Assembly (NCBI RefSeq): GCF_001625215.2
Contig: NC_030388.2
Span: forward strand, 26,834,558 to 26,898,557
DNA from: Daucus carota subsp. sativus
Taxonomy: Eukaryota; Streptophyta; Magnoliopsida; Apiales; Apiaceae
DNA length: 64,000 bases
Direction: 5' to 3'
Part shown: in pieces, positions 1 through 64,000 of the stretch
Position numbering within the stretch: position 1 is the first letter of the stretch
Layout: the number at the start of each line of letters is the position of its first letter
Notes under the pieces: model-generated
What the model was told of the DNA's origin: nothing
The model's input: the letters and a program-made list of their open reading frames with translations, nothing else
Databases searched by the model: none
Made by a program: the position numbers and the translations under genes

Positions 1-78
1 CCACAGATCATCAGTGAAATTACTCATAACCAGTTCCCAGGGTTTTGATGCTCCCTTACTCCTGTTATTTTCATCCAT
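1..78 (-). CDS. F-box/FBA protein, N-terminus only (cut by window edge)
   Basis: The complement of the first 78 bases encodes 26 residues from an ATG at 78, beginning MDENNRSKGASKPWE and ending in the first F-box residues TDDLW. This matches the N-termini of the intact minus-strand F-box genes ending at 14,284, 19,727 and 28,874, so the gene continues to the left of the window. The leader just upstream carries AAACCCTAA (complement of 102-110), as in every minus-strand copy. The start was chosen by alignment to the shared Met-Asp-Glu. Whether the complete gene is intact cannot be seen from here. Confidence 0.8.
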   Translation of the reverse strand, partial: MDENNRSKGASKPWELVMSNFTDDLW

Positions 79-492
79 ATTCAAAGAGCTTTGCCGCAAA
101 ATTAGGGTTTAGAAATAAAAGAATCGAGATGAAGGAGTGTTTTCTGATTATAGAGACACAGGTACAAGAATTGGGATGCTAAAAGAGGCCAGAAGCCAAG
201 CGGCTGGGAAGATCATAATGGGCCGGGTTGTGATTTAAATTTAAATATTGTTTTTAAATCAATTCTGAATTTAAACGGATTTTTGGTTGGTGGACTTTAA
301 TTGGTTATATATATTGAGTGGAGTTTTTTGGGGGACAAAAAATTGTGGAGTCTTGGAGACCACCCTTATAGCCATTGGATGGAAACAAAATCCAACGATC
401 CACCTTATATCCGCGCTCATAGATTTTTTGATACTTTTTAAAAATAAAAAAAGAAAACACATAATGGGTGTATACAGTTCTGCAGTTCCGAT

Positions 493-2129
493 TTGAGCGG
501 TTATCAAAATCCCGCAAACAGCTCTCTTGTGGAAATCCGCCGTTACGGAGCAAGCGAGGCACAAAATCTGGATACTCTCTTTCTTATTCAAAGCGATTTC
601 TTTGTTCTTCAGAGAACATTGACTTGTCCTGTACAAACAAGTGCGGCACCGGTGAGTACCGAGTCGAAATATAGTCTAGGTACTGCACTTTTGCCTTGTC
701 CTAGATTATCTTGTAACTGTGTTCTGCATGTCAATTTTAAGGTATTATATGTTTATGACATGGGTCTTTTTATCTCTCACTGCGTTTTCGATTAGCATTC
801 GGCGATTTGATTAGAGGCGATTGTGTTTTTTTTTATTGGACAAAGAAGGGGTTGCATATCAGTGTTTGATGCTAATTCTTTGTTGTTAATGTATATTTTA
901 TTAATTTTGCGGAACAAAAGTTTGTGGTACATCACTGATTCAATTCAATTTGATAAATGTTCTGCATTTCGAGTGTCGCGAAGCTTATGACCAAATTGGG
1001 GTTTTAAGAAAATGTTGGTACTATGTATGACTGATGAGTTTGTGACGGTCTATAATCTTTCAAGTCTTGCACTGGGGAAATTGTTTTTAAAGTATTATTT
1101 TTTTTGGGTGGGGGACTATGTGATGAGTTTACAACAGGGCGATTAGTAGCGTGCTGCAAAGGATTGCATTTTATTTTGAGTATCATATGATAAAGATGTT
1201 TTGTTCTGAAGTCATTAAGCAGGTCAAGTGATGCACTTTGTGTTGGAGTAATTCGAATGTATTTCTTAAGTCCTGCAATGATTCAAATTTTTGTAAGTTG
1301 TTGTTTTAATTTGTAGCTTCCTTTAATTTGTATGTTTGTACCGCTTGATATTCTATGTTGTTTGGCACGTATCCCGTTCTCTAAATTTTATTTTACATAT
1401 CGATGCTGGATTGCAGATTATCAATTTCCATCGGCTTAGGTTTGCATGACTAATCTTTTTCCTTTCACATGTAGAATATTTCTCTTAAACAAAGTTGTTA
1501 CTTGAGGGTGCATTTATCCATTTATTATTATGAATCCATCGGTGTGTGCAAATGTTAGGGGTAGGATCCAATCAAATTCTGCGCATTAAAACAAAGAAGC
1601 TTGTCAGGATATAGGCTGCTTTTTACCTACATATTCCGTGTTGTATTTATATAATTGAGATTCTTTATAAAAGCAATTGCACATACACATGTATCCAGTA
1701 TTTAATGGAATGTCATTGTCTTTCAGAAGCTTGTAGGTTCTTTTAGGTGTCCATTATACAGGCTTATATATACTCTCTTGAAATCTTGTTTTAGCTGATG
1801 ACATGTAGAAAATGCAGGACACGTGTTATTTCTACTAATCCCAGGGGAAGAGTTTTTTGAATGATGACACTCCATGTTTTTGTCTTGGTGCAGGGAGAAA
1901 GCGCAGCAGCAGGCTTATTGGAAGCCCTTGAGTGTTTAATTGGCTGAAGAAGCAGCCCGTCTTTGTTAATCTAGTTGAAGATCAAAATGTTAACAATACA
2001 ACTAAGGTGGACGGAAAAACCAAGTCCGGGAAAAATAGGGGAAGTTTGGGAGTACCATCTCCTTATGGTGACGAGTGCCTTAGAAGATTGGAGACGAGCG
2101 AGGAAGATGACGTTGAAAACTCGAAATAG
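493..2129 (+). other. Possible spliced transcript of unknown identity
   Basis: An ATG-led frame (493-651) runs into a strong donor (CACCG|GTGAGT at 651/652). A plausible acceptor (GGTGCAG) precedes 1,894. Joining the two gives only short frames: from the 493 ATG the protein stops about 18 codons into the second exon, and from a 468 ATG about 12 codons in. A separate open stretch at 1,932-2,129 (contains NWLKKQPVFVNLVEDQ, acidic end) is in neither frame. This is either a non-coding or short-peptide transcript or a decayed gene. I recognise no family. The rest of 79-3,070 shows nothing else I can support. Confidence 0.2.
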
Positions 2130-3134
2130 TGTGAATACATGATTTGGAACTTAATTTTTTATTGTGTAATTTTTAGACAGGTAGAAAGTAGCAGAATATT
2201 GTCCCTTCACAGGTTTTGCTTAATGTCCCTTTCATATCTGAATATACTTCTGCGCCAAGTAAACTATAAGTTTTGGCTTCTGTTTCCATTGTTCGATGAT
2301 CTGAATAGATTTTTTTTGGAATACTGAGTGAGGACGGCTTGACTACTAATACAATACCTCTTGGCCAAATTACATTGAAAGAACTAGCAATTCTGATCCC
2401 CAATAAAGTATCTGCAAAAGCAACAAATTTTTTTTCACGTTACTTGCTACGCCCTTGCATATACCTGACTGAAATATATAAGCATGCCTAAGCCAAACTA
2501 GAATATAGGAACAATGTTGGAAAATCACTCAGTGTGTTACATGCTTTGGTTGTCTTCAGAGGATTTTTTTTCTTACACTGGAAGAACATTCTTCTTATAG
2601 GATGCCATGAATTTATATGTCATCTTCATGCTATTCTTCTGTCCACATTCTTCTCTACAAATTATTATTTGTTGTGGCTGAAGTTTTTAGAAGTAAAATT
2701 ATTTGGTATCCTCTCGGTCCTATTACTTAGTAGTACAAGGAAGCAAGTTCTGCTACCTTGTTATTGTCATATGTCTTACTGTGGCAGACTTGTCATATTT
2801 TCCTGCAACTAATTTCAAGTCGGTTAGAGTTGAAAGAGAATTTTTTTTAATTAAAAAACAATATAATTTCTAGTCGTTACAAACATTTTTGTATATAAAG
2901 CAGAGCAGGATCAGCTAGGCCTTTTCTTGACTCTGTTTGGTACAGTGCAGTGAGTTGGAGAAGGTTCCACCGGTCCTGTCCCTCAAAGGAAGCAATTAAA
3001 AAAATGCAACAACTCCATTTCAGTCAAGCAGTAAAATTTTAAAATTCACTATGTTGATATTTATAGCCAGGCCTTGAGATCAACCACATTAGCTTATGGT
3101 TTAGTAATATACAGTCTTGTTTCTTATCCTTCAG

Positions 3135-3340
3135 CTCTGCCTATCACTTCGCCCCCAGCACCAGAAAACCAAAAGATCAGGCACCTTTATTGTCCCCCAG
3201 TAGTACTCTTACACCATCGCAGCCAAGTAAATTTTCTTTTCCCACAACTTCTCCCTGCATCGTTCCATATGTCCCACCAAGTGCTTCTCAGGGACAGCCA
3301 CCGCCTACTAAAGACCCTGAACTGGCTCCCGAAGATCCAG
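3135..3340 (+). other. Exon-like Pro/Ser-rich segment
   Basis: A 206-bp stretch lies between an acceptor-like TTATCCTTCAG (ends 3,134) and a donor-like CCAG|GTAAAC (3,340/3,341). The frame starting TCT GCC TAT at 3,136 is open throughout and encodes about 68 residues rich in Pro and Ser (SAYHFAPSTRKPKDQ near the start, KDPELAPEDP at the end). The composition resembles the extracellular juxtamembrane part of plant cell-surface receptors or arabinogalactan-like proteins, but no domain is visible and no partner exons were found. It may be a single captured or orphan exon. Confidence 0.3.
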
Positions 3341-3392
3341 GTAAACAGTTGAATAATAATTAACCAGACTTTAGCACCACCAGGAGTGACAA

Positions 3393-3829
3393 CTACTTTG
3401 GGGCCAGAACTTTGGGGTATATAGATTCACCTACATCAACAATATCATCTATGCTCTCCTCATCAATCTCACCACTTTCATCATTAGAATCTCTAAATGA
3501 ATGCTCGGAATCGGAACTCTCAATATGAGTGACATCCGGAGCACCTAAAAAGAAAACACTTTCAAAATTAAATCCTAAACCAATTTAGTGAACACATGTC
3601 ATGTCGTGCAAAACAACAGAACAAGGAACTGAACAGCGAACGAACAGGGAGATGTTTAAAAAAAATGAAAGCCGAACATAAGATTACTAATAGAACAAAA
3701 GACAAACACCTACAACACGTATTACACACAAAAATTTACAGTATTAAAAACTCTAGGAACTGAATCAATGAAAGTAAAACAACAAATTACTATGAATTAC
3801 TTACTCCCATCTGGATTCTGATTAGACAT
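3393..3829 (-). CDS. Small acidic two-exon gene, 58 residues, unknown function
   Basis: Exon 1 is 3,805-3,829 (ATG at 3,829, MSNQNPDG, then donor A|GTAAGT). Exon 2 is 3,393-3,544 (acceptor CTTTTTAG, ending VLAPK and TAG). Joining them gives an uninterrupted 58-residue protein rich in Asp, Glu and Ser (EIDEESIDDIVDVGE). The splice signals match the consensus and the phase agrees, which argues for a real transcript. No domain is recognised. The DNA of exon 2 (GAGCATTCA...GATTGATGAGGAG) resembles the 3' end of the F-box gene at 11,105-11,152, and the acidic Ser/Asp tail recalls the C-terminus of the gene ending at 16,943, so it may derive from the tail of an F-box copy. That origin is inference. 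Confidence 0.4.
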
Positions 3830-4070
3830 TATAATTACGTGCAACAAATGAATGATTTTATCGTCGCTTTAAACACAGAGACGAAAGGGTGAAGAGAGAT
3901 TATAAAATGATAGGAAGAATGCAGGACACCATTGCAGGCTCTACTCCTGAACTTGCTCATGTTGTTGTAACTGCCGCATGACTCACGATGCGGGCTGAGA
4001 CAATACAAAGAATCTTTGCGCGGCTGATTGTATCAAATTACAAATAAAATATTTGTTTTAAAAAACAAAA

Positions 4071-5133
4071 CAGTAATACTCCCGTCCGTTGGATCATCAC
4101 TAAATGGAGGGCCTAGATTTGGACTCCAAGACTCCAAACAATTATAGGACTCCAAATAACTTTTGTCTATATATATTTATATAAATCTCTTGAGTTATAG
4201 ATATTTTTTTATCTTTATCTGAGTATAGTTAAATATTTACTCAATTTTAATATTTTCAGCAAAATCCTTTTCATTTAAAAGACTGTCAAATTTAATTTAG
4301 ATTTAAAAAATATTTTAGTCACTTAGTTTGAAATAAAATACTCCTTTTGTCCCATAATAAAAGTCGTTTTGAATTTTTACATGTAACTTGAGGTGTAAAA
4401 AACATAACTCTACATATTATTTTTTAAAATTTCTTTTTATAAGTAAAAATTTAATATCTAAATTTTTATTCAGGGAAAAAATTGAAAAATAATATGTAGA
4501 GATTTGTTGTTTTTACATATCAATATATTTGTGAAAAGTTAAAGCGACTCTTATTATGGAACCGAAGGAATATCTCTTTTATAATCATAAAAACACGCTT
4601 TCAAGGAACCTGTAAAATATTTCATCATTTTTAATTTCATTTAAATTGTTATATTAGATCAAATAATTAGAATAATTATTATTAATTATTTTATAATGAT
4701 TTATTTTGTCGACTAAATTTATAATTTCAAAGATATAAATATATTTAAAATTAATTTTATCAAATAAAATCTCATGCAATTTGTGATTGAGTAATTAGTT
4801 CAAAATAAGATGATAAATATTTAACATTTAAAGAAATATGAACTTTTATATAGATGCATTATTTTCATCCAAAATAGATTACTCAAGTTCAAAATAAGAT
4901 GATATATATTTTAATATTTAAAAAAAATGAATTTTATATAGATGTCTTATGTTAATACAAACTAGTGTCAAATATATTTCTAAAAAGTTTGAAATGGAAT
5001 AATATGCGTTCAAATACATGTCATATTGATCACTCATTTTTTTCGTCTTTTTTATTCTTTCAATTAAGGGTTTACAAAATAAATAAAATTATTAATATTT
5101 TCTGTTTAGAATATATTTCATTTCAAGATATAT
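4071..5133. other. AT-rich intergenic stretch
   Basis: No coding frame is visible. Besides the Stowaway-like element at 4,341-4,570, the stretch holds an imperfect direct repeat: AAAATAAGATGAT...TATATAGATG occurs at about 4,802-4,856 and again at about 4,892-4,944. Confidence 0.5.
4341..4570. mobile_element. Stowaway-like (Tc1/mariner) MITE
   Basis: This 230-bp AT-rich element has ends CTCCTTTTGTCCCATAATAA and, inverted, TTATTATGGAACCGAAGGAA. It is flanked by TA on both sides (4,339-4,340 and 4,571-4,572). The ends are the CTCCCTCCGTCCC class seen four more times in this window. It has no coding capacity and the ends have diverged, so it is an older copy. Confidence 0.75.
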
Positions 5134-5141
5134 ATTATTAG

Positions 5142-5784
5142 TAGACCTGATAAACAGTTCGGGTCATGTACTTTCATGTTTTCATGTATTCCACAACAAA
5201 CCTGAACCCGAACTGTTTCGGTTTCGTGTACCAATTCTGGGACACGCACACGAACTGAATTATTTCGTATTAACACGAACCGTACACGTTAAATACACGA
5301 AACGTCTCGTGTACGTTCCATGTACCACGAACGGTCCGGATGAAATGTACACGAAATACACATTTGCACACGAAAATACACCAATTTCACAATAAATCTA
5401 TTATTTTTACAATTTTTCTGTGACAAACAATAGATTAGACATATAATAAATTCATAAGATAACAGAAATAAAATAACATAATTGAAATTAATTATTGAAT
5501 ATATAAGTTCACGTAGTTTGCAGGCTATTACGTGAGCTCGTGGGTTTACCCAATGCGCATCCGAAGGATAGCGGCTGCGGTTCCTCCGTTAAAAAAAAAA
5601 GTATAATATATTTTTTAATTTATATTTATTTATTTAGTTCGTGTACCTGTATTAAAAACCGAACCTGGCACTAATTGTAACATGTATTTTTTGTGTTCGT
5701 GTATTTTCGTATTCGTGTATCGAATATTGAAAACCAAATCCAAACTTTTCGTGTCGTGTTTCGTGTACCGAATTGTCAGGTCTA
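5142..5784. mobile_element. Non-autonomous hAT-like element, 643 bp
   Basis: The ends are TAGACCTGATAA and, inverted, TTGTCAGGTCTA. An 8-bp target duplication ATTATTAG flanks it at 5,134-5,141 and 5,785-5,792. The sub-terminal arms are full of CGTGTA / TACACG repeats (cacgaac, cgtgtacc), a pattern of sub-terminal transposase-binding sites in hAT elements. There is no open frame. A SINE-like fragment lies inside it. Confidence 0.7.
5512..5600 (+). mobile_element. SINE 3'-end fragment (Au-like)
   Basis: The segment GGGTTTACCCAATGCGCATC followed by CGAAGGATAGCGGCTGCGG and an A-run (5,589-5,598) resembles the tRNA-derived body and tail of plant Au-type SINEs as I remember them. Only about 80 bp are present, so it is 5'-truncated. 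It lies inside the hAT-like element and was either inserted there later or is part of it. Confidence 0.5.
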
Positions 5785-5982
5785 ATTATTAGTATGATTT
5801 CTATTATTTTAGAAAAAATTAAATTATTTTTGTTATTTCTTGTTTGATAAATGAGTTAATTTAATAATAAAAAATCATACGGTATCTACACAAACAGTCG
5901 TTTCGAACAAACAAAACACAGAAACAATCACTGATTAATCCATTCTTCTCGAAGATAAAATCACATTCTTCTTTGGAGATAA

Positions 5983-6038
5983 AATCACGTGATTTGTTTT
6001 TTTTTTTTTTTTTTTTTTTGAGAATCACGTGATTTGTT
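5983..6038 (-). repeat. Mini-insertion: T-run flanked by a 16-bp direct repeat
   Basis: AATCACGTGATTTGTT occurs at 5,983-5,998 and 6,023-6,038. Between the copies lie 24 bp: 21 T followed by GAG. Read on the minus strand this is CTC plus poly(A) between target duplications, as left by a retroposon truncated almost to its tail. Confidence 0.7.
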
Positions 6039-6087
6039 ATTTTATATTTTATTTATAATGTAAAATTGGAAATTTGTAATATGTTAC

Positions 6088-6201
6088 CTGAGTTAATTCC
6101 TCCAATAGCACGGTCAAGATCATTTATCCTCTTTAACGACAGGGTCTTGTAATATACAGGCATCACATACACAAGTTGTGATGGCTGCTGATGATTAGGA
6201 C
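6088..6201 (-). other. Exon-like 38-codon segment of unknown gene
   Basis: On the minus strand an acceptor-like ATTCTCAG ends at 6,202 and a donor-like CAG|GTAACAT follows 6,088. The 114 bp between are open in one frame, with residues including QLVYVMPVYYKTLSLKRIND. It lies downstream of the F-box pseudogene. A decayed copy of its 3' half plus donor sits at 17,731-17,775, downstream of another F-box copy, so it belonged to the duplicated block. I do not recognise the family. Confidence 0.3.
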
Positions 6202-7026
6202 CTGAGAATGAAAAAATAGATACTAGTATCTTGGTGGCAACACATACACAACAGCCTTTACATTGTGCAAAGCTGTTCAGAAACCGTACAATTAGTGTCG
6301 CTGTCTAATAGCAAATTCTTATTATTAGCAGATCTGAATGGCACCGTTTACTTATCCAACTTAGTATCTGACAAAGCTACAAAATGCAATATTGATGCTT
6401 GCAGTTAGTACTTGATTCATTCGTTTGGATAAGACATGAATTTACAATTAGGTTTCTCTAGTGTGTGCCCATGGGCACATGCTAGAAAAACCGTTTACAA
6501 TTACATCATAATTAGATGAAATAATTCATAGCTTTTCTGACTGAAAGATATGAATTATCAAAATATATCTTTGTTTAATGAAATAACTTTAATCCTGGCT
6601 TTCAGCTACTGACATTAACGCTGGTGATTATCACAGGATTCAAATTAATTAAAACTCTGCTTAGTTATTCAACATATTACATTTATATCTCCTATATATG
6701 TGTATACTCATTCAATTCAACTGATAAGTGATCACCTTGTTTTTCTTAGCAGTACTGTACATAGAAAGTTGTCATATATTTTGATCAGACCAGATGCACT
6801 CTGAAACCCTTTGTGAAGGGTCAGTACATGCAAATATATAATTAAAACAACAAAATATCGCATTAAGCAATACATTAACTAGTAGAATCTAAACAAATTC
6901 AACAAAACACTAAAGCAAAAATTCCAACTCCCTTGTGGCTACTCTTTCCACCATTAACATCAATCGGAAATACCTTCACTCATCCATTCTCAACTCCCAT
7001 CCTGAAGAATCCTGCAACCTCAAAGA
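6202..7026. other. Duplicated flank of the minus-strand F-box block
   Basis: This stretch aligns by eye with 17,935-18,540 (for example CTTTAATCCTGGCTTTC at about 6,590 and 18,108, and GCACTCTGAAACCC at about 6,794 and 18,312). Shorter parts recur at about 12,360-12,550 and 27,240-27,390. No intact gene is visible. It records segmental duplication of the F-box gene with about 1 kb of its 3' side. Confidence 0.6.
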
Positions 7027-8159
7027 TTAAGCAGCCCACTTGATTCGTTTGAATCCCGTGAGTGAAAACAAGCTCTTCGTATACTTAAGAGATTCACAGT
7101 GTGCAAACTTAGGATAACTAGGGACTTTCGTGGTTAATTTGTTATTCGAGTTATACAATAACCCATCACCTCTTACGTCAGATAGTAAAAATTGAATATT
7201 GTTAAAAAGGCCCTCAACAAAGTTAAACGACACACCTACTTCAAGACTGAGCACTTTAGTCCATTATGCCTCAACTCCACCGCCAGAAAGACATGCCTCA
7301 TTGTCTAATGTCCACAATTTAATCTTATTGTCCCAAATACTATCATAAGAAATGAAGGCAATAGTATCCTTGAATTCAGCGATGTGCGTTCCACGACAAC
7401 TCTTAACATCATCAGAAGAACCAACAGGGAGCTTAATATCACAAATAAACACCTCCTTGTTTAAATCAAAAGCAATCATAGCTTTGATACCACTGATACC
7501 ACTATAGTATCCCATTGCTAACAAAAATCCGTGAAAGCATACATGAAATTCGATGTATCCGGAGATATGAATAAGCTCGTGCTTAATCTTTCGCCAAGCA
7601 TTCCTGTTTGAAGAATAGACCTCGGCAGAAAGACTTCCATATATAACTCTAAGCCTAAAGCAGCACCAAACATAGTAGCATTGGGTATAGTATAAGGGGG
7701 AATGAGCTTGGACTGCTTACTGGCGGGATTCCAAAGATATAAATCATCATTCCTCGGCTTGGAGACACAAACCGAGACAAAGAATCCCACATTCCGAACC
7801 AATAAGTAGAGAGTAGTCTGGCTCAAAGGGATACTCACCTCGCGAGTAAGGAAAATTCAAATTCTCTAAAATGCGCTTCAAATCGAGATGATAGAGTGAG
7901 AAATGGCCGTCATCTCCTACTTCGAGATGATAGCCTCTTTTATGGTGAACGATGAGGATTTGATCATCTTTAGGAGATGTGATAAGGCGAAACGATGACT
8001 CGAAATAACGGAGAACCATGATTTGGACACCGATTTGAATCAGAGTAACGACTCGAATGGAAGGCGGAGGAAAATCTCAGTCCACAGATCATCAGTGAAA
8101 TAACTCATAACTAGTTCCCAGTGTTTTGGAGTTCTCTTGGTCTCGCTATTTTCATCCAT
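7027..8159 (-). pseudogene. F-box/FBA pseudogene
   Basis: The copy begins at ATG 8,159 (MDENSETKRTPKHWE) and ends in KRIKWAA at 7,027, so both ends of the gene are present. Inside it is broken many times: a TGA in place of the Arg codon within the F-box (ESLL*FKSV, about 8,041); a loss of about 10 bp after the F-box (SHL to PKDD) that shifts frame; further deletions around the CVSK and GFGFDH regions of the FBA domain; and a TAA within EASWTK (about 7,266). The closest relative by eye is the intact gene at 18,543-19,727. Confidence 0.9.
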
Positions 8160-8359
8160 ATTCAAAGAGCTTTGCCGCCAAATTAGGGTTTGGGAATAAA
8201 AGAATCGAGATTGATGATTGTTTTCTTATTAAGCTAATTCTCTTTTTACTTTAGGACAGAACCGTGGGAAGCTAGGAGTCGGACAGGAGAGTAAAGAAGC
8301 GGAGGACTTCAATGGGTCGGGTTTTGATTGGGCTGAGCTTAATTCAAATTTAAATATAT

Positions 8360-8409
8360 AAAGTTTTAAACTAAACTCTTTTTTTTTTAGCAAAGTTTTA
8401 AACTAAACT
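8360..8409 (-). repeat. Mini-insertion: T-run flanked by an 18-bp direct repeat
   Basis: AAAGTTTTAAACTAAACT occurs perfectly at 8,360-8,377 and 8,392-8,409. The 14 bp between are C, a T-run and AGC. On the minus strand this is GCT plus an A-run between target duplications. Confidence 0.75.
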
Positions 8410-8561
8410 TAAGTTTATGGGACTCTTAATTGGGTGGAATTTTGTTTGTTATTTAAATTCATATATAATGTAGTTCAAATATATTTCTAATTTTATATTT
8501 ATTTGAATATAGTTTATGTATTTATTCAACTTTAAAATTTCAAGTATATTAGTAAAAAAAA

Positions 8562-9226
8562 GGGCTTTTTTTATTTATAACCACGTTTTCAATCTTATTT
8601 TCAAAAATACCACCTTCTCCAATCTTATTTTCAAAAATACTACCTTCTCTAAAATATTTTCAAAAATACTGTGGTTGCATATGCAACCATATATGCAACT
8701 GAATTCCTGATTTCAAGTTCCAGTTTTCAAATGTCATTTTCGACCTCATATTTGGAATCCATATATTAGATTGCAATAAAATCAACTGAATGCAACCTCA
8801 TATGCAACTAAATGCAACCTCATATGCAACTAAATGCAACTGAAAACTGTAAGTTACAACTGATGTATGGCTGCCCCTGGCAGGGCCATTAGATTGCAAT
8901 AGAATCAACTGAATGCAACCTCATATGCAACTGAAAACTGTAAGTTACAACGGATGTATGGTGTGCCCCTGGCGGGGCCATTAGATTACAATAGAATCAA
9001 CTGAATGCAACCATATGCAACTGAATACAACCATATGCAACCATATATGCAACTACAATTCCTGATTTCAAGTTTCAGTTTTCAAATGTCATTTTCGACC
9101 TCATCTTTGGAGTCGATATATATTTTTGAAAATATTTTAGAGAAAGTAGTACTTTTGAAAATAAGATTGGAGAAGGTAGTATTTTTGAAAATAAGATTGA
9201 AAAAACAGTATACAAGATAATTCCCC
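8562..9226. mobile_element. Mutator-like MITE with long inverted arms and an internal minisatellite
   Basis: The 665-bp element starts GGGC and ends CCCC, flanked by a 9-bp duplication TAAAAAAAA (8,553-8,561 and 9,227-9,235), the target size of Mutator-like elements. Long arms (about 8,590-8,680 and 9,115-9,200) are inverted copies with repeated TATTTTTGAAAATA-type motifs. The centre holds about two copies of a roughly 110-bp repeat (containing GTAAGTTACAAC, GCCCCTGGC, CATTAGATT) and many GCATATGCAAC motifs. A direct repeat (ATTCCTGATTTCAAGTT...) stands next to each arm. The A/T-only duplication makes the exact edge slightly uncertain. Confidence 0.75.
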
Positions 9227-9235
9227 TAAAAAAAA

Positions 9236-9800
9236 TTCAAGTAAAATACTTTTCCTTTAAAAATAGTAATATCTTATCAAAAAATTTTAATTATTTAATT
9301 TAAATAAAACACTTAATTTAGATATAATATAAATTTAAAATTATTTTAATAAATTTATATAAATTATCAGGCGATTTGACCGCGATTAACTAGTTCCAAA
9401 TAAGGTGATAAATACTTTAATGCTTATAGAATAATGAAATAAATTTTGTCATAAAATAAATATGGTTATTAATCTTTCTATTTGAAATATATTTCCTTCT
9501 CATCATCAAATATAAAAAAATTCCTATTTTTAATAAATCATATTTATATACTTCTAGGATATACACTCCTCAATTAAGAAAGTCATGTCAATTATTTATT
9601 TCATTACATCAAGATAATTTTCACTTAACGAACTAATCATTTTATATCTAAAAATATTTTCCCATAACTTAGACCTTATTTTTGGTTCATCATCTACATA
9701 TAATTATTGTTAAGAAATATATTAGTATCCTTTACAAGTAGTACTATTTATTTTATGCACGTGTAAAACGACTCTGTTCTGACAAAAAAAAGGTCTGACT
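9236..9800. other. AT-rich upstream region of the F-box gene at 9,920
   Basis: No coding signal is visible. The last about 300 bp (GGAAAGTCAT, CACTCCTCAATTA, GTGTAAAACGACTCT) align with 15,110-15,390 upstream of the second plus-strand F-box gene, so the promoter was duplicated along with the gene. Confidence 0.5.
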
Positions 9801-9814
9801 GTTGATATATTTAA
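9801..9814 (+). promoter_or_regulatory. Conserved TATA-like box upstream of F-box gene
   Basis: GTTGATATATTTAA lies about 110 bp before the ATG at 9,920. It is identical to the box at 15,403-15,416 before the other plus-strand F-box gene, within flanks that are otherwise AT-rich and diverged. The match to a TATA box is by motif only. Confidence 0.5.
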
Positions 9815-9919
9815 GGGGCTTCTCATTCTCATAATTGTCTCTTATGAATTCTCAGTTGTCTTATCATGTCATATAAACACCTATTGCTTTCAGGCAATAA
9901 TTTTCGAGTCTCTAGAAAT

Positions 9920-11146
9920 ATGAATGAAAAAAACAAGAGGAAGAGAAGTTGGGAAACAGTGCTGAGTGAATTTACAGATGATCTGTGGACTGAGATTCTC
10001 CTGCGACTTCCAATAAAAACATTACTTCAGTTCAAATCAGTTTCTAAATCATGGTTTTCCATTATTTCTAGTCATCGTTTCGCCACATCTCACCTTGCAA
10101 TGGCTGCCAAAGATGATCAGATTCTCATCGCACACCATGATGTAGGTGATTATGAAATGGAAGACGAGAACTCCTTTTCACTCTTCCATCTCGGTTCAGG
10201 TCGCATATTAAAGAATCTCGGATTTCCTTTTTCTCAAGGTGAGTATCCTTCAACCGAAGAATTTTCTAGGCTTATAGGTTCAGATTGTGGCATTGTTTGT
10301 GTTTACGTCTCCGTCTCAGCCTGGCGTGCTACTAAACAAGATGTTGATATATATCTTTGGAATCCTGCAACTAAACACTCCAAGATTCTTCCCCCACACA
10401 CTACTGTACTTGATCATAGGTCAAATATGGCTTTAGGGTTTGGTTTTGATCATGTAGACTTGGATTTTAAACTTGTTAGAGTTGTACCTTGTGATCTATC
10501 TGCCCCGGTCCATTCGACTGAGGCCAATTTGGCTGAGATCTATTCTTCAAACAGGAATGCTTGGCGAAAGATTGAGCCTAAGCCTAGTGATGTTCCCAAC
10601 GAAAGTCGTTTCCGCCTATGCTTGCCCGGATTTTTGTTTGCCATAGGATATAATGGTCTGATCGTTTTTGATATTAACAAGGAGGTGTTAATTTGTGATA
10701 TTAAACTCCCTTTTAGTTCTTCTGAAAAAAATTATTATCCTCAAGAAACTCATGTCAGGGACTTTAAGGATACTATTGCTGTGATTCTCTCTATTATGTA
10801 TAAAAGAAAGATAAGCCTTTGGACATTAGACGACAAGGCGTGTCTTGCTGGTGTTGGAGTTGAGGCATCATGGACTAAACTGCACGTTATTGATGTAGGT
10901 GTTCGAGTAGTACTATTTGAGGGCCTTTTTAACGGTGTTCAGTTGTTACTAAGTGATGAAGATGATAACAGGTTGTTGTATGATTTGAATAACAAAGCCA
11001 CCACAAATGTCCATATTCCTGATTTTTTTGTTATTGGTGGTTTTTTCAAGCATACGAATAGCTTGTTTTCACTAGAAGGATTCAAACGAATCAAGTGGGC
11101 TGTTGAACATTCAGAGATACAGATGAATGAAAATATCGCCGACTGA
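9920..11146 (+). CDS. F-box protein with FBA (F-box-associated) domain
   Basis: A single-exon gene of 408 residues. The F-box lies at about residues 18-58 (TDDLWTEILLRLPIKTLLQF, KSVSKSWFSIISSH) and would bind the SKP1 adaptor of an SCF ubiquitin ligase. An FBA type-1-like region follows (about 105-245), with the family landmarks GSDCGIVCV, YLWNPATKHSK, GFGFDHVDLDFKLVRV and EIYSSNRNAWRKI; this is normally the substrate-binding half. It ends in ...KRIKWAVEHSEIQMNENIAD. The ATG at 9,920 was chosen because Met-Asn/Asp-Glu is shared with all other copies; an in-frame ATG at 9,866 would add 18 residues. The nearest relative is the gene at 15,726. The target protein is unknown. Confidence 0.9.
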   Translation: MNEKNKRKRSWETVLSEFTDDLWTEILLRLPIKTLLQFKSVSKSWFSIISSHRFATSHLAMAAKDDQILIAHHDVGDYEMEDENSFSLFHLGSGRILKNLGFPFSQGEYPSTEEFSRLIGSDCGIVCVYVSVSAWRATKQDVDIYLWNPATKHSKILPPHTTVLDHRSNMALGFGFDHVDLDFKLVRVVPCDLSAPVHSTEANLAEIYSSNRNAWRKIEPKPSDVPNESRFRLCLPGFLFAIGYNGLIVFDINKEVLICDIKLPFSSSEKNYYPQETHVRDFKDTIAVILSIMYKRKISLWTLDDKACLAGVGVEASWTKLHVIDVGVRVVLFEGLFNGVQLLLSDEDDNRLLYDLNNKATTNVHIPDFFVIGGFFKHTNSLFSLEGFKRIKWAVEHSEIQMNENIAD

Positions 11147-11477
11147 TGAAGAGTAGTAGGTGGAAGTGATGCTGGAGATGATTTAGTTTTTGTTGGCCGG
11201 GTGCCAGTTGATGCCATGCTAGTTTGAAATATTGTTACCTATGTATGTTTTAACTTTTAAGAGTTCTCATATTATTTTTCTATTAATTTTACTAGTATTA
11301 ATGCTTTTGGGTTATATTCCAAATTCTTGTTAATTAAATTTCTTAAGCTGCTCTCAAACCTCAGACGCTATCATCACTGCCATCAACATTGTACTTTTTT
11401 AAAAGCCTATCATCACTGCTATCTATCTTCAATCCTCTGTTTTCCCATTTAATTTATGTATATGTAATTTTATAAGA
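11147..11477. other. 3' flank of F-box gene, present twice in the window
   Basis: The segment GAGATGATTTAGTTTTTGTT...ATGCCATGCTAGTTTGAAAT at 11,174-11,340 recurs at about 29,335-29,525 without its gene. The next part (CTATCTTCAATCCTCTGTTT, about 11,420) recurs at about 24,206. No coding frame is visible. Confidence 0.55.
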
Positions 11478-11848
11478 GCCTATTACATGGCAAACAAAAA
11501 TCCGTGCATTACATGGATTTCATTGTACGAAATATTACAAGTTTGTAGCTGAATCATTCCCCATTTTTTCTTATTACTAGAATACAACTCGGCGGAGGGA
11601 TTGTCTTGTCTGGTGCAACTCTCACAACTTTAAAATCTAAACGAGATCATCTTTGGGAGCAATTGCGAGGTGTGATTTGGCGAAACAATGGCATGAAATA
11701 ATGGAAACCATGATTTGGAAACCAATTTGAATCCAAGTAACAACTTTATCGGAAGGCACAGCAGAATCACAGTCCACAAATCATCTGTAAAGGTATTCAT
11801 CAACGTTTCCCAAGTTTTTGCTGTTCTCTTGTTCTTGACTGATTCATC
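11478..11848 (-). pseudogene. Truncated F-box/FBA pseudogene with lost start codon
   Basis: The position equivalent to the family start reads ATA instead of ATG (SSLNIDES at about 11,848). The frame covers the F-box (FTDDLWTVILLCLPIKLLL), shows a frameshift after KSWF, and then jumps from the PKDD region directly to the middle of the FBA domain (YSSNKKKWG...MHGFLFAM, about 11,480-11,590), so roughly 100 codons are missing. Everything after HGFLFAM is absent. A frame from an upstream ATG (11,878) exists but is not convincing as a gene. Confidence 0.85.
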
Positions 11849-12559
11849 TATATTCAAAGAGCTCATATAGCAAAGCAAAGACAGGGCTTAAAAATGCTCA
11901 ACGTAATCAGATTTCAGAATGATTATTTAACACGATTCCTTCTCTCTGTTCTACTCTATCATTAGCGGTTGATTTTCTTCTTCAGCTCAAATTTCAGCTA
12001 GCTAGCTCTACACCCGGCTACCACTATCTATAGACTCTTTCTGCGATTCCTTCTCTCTGTTTAACTCTATTCTCTTCAGTCTGTGACGCTTCTTTTCTTC
12101 TTTTCTTTTCTTTTGGTCAGAAGTCCTTGCCACCTCTGAATCTAAACATACACACGGCTGATATCATAGTTACAAATTGTTCTTAGTTACAATTTCCCTT
12201 AATTACTCGGATCCGAGCTAAAACTAACGACTGAAATGATTACATGCGTATTGACCTGTTGTTAGTCACAACTTTGTTATGATCACAGAGCAAAATTTTG
12301 CAAATTCTTCACTATAATTTCGCCTGTGACATGAAGCAGATTTGGACGACGCCCTTTACATATCCAAGTTGGTATTTAGCAAAGCTACAAAATGCAATAT
12401 TGATGCTTAGCTGTTAGTACTTGATTCATTCGTTTGGACCCAGACATGAATTTACAATTTTTTTTATAGTTGGATGAAAGAATTGATAACTTTTCTGATT
12501 GAAAGATATAGATTACCAATATAAATCTTTGTTTAATTAAATAAGGCCTTGAGAACTTA

Positions 12560-12869
12560 GACCAACTCCAAGGCAATAGACCTGTCAGGTAAAACTGCTT
12601 ATATGGCACCTACATGGCATCTATGTGGCACATTTTAGATAATAGGTAAAAATTCAACACTCCAACCATTACCACTTAGCAAAAAGAATATAGATAACTA
12701 AAATTGGGGTAACTACATTTGTAAAACCTCTAAAGCTATTATGTATAATTTTAGATAATTATACATAACACTTTTGGAGTGAAGATAGAACCTCTTAGCT
12801 ATAATTTAGATTATTATCCCTATATTATATTATAGCTAACAAATATACATAACACCTTTGGAGATGCTC
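12560..12869. mobile_element. Harbinger/Tourist-like MITE
   Basis: This 310-bp element has ends GACCAACTCCAAGG and, inverted, CCTTTGGAGATGCTC, and a 3-bp TTA duplication on each side (12,557-12,559; 12,870-12,872). The GAGCATCTCCAA end type is common among plant MITEs. It is AT-rich with no frame, and lies downstream of the F-box gene ending at 13,094. Confidence 0.65.
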
Positions 12870-13093
12870 TTAAGAGTCTTAAAACATTACAAATAACAAA
12901 ATATCACACCAAGCAACACATCAACTAGCAAAATCTAAACAAATTCAACAAAACACTAAATCATCACAAATTCAACAAAACACTAAACCATCACTTCCAC
13001 CTCCCTTGTGGCTACTACTTTCACCATTATCATCAATCGGAAATACTTACATTCATCCTATCTCAATTCCCATCCTGCTGATTCCTGCAACCT

Positions 13094-14284
13094 CTACGAT
13101 GGAGAAGCCCACTTGATTCGTTTGAATCCTGTGAGTGAAAACAAGCTCTTCGTATACTTAAAAATTGCACAAGGTGCAATGTTAGGATAACCAGGGACTT
13201 CTGTGGTTAATTTGTCATTCGAGTTATACAATAACCGACCACCACTTACACCATATAGTAAGAATTGAGTATCGTTAAAAAGGCCCTCAACAAAGTTAAA
13301 CGGCACACCTACATCAAGACTGAGCACTTTAGTCCATGATGCCTCAACTCCACCGCCAGAAAGACATGCCTCATTGTCTAATGTCCACAAGTTAATTTTC
13401 GCGCTGTCCGCGATACTATAAGAAACAATGAAGGCAATAGTATCCTTGTATTGAGCAATTTCACTAGAACTACTACCATAGTCAAAAGAGCCAACAGGGA
13501 GATTAATATCACGAATAAACACCTCCTTGTTTAAATCAAAAGCCACCATACCTTTGCTACCAGTACTAAAATAGTGTTGAAGGGCAAACAAAAAACCATG
13601 AAAGCATGTATGAAACGAAATGTAGCCAGAAATATCAGATAGCTTTTGCTTAATCTTACGCCAATTATTTATGTTTGAAGAATAAACCTCAGCAGAACGA
13701 GTACGGAATATAAATCTAACAAGTTTAAAATCCAAATCAATGTGATCAAAGCCAAAGCCTAAAGCAGCATCAGTCGGATTATCATCGGGTAGAGTATACG
13801 GGGGAATGAGTTTGGACTGCTTAGTTGCAGGATTCCACAGATATAAATCATTATCATTTTTGGCAGCACGCCACTTGGAGACCCACACCGAAACACAAAC
13901 AATACCACATTCTGAACCAATAAGTTGAGAGTAGGCTGGCTTAAAGGGATACTCATCTTGCGAGTAAGGAAAATGCAAATTCTCTAAAATGCGACTCGAA
14001 TCGAGGTGATAGAGTGAGAAATGGCCGTCATCCCCTTCTTCGGGTTGGAGTGAATCATGGTGAACGATGAGGATTTGATCATCTTTAGGAGCAATTGCGA
14101 GATATGATAAGGCGAAACGATGACTGGAAATAATGGACAACCATGTTTTGGACACCGATTTGAATCGGAGTAACGACTCCAACGGAAAGCGGAGGAAAAT
14201 CTCAGTCCACAGATCATCAGTGAAATTACTCATAACCATTTCCCAGGGTTTTGATGCTCTCTTACTCTTGTTGCTTTCATCCAT
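13094..14284 (-). CDS. F-box protein with FBA domain
   Basis: A single-exon gene of 396 residues from MDESNKSKRASKPWE to KRIKWASPS. The F-box is at residues 20-60 (FTDDLWTEIFLRFPLESLLR) and the FBA landmarks are LIGSECGIVCV, YLWNPATKQSK, GFGFDHIDLDFKLVRF and EVYSSNINNWRKI. It belongs to the minus-strand sub-family (SLESLLRF rather than PIKTLLQF in the F-box). The conserved Met at 14,284 was used; an ATG at 14,305 would add 7 residues (MHQSSLN), possible because copies sharing it (28,874) also stay open. A telo-box core AAACCCTAA lies just upstream (complement of 14,308-14,316). The gene is head-to-head with the one at 15,726. Confidence 0.9.
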   Translation of the reverse strand: MDESNKSKRASKPWEMVMSNFTDDLWTEIFLRFPLESLLRFKSVSKTWLSIISSHRFALSYLAIAPKDDQILIVHHDSLQPEEGDDGHFSLYHLDSSRILENLHFPYSQDEYPFKPAYSQLIGSECGIVCVSVWVSKWRAAKNDNDLYLWNPATKQSKLIPPYTLPDDNPTDAALGFGFDHIDLDFKLVRFIFRTRSAEVYSSNINNWRKIKQKLSDISGYISFHTCFHGFLFALQHYFSTGSKGMVAFDLNKEVFIRDINLPVGSFDYGSSSSEIAQYKDTIAFIVSYSIADSAKINLWTLDNEACLSGGGVEASWTKVLSLDVGVPFNFVEGLFNDTQFLLYGVSGGRLLYNSNDKLTTEVPGYPNIAPCAIFKYTKSLFSLTGFKRIKWASPS

Positions 14285-14465
14285 ATTCAAAGAGCTTTGA
14301 TGCAAAATTAGGGTTTGGAAATAAAAGAATGGAGATAAAAGAAACTCAAAACCCTTTTCGCATTGTCCACAAATCTTTTGTGACTCGTAAAGTGAAAGAG
14401 GAGGACGGTAATAGGTCGGGTTTTGATTGTATTTAATTTAATTTAATTAATTGTTTAATGTAATT

Positions 14466-14511
14466 AGTAAATTAAATGTTTCTCTCAAAAAAAAAAGTAA
14501 ATTAAATGTTT
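14466..14511 (+). repeat. Mini-insertion: CTCTC plus A-run with 16-bp direct repeat
   Basis: AGTAAATTAAATGTTT occurs perfectly at 14,466-14,481 and 14,496-14,511, separated by 14 bp, CTCTCAAAAAAAAA. It has the same architecture as the other mini-insertions, here on the plus strand. Confidence 0.75.
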
Positions 14512-15402
14512 AATTTCAAAATTGTTTCGGGAAAAAAGTTTATTTTCAAAACACTTAGAATAAAAAAAATATAAAATTATGTGCATTTTGTTGTGAAATA
14601 AAATAATATAAAAGACTAGAATAGAGAAATGGTAAGTTCAAAGAGTAAGAGTTAAAGAGTTAGGAATACAAGAAGTCATCCATATAATTGTTCATAACAC
14701 TCCCTCTTGAAGAATATGGATCATATTATTCCCTTTTTCTCTTTTTAGTTGTTCACTTTGCAAAAAACACACATATCAGAGCTAATAAAAGCATGGTAGA
14801 ACCATGGTAGGACTAGGAATAAAAAATACAACCCAAGATACTACCTAGCAATACCAAAACATAGATACCTTATAAAGCTAGCTAATAACTTATCATAGAA
14901 TATATGAATATGATAACTCATTCCTCATTCCTCTTTTTTTTTTTTCAATCCTTTTTAGTTAAGATGCAACAAAATAAATACTATTATTTTTTTTTCTATT
15001 TAAAATATATATTTCATCTCATCATATATGTATATAAAAAAATTCAATTTAAATAGATCGTCTTTGTATATTTCTATCCTTTTTTTTGTTAAAGAATTGT
15101 ATATTTCTATCAGAAACACTCCTCAATTAGGAAAGTCATATGAACTACTCATTTTATTATGTCAAAATAATATATTACTATAATAAAATAACATTTCTAT
15201 ATAAAAAGATTTTTTTATGATCAAATAAGGTTTAAATCTTATCTTCGGTCGAGTTCTTCGTATATATTTATATAATTATTATTAAGAAAAATATTAAGAA
15301 AATAAAAATATTTCTATCGTAGATACAATCTCAATCTGCAAGTAAACAGTTTATTTTATGCATGTGTAAAACGACTCTTTTATGAGATAAAAAAATCTGC
15401 CT
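14512..15402. other. Intergenic region between divergent F-box genes
   Basis: AT-rich with no coding frame. It contains one mini-insertion (15,064-15,111) and, from about 15,110 on, the duplicated promoter segment shared with 9,560-9,800. Confidence 0.5.
15064..15111 (-). repeat. Mini-insertion: T-run flanked by a 15-bp direct repeat
   Basis: TTGTATATTTCTATC occurs perfectly at 15,064-15,078 and 15,097-15,111. The 18 bp between read TTCTTTAACAAAAAAAAG on the minus strand. The homologous segment upstream of the other plus-strand F-box gene (about 9,545-9,565) reads through this site without the insertion, which dates it after that duplication. Confidence 0.7.
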
Positions 15403-15416
15403 GTTGATATATTTAA
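15403..15416 (+). promoter_or_regulatory. Conserved TATA-like box upstream of F-box gene
   Basis: GTTGATATATTTAA is identical to the box at 9,801, but here it is about 310 bp before the ATG rather than 110 bp. About 190 bp (15,440-15,640) that are absent from the other copy separate it from the gene, so this gene has a longer leader or a different start site. Confidence 0.45.
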
Positions 15417-15725
15417 ACGTCTTTCTCATTCTCATATAGAGCGCCAGTTTGTTTTACGAAAGTGAAGGTGTTTTGATTTTCCACTTTTAAGAAGTCAGTA
15501 ATGTAACTTCTCTCTCACATTTCTGATTTTTTTCAAATATTTTATTAACTTATTTATTTCTCACTTGTAATTCATTTCATTACTTTGCCCAAACGGTGCC
15601 GTAGTCTCTCATGACTTCTCAGTTCCGAGACTTCTCGGTAGTCGGTTCCCATATCATGTCATATAAACGCCTGTTCATGCATGATTTGTGTGCTTTCGGG
15701 CAATAATTTTCGAGTCTCAAAATAT

Positions 15726-16943
15726 ATGGATGAAAAAAACCAGAGGAAGAGAACTTGGGAAAGAGTGCTGAGTGAATTTACAGATGATCTATGGACTGAG
15801 ATTCTCCTGCGACTTCCAATAAAGACCTTACTTCAGTTCAAATCCGTTTCCAAATCATGGTTTTCCATTATTTCTAGTCATCGTTTCGCCACATCTCACC
15901 TTGCAAATGCTGCTAAAGACGATCAGATTCTCATCGTACGCTATGATATAGATGATTATGAACTGGAAGATGAAGAAGACTATTTTTCACTCTTCCACCT
16001 CGGTTCAGGCTGTACATTAGAGAGTCTTAGATTTCCTTACTCTCAAGGTGAGTATCCCCCGCATATACCATATTGTAGGCTTATAGGCTCAGAATGTGGC
16101 ATTGTTTGTGTTGAGGTCTCTGTCTCTCGCTGGCGTGCCACTAAAAAAGACGTTGATATATATCTCTGGAATCCTGCAACAAAGCACTCCAAGATCATTC
16201 CCCCGCATACTGTAGTCGATCAAAGGTCACAAATGGCTTTCGGGTTTGGATTTGATCATGTAGACTTGGATTTTAAAGTTGTTAGAATGGTAGCAGCTCC
16301 TCTATCCCCCACGGTCTATTTGGCTGAGGTCTATTCTTCAAACAGGAATACTTGGCGAAAGATTGAGCCCACGCCTACTGATTATCCGAACTACAATCAT
16401 TTTGATGCATCCTTGCACGGATTTTTGTTTACCATAGGATATTGTGGTATGATTGCTTTTGACATAAATAAGGAGGTTTTCATTTCTGATATCAACCTCC
16501 CTTATTCTCTTGGCGATTATGCTTATTTTGAAACTCGAGTTACTGAATTTAAGGATAGTGTTGCTACCATTGTCTCTGTTATGTACAAAAGAAAGATAAA
16601 GTTGTGGACATTGGATGATGAGGCATGTCTTTGTGGAAGTGGTGGAGTTGAGGCATCATGGACTATAATGCAGGTTGTCCATGTAGGTGTGAGAATACAA
16701 TTCGTTGAGGGCCATTTTAACGATGTTCAGTTCTTAATACTCGATGAAGATGATGACAGGTTTTTGTATGATTCGGATAAGAAAGCCACAAATGTCCGTA
16801 TTCCTCCTTATTTTTCAGGTCATAATTTTTTCAAGTACAGGAAGAGCTTGTTTTCACTCGTAGGATTCAAACGAATCAAGTGGGATGTTTCATATTCAAG
16901 GCAGCACGATTCATCCGACTCGGATGTAGAAATAGATGAATGA
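15726..16943 (+). CDS. F-box protein with FBA domain
   Basis: A single-exon gene of 405 residues, MDEKNQRKRTWERVLSEF to SDSDVEIDE. The F-box (about 18-58, DDLWTEILLRLPIKTLLQF) is nearly identical to the gene at 9,920. The FBA landmarks are LIGSECGIVCV, YLWNPATKHSK, GFGFDHVDLDFKVVRM and EVYSSNRNTWRKI. The C-terminal tail (SRQHDSSDSDVEIDE) is acidic and differs from its paralogue. An in-frame ATG at 15,681 would add 15 residues; the shared Met-Asp-Glu was preferred. It is tail-to-tail with the gene ending at 18,543. Expected role: substrate receptor of an SCF complex, target unknown. Confidence 0.9.
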   Translation: MDEKNQRKRTWERVLSEFTDDLWTEILLRLPIKTLLQFKSVSKSWFSIISSHRFATSHLANAAKDDQILIVRYDIDDYELEDEEDYFSLFHLGSGCTLESLRFPYSQGEYPPHIPYCRLIGSECGIVCVEVSVSRWRATKKDVDIYLWNPATKHSKIIPPHTVVDQRSQMAFGFGFDHVDLDFKVVRMVAAPLSPTVYLAEVYSSNRNTWRKIEPTPTDYPNYNHFDASLHGFLFTIGYCGMIAFDINKEVFISDINLPYSLGDYAYFETRVTEFKDSVATIVSVMYKRKIKLWTLDDEACLCGSGGVEASWTIMQVVHVGVRIQFVEGHFNDVQFLILDEDDDRFLYDSDKKATNVRIPPYFSGHNFFKYRKSLFSLVGFKRIKWDVSYSRQHDSSDSDVEIDE

Positions 16944-17429
16944 AAATGATCCGATTGATGATAATATGATAATGGGACACCATCTCTTTCCCAGGAAAGT
17001 GGTTACCACAAGGGAATGATATTTTACTTAATGAGGATGAAGTTTTAGTTCCAGACAAGGAAATAATTATCCAATTGCTAATATGTGAGATTCAAGTTTC
17101 TGATATATATATCAGTTATTGTCCTATTTGTAGATGAGTCCTAATTTGGGTCTCTAGATAAATTTTTTGATTTGAAGAAGATGGTAATGGATGAGAGACA
17201 CCACCACAGTATTAATGAAACAGGGATATTCTTAGCATGCTGCACTGTGTCAAAGTGTACACAACTAGGAGTGTGAAAAATAATCAACTGAAGTTACATA
17301 ATGCAAGCATATATTGTCGTGTTTGATCTGGCAAATGGTAATCTACTCATAGTGTTGCACAAGACATAACATTATTAACAAAACCTACATTGTTTAACAA
17401 CGATGATTTAAAATCTGCGGTGTTGAGGA

Positions 17430-17625
17430 AAAGGAAAGTCTAGGGCACCTTGACATGGCCCCTTAAATTCGAAGATTCGCCATTTTCTCTCATAGTTGTT
17501 CCTGCACACTATCCTGTTTTATACCTCTGCCAGCATTGTTTCAAACTTGCTGAATGCCTCCAGTGGTTCCACATCTGATGTCCACTCTGGACTGTCTCCC
17601 TGATCAAGATAGATATTATTTGTAG
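17430..17625 (-). pseudogene. Lipoxygenase C-terminal fragment (relic)
   Basis: On the minus strand this reads IYLDQGDSPEWTSDVEPLEA then [19 protein letters not shown], which aligns with residues of the intact lipoxygenase at about 30,330-30,510 ([20 protein letters not shown]). It has an in-frame TAA (V* in place of IE) and a frameshift after NNYE. Only the region after the last iron-binding His/Asn remains, with no upstream exons. The flank 17,040-17,400 also aligns with 29,830-30,180, next to the intact gene, so a block containing an F-box 3' end and a lipoxygenase 3' end was duplicated. Confidence 0.85.
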
Positions 17626-17754
17626 AATTTCTATTGTTTTAGGAAATATAATTTACTTTTATTGTTTCTAATTCTGAACTCCCCTGTATATTTTATTTAT
17701 CATGTAAAAATTGGAAAATTGTAATATGTTACCTGAGTCAAATCACCACATTGT

Positions 17755-17866
17755 ACAGTCAAGATCATTTTCTCCCCCATTCTGCACATTCCTCTCTACC
17801 CTGTTTTCTGACAGTCAAGATCATTTTCTCCCCCATTCTGCACATTCCTCTCTACCCTGTTTTCTG
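17755..17866. repeat. Perfect 56-bp tandem duplication
   Basis: Two identical 56-bp units (17,755-17,810 and 17,811-17,866), each starting ACAGTCAAGATCATTTTCTC and ending CCTGTTTTCTG. They lie in the duplicated 3' flank of an F-box copy; the paralogous site near 6,115 has only one diverged unit, so this duplication is local and recent. Confidence 0.85.
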
Positions 17867-18542
17867 GTCATTTTTTCTCCGACACTCTCCTTGCCATCAG
17901 CAAGTCAACAAAATGCAAGTTATCCAAGCTGGTATTTGACAAAGCTACAAAATGCAGTATTGATGCTTGGCAGTTAGTACTTGATTCATTCGTTTGGGTT
18001 AGACATGAATTTACAATTATATCAAAATTAGATGAAATAATTCATAGCATTTCTGATTGAAAGATATGAATTATCAAAATAAAGCTTTGTTTAATGAAAT
18101 AACTTTAATCCTGGCTTTCGGCTACTGACATTAACGCTGGTGATTATCACAGGATTCAAATTAATTAAAACTCTGCTTAGTTATGCAACATATTACATTT
18201 ATATCTCCTATATATGTTTATACTCATTCAATTAAACTGACAAGGGATCACCTTGTTTTGCTTAGCAGTACTGTACATAGAAAGTTGTCATATAATTTGA
18301 TCAGACCAGATGCACTCTGAAACCCTTTGTGAAGCATTAGTACATGCAAATATATACTTAAAACAACAAAATATCACACTAAGCAATACATTAACTAGCA
18401 GAATCTAAGCAAATTCAACAAAACACTAAAGCAAAAATTCCAACTCCCTTGCGGCTACTCTTTCCACCATTAATATCAATTGGAAATGCCTTCATTCATC
18501 CATTCTCAACTCCCATTCTGAAGAATCCTGCAACCTGAAAGA

Positions 18543-19727
18543 TTAAGCAGCCCACTTGATTCGTCTGAATCCCGTGAGTGAAAACAAGCTCTTCGTATAC
18601 TTAAGAGATTCACAAGGTGCAAAGGGAGGATAACTAGGGACTTCCGTGGTTAATTTGTTATTCGAGTTATACAATAACCGATCACCACTTACATCAAATA
18701 GTAAGAATTGAATGTTGTTAAAAAGGCCCTCAACAAAGTTAAACGGCACACCTACTTCAAGACTGAGCACTTTAGTCCATGATGCCTCAACTCCACCGCC
18801 AGAAAGACATGCCTCATTGTCTAATGTCCACAATTTAATCTTATTGTTGTCCCGAATACTATCATAAGAAATGAAGGCAATAGTATCCTTGAATTCAGCG
18901 ATGTGCGTTCCAATAGAACTCTTAACATCATAAGAAGAACCAACAGGGAGCTGAATATCACAAATAAACACCTCCTTGTTTAAATCAAAAGCAATCATAT
19001 CTCTGATACCACTATAGTATCCCATTGCTATCAAAAATCCGTGAAAGCATACATAAAATTCAATGTGTCCGTAGATATTAATAAGCTCATGCTTAATCTT
19101 TCGCCAACCATTCCTGTTCGAAGAATAGACCTCGGCCAAAAGACCTCCATATATAACTCTAACAACTTTAAAATCCAAGTCAATGTGATCAAAGCCAAAG
19201 CCTAAAGCAACACCAAACATAGTATCATTGGGTATAGTATAAGGCGGAATGAGCTTGGACTGCTTAGTGGCGGGATTCCAAAGATATAAATCATCATTAT
19301 TTGTGGCAGCCCTCCACTTGGAGACACAAACCGAAACACAAACAATACCACATTCCGAACCAACAAGTAGAGAGTAGTCTGGCTCAAAGGGATACTCACC
19401 TTGCGAGTAAGGAAAATTCAAATTCTCTAAAATGCGACTAGAATCGAGATGATAGAGTGAGAAATGGCCGTCCACTCCTTCTTCGGGTTCGCCTGATTCA
19501 TGGTGAACGATGAGGATTTGATCATCTTTAGGAGCAATTGCGAGATGTGATAAGGCGAAACGATGGCTCGAAATAATGGAGAACCATGATTTGGACACCG
19601 ATTTGAATCGGAGTAACGACTCCAACGGAAGGCGGAGGAAAATCTCAGTCCACAGATCATCAGTGAAATTACTCATAACCATTTCCCAGGAATTTGATGC
19701 TCTCTTACTCTTGCTATTTTCATCCAT
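18543..19727 (-). CDS. F-box protein with FBA domain
   Basis: A single-exon gene of 394 residues, MDENSKSKRASNSWEMVMSN to FRRIKWAA. The F-box is at about 20-60 (FTDDLWTEIFLRLPLESLLR) and the FBA landmarks are LVGSECGIVCV, YLWNPATKQSK, GFGFDHIDLDFKVVRV and EVYSSNRNGWRKI. It is the closest intact relative of the pseudogene at 7,027-8,159. The frame stays open to an ATG at 19,796 (23 more residues), but the conserved Met-Asp-Glu at 19,727 was preferred. A telo-box core AAACCCTAA lies at 19,751-19,759 (complement). Expected role: SCF substrate receptor. Confidence 0.9.
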   Translation of the reverse strand: MDENSKSKRASNSWEMVMSNFTDDLWTEIFLRLPLESLLRFKSVSKSWFSIISSHRFALSHLAIAPKDDQILIVHHESGEPEEGVDGHFSLYHLDSSRILENLNFPYSQGEYPFEPDYSLLVGSECGIVCVSVCVSKWRAATNNDDLYLWNPATKQSKLIPPYTIPNDTMFGVALGFGFDHIDLDFKVVRVIYGGLLAEVYSSNRNGWRKIKHELINIYGHIEFYVCFHGFLIAMGYYSGIRDMIAFDLNKEVFICDIQLPVGSSYDVKSSIGTHIAEFKDTIAFISYDSIRDNNKIKLWTLDNEACLSGGGVEASWTKVLSLEVGVPFNFVEGLFNNIQFLLFDVSGDRLLYNSNNKLTTEVPSYPPFAPCESLKYTKSLFSLTGFRRIKWAA

Positions 19728-20027
19728 ATTCAAAGAGCTCGGCCGCAAAATTAGGGTTTGAAAATAAAAAAAATCGAGATGAATGAGTGTTTTCACGTTA
19801 AGCTAATTAGGTCTACTCTCTTTCAATTTAGATACACAGCTATGACTATAAGAACTGGGGAGCTAAAAGAGGAGAGGCTAGCGGCTGAGAATATAAACAG
19901 GCATCCAAGAAACATGAAACACCTTGTTGTCCCTAAATGTTTTGCATTCAGTCGGGAGAGGATGATGATGGGTCGGGTTTTGTTTGATATAGTTAAATAT
20001 AAATTTAACATTTTCGGTTTCAAAATC

Positions 20028-20079
20028 AAGTATGAATTCACATAATTTCAAAAAGAAAAAAAAAGTATGAATTCACATA
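20028..20079 (+). repeat. Mini-insertion: ATTTC plus A-run with 17-bp direct repeat
   Basis: AAGTATGAATTCACATA occurs perfectly at 20,028-20,044 and 20,063-20,079. The insert between is ATTTCAAAAAGAAAAAAA (18 bp). Confidence 0.75.
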
Positions 20080-22774
20080 TAATCTAATATGATATTTGAT
20101 TAGGTGAATTTCTATTAATTATTTAAAATTGAATACTTTCTTTTACCCAAAAATATATTATCTTTATCTGAGTGGTTTAACTAATTATTCAATTTTAAAA
20201 TTTTAAGCAAAATCTTTCCGTTTAAACAATTGGTACATTTTATCGAAACTAAAAATATATATATAATCATTTGATCTAAAATAAAACACCTCATTTAGAA
20301 TCAAGGAATTCTATTTAAAGGGACTTATTAATAATATATGTAAAATATTCCATCATCAATTTTAGTGTGTTTAAATTTTTAGTTTAGATCGAGTAACTAA
20401 ATATTTTTTATAATTATTTTTTTAATAATTTAATTTTATCGACTAAATTTGTAATTTTAAAAATTGATAACAAATAAATCCGAAATTAATTTAAAATAAA
20501 ATATATAGATAAAACATCAAACAGTTTGTCCATTATTAACAAGTTCAAAAAAAGTTGATGTATATTTTAATATTTATAGAAAATGAATCTCGCCATCTTG
20601 AGGATGAAGCAACTAGCTACTTTTCTTTTCTTTTTTTAAGGAAAGCAACTAGCTACTTTTTTTTTTGTCATAGAAGCAACTAGCTACTTGATTCCTTTAA
20701 ACCCTAGAAATGAAATTTAGAGATTTCTGTGATTTCTTCTATCATTTAACTCTATTTCTTTCGTCATTTGCTAATGTGAAAAGATTTCAGAAGAAATGAT
20801 AATATTAAAATTAAACAGTGATGTACCCTTTCATATTTTGCCATTTTAATTATAATGTTTAATTAGTTTAAAGTAACTAATTATTCTTATCCTTTTCTAA
20901 TTAGTTGTAACTAATTATTTCCACATGACTTTTTTCCAAATATTTGTATTTTAAAATTTTATTTATTCCGGTATATTTGCTGGATAAGGTTGAAACGAGA
21001 GATTACTCTCAGGATCTGATACGTTTTAGACAATAAACTAGTTTTATAGCCCGTCATGGTGAAGATACACAAACATGAAATTATAAAAATTTAACAGTGT
21101 ACAATAATGATGAATGTAATTTACTTTGTAGAAATCTTTTAGTTGGGTTAAGAAATGAAATTTGTTCAACAATTTTTTCTCAAAGAATTCTAGTGGTTGT
21201 AAAAATGAAATCGAGATCATAAATATTCTATCTTTCTAGGGTACCATCTTGAAAATAAACATTTATTAAAACTCTGTAAAATACAAAAATAGCGTAGCAG
21301 ATGCAAATATATTGATTAACCATCTATTGACTAAAATTAAATCATAATGTGACTATAATTCCCAACCACTTGTTCATGTATATATTATGTGGCTCCATTC
21401 CTGTTTCAAATTATCAATCCACACCATGTTATTATTTTCTGGTCATATCAGATTTTAGAGATTGTTTCTCTTGCACACTAGCACCAAAAAGTATGAGACT
21501 CCACTTTTGTAGTAGTCCCACTTTGATAGGTATCATATTTAAATAATAACCCATCAGTATTAGTATCAGGTATGCATTACCATAGTAATTATAGTGTTAT
21601 CATAGATAACCTGGTCATATTTACGAAGCATGCAGAATGGAAGAGGGTGCATTCTAAATTCTTAGATGACATGCTAATTATGTTTCTTCATTTGTTGAAT
21701 GATTTCACAAAAAAGAAATTTAAGAAATAACACTTTAAACAGTGACACTTTTAAGGTATCTTAAAGGCAATGCAATCATAATTTCTAAGAAGAATTCTAC
21801 TCACCGGATAATTTATTAAATCTCGTCCTTGTCCTCATGTGGTGCAACTTTCTAAGAAGAACATGATTCATATATCTCTACGCACAGAAAGCAATGAGTT
21901 TTGCACATGCAAATAACATTAAAATATATATGTGACCACCAGCGAAGATATACAAGAGAATTATAGCAGGGAAAAGTATGTTTTGATAGGTAACCTGAAT
22001 TACATATGGTTGTATAATATTTGTGGCTGCTCGATGAAGTTATTTTGACTAATAAGAAGAGTTATGAATTTATGACTGATTACATAAGAAAATGCAGATA
22101 TAGAGTCTGTAACCTAGAGGAGCTGATGAAGAATTGTAACACAGAAGATCAGAATTGCAAAGGCCTATGTATGAAGATATAAAATATATCATAATTGGAC
22201 ATTTTCTTGCGTGGCTGATGAATGGACTGTATCATATATATAATAGATGTATGTGTTGCCATCTTTATCTAGGAAACCAAAGGTCATATAATTCAGAATG
22301 TGCAAGTCAGCTAGAAATAAAAAGTAACCAATAGGAAAATTGTTGGCCAGCATCAGCTATTCAGTGACAAACAATGAAGTATAAGATTGAGAAACTAAGG
22401 CAGAGAATAAAGGAAATATAAGATTACAGCCCCAATCCAATGTTGAAGAGCCAAAATATGTGTTTTGGCACACATACTTATTCGAGCCTTTTAACCATTC
22501 TCTAGCAGAATAATACAAATGGCTTGCAGATATTCAAGGAATTAAGGAACTGGCTAGCTAATAGTACAACCACACACCGGGGTTTTAGTCGTAAACATAC
22601 GGGCCTCCAGCTAATGTTCTTATCTCTCCGCTTCCTAAGTTAGTAGATCACTATCACCTCTACCTGTTTCGGCCTATCACCTGGATCAAGTACCTGGAAC
22701 TGAAAAGTAAACACTTCGCAAACACACTCATGAGAAATCAGTATATACCTCAAGTCTTGCTTTCTTTCGAAGTT
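20080..22774. other. Gene-poor AT-rich region
   Basis: No convincing gene. It contains the nested mini-insertions at 20,607-20,689. Between about 20,900 and 22,700 I see only short scattered frames and no inverted-repeat ends that I can support. Confidence 0.4.
20607..20689 (-). repeat. Two nested mini-insertions at one target
   Basis: AAGCAACTAGCTACTT occurs three times: 20,607-20,622, 20,643-20,658 and 20,674-20,689. The first gap is T-rich ending AAGGA; the second is a T-run ending GTCATAG. On the minus strand the inserts read TCCTTAAAAAAAGAAAAG and CTATGACAAAAAAAA (ends approximate). The simplest reading is one insertion that duplicated the site and a second that used one of the copies. 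Confidence 0.75.
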
Positions 22775-23541
22775 TTAGCCGTTCTCAATGAGATCAGCTC
22801 GGATGTTTGCGGCACTTAGTTTATGCAAATAACGAATCGCCCTCTTTCCAATGTTTGCCATGTCTATGACCTGCGAAGAAACAAAGTTTCACACAGTCAG
22901 CAAACCTGAACGAAGAAAAGCAAATCCAAAACTATATAAGCTCTTTATACGTGGGAAAAACTTTAGGAAGCTTAATACTTCATTCTAAAGGCCTATAATC
23001 CTAACAGCTTCATGTAAAAGTGCCTATATTAAGTAATTAGCACCAAGGCTTCAAACATAAATTCCATTCTGAACACCAGTAAATCATGTCATAACATTAA
23101 AATTGGTTTGGTACCTGAGCAGCTAAATCTACTGATTTTGACTCCGATAGGATTATACTTCCTAAGTACCTATCACCACAAAAGAATATGATAAACCTAG
23201 AAAGAATTACCCAATTACAACAGAAAATCATCCGAAAGAACCGCGGAAGGAAAAAAATAATAAGGGGACTCAAATTCACCTTGAAATAGAAGTCTTTGGC
23301 TTGGAATAATTGAAGAAACAACTGTGATTCAGCCTTCAAAATTAGTTTGTGTAATGAATCCAAAGTCTATCAAGACAATTTATCAAACTGGTAAGCGTTG
23401 AGAAGGGGAGGACTAAGCGTCTGTGTGCCCTCACCTCTGACGACGAGCATTGCGTTGCTGTGTAGCCAGTCGTCGAGCTTCAGCTACCTCTTCTGTCACA
23501 GCAATTCTAGGCCTCCTTCTCTTGCGTGGCGGCACTGCCAT
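22775..23541 (-). other. Broken or mis-spliced multi-exon gene of unknown family
   Basis: Four exon-like segments lie in order on the minus strand: an ATG-led basic exon (23,541 down to about 23,434; MAVPPRKRRRPRIAVTEEVA then ARRLATQQRNARR, donor GAG|GTGAGG); an 87-bp segment 23,280-23,366 (LHKLILKAESQLFLQLFQ, donor AAG|GTGAAT); 23,115-23,169 (SIILSESKSVDLAAQ, donor CAG|GTACC); and 22,775-22,870 (IDMANIGKRAIRYLHKLSA, ending DLIENG and TAA). The last two join cleanly. The 87-bp segment is open only in a phase that does not fit either neighbour, so the whole is a pseudogene or needs another splice choice. No domain is recognised. Without splicing, the first exon is a 36-residue basic frame. Confidence 0.35.
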
Positions 23542-24372
23542 CTCCCGAGAAACAGATGATGTGGAGGAAAGGAAGCACGATGATAAAGGAAGGGTCCACA
23601 GAATGCCTAGTCAGCCACCTATCTGCAGCACTTTATTTACCGTTATTGTCATTGTCTTTTCCTTTCTCTAGCTGATATGTTATTTTGTTTGGACTCTGGT
23701 TTTTTATGCCATCTGTTAAAGGCAATTATGGTAGTAGTAGTAGTACAAGGTTGTTAGGGAAAGATTCCATCCTATCAGCATATAGCTGAGGAGTATGCAT
23801 TGTAGTTATTCAGAATGAAAACAATATGCTTTGAGCAAAAGAGTGTGGAAAGTTGTCTTGTGTTTCATCACCGTATTCATCTTTTTCATTTAATCATCAC
23901 ACGATAACATGAGGAGATGTGCGTGGCAGAGTCGCATAAAAAAACTGAAACCTGGGGTGATGAACAATGCAACGGAAGTGAACAGGCATAAGCAATCGGA
24001 CCAGGTCTAAGGGGTTCTCCATGGGCATATAAGTAATTACACACAATTTAATTGGCTCCTCAAAGCTCAAACCCCCTGTTGCAGTATACGATATATAATA
24101 GATTCAAACTCAAACCTTTTTCAAGCTATTTGCTCCCATGATATTCCTGCTGGCTGCTGCTCTCAAACATCAACGTCGTCATTTATCTATCAGTAGCCTA
24201 TCTATCTTGAATCCTCTGTTTTTCCATTTTATTTATGGATATATAATTATTAAGAACCTAAAGATTAGGAAGAAAATAATTGTATTGATGACAGTGTGAG
24301 AAACATTGCGGCTGGCAAGCTGTCGGGCTTCTTACAGTTTATTTGTTATTTTTCTGTAAGTTATTGTTGTTA

Positions 24373-24623
24373 CTCTTCCGTCCCATTTTAGTTGTCACCG
24401 TTTGTGCCGGTCAAATTGACCAAAGTTTAACTCAAATTCATTAATATTTTATCAAGTGAAAAAATAAAAAAAATATGTCACTGGAAATAACTTTTAATCT
24501 ACTTTAAGATGTAATTTTTAGTTTTTTAAAATAATGAAAGAGTGATTTATAATCTTTGGTCAAAAATTAGTCAATTTGACCAACAAAAATAAAAATGTGA
24601 CAACTAAAATGGGATGAAAGGAG
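24373..24623. mobile_element. Stowaway-like MITE
   Basis: This 251-bp element has ends CTCTTCCGTCCCATTTTAGT and, inverted, ACTAAAATGGGATGAAAGGAG, and TA on both sides (24,371-24,372; 24,624-24,625). Sub-terminal arms also pair (GTTGTCAC / GTGACAAC; GGTCAAATTGACC). No coding capacity. Confidence 0.8.
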
Positions 24624-24682
24624 TATTATTTGAACTGATCATATTTTGAAAGAAGTTAGTATGATTCAACTTTAAAGACTTA

Positions 24683-24930
24683 GGTGGTATTTGGCAACTG
24701 CTTATAAGCCCGACTTCTGGGTTATAAGTTAGAAGCACTAATTTGTACCGTTTGTGTAAAAAGTCGAGAACCACTTAAAAGAAGTTAGGATTACAATCTT
24801 TTGTTTCACGACTTCTACTTCTCTCCCAAACAGTTTAATCACTTATAAGTTTTAACTTGTTTCTGACTTCTATTTCACTTTTTTACGTTAAGCAAAAAAC
24901 ACTTTTATTTTAAACTCTCCAAAAGGCCCT
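24683..24930. mobile_element. MITE of the GTTTGGC-end family, intact copy
   Basis: This 248-bp element has TTA on both sides (24,680-24,682; 24,931-24,933), starts GGTGGTATTTGGCAACTGC and ends AAACTCTCCAAAAGGCCCT. Its core (CGTTTGTGTAAAAAGTCGAG, GTTTCACGACTTCTACTTC) is the reverse complement of the element split by the LTR retrotransposon at 49,007-53,915, so it is the unbroken reference copy of that family here. Confidence 0.7.
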
Positions 24931-24995
24931 TTAATGTAATTAAAAAAATACGACACATCATTATCAAATATAAGACAGAAAAACATGAATACAAA

Positions 24996-26932
24996 TCAAT
25001 ATACTTATATAAAGGAGAAGCGAGGGGCGTGTAGGTGGCGCCTCTCAAATCGCTCCGTTTTATTTTTCTAATTTTTTGGAATTTTTGGAAGAAAAATATC
25101 AAAAACTAGAAATACCTTTTTTAGTTTCGGATATATTAGAAACAAGTGTCAGAATCTGATTTTGTTTCAAATTATTTATGGAATATAGTAGCTTAAAAGT
25201 TAATCTGGTTTTGTTTCTATATAAAGAAGAAGCGATAGAACTACCTTTTTTTTAGTTTCGGATATATTAGAAGCAAGTTTCTTGAAAATTTTAATCTGAT
25301 TTCATTTCTATGTAAAGGAGTAGCGAGGGGCGTGTAGGTGGCGCCTCTCACATCGCTCTGTTATATTTTTCTAATTTTCTGGAATTTTCGGATGAAAAAT
25401 ATCAAAAATTAGAACTACCTTTTTTAGTTTCGGATATATTAGAAGTAAGTTTCAGAATGTGATTTTGTTTCAGATTATTTATGGAATATAGCAGTTTGAA
25501 AGTTTTGGCGCCTCTCAAATCGCTCCGTTTTATTTTTCTAATTTTTTGGAATTTTTGGAAGAAAAATATCAAAAACTAGAAATACCTTTTTTAGTTTCGG
25601 ATATATTAGAAGCACGTTTCAGAATCTGATTTTGTTTCAAATTATCTATGGAATATAGTAGCTTAAAAGTTAATCTGGTTTTGTTTCTATATAAAGAAGA
25701 AGCGATATAACTACCTTTTTTTAGTTTCGGATATATTAGAAGCAAGTTTCTTGAAAATTTTAATCTGATTTCATTTCTATATAAAGGAGTAGCGAGGGGC
25801 GTGTAGGTGGCGCCTCTCACATCGCTCTGTTATATTTTTCTAATTTTCTGGAATTTTCGGATGAAAAATATCAAAAATTAGAACCACCTTTTTTAGTTTC
25901 GGATATATTAGAAGTAAGTTTCAGAATCTGATTTTGTTTCAGATTATTTATGGAATATAGCAGTTTGAAAGTTTTAATCTGATTTTGTTTCAGATTATTT
26001 AATTATGGGAAAGAGTAGCACACAAGTCTCTCTACACCTATAAATACTCCTATAGGTTGTAGGGTTTTGGATCATCTAAACACAACCTACTCTCTCATAC
26101 CACAGTCCTACCTCTCTCTCTGGTGATAATTCTCTTACTCGATTTTTAACTCAGTGGTGCCATTCTTCTGCAACGATAAGTGAAGGCTGTTTATACGGTA
26201 TTAAAAAATATAAAGGTTGTTGCAAGTAAAAAACCGCTAGGTGGGAGTCGACAAATCCAAACACGGGAGAAGAATATAATATTGACATGATATTGATGGA
26301 TGATATCAATAAATTAACTATTAGTGATGTATGTTTGTTGATTATTCTTTTATAATACATGTTTTGTTCATCGGACATGTTTGTTGTTGTTTATTTTTAT
26401 ATGATTTGCTTTGTATACAGGAAAATATTATTCATGCATTATCTGTTTGCTCCGTTCAAGTAACTTTTAAGTGAAGGCTATTTATACAGTATTAAAAAAT
26501 AAAGGCTGTTACACGCAAGGGTAGTTATATAGACTGCTATCTCACGGATTTAAGTTAGATGTTTTTGTGCACGATCAATCCAAAAAAATTGGAGGAAGGT
26601 GACAATGTAAGAACATGATAACTTTTCAAAAAAAAAAAAACACGTATAAAATTAAGATTTGTTGTGCTTTAAATTGTTAATTACGTGTAGAAAGATATTT
26701 TCATCTTTTCACCATGAATTATAGTCCAAATTTTGCAATTTTATATATTAGTATTGGTATTACATCAAGATTTTTATAATATAAAATTTATTTTATCCTA
26801 CAAATATTAATTTTTAAGCATTAATATACTTTTTTATAGACAGCCACAAAATTATTGTATTCTGCAAAATATTAATATTGAATAATTAATATAATTTTTA
26901 TAGGCCGCCGCAACGCGCGGCTTCTCAACTAG
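24996..26932 (+). mobile_element. Helitron-like non-autonomous element
   Basis: The right end has a GC-rich hairpin (GCCGC 26,904-26,908 pairing with GCGGC 26,917-26,921), 7 bases, then CTAG at 26,929-26,932 followed by T: the Helitron 3' signature. The left end is TC...TATATAAAGGAGAAGCG, beginning at about 24,996 after an A. The element is about 1.94 kb and has no Rep/helicase coding. Inside are a 470-bp tandem duplication and, at 26,035-26,150, a promoter-like stretch (CTATAAATACTCCTATAGG). The 5' boundary is less certain than the 3' one. Confidence 0.65.
25037..25976 (+). repeat. 470-bp tandem duplication inside the Helitron-like element
   Basis: The unit 25,037-25,506 is repeated at 25,507-25,976 with few differences. 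Each unit itself contains two related halves beginning GGCGCCTCTCAAATCGCTCC and GGCGCCTCTCACATCGCTCT. The element's left-end motif (GCGAGGGGCGTGTAGGTGGC) is therefore present three times (about 25,020, 25,324 and 25,793). Confidence 0.8.
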
Positions 26933-27671
26933 TTTTATTATAAAATAAAAACATGAACAGCAATAACGAATAAGGGTAGATGAGATCCGAATCCGTGTGG
27001 GAAGATCTCAAATTCTTTACTCACCGGTACCAAGTACTATTCTAATACAGAAGATGCAGGCAAGATATCCACTTCCTTCACATTCCAAAAAAAACTGAAA
27101 TGTGTCCATGTCCACAGATGCCACATAAGTAGGGCGGAGAATTCTTTCTTTGGGTCTTCTTTAAAACCAATGCAAGTGTGTGTTCTTGATTGCCAAAACT
27201 ATGTTTGATTCTTCTTTCTACCTTGATGCTTTGGTTCCCGACGGACACAGTAAGTACTTGATTCATTTGTTTGGACCCAGACATGAACTTACAATTATAT
27301 TTTTTATAAATAGATGAAATAAGTGATAGCTTTTCTGGTCGAAAGATATAAATTACCAATGTAAATCTTTGTTTAATTATACAAGGGCTTGAGAACTTAG
27401 GATCTCTCCCCGGTGTTTCTCAACGTAAAAATATTAAGAGATTGGGAGATAATGCAGAAATATCAATATTCATATAATAATAAGAAGAAACCAGAAGAGT
27501 CTTAAAAGATTACAATTAAAAAAATATCACACCAAGCAATACATCAACTAGCAGAATCTAAACAAATTCAACAAAGCACTAAAGCATCACTTCCACCTCC
27601 CTTGTGGCTACTACTTCCCACCATTATCATCAATCGGAAATGCTTTCATTCATCCTATCTCAATTCCCATT
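26933..27671. other. 3' flank of an F-box copy
   Basis: No gene is assigned. A short conserved segment on the minus strand (MSGSKQMNQVLT, about 27,283 downward) is shared with 12,390-12,450 and, more diverged, with about 6,410 and 17,990. The 93-residue frame around it has no recognisable domain and was not called a gene. Confidence 0.4.
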
Positions 27672-28874
27672 CTACAGATTCTCCTGCAACCTCAACGATG
27701 GAGCAGCCCACTTGATTCGTTTGAATCCTGTGAGTGAAAACAAGCTCTTCGTATACTTAAAAAGTTCACAAGGTGCAATTTTAGGAAAACCAGGGAATTC
27801 TGTGGTTAATTTGTTATTCGAGTTATACAATAACCGATTAATACAATCTACATCCTCTAGTAAGAATTGAATATCATTAAAAGGACCCTCAACAACGTCA
27901 TACGGCGCACCTACATCAAAACTGAGCACTTTGGTCCATGATGCCTCAACTCCACCGCGAAGACATGCAATATTGTCTAATATCCACAGGTTAATCTTAT
28001 TGTTGTCCGTGATACTATCAGAAACAATGAAGGCAATAGTATCCTTGTATTGAGCAATTTTACTATACTCAACATACTCAAAAGAACCAACAGGGAGATT
28101 ATTATCACAAATAAACACCTCCTTGTTTAAATCAAAAGCCACCATACCTTTGGTACCACGATAATCTTGAAGGGCAAACAAAAAACCGTGAAAGCATATA
28201 TAAAACGAAATGTAGCCATAAATATCAGATAGATTTTGCTCAATCTTACGCCAATTATTCATGTTTGAAGAATAAACCTCGGCAGAAAGAGTGCTGGATA
28301 TAAATCTAACAACTTTAAAATCCAAATCAATGTGATCAAAGCCAAAGCCTAAAGCAGCACGAGACATAGTATTATCCGGTCTAGCATAAGGGGGAATGAG
28401 CTTGGACTGCTTAGTGGCAGGATTCCAAAGATATAAATCATATTTATTTTTGGCAGCCTTCCAATCGGAGACACAAACAGAAACACAAACAATACCACAT
28501 TCCGAACCAATAAGTTGAGAGTTGTCTAGCTCAAAGGGATACTCACCTTGCGAGTAAGGAAAATTCAAATTCTCTAAAATGCGACACGGATCGAGATGAT
28601 AGAGTGAGAAATGGCCGTCCTCTCCGTCTTCGGGGTAGCCTGTTTCATGGTGAACGATGAGAATTTGATCATCTTTAGGAGCAATTGCGAGATGTGATAA
28701 GGCGAAACGATGACTGGAAATAATGGACAACCATGTTTTGGACACCGATTTGAATCGAAGTAACGACTCGAATGGAAGGCGGAGGAAAATCTCAGTCCAC
28801 AGATCATCAGTGATATTACTCATAACCATTTCCCAAGCTTCTGATGCTCTCTGACTCTTGTTATTTTCATCCAT
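27672..28874 (-). CDS. F-box protein with FBA domain
   Basis: A single-exon gene of 400 residues, MDENNKSQRASEAWEMVMSN to LRLQENL. The F-box is at about 20-60 (ITDDLWTEIFLRLPFESLLR) and the FBA landmarks are LIGSECGIVCV, YLWNPATKQSK, GFGFDHIDLDFKVVRF and EVYSSNMNNWRKI. It is most like the gene at 13,094-14,284 and, like it, can be extended 7 codons upstream (MHQSSLN, ATG at 28,895). Its C-terminus is longer by PSLRLQENL than that of the 18,543 copy. A telo-box core is at 28,898-28,906 (complement). It is the last intact F-box copy before the lipoxygenase. Confidence 0.9.
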   Translation of the reverse strand: MDENNKSQRASEAWEMVMSNITDDLWTEIFLRLPFESLLRFKSVSKTWLSIISSHRFALSHLAIAPKDDQILIVHHETGYPEDGEDGHFSLYHLDPCRILENLNFPYSQGEYPFELDNSQLIGSECGIVCVSVCVSDWKAAKNKYDLYLWNPATKQSKLIPPYARPDNTMSRAALGFGFDHIDLDFKVVRFISSTLSAEVYSSNMNNWRKIEQNLSDIYGYISFYICFHGFLFALQDYRGTKGMVAFDLNKEVFICDNNLPVGSFEYVEYSKIAQYKDTIAFIVSDSITDNNKINLWILDNIACLRGGVEASWTKVLSFDVGAPYDVVEGPFNDIQFLLEDVDCINRLLYNSNNKLTTEFPGFPKIAPCELFKYTKSLFSLTGFKRIKWAAPSLRLQENL

Positions 28875-29334
28875 ATTCAAAGAGCTTTGATGCAAAATTA
28901 GGGTTTGGAAATCAAAGAATCGATATGAACGAGTGTTTTCTTGATAAGCTAATTAGGTATACTCTCTTTCACTTTAGAGAGAACTGGTAAGCTCAAAGAG
29001 GAGAGGAGAAGAGAGGAGAGAAGCGAAGCGGCTGGAAATGTAAACAGGCATCAAAGAAACTTGAAGCCCTTGTGACCTAGTCCCTAAATATTTTGCAGCA
29101 GTCGGGAGAATGATAATGGGCAGGATTTTGATTGGTTCAGATAAATTTAAATTTAATACGGAGTATGTTTTTTATTTTTAGTATAAAATTCAATTTTAAA
29201 TATCCGAATATTTGATCGGGTGGATTTTCATTGGTTATCTAAATTAATATGTAATATAATTAAAATATTTTCTTAGTCATAAAGATAATTTATTGAATGA
29301 ATAATTTAAATATTTATTCAATTGATGAGTGGTG

Positions 29335-29535
29335 CCGGAGATGATTTAGTTTTTGTTGGCCATGTTTAAATATGCCAGTTGATGCCATGCTAGTTTGAAA
29401 TTTTGTTACCTATGTAGTATGTTCTAATTTTGAAAGTTCTCATATTATTTTTTAATTAATTTTACAAGTATTAATGCTTTTTGTGTTATATTCCAAATTC
29501 TTGTTGTTAATTAAATTTCTTAGCCTGATTATATA
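29335..29535 (+). other. Orphan 3' flank of a lost plus-strand F-box copy
   Basis: GAGATGATTTAGTTTTTGTT through ATGCCATGCTAGTTTGAAA and TTAATTAAATTTCTTA align with 11,174-11,346 downstream of the F-box gene at 9,920, but no F-box coding sequence precedes it. It marks a deleted copy that once stood tail-to-tail with the lipoxygenase. Confidence 0.65.
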
Positions 29536-29750
29536 CTCCCTCCGTTTTGAAATATAGGTCGTTTGACTTTTTTTAAGTATTTTTAAGCCCTTCGACCGCA
29601 TGCTTAAAATCATTGTTTTTGAAAAAAAAAATTCTGAATAATAATATTAATCATATATTTTTATTCAAATAATTATTTTTAGCATGTGATCAAAAGGCTT
29701 AAAAATGCGTGTAAAAAAATCAAACGACTAATATTTCAAAACAGAAGGAG
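29536..29750. mobile_element. Stowaway-like MITE
   Basis: This 215-bp element has ends CTCCCTCCGTTTTGAAATAT and, inverted, ATATTTCAAAACAGAAGGAG, and TA on both sides (29,534-29,535; 29,751-29,752). Internal arms pair (GGTCGTTTGAC / CAAACGAC). It was inserted at the edge of the orphan F-box flank. Confidence 0.8.
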
Positions 29751-29887
29751 TAAATGTTTGTATAATGTACCTCGCGATCCAGACAAAAAAATGTACCTGA
29801 GGGATAGGCCTAAAAATGGTTCATCATATAACAAATGAAATTGAAGTTTCAGTTCCAGACAAGAAAATTAATACTAATACAATTAAA

Positions 29888-29930
29888 AACATATGAGATT
29901 GATCCTTACAAAAAAAACATATGAGATTGA
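29888..29930 (+). repeat. Mini-insertion: TCCTTAC plus A-run with 15-bp direct repeat
   Basis: AACATATGAGATTGA occurs at 29,888-29,902 and 29,916-29,930, separated by TCCTTACAAAAAA. The paralogous block at about 17,080 (TATGTGAGATTCAAG) lacks the insertion, giving an empty-site comparison. Confidence 0.75.
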
Positions 29931-30246
29931 AGTTTCCCATATCTTCATAATCCCAAGTCCTAGGATAATTTTTTGATTTGAGCAAAAAGGAGAGGGATCA
30001 GAAGCACTGCAATAGTGTTAATGAAACAGGGGTATTCTTAACCTGCTGCTCTGTGTTAACAGCTGGGAGTGTGAAATAATCAACTAAAGTAACAAAATGC
30101 AAGCATTTATTGTCGCGGTTCGATCAGGTAGTATTGCACAATACATAACATTATTAACAGGAACTACATTGTTTGGAAAATTGATTTACAATCTGGAAAT
30201 TTACCCAATTGGTTTAAGAACTTAAAGAAAAGATTTACTTTGTAAA

Positions 30247-33200
30247 TTATATGGAGACGCTGTTTGGAATACCCTTTCCAGTAAGCCCACTTGTTTTGCT
30301 GTAGTCTGATGTGTTAGGGTAAAGCAAAGTGTAAGGCACGTTGACAGGGCCCCTTCGATTGGCCAGTTTCTCGTCGTTGTTCCTGCAGACTATCCTGTTT
30401 TCTATCTCCGCCAGCTTTGATCCAAACTTTTCAAATGCCTCCAGTGGTCCAACGTCTGAAGTCCACTCCGGATTTTCTCTTTGGCCTAGATAGATTTCAT
30501 CCGTGGAATGCCTGGACAAGATCTCGATCAGAGAAACTCCCAGGAGTGTTGGTAGCTGACTTGTGATAGTTTTCAGGAATGCTGATTCAGGGTGTTCCTT
30601 GAGCTCTTTGTACTCTGGAGTGCCTGGCTCGGGCATGAAATGGCGGCTTACAGTGGGGCGGTTTGGGAGGAAACCAGCATAAGGATACTGACCAAAATTG
30701 ACTGCAGCATGTAAAGCTGAAGCGACCCATATAATGATGGAGCAACTCAGAACAAGATCTTCCCGTGTCTTCATGTCAGGCCACCATGGATCATCTTTCT
30801 TGTCACCATGGCCTACATTGCGGAGCTCTGACCACCATGATTGAAGTTCAGTGTCAGCTTCGACAGATTCGTCTGTTGAGTAATAGAAAGAGCAATAATC
30901 CTTCACCCAGATCTCAATTGCTGACCAGATTTCAAGGCCATCGACAGCATAAGGGTAGTCCTCTATCAAAAGTCTAAGGCCATGGGGCTGGCTCGTATCT
31001 GGAACTGCCATTCCCCTGAAATAAAAAATTGGGAAAAGGTTTTACTTTGCTCCTCAAAAATATAAGTGGTGCTTGTTATATTCTCAGGGATCAGAATTAC
31101 CTCTTTAGCAGATCGGCAGGAAGTGACTGCTCTGTGAAAACCCAGTTCTTATACACAAAAGAAGACATTTCCATTGAAAATCTAGCTGGAAACACTGTCC
31201 TCTCAACGACTCCACCAGCATTAATGAGGATCTGTCTAGCAAAGGCATTTATATGCATTGTGTCACGGAAGTGTGGATGCAGAAGCTTATATATTGGATG
31301 AAGCACGCTCAGTTGTCTATTTGCTGCAATGACAAATGGCTCAATCACTGCATGAGTGTTTAGCCTGCAATTGAAATAAAAGAAATCAGATTTGCATGTC
31401 AATCTTAGCTCTCTATTTTTATTTAGTGATCTCTGTTTTGGTTTCATTCATTGCGTGATATGTTATTCTTCTTGTTCAGTTTTTCAGTGTGGTATGTTTT
31501 GTTTCCATTCATGTGAAAAGTTTATTATAACAAACCAGTGGCTAATGAGCTGATGGTAGCCTGAATCATTAACAGCAGCATAAGCTTTTGCTAGCTGCCA
31601 AACTGAACCTTCAATGCTGTTCTCTGCTGGGGTAAACACTTTGCTGGTGGCACCGTATTTATCTCCTTGTGCATGAGGTAGGCTCAATTCAATTGCAAGT
31701 GGCTTCAGTTTTCCATCATCTTGGAGTAAGAGAAGTGTCCGACTAGCATAGGTCTTTGTATTTGTTGTGTTGATTCGTGCCAGATATGGCATCAGTGCAT
31801 CGTGATGATCTAATATGAACAGTTTGTTGTTCTCAATTGCCTGTATTTTTATAAAATTAGAATTGATGAAAGGCTGATAATTTGTTCATATCATAAGATG
31901 CATATGATGAGCGAACAAATGGTTATGGAAAGTCACCTCCTCTATGGTTAACCCATTCATGTTTTGCTCAATGTGTTCAAATTTGATTGAGCTGGTTTGA
32001 TTGCCATATATCTCTGGATCAAGCCGGCTAGCAGGTGGGAACTCCTGTAGGTAGAATAAGAAGGAAGCTATGAATCAAATTACTTGAAACTTAATCCAAG
32101 ACAACGTACTCTGAAAGTTGCTATACATGAAGGCAACGGATGGAAACAGGATTCACTCCAGCAAGCATTTCACGCGCAAATTCTTCATCTGTGCTCCATG
32201 CACTTTTGTCCGCTGTATTTAGTTCAAGAGAAATTTAACAAGTTTTAGCACGCAACATTTTACTGAATGTATGTAAAGAGCTTTGTTAGGATTACCTTTA
32301 ATGACATCGGGCATTGGGAACTTGAGGAGTTGCTCACCATCAGAACGAACAATCTCTTTAAGCAACTCCCAGGGGATACATTCCCTTATTTTACTGAGTT
32401 TCTGTCCATCTGGTAAGTCAATACCGCCTTCATAGAGGTCATACACATCCTTAAAACTGTCAAACTCATTGGGAGTCTTATCAAATATAGCTCTGACCTC
32501 TGGTGCTATTATCTGGCCAAGTGACTTTACAGCATAAGCGATGAAATCTGAAAATTTTATATGATTGAACCTTTCATCCCGGGGAACATAGATATCCAGA
32601 CTTAGCAGCGGCAATCTACTTTCAGAGTTAGGATCTGTAATGTTTTACAAAATAAATTGTTTTTAAAATAGTATCAGGTGCCAAATAAATGTATACTGTC
32701 ATTTATGTTAAAATTGAACAAGTTTAATAACATGTAGTAGGAGTAGTTTCTAATATAAACAGATAGTTTTATAAATTATGGTTCTTACCATTTTTGTGTT
32801 GATCGCGTCCTGTTCTTCCTCTACGAGGGTATGGGTATTCCTTAGATCCCCCAAGCACTGGGCGAGAATATTCTGCGCCCTCCTCTGGACTTCCCAAATC
32901 ATTATAGTATGCATAATCGTAAACTCTGTCCCACTCCTTTAACATGCCTGATCCATTTCCGCGAAGATTCCTAAGTTCTTCTTCTCTGTAATGTCTTAAG
33001 AATTCTGGTGTTTCATGTGGCAAGTAACACTGGTATACAAAGTCAATATAGTAGATTAGTAGTCAGATTATTATCTCCTTGTGAAATGGTCTGCGTGATT
33101 ATATTAGAGCACTCCACCTAAGAACATATTATGCTCTGTTCTACCCTTAATCTGGTAGGTAATGTTGTTTCACAAATTATTTTTAAAAAAAAAATTCTTT

Positions 33201-34605
33201 AAAAAATATATGAACCTTAAAATACGTGTCAAGCAATGTAAAAAAACTGTAGAGAGAGAAACGAGAGAGACCGAGGGGTAATAATTATATGAAGAACAAC
33301 TATTCTGTTGATAAGAGTTAGAAAACTGTAATAGCTAATAGGAGATCATATATGATGAAATTTTGATTCAACACGACGAGTAATTCTGATTATATTTTGA
33401 TCAGGCTGGAAAAGTACCTTGTTTGCAAAGAAGACGCGTTTGTTTTTGTAGCGTTTTGCAGGATAAACCCATGAATTGCAAACGAAATGGACTCTGCCAT
33501 GCCCAGGGAAGTCCTCCAAGGTGATTGTTTTGAGGTAAAACTGAGAGTGGTGTTGGTTAGTGATGATGAATGCTCCAGGATCACCAATGGACTCATCCCA
33601 GTCGAGTGTCACATTAAATTCCGCATCTCCTGCTGCCACTGCTGTGATTTTCGTTACCCAGTCTTCCAGGAATGCTGCTTTCCCAAGCTTCCCTCTTAGT
33701 ACATTAGCTGAAGAGGTACAAATTAATATTTTTGCTTAGCATTATGTGCTATATACAGCGACTAAACCCTCCCTGTGACACTTCAGCAATATGCTGTTTG
33801 CCTCATCACCTTTTAGAGTTTTAGAATCCGTTTGGCTGAATTTAAAATTGTGACTTATGACTTATTCTGAGGAAATTTTGACTTGTTGATTACCTATGAG
33901 TTAGTAGAAATGTAATAATAAAAATAAAAATGATTTATAGATAATTTATGGCTTATGAATAATCTTTATCAAAAAAAAAATTCTGATAAATTAAGTTAGT
34001 GAAAAAAGTATCTTGAACTAACTTCCGGTCTTAAGTCAATTTCTGGTTTATTTCTGATTTTAAATCGATTTTTGACTTTTTTTATAATATAAACAGATAT
34101 TTTTCAACTTAAAATCAAAAACAGCTTTTAACCCCGGACTCAAAGTCTAGTCAACAGGCTTTTAGATAGCTAAGCACCAAAACGAATATCTGATAGCTAA
34201 GCAAAGTTTCAGAAAAAGTCTTGAACTCTGTATTATTTCTGTGCTCAGACTCTGTTTCTCAACAACCAAAAATATTCGAGTCCAAGCATGAAAGGTATAT
34301 ATTTATGTTTTACATAAACTACAAAGACTCAGAGACATAAATCACGACGCCTAACCTGAATCCCCACGAACCGAGCTGACCAGTTGCAGCGAAACGCCTC
34401 TCCCAAAGAGCTCATGCACACGATCAAGAACCGCAGAACACAGATCACTGGAGTCCAGCACATTCTTCTTCATCAACACAACTTTCCCTCTGATCTTCTT
34501 CTTCTTCTCATCTTCTTTATGCACACTCTTGTCCTCATTTCCTCCACATAACATGTCCACCATCGTTTTCATGATTTCTGAACTACATGGTAGACAAAAA
34601 CCCAT
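30247..34605 (-). CDS. Linoleate 9S-type lipoxygenase, nine exons, 883 residues
   Basis: Exons (minus order): 34,605-34,356, 33,707-33,418, 33,029-32,789, 32,634-32,296, 32,212-32,127, 32,044-31,937, 31,840-31,536, 31,364-31,101 and 31,015-30,247. All phases agree and give 883 residues. It inserts oxygen into polyunsaturated fatty acids. An N-terminal PLAT/LH2 domain (about 45-175) precedes the catalytic domain. All five iron ligands are present: His539 and His544 (SHWLNTHA), His730 and Asn734 (ALHAAVNFG) and C-terminal Ile883 (PNSVSI). There is no obvious plastid transit peptide and the length fits cytosolic 9-lipoxygenases, so 9S specificity is inferred from family resemblance. Odd points: exon 5 ends CAT before GTATAG where relatives have CAG, giving LHEFPP instead of LQEFPP; the N-terminus [10 protein letters not shown] is Cys-rich. 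Intron 1 holds a MITE-like insertion. Confidence 0.93.
33824..34161. mobile_element. MITE-like insertion in lipoxygenase intron 1
   Basis: An insertion of about 338 bp with TTA at both sides (33,821-33,823; 34,162-34,164). The left end GAATCCGTTTGGCTGAATTT resembles the GTTTGGCTGAGTTT end of the element at 49,007. The right end is more diverged. It contains many TTATGACTTAT / TTTCTGATTTT motifs. The boundary is approximate. Confidence 0.45.
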
Positions 34606-34887
34606 TTCTCTGCTAGCAAAACAGGGTGAATTTGAGTATGATTGACTATAAAGACTTGAGGTTCTTGATGTTCTTGACTTTAAGAAAGCTTGTTGTTCTT
34701 ACTGACAAGGCAGAATAAAATTTTGTGATTATATATAGAGTGCTGGAATATGAGTGTGAGGACAAGGAAGTTTCAATCATAAATTTTTCACCTTTGTGAA
34801 AGGGGAACTTCGTAGACTTCGTTTTATTGGTCAGTCTTTGATTAAGCAATAAATTATAAAGGTCCACATGTGTTTGTTAAACTTGTA

Positions 34888-35146
34888 CTCCCTCCGTCTC
34901 TAAAAACGTTTCTCGTTTGAAATGTCGGCACTGTTCATAACATGAGACAAATTACTAATTTACGTATAATATATAAGATAAAATATAGTCATGAGTGATC
35001 TTGTTGGATTCGTATTTATGAGTACTTTAATACAGTTAATTTTTTTTATTTAATACTAATACAAAACTAAAGATATTATTGATTAAAAGTGTGTGTTGGC
35101 AAACGTGAAAAGTACAAATGAGAAAAGTATTTAGAGACGGAGGGAG
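34888..35146. mobile_element. Stowaway-like MITE
   Basis: This 259-bp element has ends CTCCCTCCGTCTCTAAAAAC and, inverted, TATTTAGAGACGGAGGGAG, and TA on both sides (34,886-34,887; 35,147-35,148). The ends pair almost perfectly, so it is young among the Stowaway-like copies here. It lies about 280 bp upstream of the lipoxygenase start, in its promoter region. Confidence 0.88.
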
Positions 35147-36564
35147 TACTATTATTTCATTTCAAATCTGACGATTTAGAATGATGATAACTCCAACATG
35201 ACATTTTCCAACGTGTCAGTCTTAGACTCTTAATTCATGATCATTCAAAACATCTCTAACAAACATTTCATACGAGGTCTAAGCTAGAAAAGTAAAAGAG
35301 TCTAAATATAAATTGATTGGTATAAATCCAAGGCATATAACTATCGAATAAATGTAAGAACTTGAAATGATAATTTAAATTTTATAATTTAAAATTTATC
35401 ATTTGAACAAAAATGTACGTTTTCCAACCTCTTTTAAATAAAATTTTAGATACTTACAGTAAAATACAAGTTAATGGACAAATTCAATGAGATAGCGTTT
35501 GGAAACCTACATTTCATTTCAATTGATGGATTTTAAATGACAAAATTTGAGCTGTCAATTCAAATTTATACTAATATATGATCAAGTGAAATTCAAATCC
35601 ATATTTTTAAATAATTTTGTTCAAATTCAAAATTTCAAATGAAACTCAGGTTTCCAACCAATCATGAAATTAAATGAAATTCTAAATATTAGAAGAAATA
35701 TTAGGTAAATCCAAAAAAAAATAAAAAAATGAAAGGGAATGACATTTAATGAAACAAACACATGAATGGTCTTAATTATTTTCTTTTCTCAATCACCCCT
35801 AACGAAATTTCCCCTTAATAGATTGGAATAACACATGTTGTTCATAATAATATATCAATTTAAAATATACATAATTATTAGTGAATAAGAGTCGATATTA
35901 TTGTATGCCAAATAAATTTTCAACTAACCATCAATTTATGTTTATATAACTTATCAATATAGTCAAGCATATTGGATATGCTTTTTGCTAAACACGTTAG
36001 ATATATGCTTTCACGTGAGACACGCTAGGTAAGTTAAAGTTTAATTCACCTTTTTTATTAATTTATAATATATATGTTTTCCTACTTATACATATAATAT
36101 TCTCTATGAAGAAAAGTACGGCAGACATGTGGGTGTATATATTATCATTATATTGTCACTTGATAATAAAAATTAGATAATTATGGTTTGGTAAGCTTTT
36201 AGGTAACGAGTTTCGTTCGTTACAGCTCAGTCACATGAAGTTTATGTTTATTCCCTGTGCAGAGGCTGACCAGTAATCCTACCGAATCAAAATAGGAAAA
36301 AATCAATAAAAATTAAAAAGTAAATATTGAATCATTTTAATCGGTTCACTTTCGATTATATACATAATCAAACTAAACAAAATTTAATTAAAACTAAATG
36401 CAATTCTATGTAAATTTATAATTCTGGTTTTAAAATATAAACATAAATCTATGCAAATTATAAAATAAATATTTTATCATTTTTTTATACACATACGATC
36501 GCTAGAATGATTATTTCCGATCACGTTGATTTTGTTAGCTCTGGAAATATCTCGACTACTCTTA
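35147..36564. other. AT-rich intergenic DNA
   Basis: No coding frame and no repeat ends that I can support between the two MITEs. The sequence is A/T-rich with scattered ATTTAAAT-type runs. Confidence 0.4.
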
Positions 36565-37136
36565 GGGCCGTTTGGTTCGATTCGGGGAAACGGAATGAAA
36601 TCCAGAAAAGGAATCGCGGAGAAAGGAAAAGAATGATCCAGAATTGTTTTACCTGTTTAGTTTTGTTGCAGAAACGGAATGAAAATTTGTGTGATTAATT
36701 TTATATTCGATTTTTTTTAATATTATATAATTTCAAAAGAGTTAAATATATTCATATCTATAACAAGATAATTTATTTACATTCTAATAAATTAATATAA
36801 TTTATTTAACCATACTACTAATTTTTTAAAATAAATTAACATGTGAATTATGTCACAATTATATTTAAAAAACTAAATTAAAAATTATTTTTAATTCTTA
36901 AAAATACTTTATATGATAATCTTTTATTTTAATTGTTTAAAGTATGAATTATAACTATAGAATAAGGTGAGGAAAGGGAATCCAAATATCTAGTTGGGGG
37001 TGAGGAATGAGCTATGAGCATTATTGCTAAAAAAGGGGAAAGGGAATGATGATTTTTACAAAACAAACATGTATAAAGGGAAACAATCAGGTTGATTACC
37101 TTTCCATTTTCTGAATACCCCTAACCAAACGGCCCC
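36565..37136. mobile_element. MITE with GGGCCGTTTGGTT ends
   Basis: This 572-bp element has ends GGGCCGTTTGGTTCG and, inverted, AACCAAACGGCCCC, and TTA on both sides (36,562-36,564; 37,137-37,139). Sub-terminal GGGGAAACGGAATGAAATCC and, inverted, GGAAAGGGAATG motifs recur. The 3-bp TTA duplication points to the PIF/Harbinger group. Confidence 0.7.
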
Positions 37137-37323
37137 TTATTCTTCGTAAGATGAATGAATATGAATTCGTCCAGAGGAATGACCAGCAGTTTTTGGCAGG
37201 TGTTGATTATCTTTCTAATAATGAAATGACCGTATTGATATCCAGTATCCACTATGCAGGCATCAACAACATAAAGAACAGGCTTTCTATCCAAAACTTT
37301 TGAGAAACCGTGCTTGTGTTCTA

Positions 37324-37449
37324 TGTCCTGTAAAACAGTGCAGACCTTTGATCTATTTGAATTCTTTATATTGTTGCTAATTGCAGTGTCTTGTAAAGCA
37401 GTGCAGACTTCTGATCTATTTAAACTCTTTATATTTTTACTAATTGTTA
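37324..37449. repeat. 63-bp tandem repeat, two copies
   Basis: The units 37,324-37,386 and 37,387-37,449 share TGTAAA-CAGTGCAGAC and TGATCTATTT with about ten differences. Noncoding as far as can be seen. Confidence 0.7.
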
Positions 37450-38152
37450 TTTGTAATTGTATAAACTTGAAAGGTATCTTATTTAAAATCAGTTATTTTT
37501 CTCATTTCTATTTTATCTGATTTTATAACTGATATTGAACTGAAATTTTCAAACCGAAACCAGTAATTCATTCACTATTGCGATCTTTTGATTTCTTAAA
37601 CCGAGATTATATGATTTCGATAGTTCGGGGTCATACTTTTCCTAAAATTTTTGTTGAGAATGATTAATATGATATACCAAGGGATCTGAATATTCACATC
37701 CAGGATGGAACGGTGGTGAAAATCGTAAGAGTTTATATTTCTTCAATGAAGATTATTCGTGCTATGGGATCATTTGTATTTCTGGTCTCAGTTAATGTAA
37801 CTGAAATATTTGAATACTGAACTACGTCTAAATATAACCGTATGAAGATCAATTATGATGCTACAATTTTCTGGAAAATAGAGCTTAAGTATTAGCCTCC
37901 TGAACCCAAAAATCCAAAAGTCCATGAAAGACATATATATAAATATCAAAAAATATTATAACATATTGTTTCAATAATAATCAAATAAATAATATTATTG
38001 TACAAAATAATCATGTAAATATAATTATATGAGATTTGATAGCTATAAGACCAAAGTTTAGTTAGATATACTACTTAAATAATGAATAAATAATATAAAA
38101 TAAACCGTAACTTTACAGTCACTTGCTACCATCTCCTGCTATGAAATATGAA

Positions 38153-38503
38153 AGCAATGTTTGGAAGTTAGAGGTTTGGGGTAAAATTAAAGGTTTTGAA
38201 ATGTTTTAGAGGTTTGACCACTAGATTCCGCCGCTAATATTAGTGTTTGGCAGTTAGCGGATTAAAATAGAGGTTCAGACCCGAAAAACTAATTTTGAGA
38301 AAACTACTTTGAGGAGTTTTTTTGGGTTAGAGGTTTTGTGTTTGTGTTAGAAAAAACTAATCAATCAGCTATTTACGGCTGATTTATTAAGTAGTTTTAC
38401 GAGAAACAGCTAATTCAATCTGCTAGTCAAAACATGTGCTTCAATCAACTAGTCAAAACATTTAATTCAATCCACTGAATAATTCCCAAACAGAGCCGTA
38501 ATA
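38153..38503. mobile_element. MITE-like stretch
   Basis: The ends AGCAATGTTTGGAAGTTAG and, inverted, TTCCCAAACAGAGCC resemble the GTTTGG-end MITE class. Internally GTTAGAGGTTTGG recurs (38,167; 38,200; 38,330) and ATCAACTAGTCAAAACAT is repeated near the right end. No clear target duplication was found. Confidence 0.4.
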
Positions 38504-39311
38504 ATGGATAATTTTTTATCATATACAAAATTCAACATGGAAAAGAATGATTCAGCAACAAAAATTGATATTTTTTATTCATGCTTGTCCAAAAGGATAA
38601 CTAATTTATATAAAAGTGTATTTCACATATCACATACATTTTATCAAACGCCAATTTAAGATTAATTAGAATATAGTATTATGTTAGAATAAATAGATTT
38701 CAAAATATACACGTAATTAGAAAGAATGGATTTCAATTATATAATAACATATATCTACTAGGAAATAGTTGCCGGAAGATTGAAATTATGGAATGAATCC
38801 GTTTTTCACTGAATAATACTTCCCCAAACAATTAGGATTAAAATAGCTGGTTTTTATTTTTCACGGATTATATGTCCTGACATATGTATGTGGGGGATCC
38901 GGAAAATGCTGATACAAGTGAGTTTTATATATTTTCTTGCAAGTCATTTGTATGAATTTGTAAATATACCAAATTTCTTTCTATATATTATTATATAACA
39001 TATTTTAATCTATTATTTGTACGATAAAATCTTGCAAGTTATCAGAACTTGTAATTTGGCTGCAAACTGACTAGTGAATTTGCACCAACACATACAGCTC
39101 CAGCTATATTCAACACAGACACCGGATCATTATATTAACGCACATCTTATTCAATTATTCTTAATTCCAGCATCTTCTCAAATATTCTTAATTATATATC
39201 GTTACAGGCCATTACCCAAAAACGAAAATTATCCATTTTTATCCTCGACTCCATCTGAATCTTAACCACCTATAATATCTCGGAGCAACAATAATATCAA
39301 AAGCAGATACT

Positions 39312-42300
39312 ATGGGAGAAAATATTACTACCCCCGTCTCGAATTCAGGCAAGTCCTATCATGTTTGCTTAAATTTATCCTTTTTGTTTTGTTAAGTATC
39401 TTGATTTTGATTTGTGTTATGTAATTTTTTTGTTATGTTGGGTTCTTGACGTTGTTTGTGTTGATCAGTAAATTAGTTTGTAATAAGTGGGGATTCTCTT
39501 ATCTTGCTCAAGCTGAAAGCTTAGTGCTTTGCTTAAAAGTTAAAAGAAGCAACCTTTAAAAATGTGTTAGAGCATTTTGTGAATGTGTGTGTGTGTGTGT
39601 GTTTGCTTACTATATCTCACTTACCCAGATTGTTATGTTTGGATTTTTCTTGTAATAGTTGTTAAATTTGGATTTCCCCCCTTTTTGTTTGGATGTTGTT
39701 CAATTTGATGACGTGGATATTGTTTGATGACTTAAATGTGGGCATCGTTGTTAAATTTTTCCGTGGTAGATACATGATTAGTAGGGTATGTATTGTGTTT
39801 TGTGATCTTTGTATCACGTTTTAGTGATTTGTGTATTGAATGTTACCTCAAGGAGAAGATTCACGAATCAGAATTAATAAATATATATTTTTAGCTTTGA
39901 GGAATCAGTTCTACAATTTTAGCATTTTATGCAAAAATTTAACGCGGGACTTAAGAAGAGAGCCCTCTGATGTTATGTCACTGAGGCAAAGATAACAGAA
40001 TTGGGAGTTAAGAATAGGCATGACATAAAATTTGCTTACAACTCATTGAGTCTATCAAATCAATAGTTTGAACAAGCGCTTATTATATATAACAAGGCTT
40101 ATAGTAGCTACTAGTCCCTTGTACATATGCTTGTAGCACCTGTATATGAAGTAATAACTACTTATGCTAACTCAACAAGCTATTTATCTAATTCTATGTA
40201 ACCGATAGATTGTACAAGTTAAGAAAAAGTTTGCATAATGTTTGTCGTCCTTCCCCATATTGTGTCGTAGCCTGAATGTAGTTAAAAGTTAACATAGGTG
40301 CCTGAGAAGTTAGTTCTGATTTACAAAATGCTTTCTAAACACCGCCTATGCTTCCACAGTTTTCCTACTGTTGTATCCAGCATTTTATGAAACTGAACTG
40401 ACTACCGAAGCTTAAAGCTGTATAGTATTATGGAAATAGTGATTCATTTCTTTTAGTTTTGGTCAGGTTCGGGAAGTCTTTTCATATAATAATGATGGCA
40501 AGGCAAGGCAGAGTATTTAATTGATTGCCCTTAGTATACTGTTTGTAGTCGAGATTATGTATCTTCAGACTTTAGCAATTCTCGAGAGTTAAGAAGCCAA
40601 AGGCTGTTGTAAATTAATTTCGTTCCATTCAAAGATGGTGACGTTGTGCCAAAATTCTAAAACTTAAATGACTGTGCAGAGTAGATTTTAGTTTTTGTTT
40701 ATCCCTCGAACATGGAAATTGTAGGTTTATGTTTGTGTGTATATAATCATGATGAAGAACAAAGATTTACTACAAAGATGTAATGTGAACTGATATATTG
40801 TTATGTTAATGAGCTCACTATAAACCATTAACAAAACCGAAAATATCCTATTTTTCTCAAAAAGATCCTTCAATATCAAAATTATTTAAACCAATCCTAA
40901 TCTATAACTAAAGATTTGGTTTACAATGACCAATTATTCTTCACAATCTAAAAAATAATTTAAATTATAGAATTTATTTTGAGCATAAACAACTGTCAGC
41001 TTCAGGCCTTTAATTTTTTTTTTCCCTGAATAGCATATAGCCTAATATTTTTATATTTAAAAGTTAAAACTCTCTTGACACTTGTCCACTTGGAAACAAT
41101 CTAATGATCGTCGCACATGCACGGATATTCTCTTTTGAATAATATTAATACACTGAGGATTAAATTTAACAAGGGACGAGGAGGAACAGGCTTGTACATA
41201 TGTTATATCTTTCTGTATAATCAATTATGAGGAAATTGGTAGAGTATTCATAGGACAAGAATTTTATAGGCTAAGAGTATATAGTGCATAAGAGAAACTC
41301 CAATGCGAGCCTGAGTGCTGCGTTGGAGAGAATGCGCTGGATCTCTTTACAAATTCATGTGCTGGAGGGGAGAGTTGGACTTGGTCACTGGTCAGGCCCG
41401 AGTAGTTGGGCTGACAAAGTGTAACAGCTTTTCTGCTGTGTCATACTACTTTTCTACTTTTTCTACTCTTCTGCTGTTGGCATGGTGCTGAGTGCAAATG
41501 AGCCTTTTTAATATTTTTTATATATGAGTTAATTTTAGAAAAATTATTTATCATTCAAATTATTTAATTGTAGTAAAAAATATTTTTTAAAACTTTAATT
41601 AATATAAAGTAAAATAATATATAAAATAAATGTAATATATAAAGTAAGTAAGTGGGACCTAAATAAGTTGGACTTGGGCTTTGCATTGAGGAAGTTAGAC
41701 AATTTTTCTATGAAACTAACTTTCACTTATGTGGCATATAAATGGGTCCCAAAAAAGTTGGACGTGGACTTTTGCATTGGAGATGGTCTAATAACCATAA
41801 CAATTAGCAAGCGTAAGTTTTCAGTTTCTAGTTTACAAGCAGTACCATGCGAGTCAGTGCTAAGACTTTCTTTTGTGCTCACAATTAGATACAATATACA
41901 ACCACTGTGTAAGAATAAAATTACTGGCATCTATGGAATATTGTAAAATTACTTTTGTTGATTAGTATCTTCGGTGTCCCTGGATGTCTGGAACTAAAGA
42001 ATTATTAATCCATTTTTCTTTATTTTTAAACTTCCGTCCAATTTACAACCCCTAAAAACTCCCGTTTTGCTTGCCTTTTTGGTTTCAGATGAAAGAACTT
42101 ATGTCCAGCTTTCTTGATATAAGTGGTGTGTTAGTATCTTCAGTTTGATAAAGTTGTTATATATTACTAGTACTTTACTAAAGCATATTGCTTGCTGTTG
42201 CATCGACGGTTAAAATCTCTTCGCTACAGCTTATTACTGCTTCTGTTGATCTGTTCCATAAATAGAATTCCGATGCTCAAAACTTTAATGTAGTATGATT

Positions 42301-45300
42301 ATCGACGTTACTAAGTGATTATGGTAATTGTGGGATAATAATGGGAAACAACATGGTGTTAATTTAGTAACCTCAAAACATGAATGTAATTCAGTTCTAA
42401 AAAGGAAGGGGCATTGGGTCTCTTCCTCCCAAATTGGTTAATCCCGGTAAGATTCTATTGTGACAGAATTGCTACTTTTTGCAGGACTAAGCGGCAAGCA
42501 TCAGCAGGAACTGGAAAATTTGAGACTCACAACACAACCATTCAAAACATTGAAGTTCTTCATTTTGGCTGTTGTTCAGTATCTTAAGAGATTGTTACAG
42601 TATCTTCTAGGGCATGGATCTTGGCTCATTCCCATGGGTGTTGTCCTGGTAGCAGGTGGTATTCTGCTTCTGAACACTGATGGTCCTCATGAAAAGGTAT
42701 TTTGGCCTTTCAACTTTCTGTAGCTTCTTTTTTATGTTAATATATTAGAACAAAACAAATTGCAATATGCAAGTCAGTGAGCTGGAGAAATATTGGGATA
42801 TTTCTTTTGCTGAGTAGATGAATTGTTCAGAATAATTTGAAGTTTATTAGAATTATATTGAATTGTTCCTAGAGCATCTGTATTTTTAACATGTGGTTAG
42901 CAGCATGAGTAAAATTTCAAATAATTGCGATAAATAGATTAGGTTTCAACATACCTTATTTTCAGTTTTTATTGTTAGTACCATTGGAATGAATATGCAG
43001 ATTCAGTATTTGTATTAGTACCATTGTAATACCATTTCTTTCATCATTATGAACCTAAAACAACCAACATTACACATTGTTGCAAGATTTTGGGGCTTTT
43101 TAGGATTTAGCAACACAGCGATGTTACCTAATCTTTTTAGCTCGGAGACTTTAACGTCCCTGTGAGAAATATAGCTCTGTGGTGTACACTAACCTGCCTT
43201 GCATTGGCCTTTTCTGTACAGCACATTGAAGAGCTTTTTCAATATCTACAGTTTGGATTATGGTGGGTGGCCCTTGGTGTTGCATCTTCTATTGGTCTTG
43301 GTAAGAAAAAATTATAATTCCAGCATGCTACGCAGAAAAGCTCCAAAATTTAGAACTTCTTCTCTTATCTTAGTTTGGTATATATATGTATGTATTTAAT
43401 AGCTACCTATTTGCAATTCCTAGACGTCCTTTGTGATTGCCATCATGGTAAACTGTTGGTAAACTTTTAGCAGACGTGTCGTCCCATATACACGAGGCAT
43501 AATATCTAGAAATCTTGCACCAGAGGGGTCTTCACTTCTGTATTTGCAACCAAACATTTTTTTTTGTCAGCTATTAAATGAGGTTTAGAATATGCACATC
43601 ACTGGTATAAACTATCCAGTATCCAGAGATAGAATTTTGGGTTTAGATCAAAACAAAAATATTTGAAATACAAATAGCCATGGTACGATAATGTAAGATG
43701 CAAGGAGTCAGGGACGAAGCAACATAGGGGCCAGAAGGGGCCATGGCCCCCCCTAGGGTTTTCATAGTATTGTAATTTTTATTATATAATTTTGAAAAAA
43801 ATTGTATTTTATCTATATATTTATTTAAATATAAAAATTTGGCCCCCCTCAAAAAATATTTGTTCGCTTCTAAGAAATATTTAACATTGTAAAATAAAGT
43901 TTTAATTCTTAGATTTTTCTAATTTATTGTATTAGACCAAATTTAAAAATAAAAATAAACAAAAATATGGATATATATACAATTATACTATTTAAAATAA
44001 AAAAGATCGTAAAATGTGATATGTGATAAATATAAATGTCAATATGGTTCTTCTTTAAAAATAAGAATCTTTGATGGAGGTCTTATCCAAGAAACTTATA
44101 TCTCACTTCACTTCTTCATTTTCATAGAATAGTTAGTCCTCGTGCATTATCAATTTATTATTTAATATTAATATTGATCTACTCATCTTCAATTTAAATT
44201 TCATCATCCAGGTAATATTTTTACTTATTTAAATTATAACTTGTCATCTTCTAAATAAGCATAATATTTTTTTTAAGTATAATAAACATAATATTTAGTT
44301 TTTGAGATATTGTCAAAATACAATTTCATTTAATGTGTGTTACTTGCTAATTAAAGTTTACTGTATAACTTAGAGTTATTATGATGAGTTTCCTGACCAT
44401 TTTATACTTAAATATATTTAAAGAGAAATAGCTAAATATTTTTGTTGACATAATTATAAATTTGATTTCCTGATTTAAAAAAACGCAAAGCTCTACTATA
44501 ATTTTTTTACTAGTATTTTTGTATTAAATTTATAATGAATATTTTACAATGATGATGAAAAATTTTACTGTATCGAAGAAATTTTTTTTGGCCCCCCTCA
44601 CAGATGTTTGATGGCTTCATCCCTGCAAGGAGTTCTGAGCTGGCTCCAGAATAGGAGCATTATCTCTAATAAGGGTCGATGCTTGCATATATGGAAAATA
44701 ATTTGAACAAAACACTCTCAGAGCCCAATATATAAACCGGAACTATGAGATCTTACTTTAGTTTCTTATAATAAATAGACATTGATGATTAAAGCATTTG
44801 GGTAGTAGCATAAGTACAAAAGTATAGATCCACACACACACAAACTGGTAATTGTCTACAAACAAAAATTAGTAAACACCCATACTAGAACTCTATAACT
44901 TGAGTTGATTAATGTGGTTTAAAAAATGGTCTTCTACTTCTAAACAGAATGTTTATTTTTGTAAGGTTTGGCATTTGGCTGTAGTACCTACAGATGTCCA
45001 GTACTACTTATATTATATATGCTTTACTTGTATTATTGGAAACAATTGTATATTCTATGAAAGTTTTTGTCTCTTTCTCTGTTTTCCAGTTTAATATGTT
45101 AACATGTGTATGTGCATGTGTGAACAACTGAATGCACATCAAGTGTAAAAATGCATAGATCTTGGTTATAATTATTATTTGAATCCTCGAGCTCTTCTTT
45201 CACGATTCTTGATAATATTACATCATGTGACTGAGAAATATATCACCTTCCAGTTGGATTCTAAAATGTAACTTTCTTATGTTTTCACCTTTGCAGGATC

Positions 45301-47380
45301 TGGTTTGCATACTTTTGTTCTATATCTAGGTCCTCACATTGCTTTTTTCACTCTAAAAGCAATGCAGTGCAGTCGCGTAGACATCAAAAGTGCCCCATAT
45401 GATACCATACAGTTAAAGAGAGGGCCTTCCTGGCTTGCAAAGAATTGTTCTGAATTTGGCCCCCCTATGTTTTCCTCTTCACATGGTCCGCACATTCCAC
45501 TTACCAGTATATTGCCACAGGTCCAGTTAGAGGCTATTCTTTGGGGTATTGGAACTGCGCTAGGAGAGCTACCTCCATATTTTATTTCAGGAGCAGGTAC
45601 TAAGTCAATGAAGTTCTGTGCTTGTTTGTGTGTGTCTAAGCGTCTGTATACTTTGTTGTGGAAAATAAATATTAAGTGCCAAGGGAAAGTTTTATTTTGG
45701 TTCTAGGAGAAGCAGTCTTGTGAGTTTTGAAACCTAAAATGTTCAATCTTTAAAACGTTGCATGTTTGCTGGACCATGGTGAGGATCCAACATATACACG
45801 CAATTGAAATTTTGGTGTATGTCTGCATATCATGATTCACTTGACCTTTGGAGATAGGACTTGAAATGAAACATACCCGCTCCAGCTGCTTGCTATATGT
45901 ATCTTGTAGCTTGTACTTGTCCTGGTTTAGGTATACAACTGCAATGTGGTGTAGGTTTTTCAAATGCGTGGCTTGGTTAATCTCTGAATGGTCGTGAACC
46001 GTACATGCCAAGCTATTAATCTTGCATTTGGCCAAAGTTTTTTTTTTTTCCGCTTTCAAGTTGTCAAAGGTGATTAAACACATAATTAATATCTTCATGC
46101 AGCAAGCTTATCAGGTGGAAAGTTGGATGCAATGGAAGAATTGGGCACTTCCTCTTCACAAGATGATGGGTGGATAGCTACTCGTCTGAATCAATTAAAG
46201 TGCTGGTTCCTTTCACATGCACAGTATTTAAACTTCTTTACTGTATTAGTGCTTGCTTCGGTTAGTGTATTTCTTTTTCTCATTCTCAACTTGCCAACTA
46301 TAGTTTTGATATTCTCATTCTCATTTGTTATGTGAAAAGGCTTCTATATAAAGTAGCTTTCAATTTGTCAATCCTGCTGAGTCATACTAGTTTATGTATA
46401 GATGCATCTTATATCCACACATGAAATAAATTATAGAGCGCTGGCTCTTATATTGGAGTATCTGTCTAGCAGTTTATCAGCAAGTACCGTGTGGTCTAAT
46501 TCAGATGACTTTGGTAGGTACCAAATCCTCTGTTCGACCTTGCTGGTATAATGTGTGGACAATTTGGAATTCCTTTCTGGGAGTTTTTTCTGGCTACATT
46601 GGTCGGAAAAGCAATTATTAAAACTCACTTACAGGTTTGTAAAGGTCTTTTCTTCACAAAAGTTGGACTCCTGATGTACGTTGGAGTTATTTCCTACTTT
46701 CTTACTTATTTAGCCGGATATATTAAATGCCTTGCTTTCTTTTAACTTCTAACCCCTTTACTTCTTTTCAAAAGTTTATTTTATCCTTTTATGGGGAGCA
46801 TAAATGCAATAGTAGGTAGATATTTTCATAATTAACATCATTATGAAGCTTTTGGACTTGGCATATTTAGCATTACTCTGTTGGGATAAAGGAAGTGCTC
46901 TAGATTTTGTTATTTGTCTCTTGCAGACTATTTTCATCATTTCAGTCTGCAACAATCAACTACTTAACTGGATAGAGAATGAGTTGATTTGGGTTTTCAG
47001 TTTCGTACCTGGTTTTGAGTCCATCCTCCCCAACCTTGTGGCCAAACTGCATGCCATGAAAGACAAGTATATGGCAACCCCATCTCACGTGACCTCCAAT
47101 TTAAAGGTATCTCCGTTTGCCGACATTATGAGATTCATTTTTACGATTTCCTATTTCTGTCATTAAATTTTCGTAAAACCTTCTATCTTATTAGGTGAAA
47201 AAGTGGGATCTCTCATTAGCTTCAATTTGGAACACTGTTGTATTGTTAATGCTTGTAAACTTCTTAGTTCAAATTGTGACTGCTACGGCACAAAGGTATC
47301 TTAAGAAGCAGCAGGAGAAAGACTTGGCTGCTTTAAATCACAATTCTAAAGCTGCAGGGACCTCGAATGATAGCGAATAG
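39312..47380 (+). CDS. KMS: VMP1/KMS-type ER membrane protein, eight exons, 422 residues
   Basis: Exons: 39,312-39,348, 42,485-42,696, 43,222-43,300, 45,297-45,596, 46,103-46,260, 46,518-46,634, 46,927-47,106 and 47,195-47,380. Phases agree throughout. The protein matches plant KILLING ME SLOWLY / vacuole membrane protein 1 homologues: [20 protein letters not shown] near the N-terminus, [52 protein letters not shown], the VTT/SNARE-associated core [20 protein letters not shown], and [11 protein letters not shown] before a Lys-rich cytosolic tail. Several hydrophobic segments fit a multi-pass membrane protein. In Arabidopsis, KMS proteins keep ER-Golgi traffic and ER shape; animal VMP1 acts in autophagosome formation. 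Exon 1 (12 codons) joins in frame only through a GC donor (TCAG|GCAAGT). Introns 1 and 3 hold MITEs. Confidence 0.93.
39349..42484 (+). other. Intron 1 of the KMS gene, GC-AG type
   Basis: The donor is AG|GCAAGT, the usual context of GC donors, and the acceptor is TTTTTGCAG. The 3.1-kb intron holds a (TG)n run at about 39,587-39,602 and a Harbinger-like MITE. No GT donor near the exon-1 end gives the needed phase. Exon 1 itself is inferred from fit, not homology, because this N-terminal part is variable in the family. Confidence 0.65.
41292..41788. mobile_element. Harbinger/Tourist-like MITE in KMS intron 1
   Basis: This 497-bp element has ends GAGAAACTCCAATGCGAGC and, inverted, TTTTGCATTGGAGATGGTC, and TAA on both sides (41,289-41,291; 41,789-41,791). 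It is a relative of the element at 12,560 by end type. Confidence 0.65.
43709..44625. mobile_element. Non-autonomous hAT element in KMS intron 3
   Basis: This 917-bp element has ends CAGGGACGAAGC and, inverted, GCTTCATCCCTG, and a perfect 8-bp duplication CAAGGAGT (43,701-43,708; 44,626-44,633). Sub-terminal GGCCCCCC motifs occur near both ends. No transposase frame. It carries a mini-insertion (44,254-44,296). Confidence 0.85.
44254..44296 (-). repeat. Mini-insertion, decayed, inside the hAT element
   Basis: ATAAGCATAATATT (from 44,255) and ATAAACATAATATT (from 44,282) differ at one base and flank a T-run with AAGTAT. On the minus strand the insert reads ATACTTAAAAAA. It is weaker than the others because of the mismatch and AT-richness. 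Confidence 0.45.
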
Positions 47381-49006
47381 ACTTCTAGATAGATCTAGGG
47401 AGTAGCGTTGGGGAATTTAAGCGCCCGCATTTGGGCGCAGCAATTGAAAGTAGCCAAAGCTTTATCTGCACCAGATCTACCTTAAATATTTGTATAGGAA
47501 GTGCAGAATTTGCTGACCAAACAAGACCTTGTAATGTTTGAGAAACAGTGTTCTAGAGAAGATGATGTTGAAGAATTGTTGCTATTGGCTTGTAATGGGA
47601 CAACAAAATCATAGTACTCTTCAGCAATCAAAGACATTATTTACTTGGTCTCCTGGTCTGTTTTTAGCTTCACAAATTCTTGAATGCTTCATGGTACTCA
47701 CAGTCAAGGTCAAGTAATCAAAAGAAAAGGTACAGTCATCATTTCATGAATATTAAATGTCCCTGGCTTACAGCACCAATTATCCTGAAACTAACAGTGA
47801 AACGTTAAAACAGTGAAACTCTACTTTCATCTATAAGTATCTAAGGCTACCGTCCCGAGGCTTATATGATATACAGGTTTATAAACGTCGGATGATTATA
47901 CAGATATATAGTTTTATAATCGTCGGATGATGCGAAGACTCTATTTTACCTGCGATATATTTACATGGTACATACAATCAAGCTATACATGATATACAGT
48001 TTTATAAACATTGGATGATTGTATGACATATAGTTTTATAATCGTCGGATGATGTGAAGAATCTATTTTACATATTTACATGATACATACAAATATACAA
48101 TCAAGCTATACATTACGAGTTTGAGTTTTGTAACTAAGTTTCCAAGTTATAAGAGACCAATAGACAGGCAAAGAGAATTCCAAATTTCAGTTACAAAGTT
48201 CAAGTAGGAGAGGTTTGAGCTGCTGGTGGCCCAGCAGTCCTTTCTGAAGAACAATGCCTCTTTAAGAAAGTTACCCACTTGAGGTGTGAAATTAGACGGA
48301 ATGTTATTGATTAGAACCAATTTAGTTGGTAAAAGCTTAACATTGCATTCTCTAATTAAGCATTAATCCTTGGGATGAATTTCTTAGTTTATCGCAAGTA
48401 TCTGATACGTAGGATGTTATATTTGACATCGAGAACTATCAACATTCGAGAATTCTTTTAATATTAATTAAGCCCTTGTCAAATTCTGGATCCGCAACTA
48501 CCTACTAACACTTCTAATTACAAAATTTTCGCAATATTACAAGTTTACGGCTGACATGACTATATATAAATCCACACTTTACCGGGTTTGGATAATAGAA
48601 AAGTTAAACAACAGAAAGTCAGAATTCTCTTGTTACGTATGTTTTCTTGGAGGCGCAAGAATAAATTATGATCCGTTGTGTTTGATTATCCGCTTGATTG
48701 TATTGAAATTGTAGATAAATTACAGTTTGTATTTTGTAATATATTACGAACTTGTTCAATATTCCGAAATCACATGAAAACATTTCTGAAGCATAGCATG
48801 ATTTTAACTCTGATCATATTTCGAGAAAGTTAAAACACTCGTTCATGCAAATGACTGCAGTCAGTAAACAACAAGAATATATTAAAAAACAAATAGAACT
48901 CAGAAGACTCGGTAAACCTCCTCGATATTGTTCGTTCGTGCGGGGAAAGGTTGTAGATTTGAATGAAGTGAAGCTAGTGTCAAAATTACAAGGATGAGTA
49001 ATTGTA
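47381..49006. other. Downstream region of KMS
   Basis: The first 200-300 bp are probably the 3' UTR of KMS (AAATATTTGTATAGG, TTGTAATG). A tandem repeat follows (47,862-48,115). No further gene is visible. Confidence 0.4.
47862..48115. repeat. Composite tandem repeat, about 120-bp unit
   Basis: ATGATATACAG-TTTATAAAC, then ATATAGTTTTATAATCGTCGG and ATGATG-GAAGA, then TACATACAATCAAGCTATAC occur twice in the same order. Within each unit the TTTATAA..GTCGGATGAT motif is itself repeated, giving four copies overall. Confidence 0.7.
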
Positions 49007-49205
49007 GGGGCCGTTTGGCTGAGTTTAAAATAAGTGCTTCTTGCTTAAAATAAAAAAGTGAAGTAGAAGTTAGAAGTTAGTTAAGACTTATAAGTGATTA
49101 AAGTGTTTGGCAAAAAAGTAGAAGTCATGAAACAAAAGCTAGGAATCGTAGCTTTTTTTAAGTGCTTCTCGACTTTTTACACAAACGGTACGAATAAGTG
49201 CTTCC

Positions 49206-50169
49206 TGTTTTAACTAAAATTTGCGGGGTTAAAAGCCAAGCCTATTTAATTTCTATAACAATGGAGTATGTGTTTTATGTATGAATATTTAGAAGATCGA
49301 ATGGACAAGTATCGAAAAGAAAGTAAAAGACAAGAACACAAGCAATTTTGGTGACGCGGAAAACCCCTTGTAAAAGGTTAAAAACCGCGGGTGGGAATGT
49401 CCCAGCCAAATGTCCACTATAATGTTGAAGTACATCTTACAAGCATGAGAAATACAAGATACAAGTACAAAAAGATGCTGTCATCGGCTCCAAAGCAGTT
49501 CACGTCCGTCAGCAATGTCCACACGTCGGCAGCAGGTTGCACCCGTCGGCAGAATGATTTTGGGGAGATGAAGATGTAGAGCTCAGTTGGTAGAAGATGA
49601 AGAAGGCCAGAACTCATATGTTAATGTATGTATGTGTACGTGCATTGGTTTGTATATCTAGGGCTTGATTTAGGGTTTATAAGTAAGGAAAGAGTGATGG
49701 ATAGAAGATGAAGTTGAGGGCTTGTAGAAGTATGTTGTTAGAAGTTTGTATGTAGAAGATAAGTAGTGTAATGGGAAGTAGTGGTGAATCAGGATGCAAC
49801 TTGTGGGTGTTAAATATAGTGTATGATACGCAACTTAGGTTGCCAAGTAAAGTGTAATGGATCCTTAAGCCACCAGTGTTCTAGTTATATTTATACATGA
49901 ATGAGATAACTACTTAGAGTCCAATTCTCCCACAACTCCTATTTTTCCTCCAATTTCTATTCCAGGTGCATGTTAGCTCCTTCCTATTTTGTTGGCACTT
50001 CTCCAACTACTGCTTGAACTCTCCTCCTAAATAGGTGGGCTTGTTAGGACTCAGTCTTCATGCTTATCCACTTGTTACATCACAGTTGCTTCCTCCCGTC
50101 AACTCTTTTCCCGTCGTGTCGGCTTAGATTCCCGTCGTGTCATGACGCCTGTAAAATCTGGTTATAACA
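49206..50169 (-). repeat. LTR (3' LTR in element orientation)
   Basis: 964 bp, starting TGTTTTAACT and ending GGTTATAACA. No difference from the other LTR was seen in a line-by-line reading. Confidence 0.92.
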
Positions 50170-52900
50170 ATAGCCCCTAATTTTGTTGGGTGGAGACATG
50201 CATCCAATAAAATTACTTCTTGAACACTCCATTTTCCTCAGATCATGGCAAATAGGAACACCGATGCTATGTTAAAATACCGACCCTTGCAATATGTGAT
50301 CATGTCATGTCGATTTGTCTTGTTCGCTATTGTCTTGTATCGAGTCCTTATCTTGTTGTGTCGTTATAATGTCATCTCGAGTTGTCATCGTTGTCTAAAT
50401 CTTCTAATGATGAAAACATCGACGAGTAGCTCACTTGTTGTCGTTAGTATTAACATGTCAAGTTGTATGACGTTTTTTTGCATTATATATGTAAAGCTCC
50501 TTGTACTTGACTTCCGACATATGCAAAATGTTGTATATAATCTTGTGATTGTCGGCTGCATATTTCTATGTGTCCGTGACTTGAAATTGTTTCATGTGAC
50601 CCCTTAATTGGGAGTGATTATGACGTAATGGATAGGAGTACCAACACGTAAAATGTTTTGTAGTATGTCTTCCGTTCGTAATATGTAACTTGTAGACATG
50701 ATGTGTAACTCGTCATCATATCGTGATATGTTGTTTGTAAATGTACATGTCACCTGCAATTGTAATATGTGACACGTAGTCAATGCAATCTATCATGACA
50801 CGTGTAAGTGATGACATGTAGAAATGTACGTTGTAATTCATGAGCCCGACCAAGGGTCGTGACTTGTGTAATTTTGTGGAGTTTTTGTCGACATGTCTGT
50901 TAAATACGTCGATGTATCTAAAGTTGTAATATGCATAATTGTAGTCTACAAATTTACTTTTCAAACGTTGATGCACGTAGTATATGTATTCGACAAATAT
51001 ATATATTCGATGAATATATAATTTTCAGACGTTGATGCATGTAGTATATGTATTCGACAAATATATAATTTTCAAATGTTGTTGTATTCGACAAATTTAT
51101 TTATTTTCAAACGTCGATGCATGCATTCGTAGGCTAGTTAAAAGGCCTTTCCCTCTTGAAACTTAGCTCGTAATTGTAATTGCGATTATGTAATGTTCAA
51201 ATACATAATGTTGAAATGCATCATTATTCGTGGCATCGTAAGTTATTTGTGTAATGTGTAGTGTTGTCGTCACCATCATTCGATAATGATCAACCGTAGT
51301 AGGATGGGTGATCAGCCCTCCTTGTCTATTAATATGTATCTAAAATATACTTATGCAATATCATGTCACAATAAATATCATGATGAAGACGTCAACTTTA
51401 AGCAGTTAAACATGAAGACAATTTAGAACAACTTGCATAACATATTTTAACACACATATCAAGTCAAGTAGAATAGCAAGTCATGTAGGAAACAAACACA
51501 TGTATCATTATGCTTAGATCATGACTCGTTCAAGCAAACATTTACACGTAGCATGAAATATAATCTAAATGGCATAAGTCGAAGCAAAGATCGTAATCAA
51601 CTTATTATCATATTGCTAAAGACTAAGAGGATAAAGAGGATGAGTTCACTTACATGTGATAAAGTTTCAAAAGTAGCATGTTCGAGCCCCTGGGGAATGG
51701 TAATTCGTAATTCGTAATGTATCGTTTAATCTCGTTGGAGTCATCGAGCACTTCTAGAGGTGTCAATCATTCACGTCATGGTGTTGACCGTCATGTCCAC
51801 TGTCATCAAGCTGACATTAATCAACTTTTTTGGACTTGTCGCAACAAGTAGTCTCTTTTTGACTATTTCTTCTATGTTTATCCTTCCTGGTCATGTCATG
51901 TCTTCTTCCTTTACATCACGTTGAACCAGTGATGTCGATCGTCTTTTAGGTATGCTATATTGTCCCTTTGTGGCGATTTTAGGACAAGTCGTCATGTCCT
52001 GTTGATGTAGAAGACTTGGACTGAAATTAGCCACAAAATTAGCAAAACTTTTGAGTCAATCGTTGTTTGTGGCTCATAGGTGATAATGTATTTGACATGA
52101 TCTGTCATGTTTCTAGAGTTCAAGTCTAGATGTCACGTCGATCATCATGTCAAGACTTTATGTCCAACTGTCATGTTGTTATTTTTATATTGTCACCATG
52201 TTTGCTAGTCATTCCTGATACTCGACTTCATGTATCATGTCCTTTTTTGAATTAGTTGTCTCCTTTGCGATTGATTATCTTAATTCTGTTTGATTTTCAT
52301 TTGACATGTATGTGGTTTGACTTGTCCTCATTTAACTTGTGTATGTTCATGTCGAGGCTGCTACCCATCGTATTGTCATGTTCCCAAGCGAAGCTGTCAA
52401 TTCCTTCTGGTCAAAAAATCAATTATGTCGGTCTCTCTCTTTGGTGTCACGTCATGTCCTCTCGTGGTGTTGTTTTTTGTCGTGTAGATGTCACCCATGT
52501 CTTGTTGGTCATGTTGTGTCACGTGTGATCTACTGGTTCCCGTCGGACGTGATGAGATGAATGTGAATTGTTCCCGTCGTACATATCATGATCGTTTGCA
52601 ATTACTTCAGGTATGTTTAACCTTGACTAGTACCCTCTCGGAGTCTATGTGTCCCTCTTGACAGATTTGACACATGCATGCCGTCGTCTTCTCAAACTAT
52701 CACGTGTTGTATGTCAACTATCATTCACGTCATGGCGTTAGGACATGTTGATCAACTCATCGGGAAGTCTCATTTTTTTTGTTGAGAGACGTGTTCGTTG
52801 GATCAGCCCCTTGTCAGGAGCGTTCATCGTGGTGTAGTTCTTCCTCCATTGTCATAGAAATCGTGTAGTGCTTCGCTAGTTTCCCACAGACGGCGCCAAT
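50170..52900 (-). other. Non-coding interior of the LTR element
   Basis: It is rich in TCATGTC / GACATGA motifs on either strand and holds only short frames (longest about 120 codons, no domain). No protein domain of a retrotransposon could be seen. Confidence 0.6.
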
Positions 52901-53864
52901 TGTTTTAACTAAAATTTGCGGGGTTAAAAGCCAAGCCTATTTAATTTCTATAACAATGGAGTATGTGTTTTATGTATGAATATTTAGAAGATCGAATGGA
53001 CAAGTATCGAAAAGAAAGTAAAAGACAAGAACACAAGCAATTTTGGTGACGCGGAAAACCCCTTGTAAAAGGTTAAAAACCGCGGGTGGGAATGTCCCAG
53101 CCAAATGTCCACTATAATGTTGAAGTACATCTTACAAGCATGAGAAATACAAGATACAAGTACAAAAAGATGCTGTCATCGGCTCCAAAGCAGTTCACGT
53201 CCGTCAGCAATGTCCACACGTCGGCAGCAGGTTGCACCCGTCGGCAGAATGATTTTGGGGAGATGAAGATGTAGAGCTCAGTTGGTAGAAGATGAAGAAG
53301 GCCAGAACTCATATGTTAATGTATGTATGTGTACGTGCATTGGTTTGTATATCTAGGGCTTGATTTAGGGTTTATAAGTAAGGAAAGAGTGATGGATAGA
53401 AGATGAAGTTGAGGGCTTGTAGAAGTATGTTGTTAGAAGTTTGTATGTAGAAGATAAGTAGTGTAATGGGAAGTAGTGGTGAATCAGGATGCAACTTGTG
53501 GGTGTTAAATATAGTGTATGATACGCAACTTAGGTTGCCAAGTAAAGTGTAATGGATCCTTAAGCCACCAGTGTTCTAGTTATATTTATACATGAATGAG
53601 ATAACTACTTAGAGTCCAATTCTCCCACAACTCCTATTTTTCCTCCAATTTCTATTCCAGGTGCATGTTAGCTCCTTCCTATTTTGTTGGCACTTCTCCA
53701 ACTACTGCTTGAACTCTCCTCCTAAATAGGTGGGCTTGTTAGGACTCAGTCTTCATGCTTATCCACTTGTTACATCACAGTTGCTTCCTCCCGTCAACTC
53801 TTTTCCCGTCGTGTCGGCTTAGATTCCCGTCGTGTCATGACGCCTGTAAAATCTGGTTATAACA
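52901..53864 (-). repeat. LTR (5' LTR in element orientation)
   Basis: 964 bp, apparently identical to 49,206-50,169. The primer-binding site directly abuts it on the minus strand, separated by two bases. Confidence 0.92.
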
Positions 53865-54348
53865 CTTCCAACTTAAAAGTCCAGAAGCGGGGCTTAAAAG
53901 CCCCGCCAAACACCCACGTAGTATGATTTTAAGTTGTTCGAAAATTTAAATATTCTCTGTTTAAATATGTTATTCTCTTCAACTATTTTTCACCATACAT
54001 TTAAGAATATTATCTTTGAAATTTAATTTTTTGTGAATAAAAATATGGTACTAGTATATGTTTTCAAAAAAAATATTTAATTTTTTTTAAAATATGTGGT
54101 TAAAATTCAATAAAATTATGTAAATGAAAGTCAGACGACTGGACTGTTTATCACCTCCCTATCATTTTTTGAGCTAAAGACTACACAGTACATGTATTAT
54201 GTCAGAACTCTGAAGCAGATTGTGTTTGTAAATTGGAACAGAGACCTCACACCCTACTCAGAAGGCCTCAGATTATGTACAATATTCCGATACACATTTG
54301 TAAATATATAGTAATATATAATTCAAAATATCAATATTATTTCTATTA

Positions 54349-54650
54349 CTCCCTCTGTCCCATTTTATGTGACCCTTATTCCTTTTTGGGACGTCCCAAA
54401 AAGAATGAACCTATCATACTTACTATTTTTGAACACTACTTTTCACTATTACACCCACTACTTTCTTCCACTATCTCCATTCTATAATAATATAAACACT
54501 ATTACACCCACTATCTTCCTCCACTATCTCAAATCTATTATTAAATATTGATAGGTCCCACAACTTTACTCACTTTTCAACTAAACTTACTACCTTTTTC
54601 TTAATCTCCGTGAAAGTCAAACCAGCTCACTCAATATGGGACGGAGGGAG
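54349..54650. mobile_element. Stowaway-like MITE
   Basis: This 302-bp element has ends CTCCCTCTGTCCCATTTTAT and, inverted, AATATGGGACGGAGGGAG, and TA on both sides (54,347-54,348; 54,651-54,652). An internal imperfect repeat is seen (ACTATTACACCCACTA at 54,444 and 54,498). Confidence 0.85.
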
Positions 54651-55736
54651 TAATATTATCATATGTAAACATATCATATATATACATATTGAAAACTCAT
54701 ATGTTATATACTGATAAAATGATTTTTTAATAATATTAGTTCTAATAGAAAAAAGTTAAAAGTATGTGTCGAAATATTACAAAAAGAAATAAATTTACAA
54801 ACATACAAGTGTAAATGCTATTTGAAAATAACTAAATAGTAAAATAGCACAATCACATGAGAAATATTAACAGAGTCAAAATAAGATAAATGATATATTA
54901 TCTCACATGACTGCTTAAGATATTTACTCATCGATATATGTAAAGAAATATAAACACCCACGTGTTGGTGTATGACAACTATTGACACCACGTAGGAATC
55001 CAAAATCAAGCATTTAAAGTGTGAAACTATTTTATTGCGCGTGCAATACACGCTCCAAACAATCAGCTTCCAGATCTATTTGAGGTAAATTATTCAACAC
55101 TTTAAGAGTGGGATAATAAAATTTGACTTGCTTAACTATGATTGTGGGACCCATGTACAAAACATGACAAAAGTGGGCCACTCATAAAACCATACAGCAG
55201 TCTAATTTTTTGATTATTTTATTTCTAGATTGGCCACGCATGCATGGGACCCACATTTTTTCTCGGAAGTTCCGTGACCGCCTCCATGTCTTTAGTTTAT
55301 TTCCGTCCGATCTATTTAATCCAACGATGCCTACGATTTTGTGTATTTACCAGGTTTGTTAAAATGCCACGTAGACCGATTTGTAGGTTAATTCGAAATT
55401 TTTACAGGTATAAAAGCAAATTGCAATGTCAGATTGATCCAACGGCTGTAAATAACTTGGATTAGCCACATGAGATATATTCAATACATGGGTCCCATCT
55501 ACTAACCTAGAGCACAATCAGTAACAGTTGGCGGCGTCCTTTGCTGTGCTAAAATTTGTTTTACACAGCCAGGTCATTTTTTATTATTTTCGGTATGTTA
55601 TTTAAATTTATGAAATTTATATTTTCATAATTATAATTTATAATAATAATAAAGATGAATATAATCATCAAATATCAAATATGTTAAAATACATGTAAAC
55701 AACAGAGTGATCAAATTATTCAGTACAAAAATAGTA

Positions 55737-55957
55737 CTTTCTCTATCCCATTTAATTTTATACGTTATTTTTTGACACGCTTTTTAAGGCTTCGAGTATA
55801 ATTTTATATTATTTTTTAACTATTATTTTGCTTGAAATTTGGTGTTTAAACTTTTATTAAAAATTAAAAAATTAAAAAAATTATTATAAAATTATATTTT
55901 ATGAATAAGAGAGAGTCAAAATACATGCAAATGGAACGTCTACCGGGACGGAGGGGG
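55737..55957. mobile_element. Stowaway-like MITE
   Basis: This 221-bp element has ends CTTTCTCTATCCCATTTAAT and, inverted, GGAACGTCTACCGGGACGGAG plus GGGG, and TA on both sides (55,735-55,736; 55,958-55,959). The ends have diverged more than in the copies at 34,888 and 54,349. Confidence 0.7.
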
Positions 55958-56790
55958 TATAAACCGAGCAATAAGAAAATCTTTATAAATATTTAGAAAG
56001 CAATTTCAGCACAATAGTTTGATTCTTACGTATGGATATTTTACGGTATTTAATACTCGACTTGAATGGAGTACACAAAATTCCAACAAATTCCAGTATT
56101 TTCTTGGATTAGGTTATGGTCACAGACTTGTAGCCGTGTGACCGGTTATAGCCGGTGGCAAACATCAAAGAGAGTAGGCCCGGTTGATTTGTTTGATAAT
56201 AATAAAAAAGTGCTTTTAGCATATTTTATACACATATAAAATATTCATATATACACTAGTTGCCTGAATATAATATTCACAATCATACCATTTTGTTAGG
56301 ACTGTAGCTACTTCCAATTAAATAGTTTAACGCAAACAAGTATTTTATTTTATTATTTATTATTACATTATTTTATTATTGTTTGCACAAGAAGTGTAAA
56401 AAGCACCGATAAACACTGACCAGATCATGACGACATCCAACGGATCACGATCTGCCACGCTGGAACCCGTGAATCCTCGCCGTTCATTATAGTCCGAAAT
56501 AGACGGCTTAGATTGACTCATCCACGCAATACGTTCGGTGGGAGTGAAAGAGCAATTTATAGAGAGAGAAGCTAAACAAACATCAAAACACTATCTCTTT
56601 ATTTTTTCCAGAGAGACAGAGAGAGAGAGAGAGTTGAAAAATCCAATCTTTTTGTGCTCGAGTATTCAGATTCGCCGGAAAATACTCAACTTTCTCCATT
56701 TCCGGCGATTTCTAGCCGGCGTGTTCAGCTCAATTCACGAAATTGTTACTTGCGCTGATGAGATTTATTTACATATAGATCGAGAGAGTA

Positions 56791-59700
56791 ATGGATAGGA
56801 TTCGAGATGGTAGACGAGCTGCTGCTTCCAATATTCCGAACGGATTATCGCGACGGCGTCATCGAACTAGCTCTTTCAGAGATTCACCTGGTGATTATTT
56901 ATATATGTCTAGCAGATCTGTGATTTTTGTGTTTTTGTATGTATGTGGCGTATTTATTTGGTGAATTTGTTGCAGAGGACGAAGCGGAGATGCATGAACC
57001 GGCGAGATTGCGAGAGAGAGGAGTGAAGAAAGATCGAGAGAGAGATCGAGATCGAGAGAGGGAGCGGTCGAGGAGTAGTAAAAGGAGAAGAGCTGATAGA
57101 TTGATGAACGCCGCCGATGAGAGCTCTGAGGAAGACGAGAGTGTGAATGATGAAGAGGATGAAGATGATGACGTCTCCGCTAATTTCTCCAGGATGTTGC
57201 CGCCTCTGCCTACTCCGATCTTATCGCAGCCGTCGATTTCGAGTAATTATAATAATCATAACAATTCGCATAGTTATAGTCATAGTCATCATCAGAATCT
57301 GAACCGGAAGAGTTTGTTATCGGACGGTGGTAAGATGTATAAAGCGGCTGTTCCGGCGTGGAAAGCTGCCGCTGATGAAATGATTGGTGTCTCTGTTCCT
57401 AGGAAGGCCAGAACTGGTATGCTACTCAATTTTGAGTGATTTGACTTTTATGTGTGTTTTCCGATTGATTTGATGGATGTTTGTATGTATTGAATTGCTT
57501 TGATGTTTATTTGCAGCATCAACGAAGAGGTCGCATGATTGGGTTTCTAGTGGTGGTGGAGGAGGAGAGCAGATGAATCACCGGCAAGCTTCAAGTTCGC
57601 CGGTTAGAGGAGGAATTGCTATGTCAACGCAGTCTGGGGCGGTTGTGAGGGAGGCTGTTCCTTTGTCGCCTCCTTCGTCTTCAAATGTTTCGATTAAGAA
57701 GAAAATTGTTAGTAAATATTTTCATCGACTTCCTGTTGAGTTTTTGTTGTTTGGTTTGTCTTTGTGATTTTTTAGTTACTGTTATCTGTGTTTTCGTGTA
57801 TAGAAATCTAGTGGAGGAATGAAGCCTAGACCACAACCAAGGTCTACGACAACTTCAAAGTCTTCGTCTTCCAATAATAATCCGGAGGAGCTGGAAATTG
57901 AGATTGCTGAGGTTTTGTATGGACTCATGACTCAATCTCAAGCTCCTCCAAAAAATGATTTATTGTCGAAGAATGAATTTAATAACAAATCTAGTAGTGA
58001 AGCTAAATCTCGAGCTTCTTCCCCAGTATCTAATTCTTCTTCAGCGGCTCCAATAACTGCTGTTGGTGAGTTGAGCTGTTAGTGAGCCAGTTTTCTTTTG
58101 TGTTCACTTTACAGATTGAGTGATCTAAATATGTTAGTTTTTGTTGAATCTGTAGCTCCGAAGAGGAAGAAGCCGCGACAATTGTTAGATAATAATTTTG
58201 TGGGTAGTTCAAGTACGCGAAGCAGTCCATCAATGAAGTTAGAAATTGATCAGACGGCAAGGTCTGAACTAAGTCCCCCTAATCTGGAAAGGAATTTTGG
58301 ATCTGCAGCTGAGAATGGCGAATCTGCAAATTCAGGTAAATCTGGTGCGGAAAATAACCAACATCTATCAAAGTCTATGAAGCTGGAAGCGGGCACGTTG
58401 TGTGAATCGGCTTTAATGGAAGAAGCTGGGGAAAGCCGAGATGTGGTGTCAACAACCAAGGAAGAGGTTAATTCTATCAAGAAGGATGTACCTGTGGTTA
58501 AATTAAAAGATGATCCCAAGGAGATGATAGTGACATCGATGGCAACATCATCTAATGTGTAAGTGCTTTAAATGATTTTTCTTGTTTGATTTCTGTTTAT
58601 TTCTTTTTCTGTTAATAATTTCTGTTTTAATGGATGAATTTTCAGGAAAACAGCAGCTCCAGCAATTGAGAAGAATAGGGAGGAAAAATATCAGATAGAT
58701 CTGATGGTGGGTATAAAAAATGAAGATGTATTTTTTTGTTATTTTCTTTTTAATTATTACAATTAATTTCTATGTTGCTGATTTGGCTTCTGAATTATAC
58801 AAGTTGCTAATTACATTATTAATTGATGTAGGCCCCACCTCCTCAATCAAGATCATCACCTGAAAGGGACAGAGCTGTTAATTTTATGGGTGATCAAAAT
58901 ATGATGGTTTTTGATATGGTAAGTTATTCTGCCTGTTGTCGGATATCCTCATCTCTGCCTTGATGTATAACCATGTAATGTATCATAATTTTTTAGGAAA
59001 AGAAAAAAGAGATGAGCAATGCTAAAGAAACTGATAAAGTGGGAAGTAGCAAGGAAGATATAGTGATTCATTCTGCTGAGAAAGTTGCAAAGACGGTAAT
59101 TGAAGAAGTTGAATTCCAGAAATCATTTGTTAGCAAGGAGCGGAACATTGATCTCCAGTTAGATTTGGAAAAAACGGGTATGGACACTGTTAGCAACCCT
59201 CAAAATGATCATGTTGTGAAATCACAAGTACAGTTCTCTAAAGCTGCATTCAAAGAAGAGCAGCAAAATACGGACAAAAGTGGTAGGTTATCCTTTGGCT
59301 TTACTTCGCGAGGTTACTGAAACTGGTTTGTGACAAGTGTATAAATTTTTCTCCTGTGTCTCTTTTTACAGCTCAATCCATCTCTTTGCCTTTGCCTATG
59401 TCTGTTGCTAGCTGGCCTGGCGGAATTCGTCCTCCAATTGGGTATGTGTTGAAGATATATGCAATGCCTACTGCATTTCCATTTTTAGGGCACTATTAGG
59501 CTGATTTTAGTATGAGATACAATGTTCTTTCTGACTGAATTAATTGGCTTTGTTCTCCAGGTACATAGCACCACTACAAGGAGTTGTATCAGTTGAGGGG
59601 GGTACCATGCCTACAGCACCAGTTCAGGTACCTCAGTTTGAACTCACTACTCTCGAGCTAGTTAATCTTTTCAACAAGTCCTCCACATAGGCTTGTCCTT

Positions 59701-62700
59701 TTGTGATCAAAGTTTCTAATTGTAGCAAATTGAAAATGTGCAGCCTCTTTTCTCTCAACCACGGCCTAAGAGGTGTGCCACACATTGTCATATTGCAAGA
59801 AATATTCACTATTACCAGCAACTCATGAAGATGAATCCTTTCTGGCCAGCGCCTTCTGGCACTACTGCTTCTATGTTTGGAGCCAAATCCTCCAATCTCA
59901 ATGTTATCCCCCCTACAGAACTACACGGTAACAGTTCTGGAAGGAGTCTGAACTCCATGCAAGACAAGGGTCATAGTCTTGCTATCTTCCCAGGGAGTGC
60001 TGTAAAAGAAAATTTTGCCCAACCTGCTAGCATTGCGGATGCTGGGCATGCGAAGCAACAAATTTTGCTTCAGCAAGCTATGCCTCCAGTACCTCCCACT
60101 AATATGATGGTATGTTACTGTTACTTTCCTTCCCTATTTTTCTACTTTTGAACTGCAGCTAATTATAAATCAATCATAACTCTATACATTTTTTTTCATA
60201 CTGACAAAAATTATCAATAGTAAGAACCTATCAATCAAAATACAGAATATCATAGTCTCAAAAAGTAACATACCTTCATAGGAAATTATGAATCGGAATG
60301 CTATATATAATATCATTAGGGAAGATTGTAGTCTTGTACTAATATCTTTACTGAATTTCAGCATGGCCCTGCTTTTATATTCCCCTTCAATCAGCAACAG
60401 GCGGCTGTTGTAGCTACTTCTGGAAGGCCTGCTTCGGTAAAATCACCAACCACCACAGGGGGTCTACCTTCTACTGGTGCGCCAAACTCAGCTACTGTGG
60501 CTGCCTCGGCACCGACACCTGCAAGTGCACTAGGCTTTAACTACCCAAATATGGCTGCGAATGAAACCCAGTACTTGGTGTTACAGAACAGTCCATACCC
60601 ATTCCCAATTCCAGCTGTTGGGGCACCACCAAATTTTAGAGGCCATGCTCAGCCAATGCCAATGTTCAATGGATCTTTTTATCCTTCTCAGATGATACAT
60701 CCGTTGCAACTCCAGCAACAGCAAGTACCAACAACTCAGCAACAACAGCAAATCCAACAGACTCATCAGAACACAGGTGGCGGCTCCATGTCTTCACAGA
60801 AGCATTTGCAGTCCCAACAGCACCGTCCGCAAGGCATTGCGATCAATGGTGGTGAAACTGGAAATGGAGTCTTGCAGAACTTTGCTGCCCCTAAAAGTCG
60901 TTCCTCTCAGCAATCACAGCAGCATCATAATCAGCATTTACCCCCTTCACAAGCAAGGCAGCATGAAAGTGACGTAGGCGGTGAAGACAGCCCATCAACT
61001 GCTGATAGTCGAGGATCTCGCGCACCAGTGAATGTGTACAATCAAAACTTTTCCATGCCCATTCATCCCCAGAATTTTGCTTTGATGAACTCATCTGCTG
61101 CTTCAGCTGGTGCTACGGTTGGCAGTGGTGGGAATCAAAGTGAGAAGAAGCAAACACAACATCTTCAGGGTTTCAAATCAGGTGTTGAATCCCTTTCATC
61201 TCAAGCATATGCTATGTCATTTGGTCCCATGATTGGTTCCACTTCGGCTTCTGGAATTGACTTGTCTTCCATGTCACAAAATCATGCCATCCTTCAGAGC
61301 TTACCAGAGGCTACTACAAGGCACAGCTATCATCAGATTATGCAGGCAGCAGCAACTGCCCAAGCTGTTCAGCAAAAGAAGAATACTAGATTGTCAGAAG
61401 ATGGTAAAATTGGCGGTGCTGTTGCATCCAGTGCAGATGAAGAGAGGAAGGTGCTAACGGGCAAGGGTCCAGCTTCTAGTGGAGTACAGTCCATTAGTTT
61501 CTCTAGACCAGACTTTGTTGATGCATCTGAATCTGCAACCCCTAAAGATAGTGCTTCCAACAGCATGGCTCGAATGCTGAACCTTGCACCTGGTGCTGCT
61601 CGAATGCCTAATGTTATGAATTTGGTTGGCCCTTCCAATTCTCAGTTGCATGCTCAGTTGCAACACCAACAACACCAACAGTTGATTCAGATGCACAACC
61701 AGCAGCAACATCAACAGCAGCAACAACTAGCAGCTAACATGACAGCTCGTAGCAAGACACCATCAAGTAATGGAATTGCGTCGTCGGAGCACTTAACTTC
61801 ATCATCAGTAGCTTCCAAGTTTCCAAATTCAATATCCGGCTTTCCACCAAATTTTGTTCAAAGCAGCAATAACAGTAGTCCGACCCAATCTTCGCAATGG
61901 AAAAATTCTAACAGAACTCCCACCTCCCAAGTTCAATCATCACTGGTCTCATCAACGTCATCCCCCAAAAATCATCAACAGCAGCAGACAAGAACCCTTC
62001 AAAACCACACTCAAATATCCTTTGGGACAAATCAGAAACCATCAGCATCTCCAGGGCAACAGCATCCTAATAGCAGCCAGTCCCCATCCCCACCAGTCGT
62101 AGTCGGATCTCCTACCCATTCTTCCCTTTCTAAAGGTGCTAACTCTAGCCCAAGAATAAATACTGCTTCGGCAAACAAGACTGGTCAAGCATCTACATTG
62201 TCTTCTCAGCAGACAAAGAATTCGACATCTGTTCCGAGCCAAAAGGCCTCTCCGGCGGGTGGGAGAAATGTTCCATCAGTTCTTGGGAACCCTCACAGTG
62301 CTTCTCTGAGTGCTACAACTAAAACACAAATTCAGATGCAGCAGCTGCAACAACAACAGCGACAGCAACAACAGTTTCAGCAGCAGTTATCAAAGCAAAC
62401 ACTGCAGCAGGCAATGTTTTTTTCAAATCCTTATTTTCAAGGCCAACCACCGAATTCTGCTAGTTCTAATACTTCAGCTGCCAGTGGTTATAATCTTCAA
62501 AGGAGGCAGCCTGAGCAACCACAGCACTCTCAGCAATCTCAAGGATCCTCTCCAAGTTCTTCCGGGATGTTGTCTATGGGTCCTCCACCAACACAATCTA
62601 GTACCAGCACAACTGATCCTGCAAAAGCCGCTGCTGCGGCTGCGGCCGTGGCAGCAGCCACGGCAGCTGCTAGCAGTATGAAAGGAGGTGGTTTTTCCTC

Positions 62701-62998
62701 GCAGGGTATTCTCCATTCTCCCCAGTTTGGGGTACAGTCATCAGGAAATTCTCATCAGTCACTGCCGGTTGGATTCTCCTATGGTCACAACGTACCAGCT
62801 GCGGTCCAAGTGAAGCCAGCAGAGCCAAAACAGCCAACTGAGCAGAAACAACCAGCTGGTGAGTAGTCTTCTCTTCATGAGTATATATAATAAAATCCCC
62901 CTTGATACAAATATCTCGAAAGATTAGAATAGATTGTGTAAATACTTTATCCAGGAAATAATAATTTGTATACATGCTGGCAGCCTGACAAGGAATAA
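56791..62998 (+). CDS. TIC: TIME FOR COFFEE (TIC) circadian regulator, thirteen exons, about 1,624 residues
   Basis: Exons: 56,791-56,890, 56,976-57,416, 57,517-57,707, 57,804-58,065, 58,156-58,558, 58,646-58,706, 58,832-58,918, 58,997-59,282, 59,372-59,441, 59,561-59,627, 59,744-60,109, 60,362-62,858 and 62,955-62,998. All phases agree. Landmarks of plant TIC: MDRIRDGRRAAA start, an Arg/Glu/Asp-rich run, MIGVSVPRKARTASTKRSHD, RPKRCATHCHIARNIHYYQQ, FWPAPSG and long Gln-, Ser- and Ala-rich low-complexity stretches in the large exon 12. In Arabidopsis TIC is a nuclear protein that sustains clock amplitude and restrains jasmonate signalling through MYC2. Reading through the last donor (CTG|GTGAGT) would end the protein at ...QPAGE; splicing to 62,955 adds NNNLYTCWQPDKE, which I prefer because both splice sites are good. 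Length is close to Arabidopsis TIC (about 1,550). Confidence 0.92.
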
Positions 62999-64000
62999 AA
63001 GAAGATACCGCATTGTCGGAGCTTAGACTGTTCTTTGAAGGGAATGGATTGCCCTTTTGAACTGGCGACCCACAATTTTGAGGAAGTTGAGTGAAGGAGA
63101 AGATCTGCAGGGGCTGGACATAAATTATAGCCTGTTATGTGCCCTTGTGTGCGTAAGATCTTCTTTAATCTGCTAAGTTTGATCACACATTAATCGATAG
63201 TGATGAAGTAAAGTAGCAGGGGAAGACCCAGAGCAGCGATATGCATGGCAGATAATTTAACCAAGCTGAGTGGCAGAATTGATGAAGAAGTTCTGTTCCA
63301 TTCATCCCTACTCTGCAAATTATACCTCTGGAGTAACTGTTATAACCATGAAAATAGAAGAACGTTTAGATTTGGCACATATATATGTAATGGAGGGCTG
63401 TCCATGTATATATATGTCTGGCACATATGATAGTTAACCCCCTCTCAAATTTTTTAATTTAATGGGTCCCCTTGTCTCTTTGTTTGAATATTTGTGATTT
63501 GTGATGATAATCTTGGAGAAAAATGAGTTGTTTCTTTTGCCAGTATCTAATGTGTGTTGCGGGCAATGCTTTAATTATGCTTATGTTTGTTTATGAGGGT
63601 TAGTTAGCAGAAAATGACCTTACTTATTTTAGGTGTGGTCTGGTGTTGCCGGCGAACAGAGAGAGAGAGATATAAAGGAAAAACGAGTGTCAAACAATGA
63701 CACTTGACAGAAACAGTGCCGTGTCTTTAAGTTATGAAGGTGAAATTTAGAAATGGGATCAGATGAGTTGATAGATATCTTTAAAAATTAATGTCTGGTT
63801 TTTTTACGATATTTTTAAAATAATAACAAAAAAGAGGAATTTTAAATATATTTGTTTTAGAAAAATAGATATTTTTTAAATATAAAAAGTTTCTTTACTT
63901 TCTTGGGAGGAAAAGTGTATGGATTATAAATATTAAAAGATCGTTTGCCGTAATTTAAAAGAAGTGTTTATTATTTACGAATGAAAGATTAATTATAAGT
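62999..64000. other. TIC 3' UTR and downstream DNA
   Basis: The 3' UTR probably extends several hundred bases past 62,998. A short GA run lies at 63,659-63,669. A 61-codon frame at 63,245 has no support as a gene. The last about 250 bp are AT-rich. Confidence 0.4.

Follow-up and report, generated by a model that had tools for sequence, protein, structure and literature searches.

Short A-tailed insertions between long direct repeats in the carrot genome, probable products of L1-type reverse transcription halted almost at once

Insertions that leave an A-run and almost no body have been described in human as simple poly(A)/poly(T) insertions mediated by L1, lying at L1-endonuclease-like sites (PMC3219598, PMC4859970), and the authors of the NF1 study propose that such an insertion may be what is left of an Alu, an L1 or a processed pseudogene after severe truncation. 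On the figures given in these accounts they are rare, amounting to three of 48 in an older survey (PMC3219598, PMC4859970) and to four of 124 insertions in a table where they form the 'pA' rows 121-124; three of these four carry a deletion without duplication, and the fourth a 6-bp duplication with a 120-base tail (PMC4859970). In plants, according to the treatment in PMC3747384, poly(A) RNAs are reverse-transcribed in trans to give processed pseudogenes and retrogenes, a step presumed there to be the work of L1-clade LINEs in which recognition of the 3' end is relaxed.

Within a 64,000-nucleotide window of the carrot (Daucus carota) genome, by which we mean the whole stretch of DNA analysed, we find eight mini-insertions over seven places, lying between direct repeats of 15-18 bp and each comprising 3-9 non-A bases with an A-run at the correct side. 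The A-run, the near-absent body and the L1-endonuclease-like sites are common to carrot and to the human cases as those papers present them, whereas the carrot duplications are mostly of 15-18 bp, the tails are short and cases are frequent. Plant processed pseudogenes, on the published description, keep a recognisable gene body, unlike the carrot mini-insertions with at most about 11 bases; plant poly(A) SINEs share the A-tail and target duplication, but the carrot inserts have no SINE body. The class had initially been taken to lack a name, although human 'simple poly(A) insertions' are already described; a narrow search of open-licence literature turned up no comparable class in plants. As far as that literature goes, insertions so abundant and with such long target duplications are not described from plants. 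The features are as follows.

5983..6038, minus strand: mini-insertion, 16-bp repeat at 5983-5998 and 6023-6038; insert in tail orientation CTC-A21, which with As shared with the repeat makes a 23-base run
8360..8409, minus strand: mini-insertion, 18-bp repeat at 8360-8377 and 8392-8409; insert GCT-A10-G
14466..14511, plus strand: mini-insertion, 16-bp repeat at 14466-14481 and 14496-14511; insert CTCTC-A9, the run being 10 counting the repeat base
15064..15111, minus strand: mini-insertion, 15-bp repeat at 15064-15078 and 15097-15111; insert TTCTTTAAC-A8-G
20028..20079, plus strand: mini-insertion, 17-bp repeat at 20028-20044 and 20063-20079; insert ATTTC-A5-G-A7
20607..20689, minus strand: pair of mini-insertions in a common 16-bp target, present in three copies starting at 20607, 20643 and 20674; inserts CTATGAC-A8 and TCCTT-A7-G-A4-G
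29885..29930, plus strand: mini-insertion, 18-bp repeat at 29885-29902 and 29913-29930; insert TCCTTAC-A3, the run being 8 counting repeat bases
44254..44295, minus strand: decayed mini-insertion carried by a dispersed repeat family and not inserted at this locus
9453..9660, plus strand: empty-site paralog of 15064, from alignment scores
17030..17106, plus strand: diverged paralog of 29885, one target copy by inspection

All nine sites of one design in the initial annotation are present, and eight, at seven places, show the design in full; 44254 lies inside a dispersed repeat family and is not an independent local event. Two stubs were re-read: the first at 20607, given before as CCTT, is TCCTT with one base ambiguous with the repeat, and that of 44254, given as ATACTT, reads ATACTTAC in nine of the 16 readable family copies. 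By eye, the A-run is on the correct side in 9/9 window sites. The DNA of the window is AT-rich.

An exact-repeat scan (repeat of at least 12 bp, insert of 7-40 bp, A/T run of at least 7 near the correct end) returned seven matches, in two of which this loose rule counts the run as near the opposite end as well, against none in each of 100 dinucleotide shuffles made in 2-kb blocks. Repeats of at least 14 bp of any kind numbered 16, against a shuffle mean of 0.03. Orientation was examined by a scan anchored on A-runs and searched out to 6 kb, with the reversed sequence as control: exact repeats gave seven proper inserts of 10-24 bp, whereas the smallest in the reversed control was 106 bp or more. 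With up to two mismatches allowed, the gap was at most 30 in eight of 20 proper rows, one of them (39643) doubtful, and in none of 13 reversed-control rows, where the smallest gap was 59. Beyond the window one 249.8-kb sample of the genome was read, and about five further cases were found in these ~250 kb. Longer A-tailed insertions (35-2600 bp) showed no excess, either in the sample (22 proper against 34 control rows) or in the window (7 against 7). Ordinary truncation would be expected to leave some insertions of that longer kind, which counts against the reading preferred below.

Chance or replication slippage might be expected to find ample material in AT-rich DNA with 84 A/T runs of at least 7, yet it produced nothing in 100 shuffles and does not accommodate the filled and empty copies of the 44254 repeat family, and slippage does not duplicate 16 bp of non-repetitive sequence on either side of newly added bases. 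Both were rejected on the shuffled and reversed-sequence controls, and we regard their likelihood as negligible.

The cleanest proof of insertion is the set of filled and empty copies in the repeat family carrying 44254, where a second, nested mini-insertion is present in 10 of the 17 copies read, six have a single-copy empty site and in one the nested site is deleted; the three most diverged copies all have the empty nested site. For 15064, the paralog at 9453-9660 aligns better to the joined flanks (139 bits) than to the filled sequence (84), and global alignment gives 206 against 177. The diverged paralog of 29885 (17030-17106) has one copy by eye, with alignment scores tied at 128 versus 128, and for 8360, 20028 and 20607 no match elsewhere spans the site, so that no empty site was found for them. 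Clear empty sites are accordingly confined to one window site (15064) and one family insertion, and support for target duplication at insertion to the filled and empty family copies and the 15064 paralog.

The similarity of the 5983 region to a dispersed repeat ends exactly at the direct-repeat border, which would allow more than one order of events, and five of six copies of this repeat have one 16-mer; the remaining copy, L003, has two, within a tandem duplication without an A-run, indicating that short duplications here arise in other ways too. Repair of staggered breaks, reportedly a source in rice of tandem duplications in the form of a short direct duplication, sometimes with filler, would on this account produce the duplication by fill-in and add filler bases, with A-runs lengthening later by slippage. 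Such repair could account for the 24-bp tandem duplications that lack A-runs in the 5983 repeat copies, and for further short direct repeats separated by non-A spacers; it predicts neither the one-sided A-run nor the TT|AA-like junctions of the carrot inserts, nor pyrimidine-rich stubs ending in C, and we consider it very unlikely as their origin.

The junctions resemble L1-endonuclease sites (TT|AA; TTTT/AA on the nicked strand), a match that the initial annotation had proposed to check: the L1-like junction score gave p=0.0006 for a hand-set group of eight junctions, two of which (15064 and 14466) are weak with poor or partial TT|AA, and p=0.010 for an automatic set. The stubs are pyrimidine-rich (75 of 97 bases in 14 events), a level matched in 0/20000 draws from 300 control A-runs, and their last base is C in 10/14 events versus 71/300 control A-runs (p=0.0002). 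Local templating was rejected, since none of the three stubs 7-9 nt long recurs within 500 bp, and the 6-nt stub ATACTT recurs once, against 0.9 expected. Plant mRNA poly(A) sites comprise a pyrimidine-A step within a U-rich stretch. The stub composition would agree with such sites, 3-11 bases being too short for gene assignment.

Carrot has LINEs that could supply the enzyme. A search for zf-RVT LINE domains gave 1372 candidates, and the 150 scored were all above the cut-off; many of these domains lie in open frames some 1190-1390 aa long. The 3' ends of five LINEs, picked for long frames, read GC-An in 5/5 (GGC-An or AGC-An). A LINE copying its own RNA in cis, and mostly failing just past the poly(A) tail, would leave LINE inserts with extreme 5' truncation. 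This route would need the same enzyme and leave the same structure; long-frame LINEs are available for it, and C does precede the A-run at their 3' ends. None of the 14 stubs, however, ends in GC, a comparison that covers just five long-frame LINEs but speaks against LINE RNA as template, and we judge this origin unlikely. Of the two options first offered, priming on the poly(A) ends of other RNAs is favoured over abortive copying of LINE RNA in cis, because none of the 14 stubs shares the end seen in the LINEs read. An origin from carrot SINEs, with poly(A)-ended RNAs and extreme 5' truncation of the copies, seems to us no more probable than that: poly(A) SINEs are common in flowering plants according to PMC3747384, but the stubs are unlike one another, so no single SINE family explains them.

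With target-duplicating insertion, a one-sided A-tail, L1-like junctions, a distinctive stub composition and LINEs with long open frames all observed here, we conclude that the mini-insertions are probably products of L1-type target-primed reverse transcription acting in trans on the poly(A) tails of assorted RNAs and halted almost at once. An L1 endonuclease would nick one strand at a TT|AA-like site, and the freed 3' end would pair with an RNA's poly(A) tail; reverse transcriptase would then copy this tail and some 0-11 bases of the RNA 3' end before a presumed early stop, and a second-strand cut about 16 nt away, with fill-in, would generate the direct repeat. Many kinds of polyadenylated RNA, mainly mRNAs, most likely served as templates, in which case each insert would in effect be a processed pseudogene truncated almost to nothing. 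That target-primed reverse transcription had copied almost no body, as originally proposed, is upheld by the orientation, the filled and empty copies, the L1-like junctions, the further cases and the absence of any in shuffles.

A bolder extension, which we offer tentatively as possible rather than probable, is that in carrot, and perhaps other plants with relaxed L1s, target-primed reverse transcription by L1 close to genes most often yields a 10-30 bp micro-retro-insertion sampling mRNA poly(A) ends. Thousands of these per genome would then rank as a main source of A-tracts and of small insertions; they would insert again at their own tails and be missed by repeat annotation. Were the class general, it would explain a share of poly(A) tracts (in this window, nine of the 84 runs of at least 7 lie inside mini-insertions), and would constitute a class of mutation likely overlooked by repeat annotation and indel callers. 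It would also open the question of why reverse transcription in plants halts so early. Small A-tract insertions in plants would then record L1 endonuclease activity far more densely than do full LINE copies, and plant L1 target sites and rates could be mapped from resequencing data.

All nine mini-insertions of the initial annotation, i.e. direct repeats enclosing a stub of a few non-A bases and an A-run, are present in the window (5983, 8360, 14466, 15064, 20028, 20607 with two inserts, 29885 and 44254). Comparison with shuffled sequence, as the annotation proposed, was made by scanning the window for exact repeats of at least 12 bp around an insert of 7-40 bp with an A/T run of at least 7 near the correct end; this identified 7 pairs, versus 0 in each of 100 shuffles, and repeats of at least 14 bp of any kind numbered 16 versus a shuffle mean of 0.03. 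A scan anchored on A-runs and extending to 6 kb located 7 inserts of 10-24 bp in the orientation expected from target-primed reverse transcription. Further rows in this orientation fell within the tandem repeats near 25 kb; another three, at 3.6-5.9 kb, were taken as chance or array copies. The same scan of the reversed window sequence, which leaves composition and runs unchanged and places the tail at the wrong end, gave no insert shorter than 106 bp. With two mismatches allowed, gaps of at most 30 bp occurred in 8/20 properly oriented rows, among them a doubtful, possibly decayed mini-insertion at 39643-39672 (12/14 bases matching), versus 0/13 control rows. The first 20607 insert, 44254, 8360 and 15064 were each missed by one or other strict rule and are alike in layout by eye; a G lies beside the repeat at 8360 and 15064.

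The carrot genome (11 contigs, 441 Mb) was sampled through 25 entries of a random list of 160 stretches of 10 kb, namely its initial 20 and the five after them. These 249,800 bases without N yielded five further cases:

Mini-insertions in the genome sample (stretch:position)
L013:6454, stub possibly absent
L028:850, repeats of 12 bp only
L012:8940, repeats of 12 bp only, tail short
L033:1658
L015:6562, one mismatch

Rows set aside were satellite (L023, L026), low-complexity (L012:1719), palindromic (two in L030) or resembled internal repeats (L011, L028:1333). Only two control rows fell below 100 bp, one being the L013 case read backwards and the other having a gap of 94. Gaps of 35-2600 bp were without excess (proper versus control rows: 22 versus 34 for the sample, 7 versus 7 for the window). 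The sample density is thus about 2 per 100 kb versus about 12 per 100 kb in the window, an excess biased upward by choice of the window for showing the class; rough extrapolation suggests several thousand mini-insertions per genome.

Copies of the target regions were compared for presence of the insert. For 15064, the paralog at 9453-9660 scored 139 bits with the joined-flank sequence versus 84 with the filled one (global alignment, 206 versus 177). The 29885 site matches just one further place in the genome, at 17030, where a diverged paralog has one target copy by eye; since the global scores tie at 128, this is a weak case and no longer a clear empty site. No match elsewhere spans the site at 8360, 20028 or 20607. 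At 5983, five of six other copies of the repeat carry one 16-mer, the sixth (L003) having two as a tandem duplication without A-run. In the window copy (5998-6043), the dispersed-repeat homology breaks off precisely at the edge of the target duplication. Tandem duplications of ~21-24 bp without A-runs also occur in copies of this repeat (window 5937-5988; L003 and L007 near 1500-1595), and are another route to short duplications in this genome.

The nine sites stand as observations; 44254, listed with the others, requires re-assignment. It lies in a dispersed repeat (64 rows matched the joined flanks, some copies giving two), and among 17 copies read, the window copy and 16 others, the mini-insertion is found in 16, the remaining copy (L041) being deleted there, so that the mini-insertion is ancestral to the family rather than a local event. 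Ten of the 17 (L042, L043, L047-L053 and L057) bear, at the same place, a second, nested mini-insertion on top of the first, comprising a ~14-16 bp repeat (TGTTTATTATACTTAC in tail orientation, with slight differences among copies) that encloses TCCTTTTC together with an A-run of 8-9. Its target is single in six copies, including the three most diverged (70-73% identity), indicating that absence of the second insertion is ancestral. Two inserts with different stubs likewise share one 16-bp target at 20607. Independent insertions at a shared site, once with an identical 15-bp duplication, are described for human NF1 in excerpts of PMC4859970. Fresh A-tails may provide new nick sites.

Left-normalised junctions (AT|AACA, TT|AAGT, TT|AGTA, CT|GATA, TC|AAGT, TC|AAGT, TT|AAAA and CT|AAAT) scored as L1-like against random positions treated alike, with p=0.0006 for the hand-set junctions (44254 corrected) and p=0.010 for the automatic set. 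Repeats in 15 events measure 12-18 bp (mean 15.7). Pyrimidines account for 75/97 stub bases in 14 events (L013 excluded; the family's stub used for 44254), a value reached in 0/20000 draws from 300 control A-runs, and for 40/50 in the window stubs alone (permutation p=0.0004). Ten of these stubs end in C, three in T and one in G, versus a final C in 71/300 controls (p=0.0002). The suggestion that stubs might match LINE 3' ends was not borne out: all five carrot LINEs considered, with the 3' end defined as the A-run following the last frame, end GGC-An or AGC-An, and 0/14 stubs end in GC. LINE zf-RVT domains number 1372 candidates in the genome; all 150 scored exceeded the cut-off, many in frames of ~1190-1390 aa.

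The observation is confirmed, and target-primed reverse transcription, the mechanism originally envisaged, is supported by the one-sided orientation, the L1-like junctions and the filled and empty copies. Orientation, junctions, repeat lengths, stub composition, LINE ends and LINE domains fit a process in which L1 machinery would prime on the poly(A) tails of various RNAs, with mRNAs as the simplest candidates. In excerpts of PMC3747384, recognition of poly(A) only is proposed for flowering-plant L1s, and processed pseudogenes are known from plants.

In the window, F-box genes form a tandem array (both of the two tested match Pfam F-box) flanked by much paralogous DNA; features of the window are:

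15681-16940, F-box protein, whose best named matches outside the window's own proteins come from Apium, Heracleum and Daucus carota
17030-17628 and 29834-31011, paralogous segments at or beside a lipoxygenase gene piece, within the array
30247-31011, Pfam Lipoxygenase, the gene piece
17755-17866, 56-bp unit in perfect tandem duplication, probably recent
25036-25975, 469-bp unit tandemly duplicated (98% matches), with a 167-bp sub-repeat
49206-50169 and 52901-53864, 964-bp direct repeats, 100% identical and ~3.7 kb apart, which from sequence look like a recently inserted LTR retrotransposon

No name was initially known for a plant class of this kind; human 'simple poly(A)' insertions, as described in excerpts of PMC3219598 and PMC4859970, are of the same kind, amounting to 3/48 in an older survey quoted by the former and 4/124 in a table of the latter. 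Unlike these, the carrot outcome is frequent and accompanied by full duplications. A narrow, partial literature search found no plant report of such insertions, and a plant genome in which the simple poly(A) outcome is frequent, with full duplications, seems to be new.
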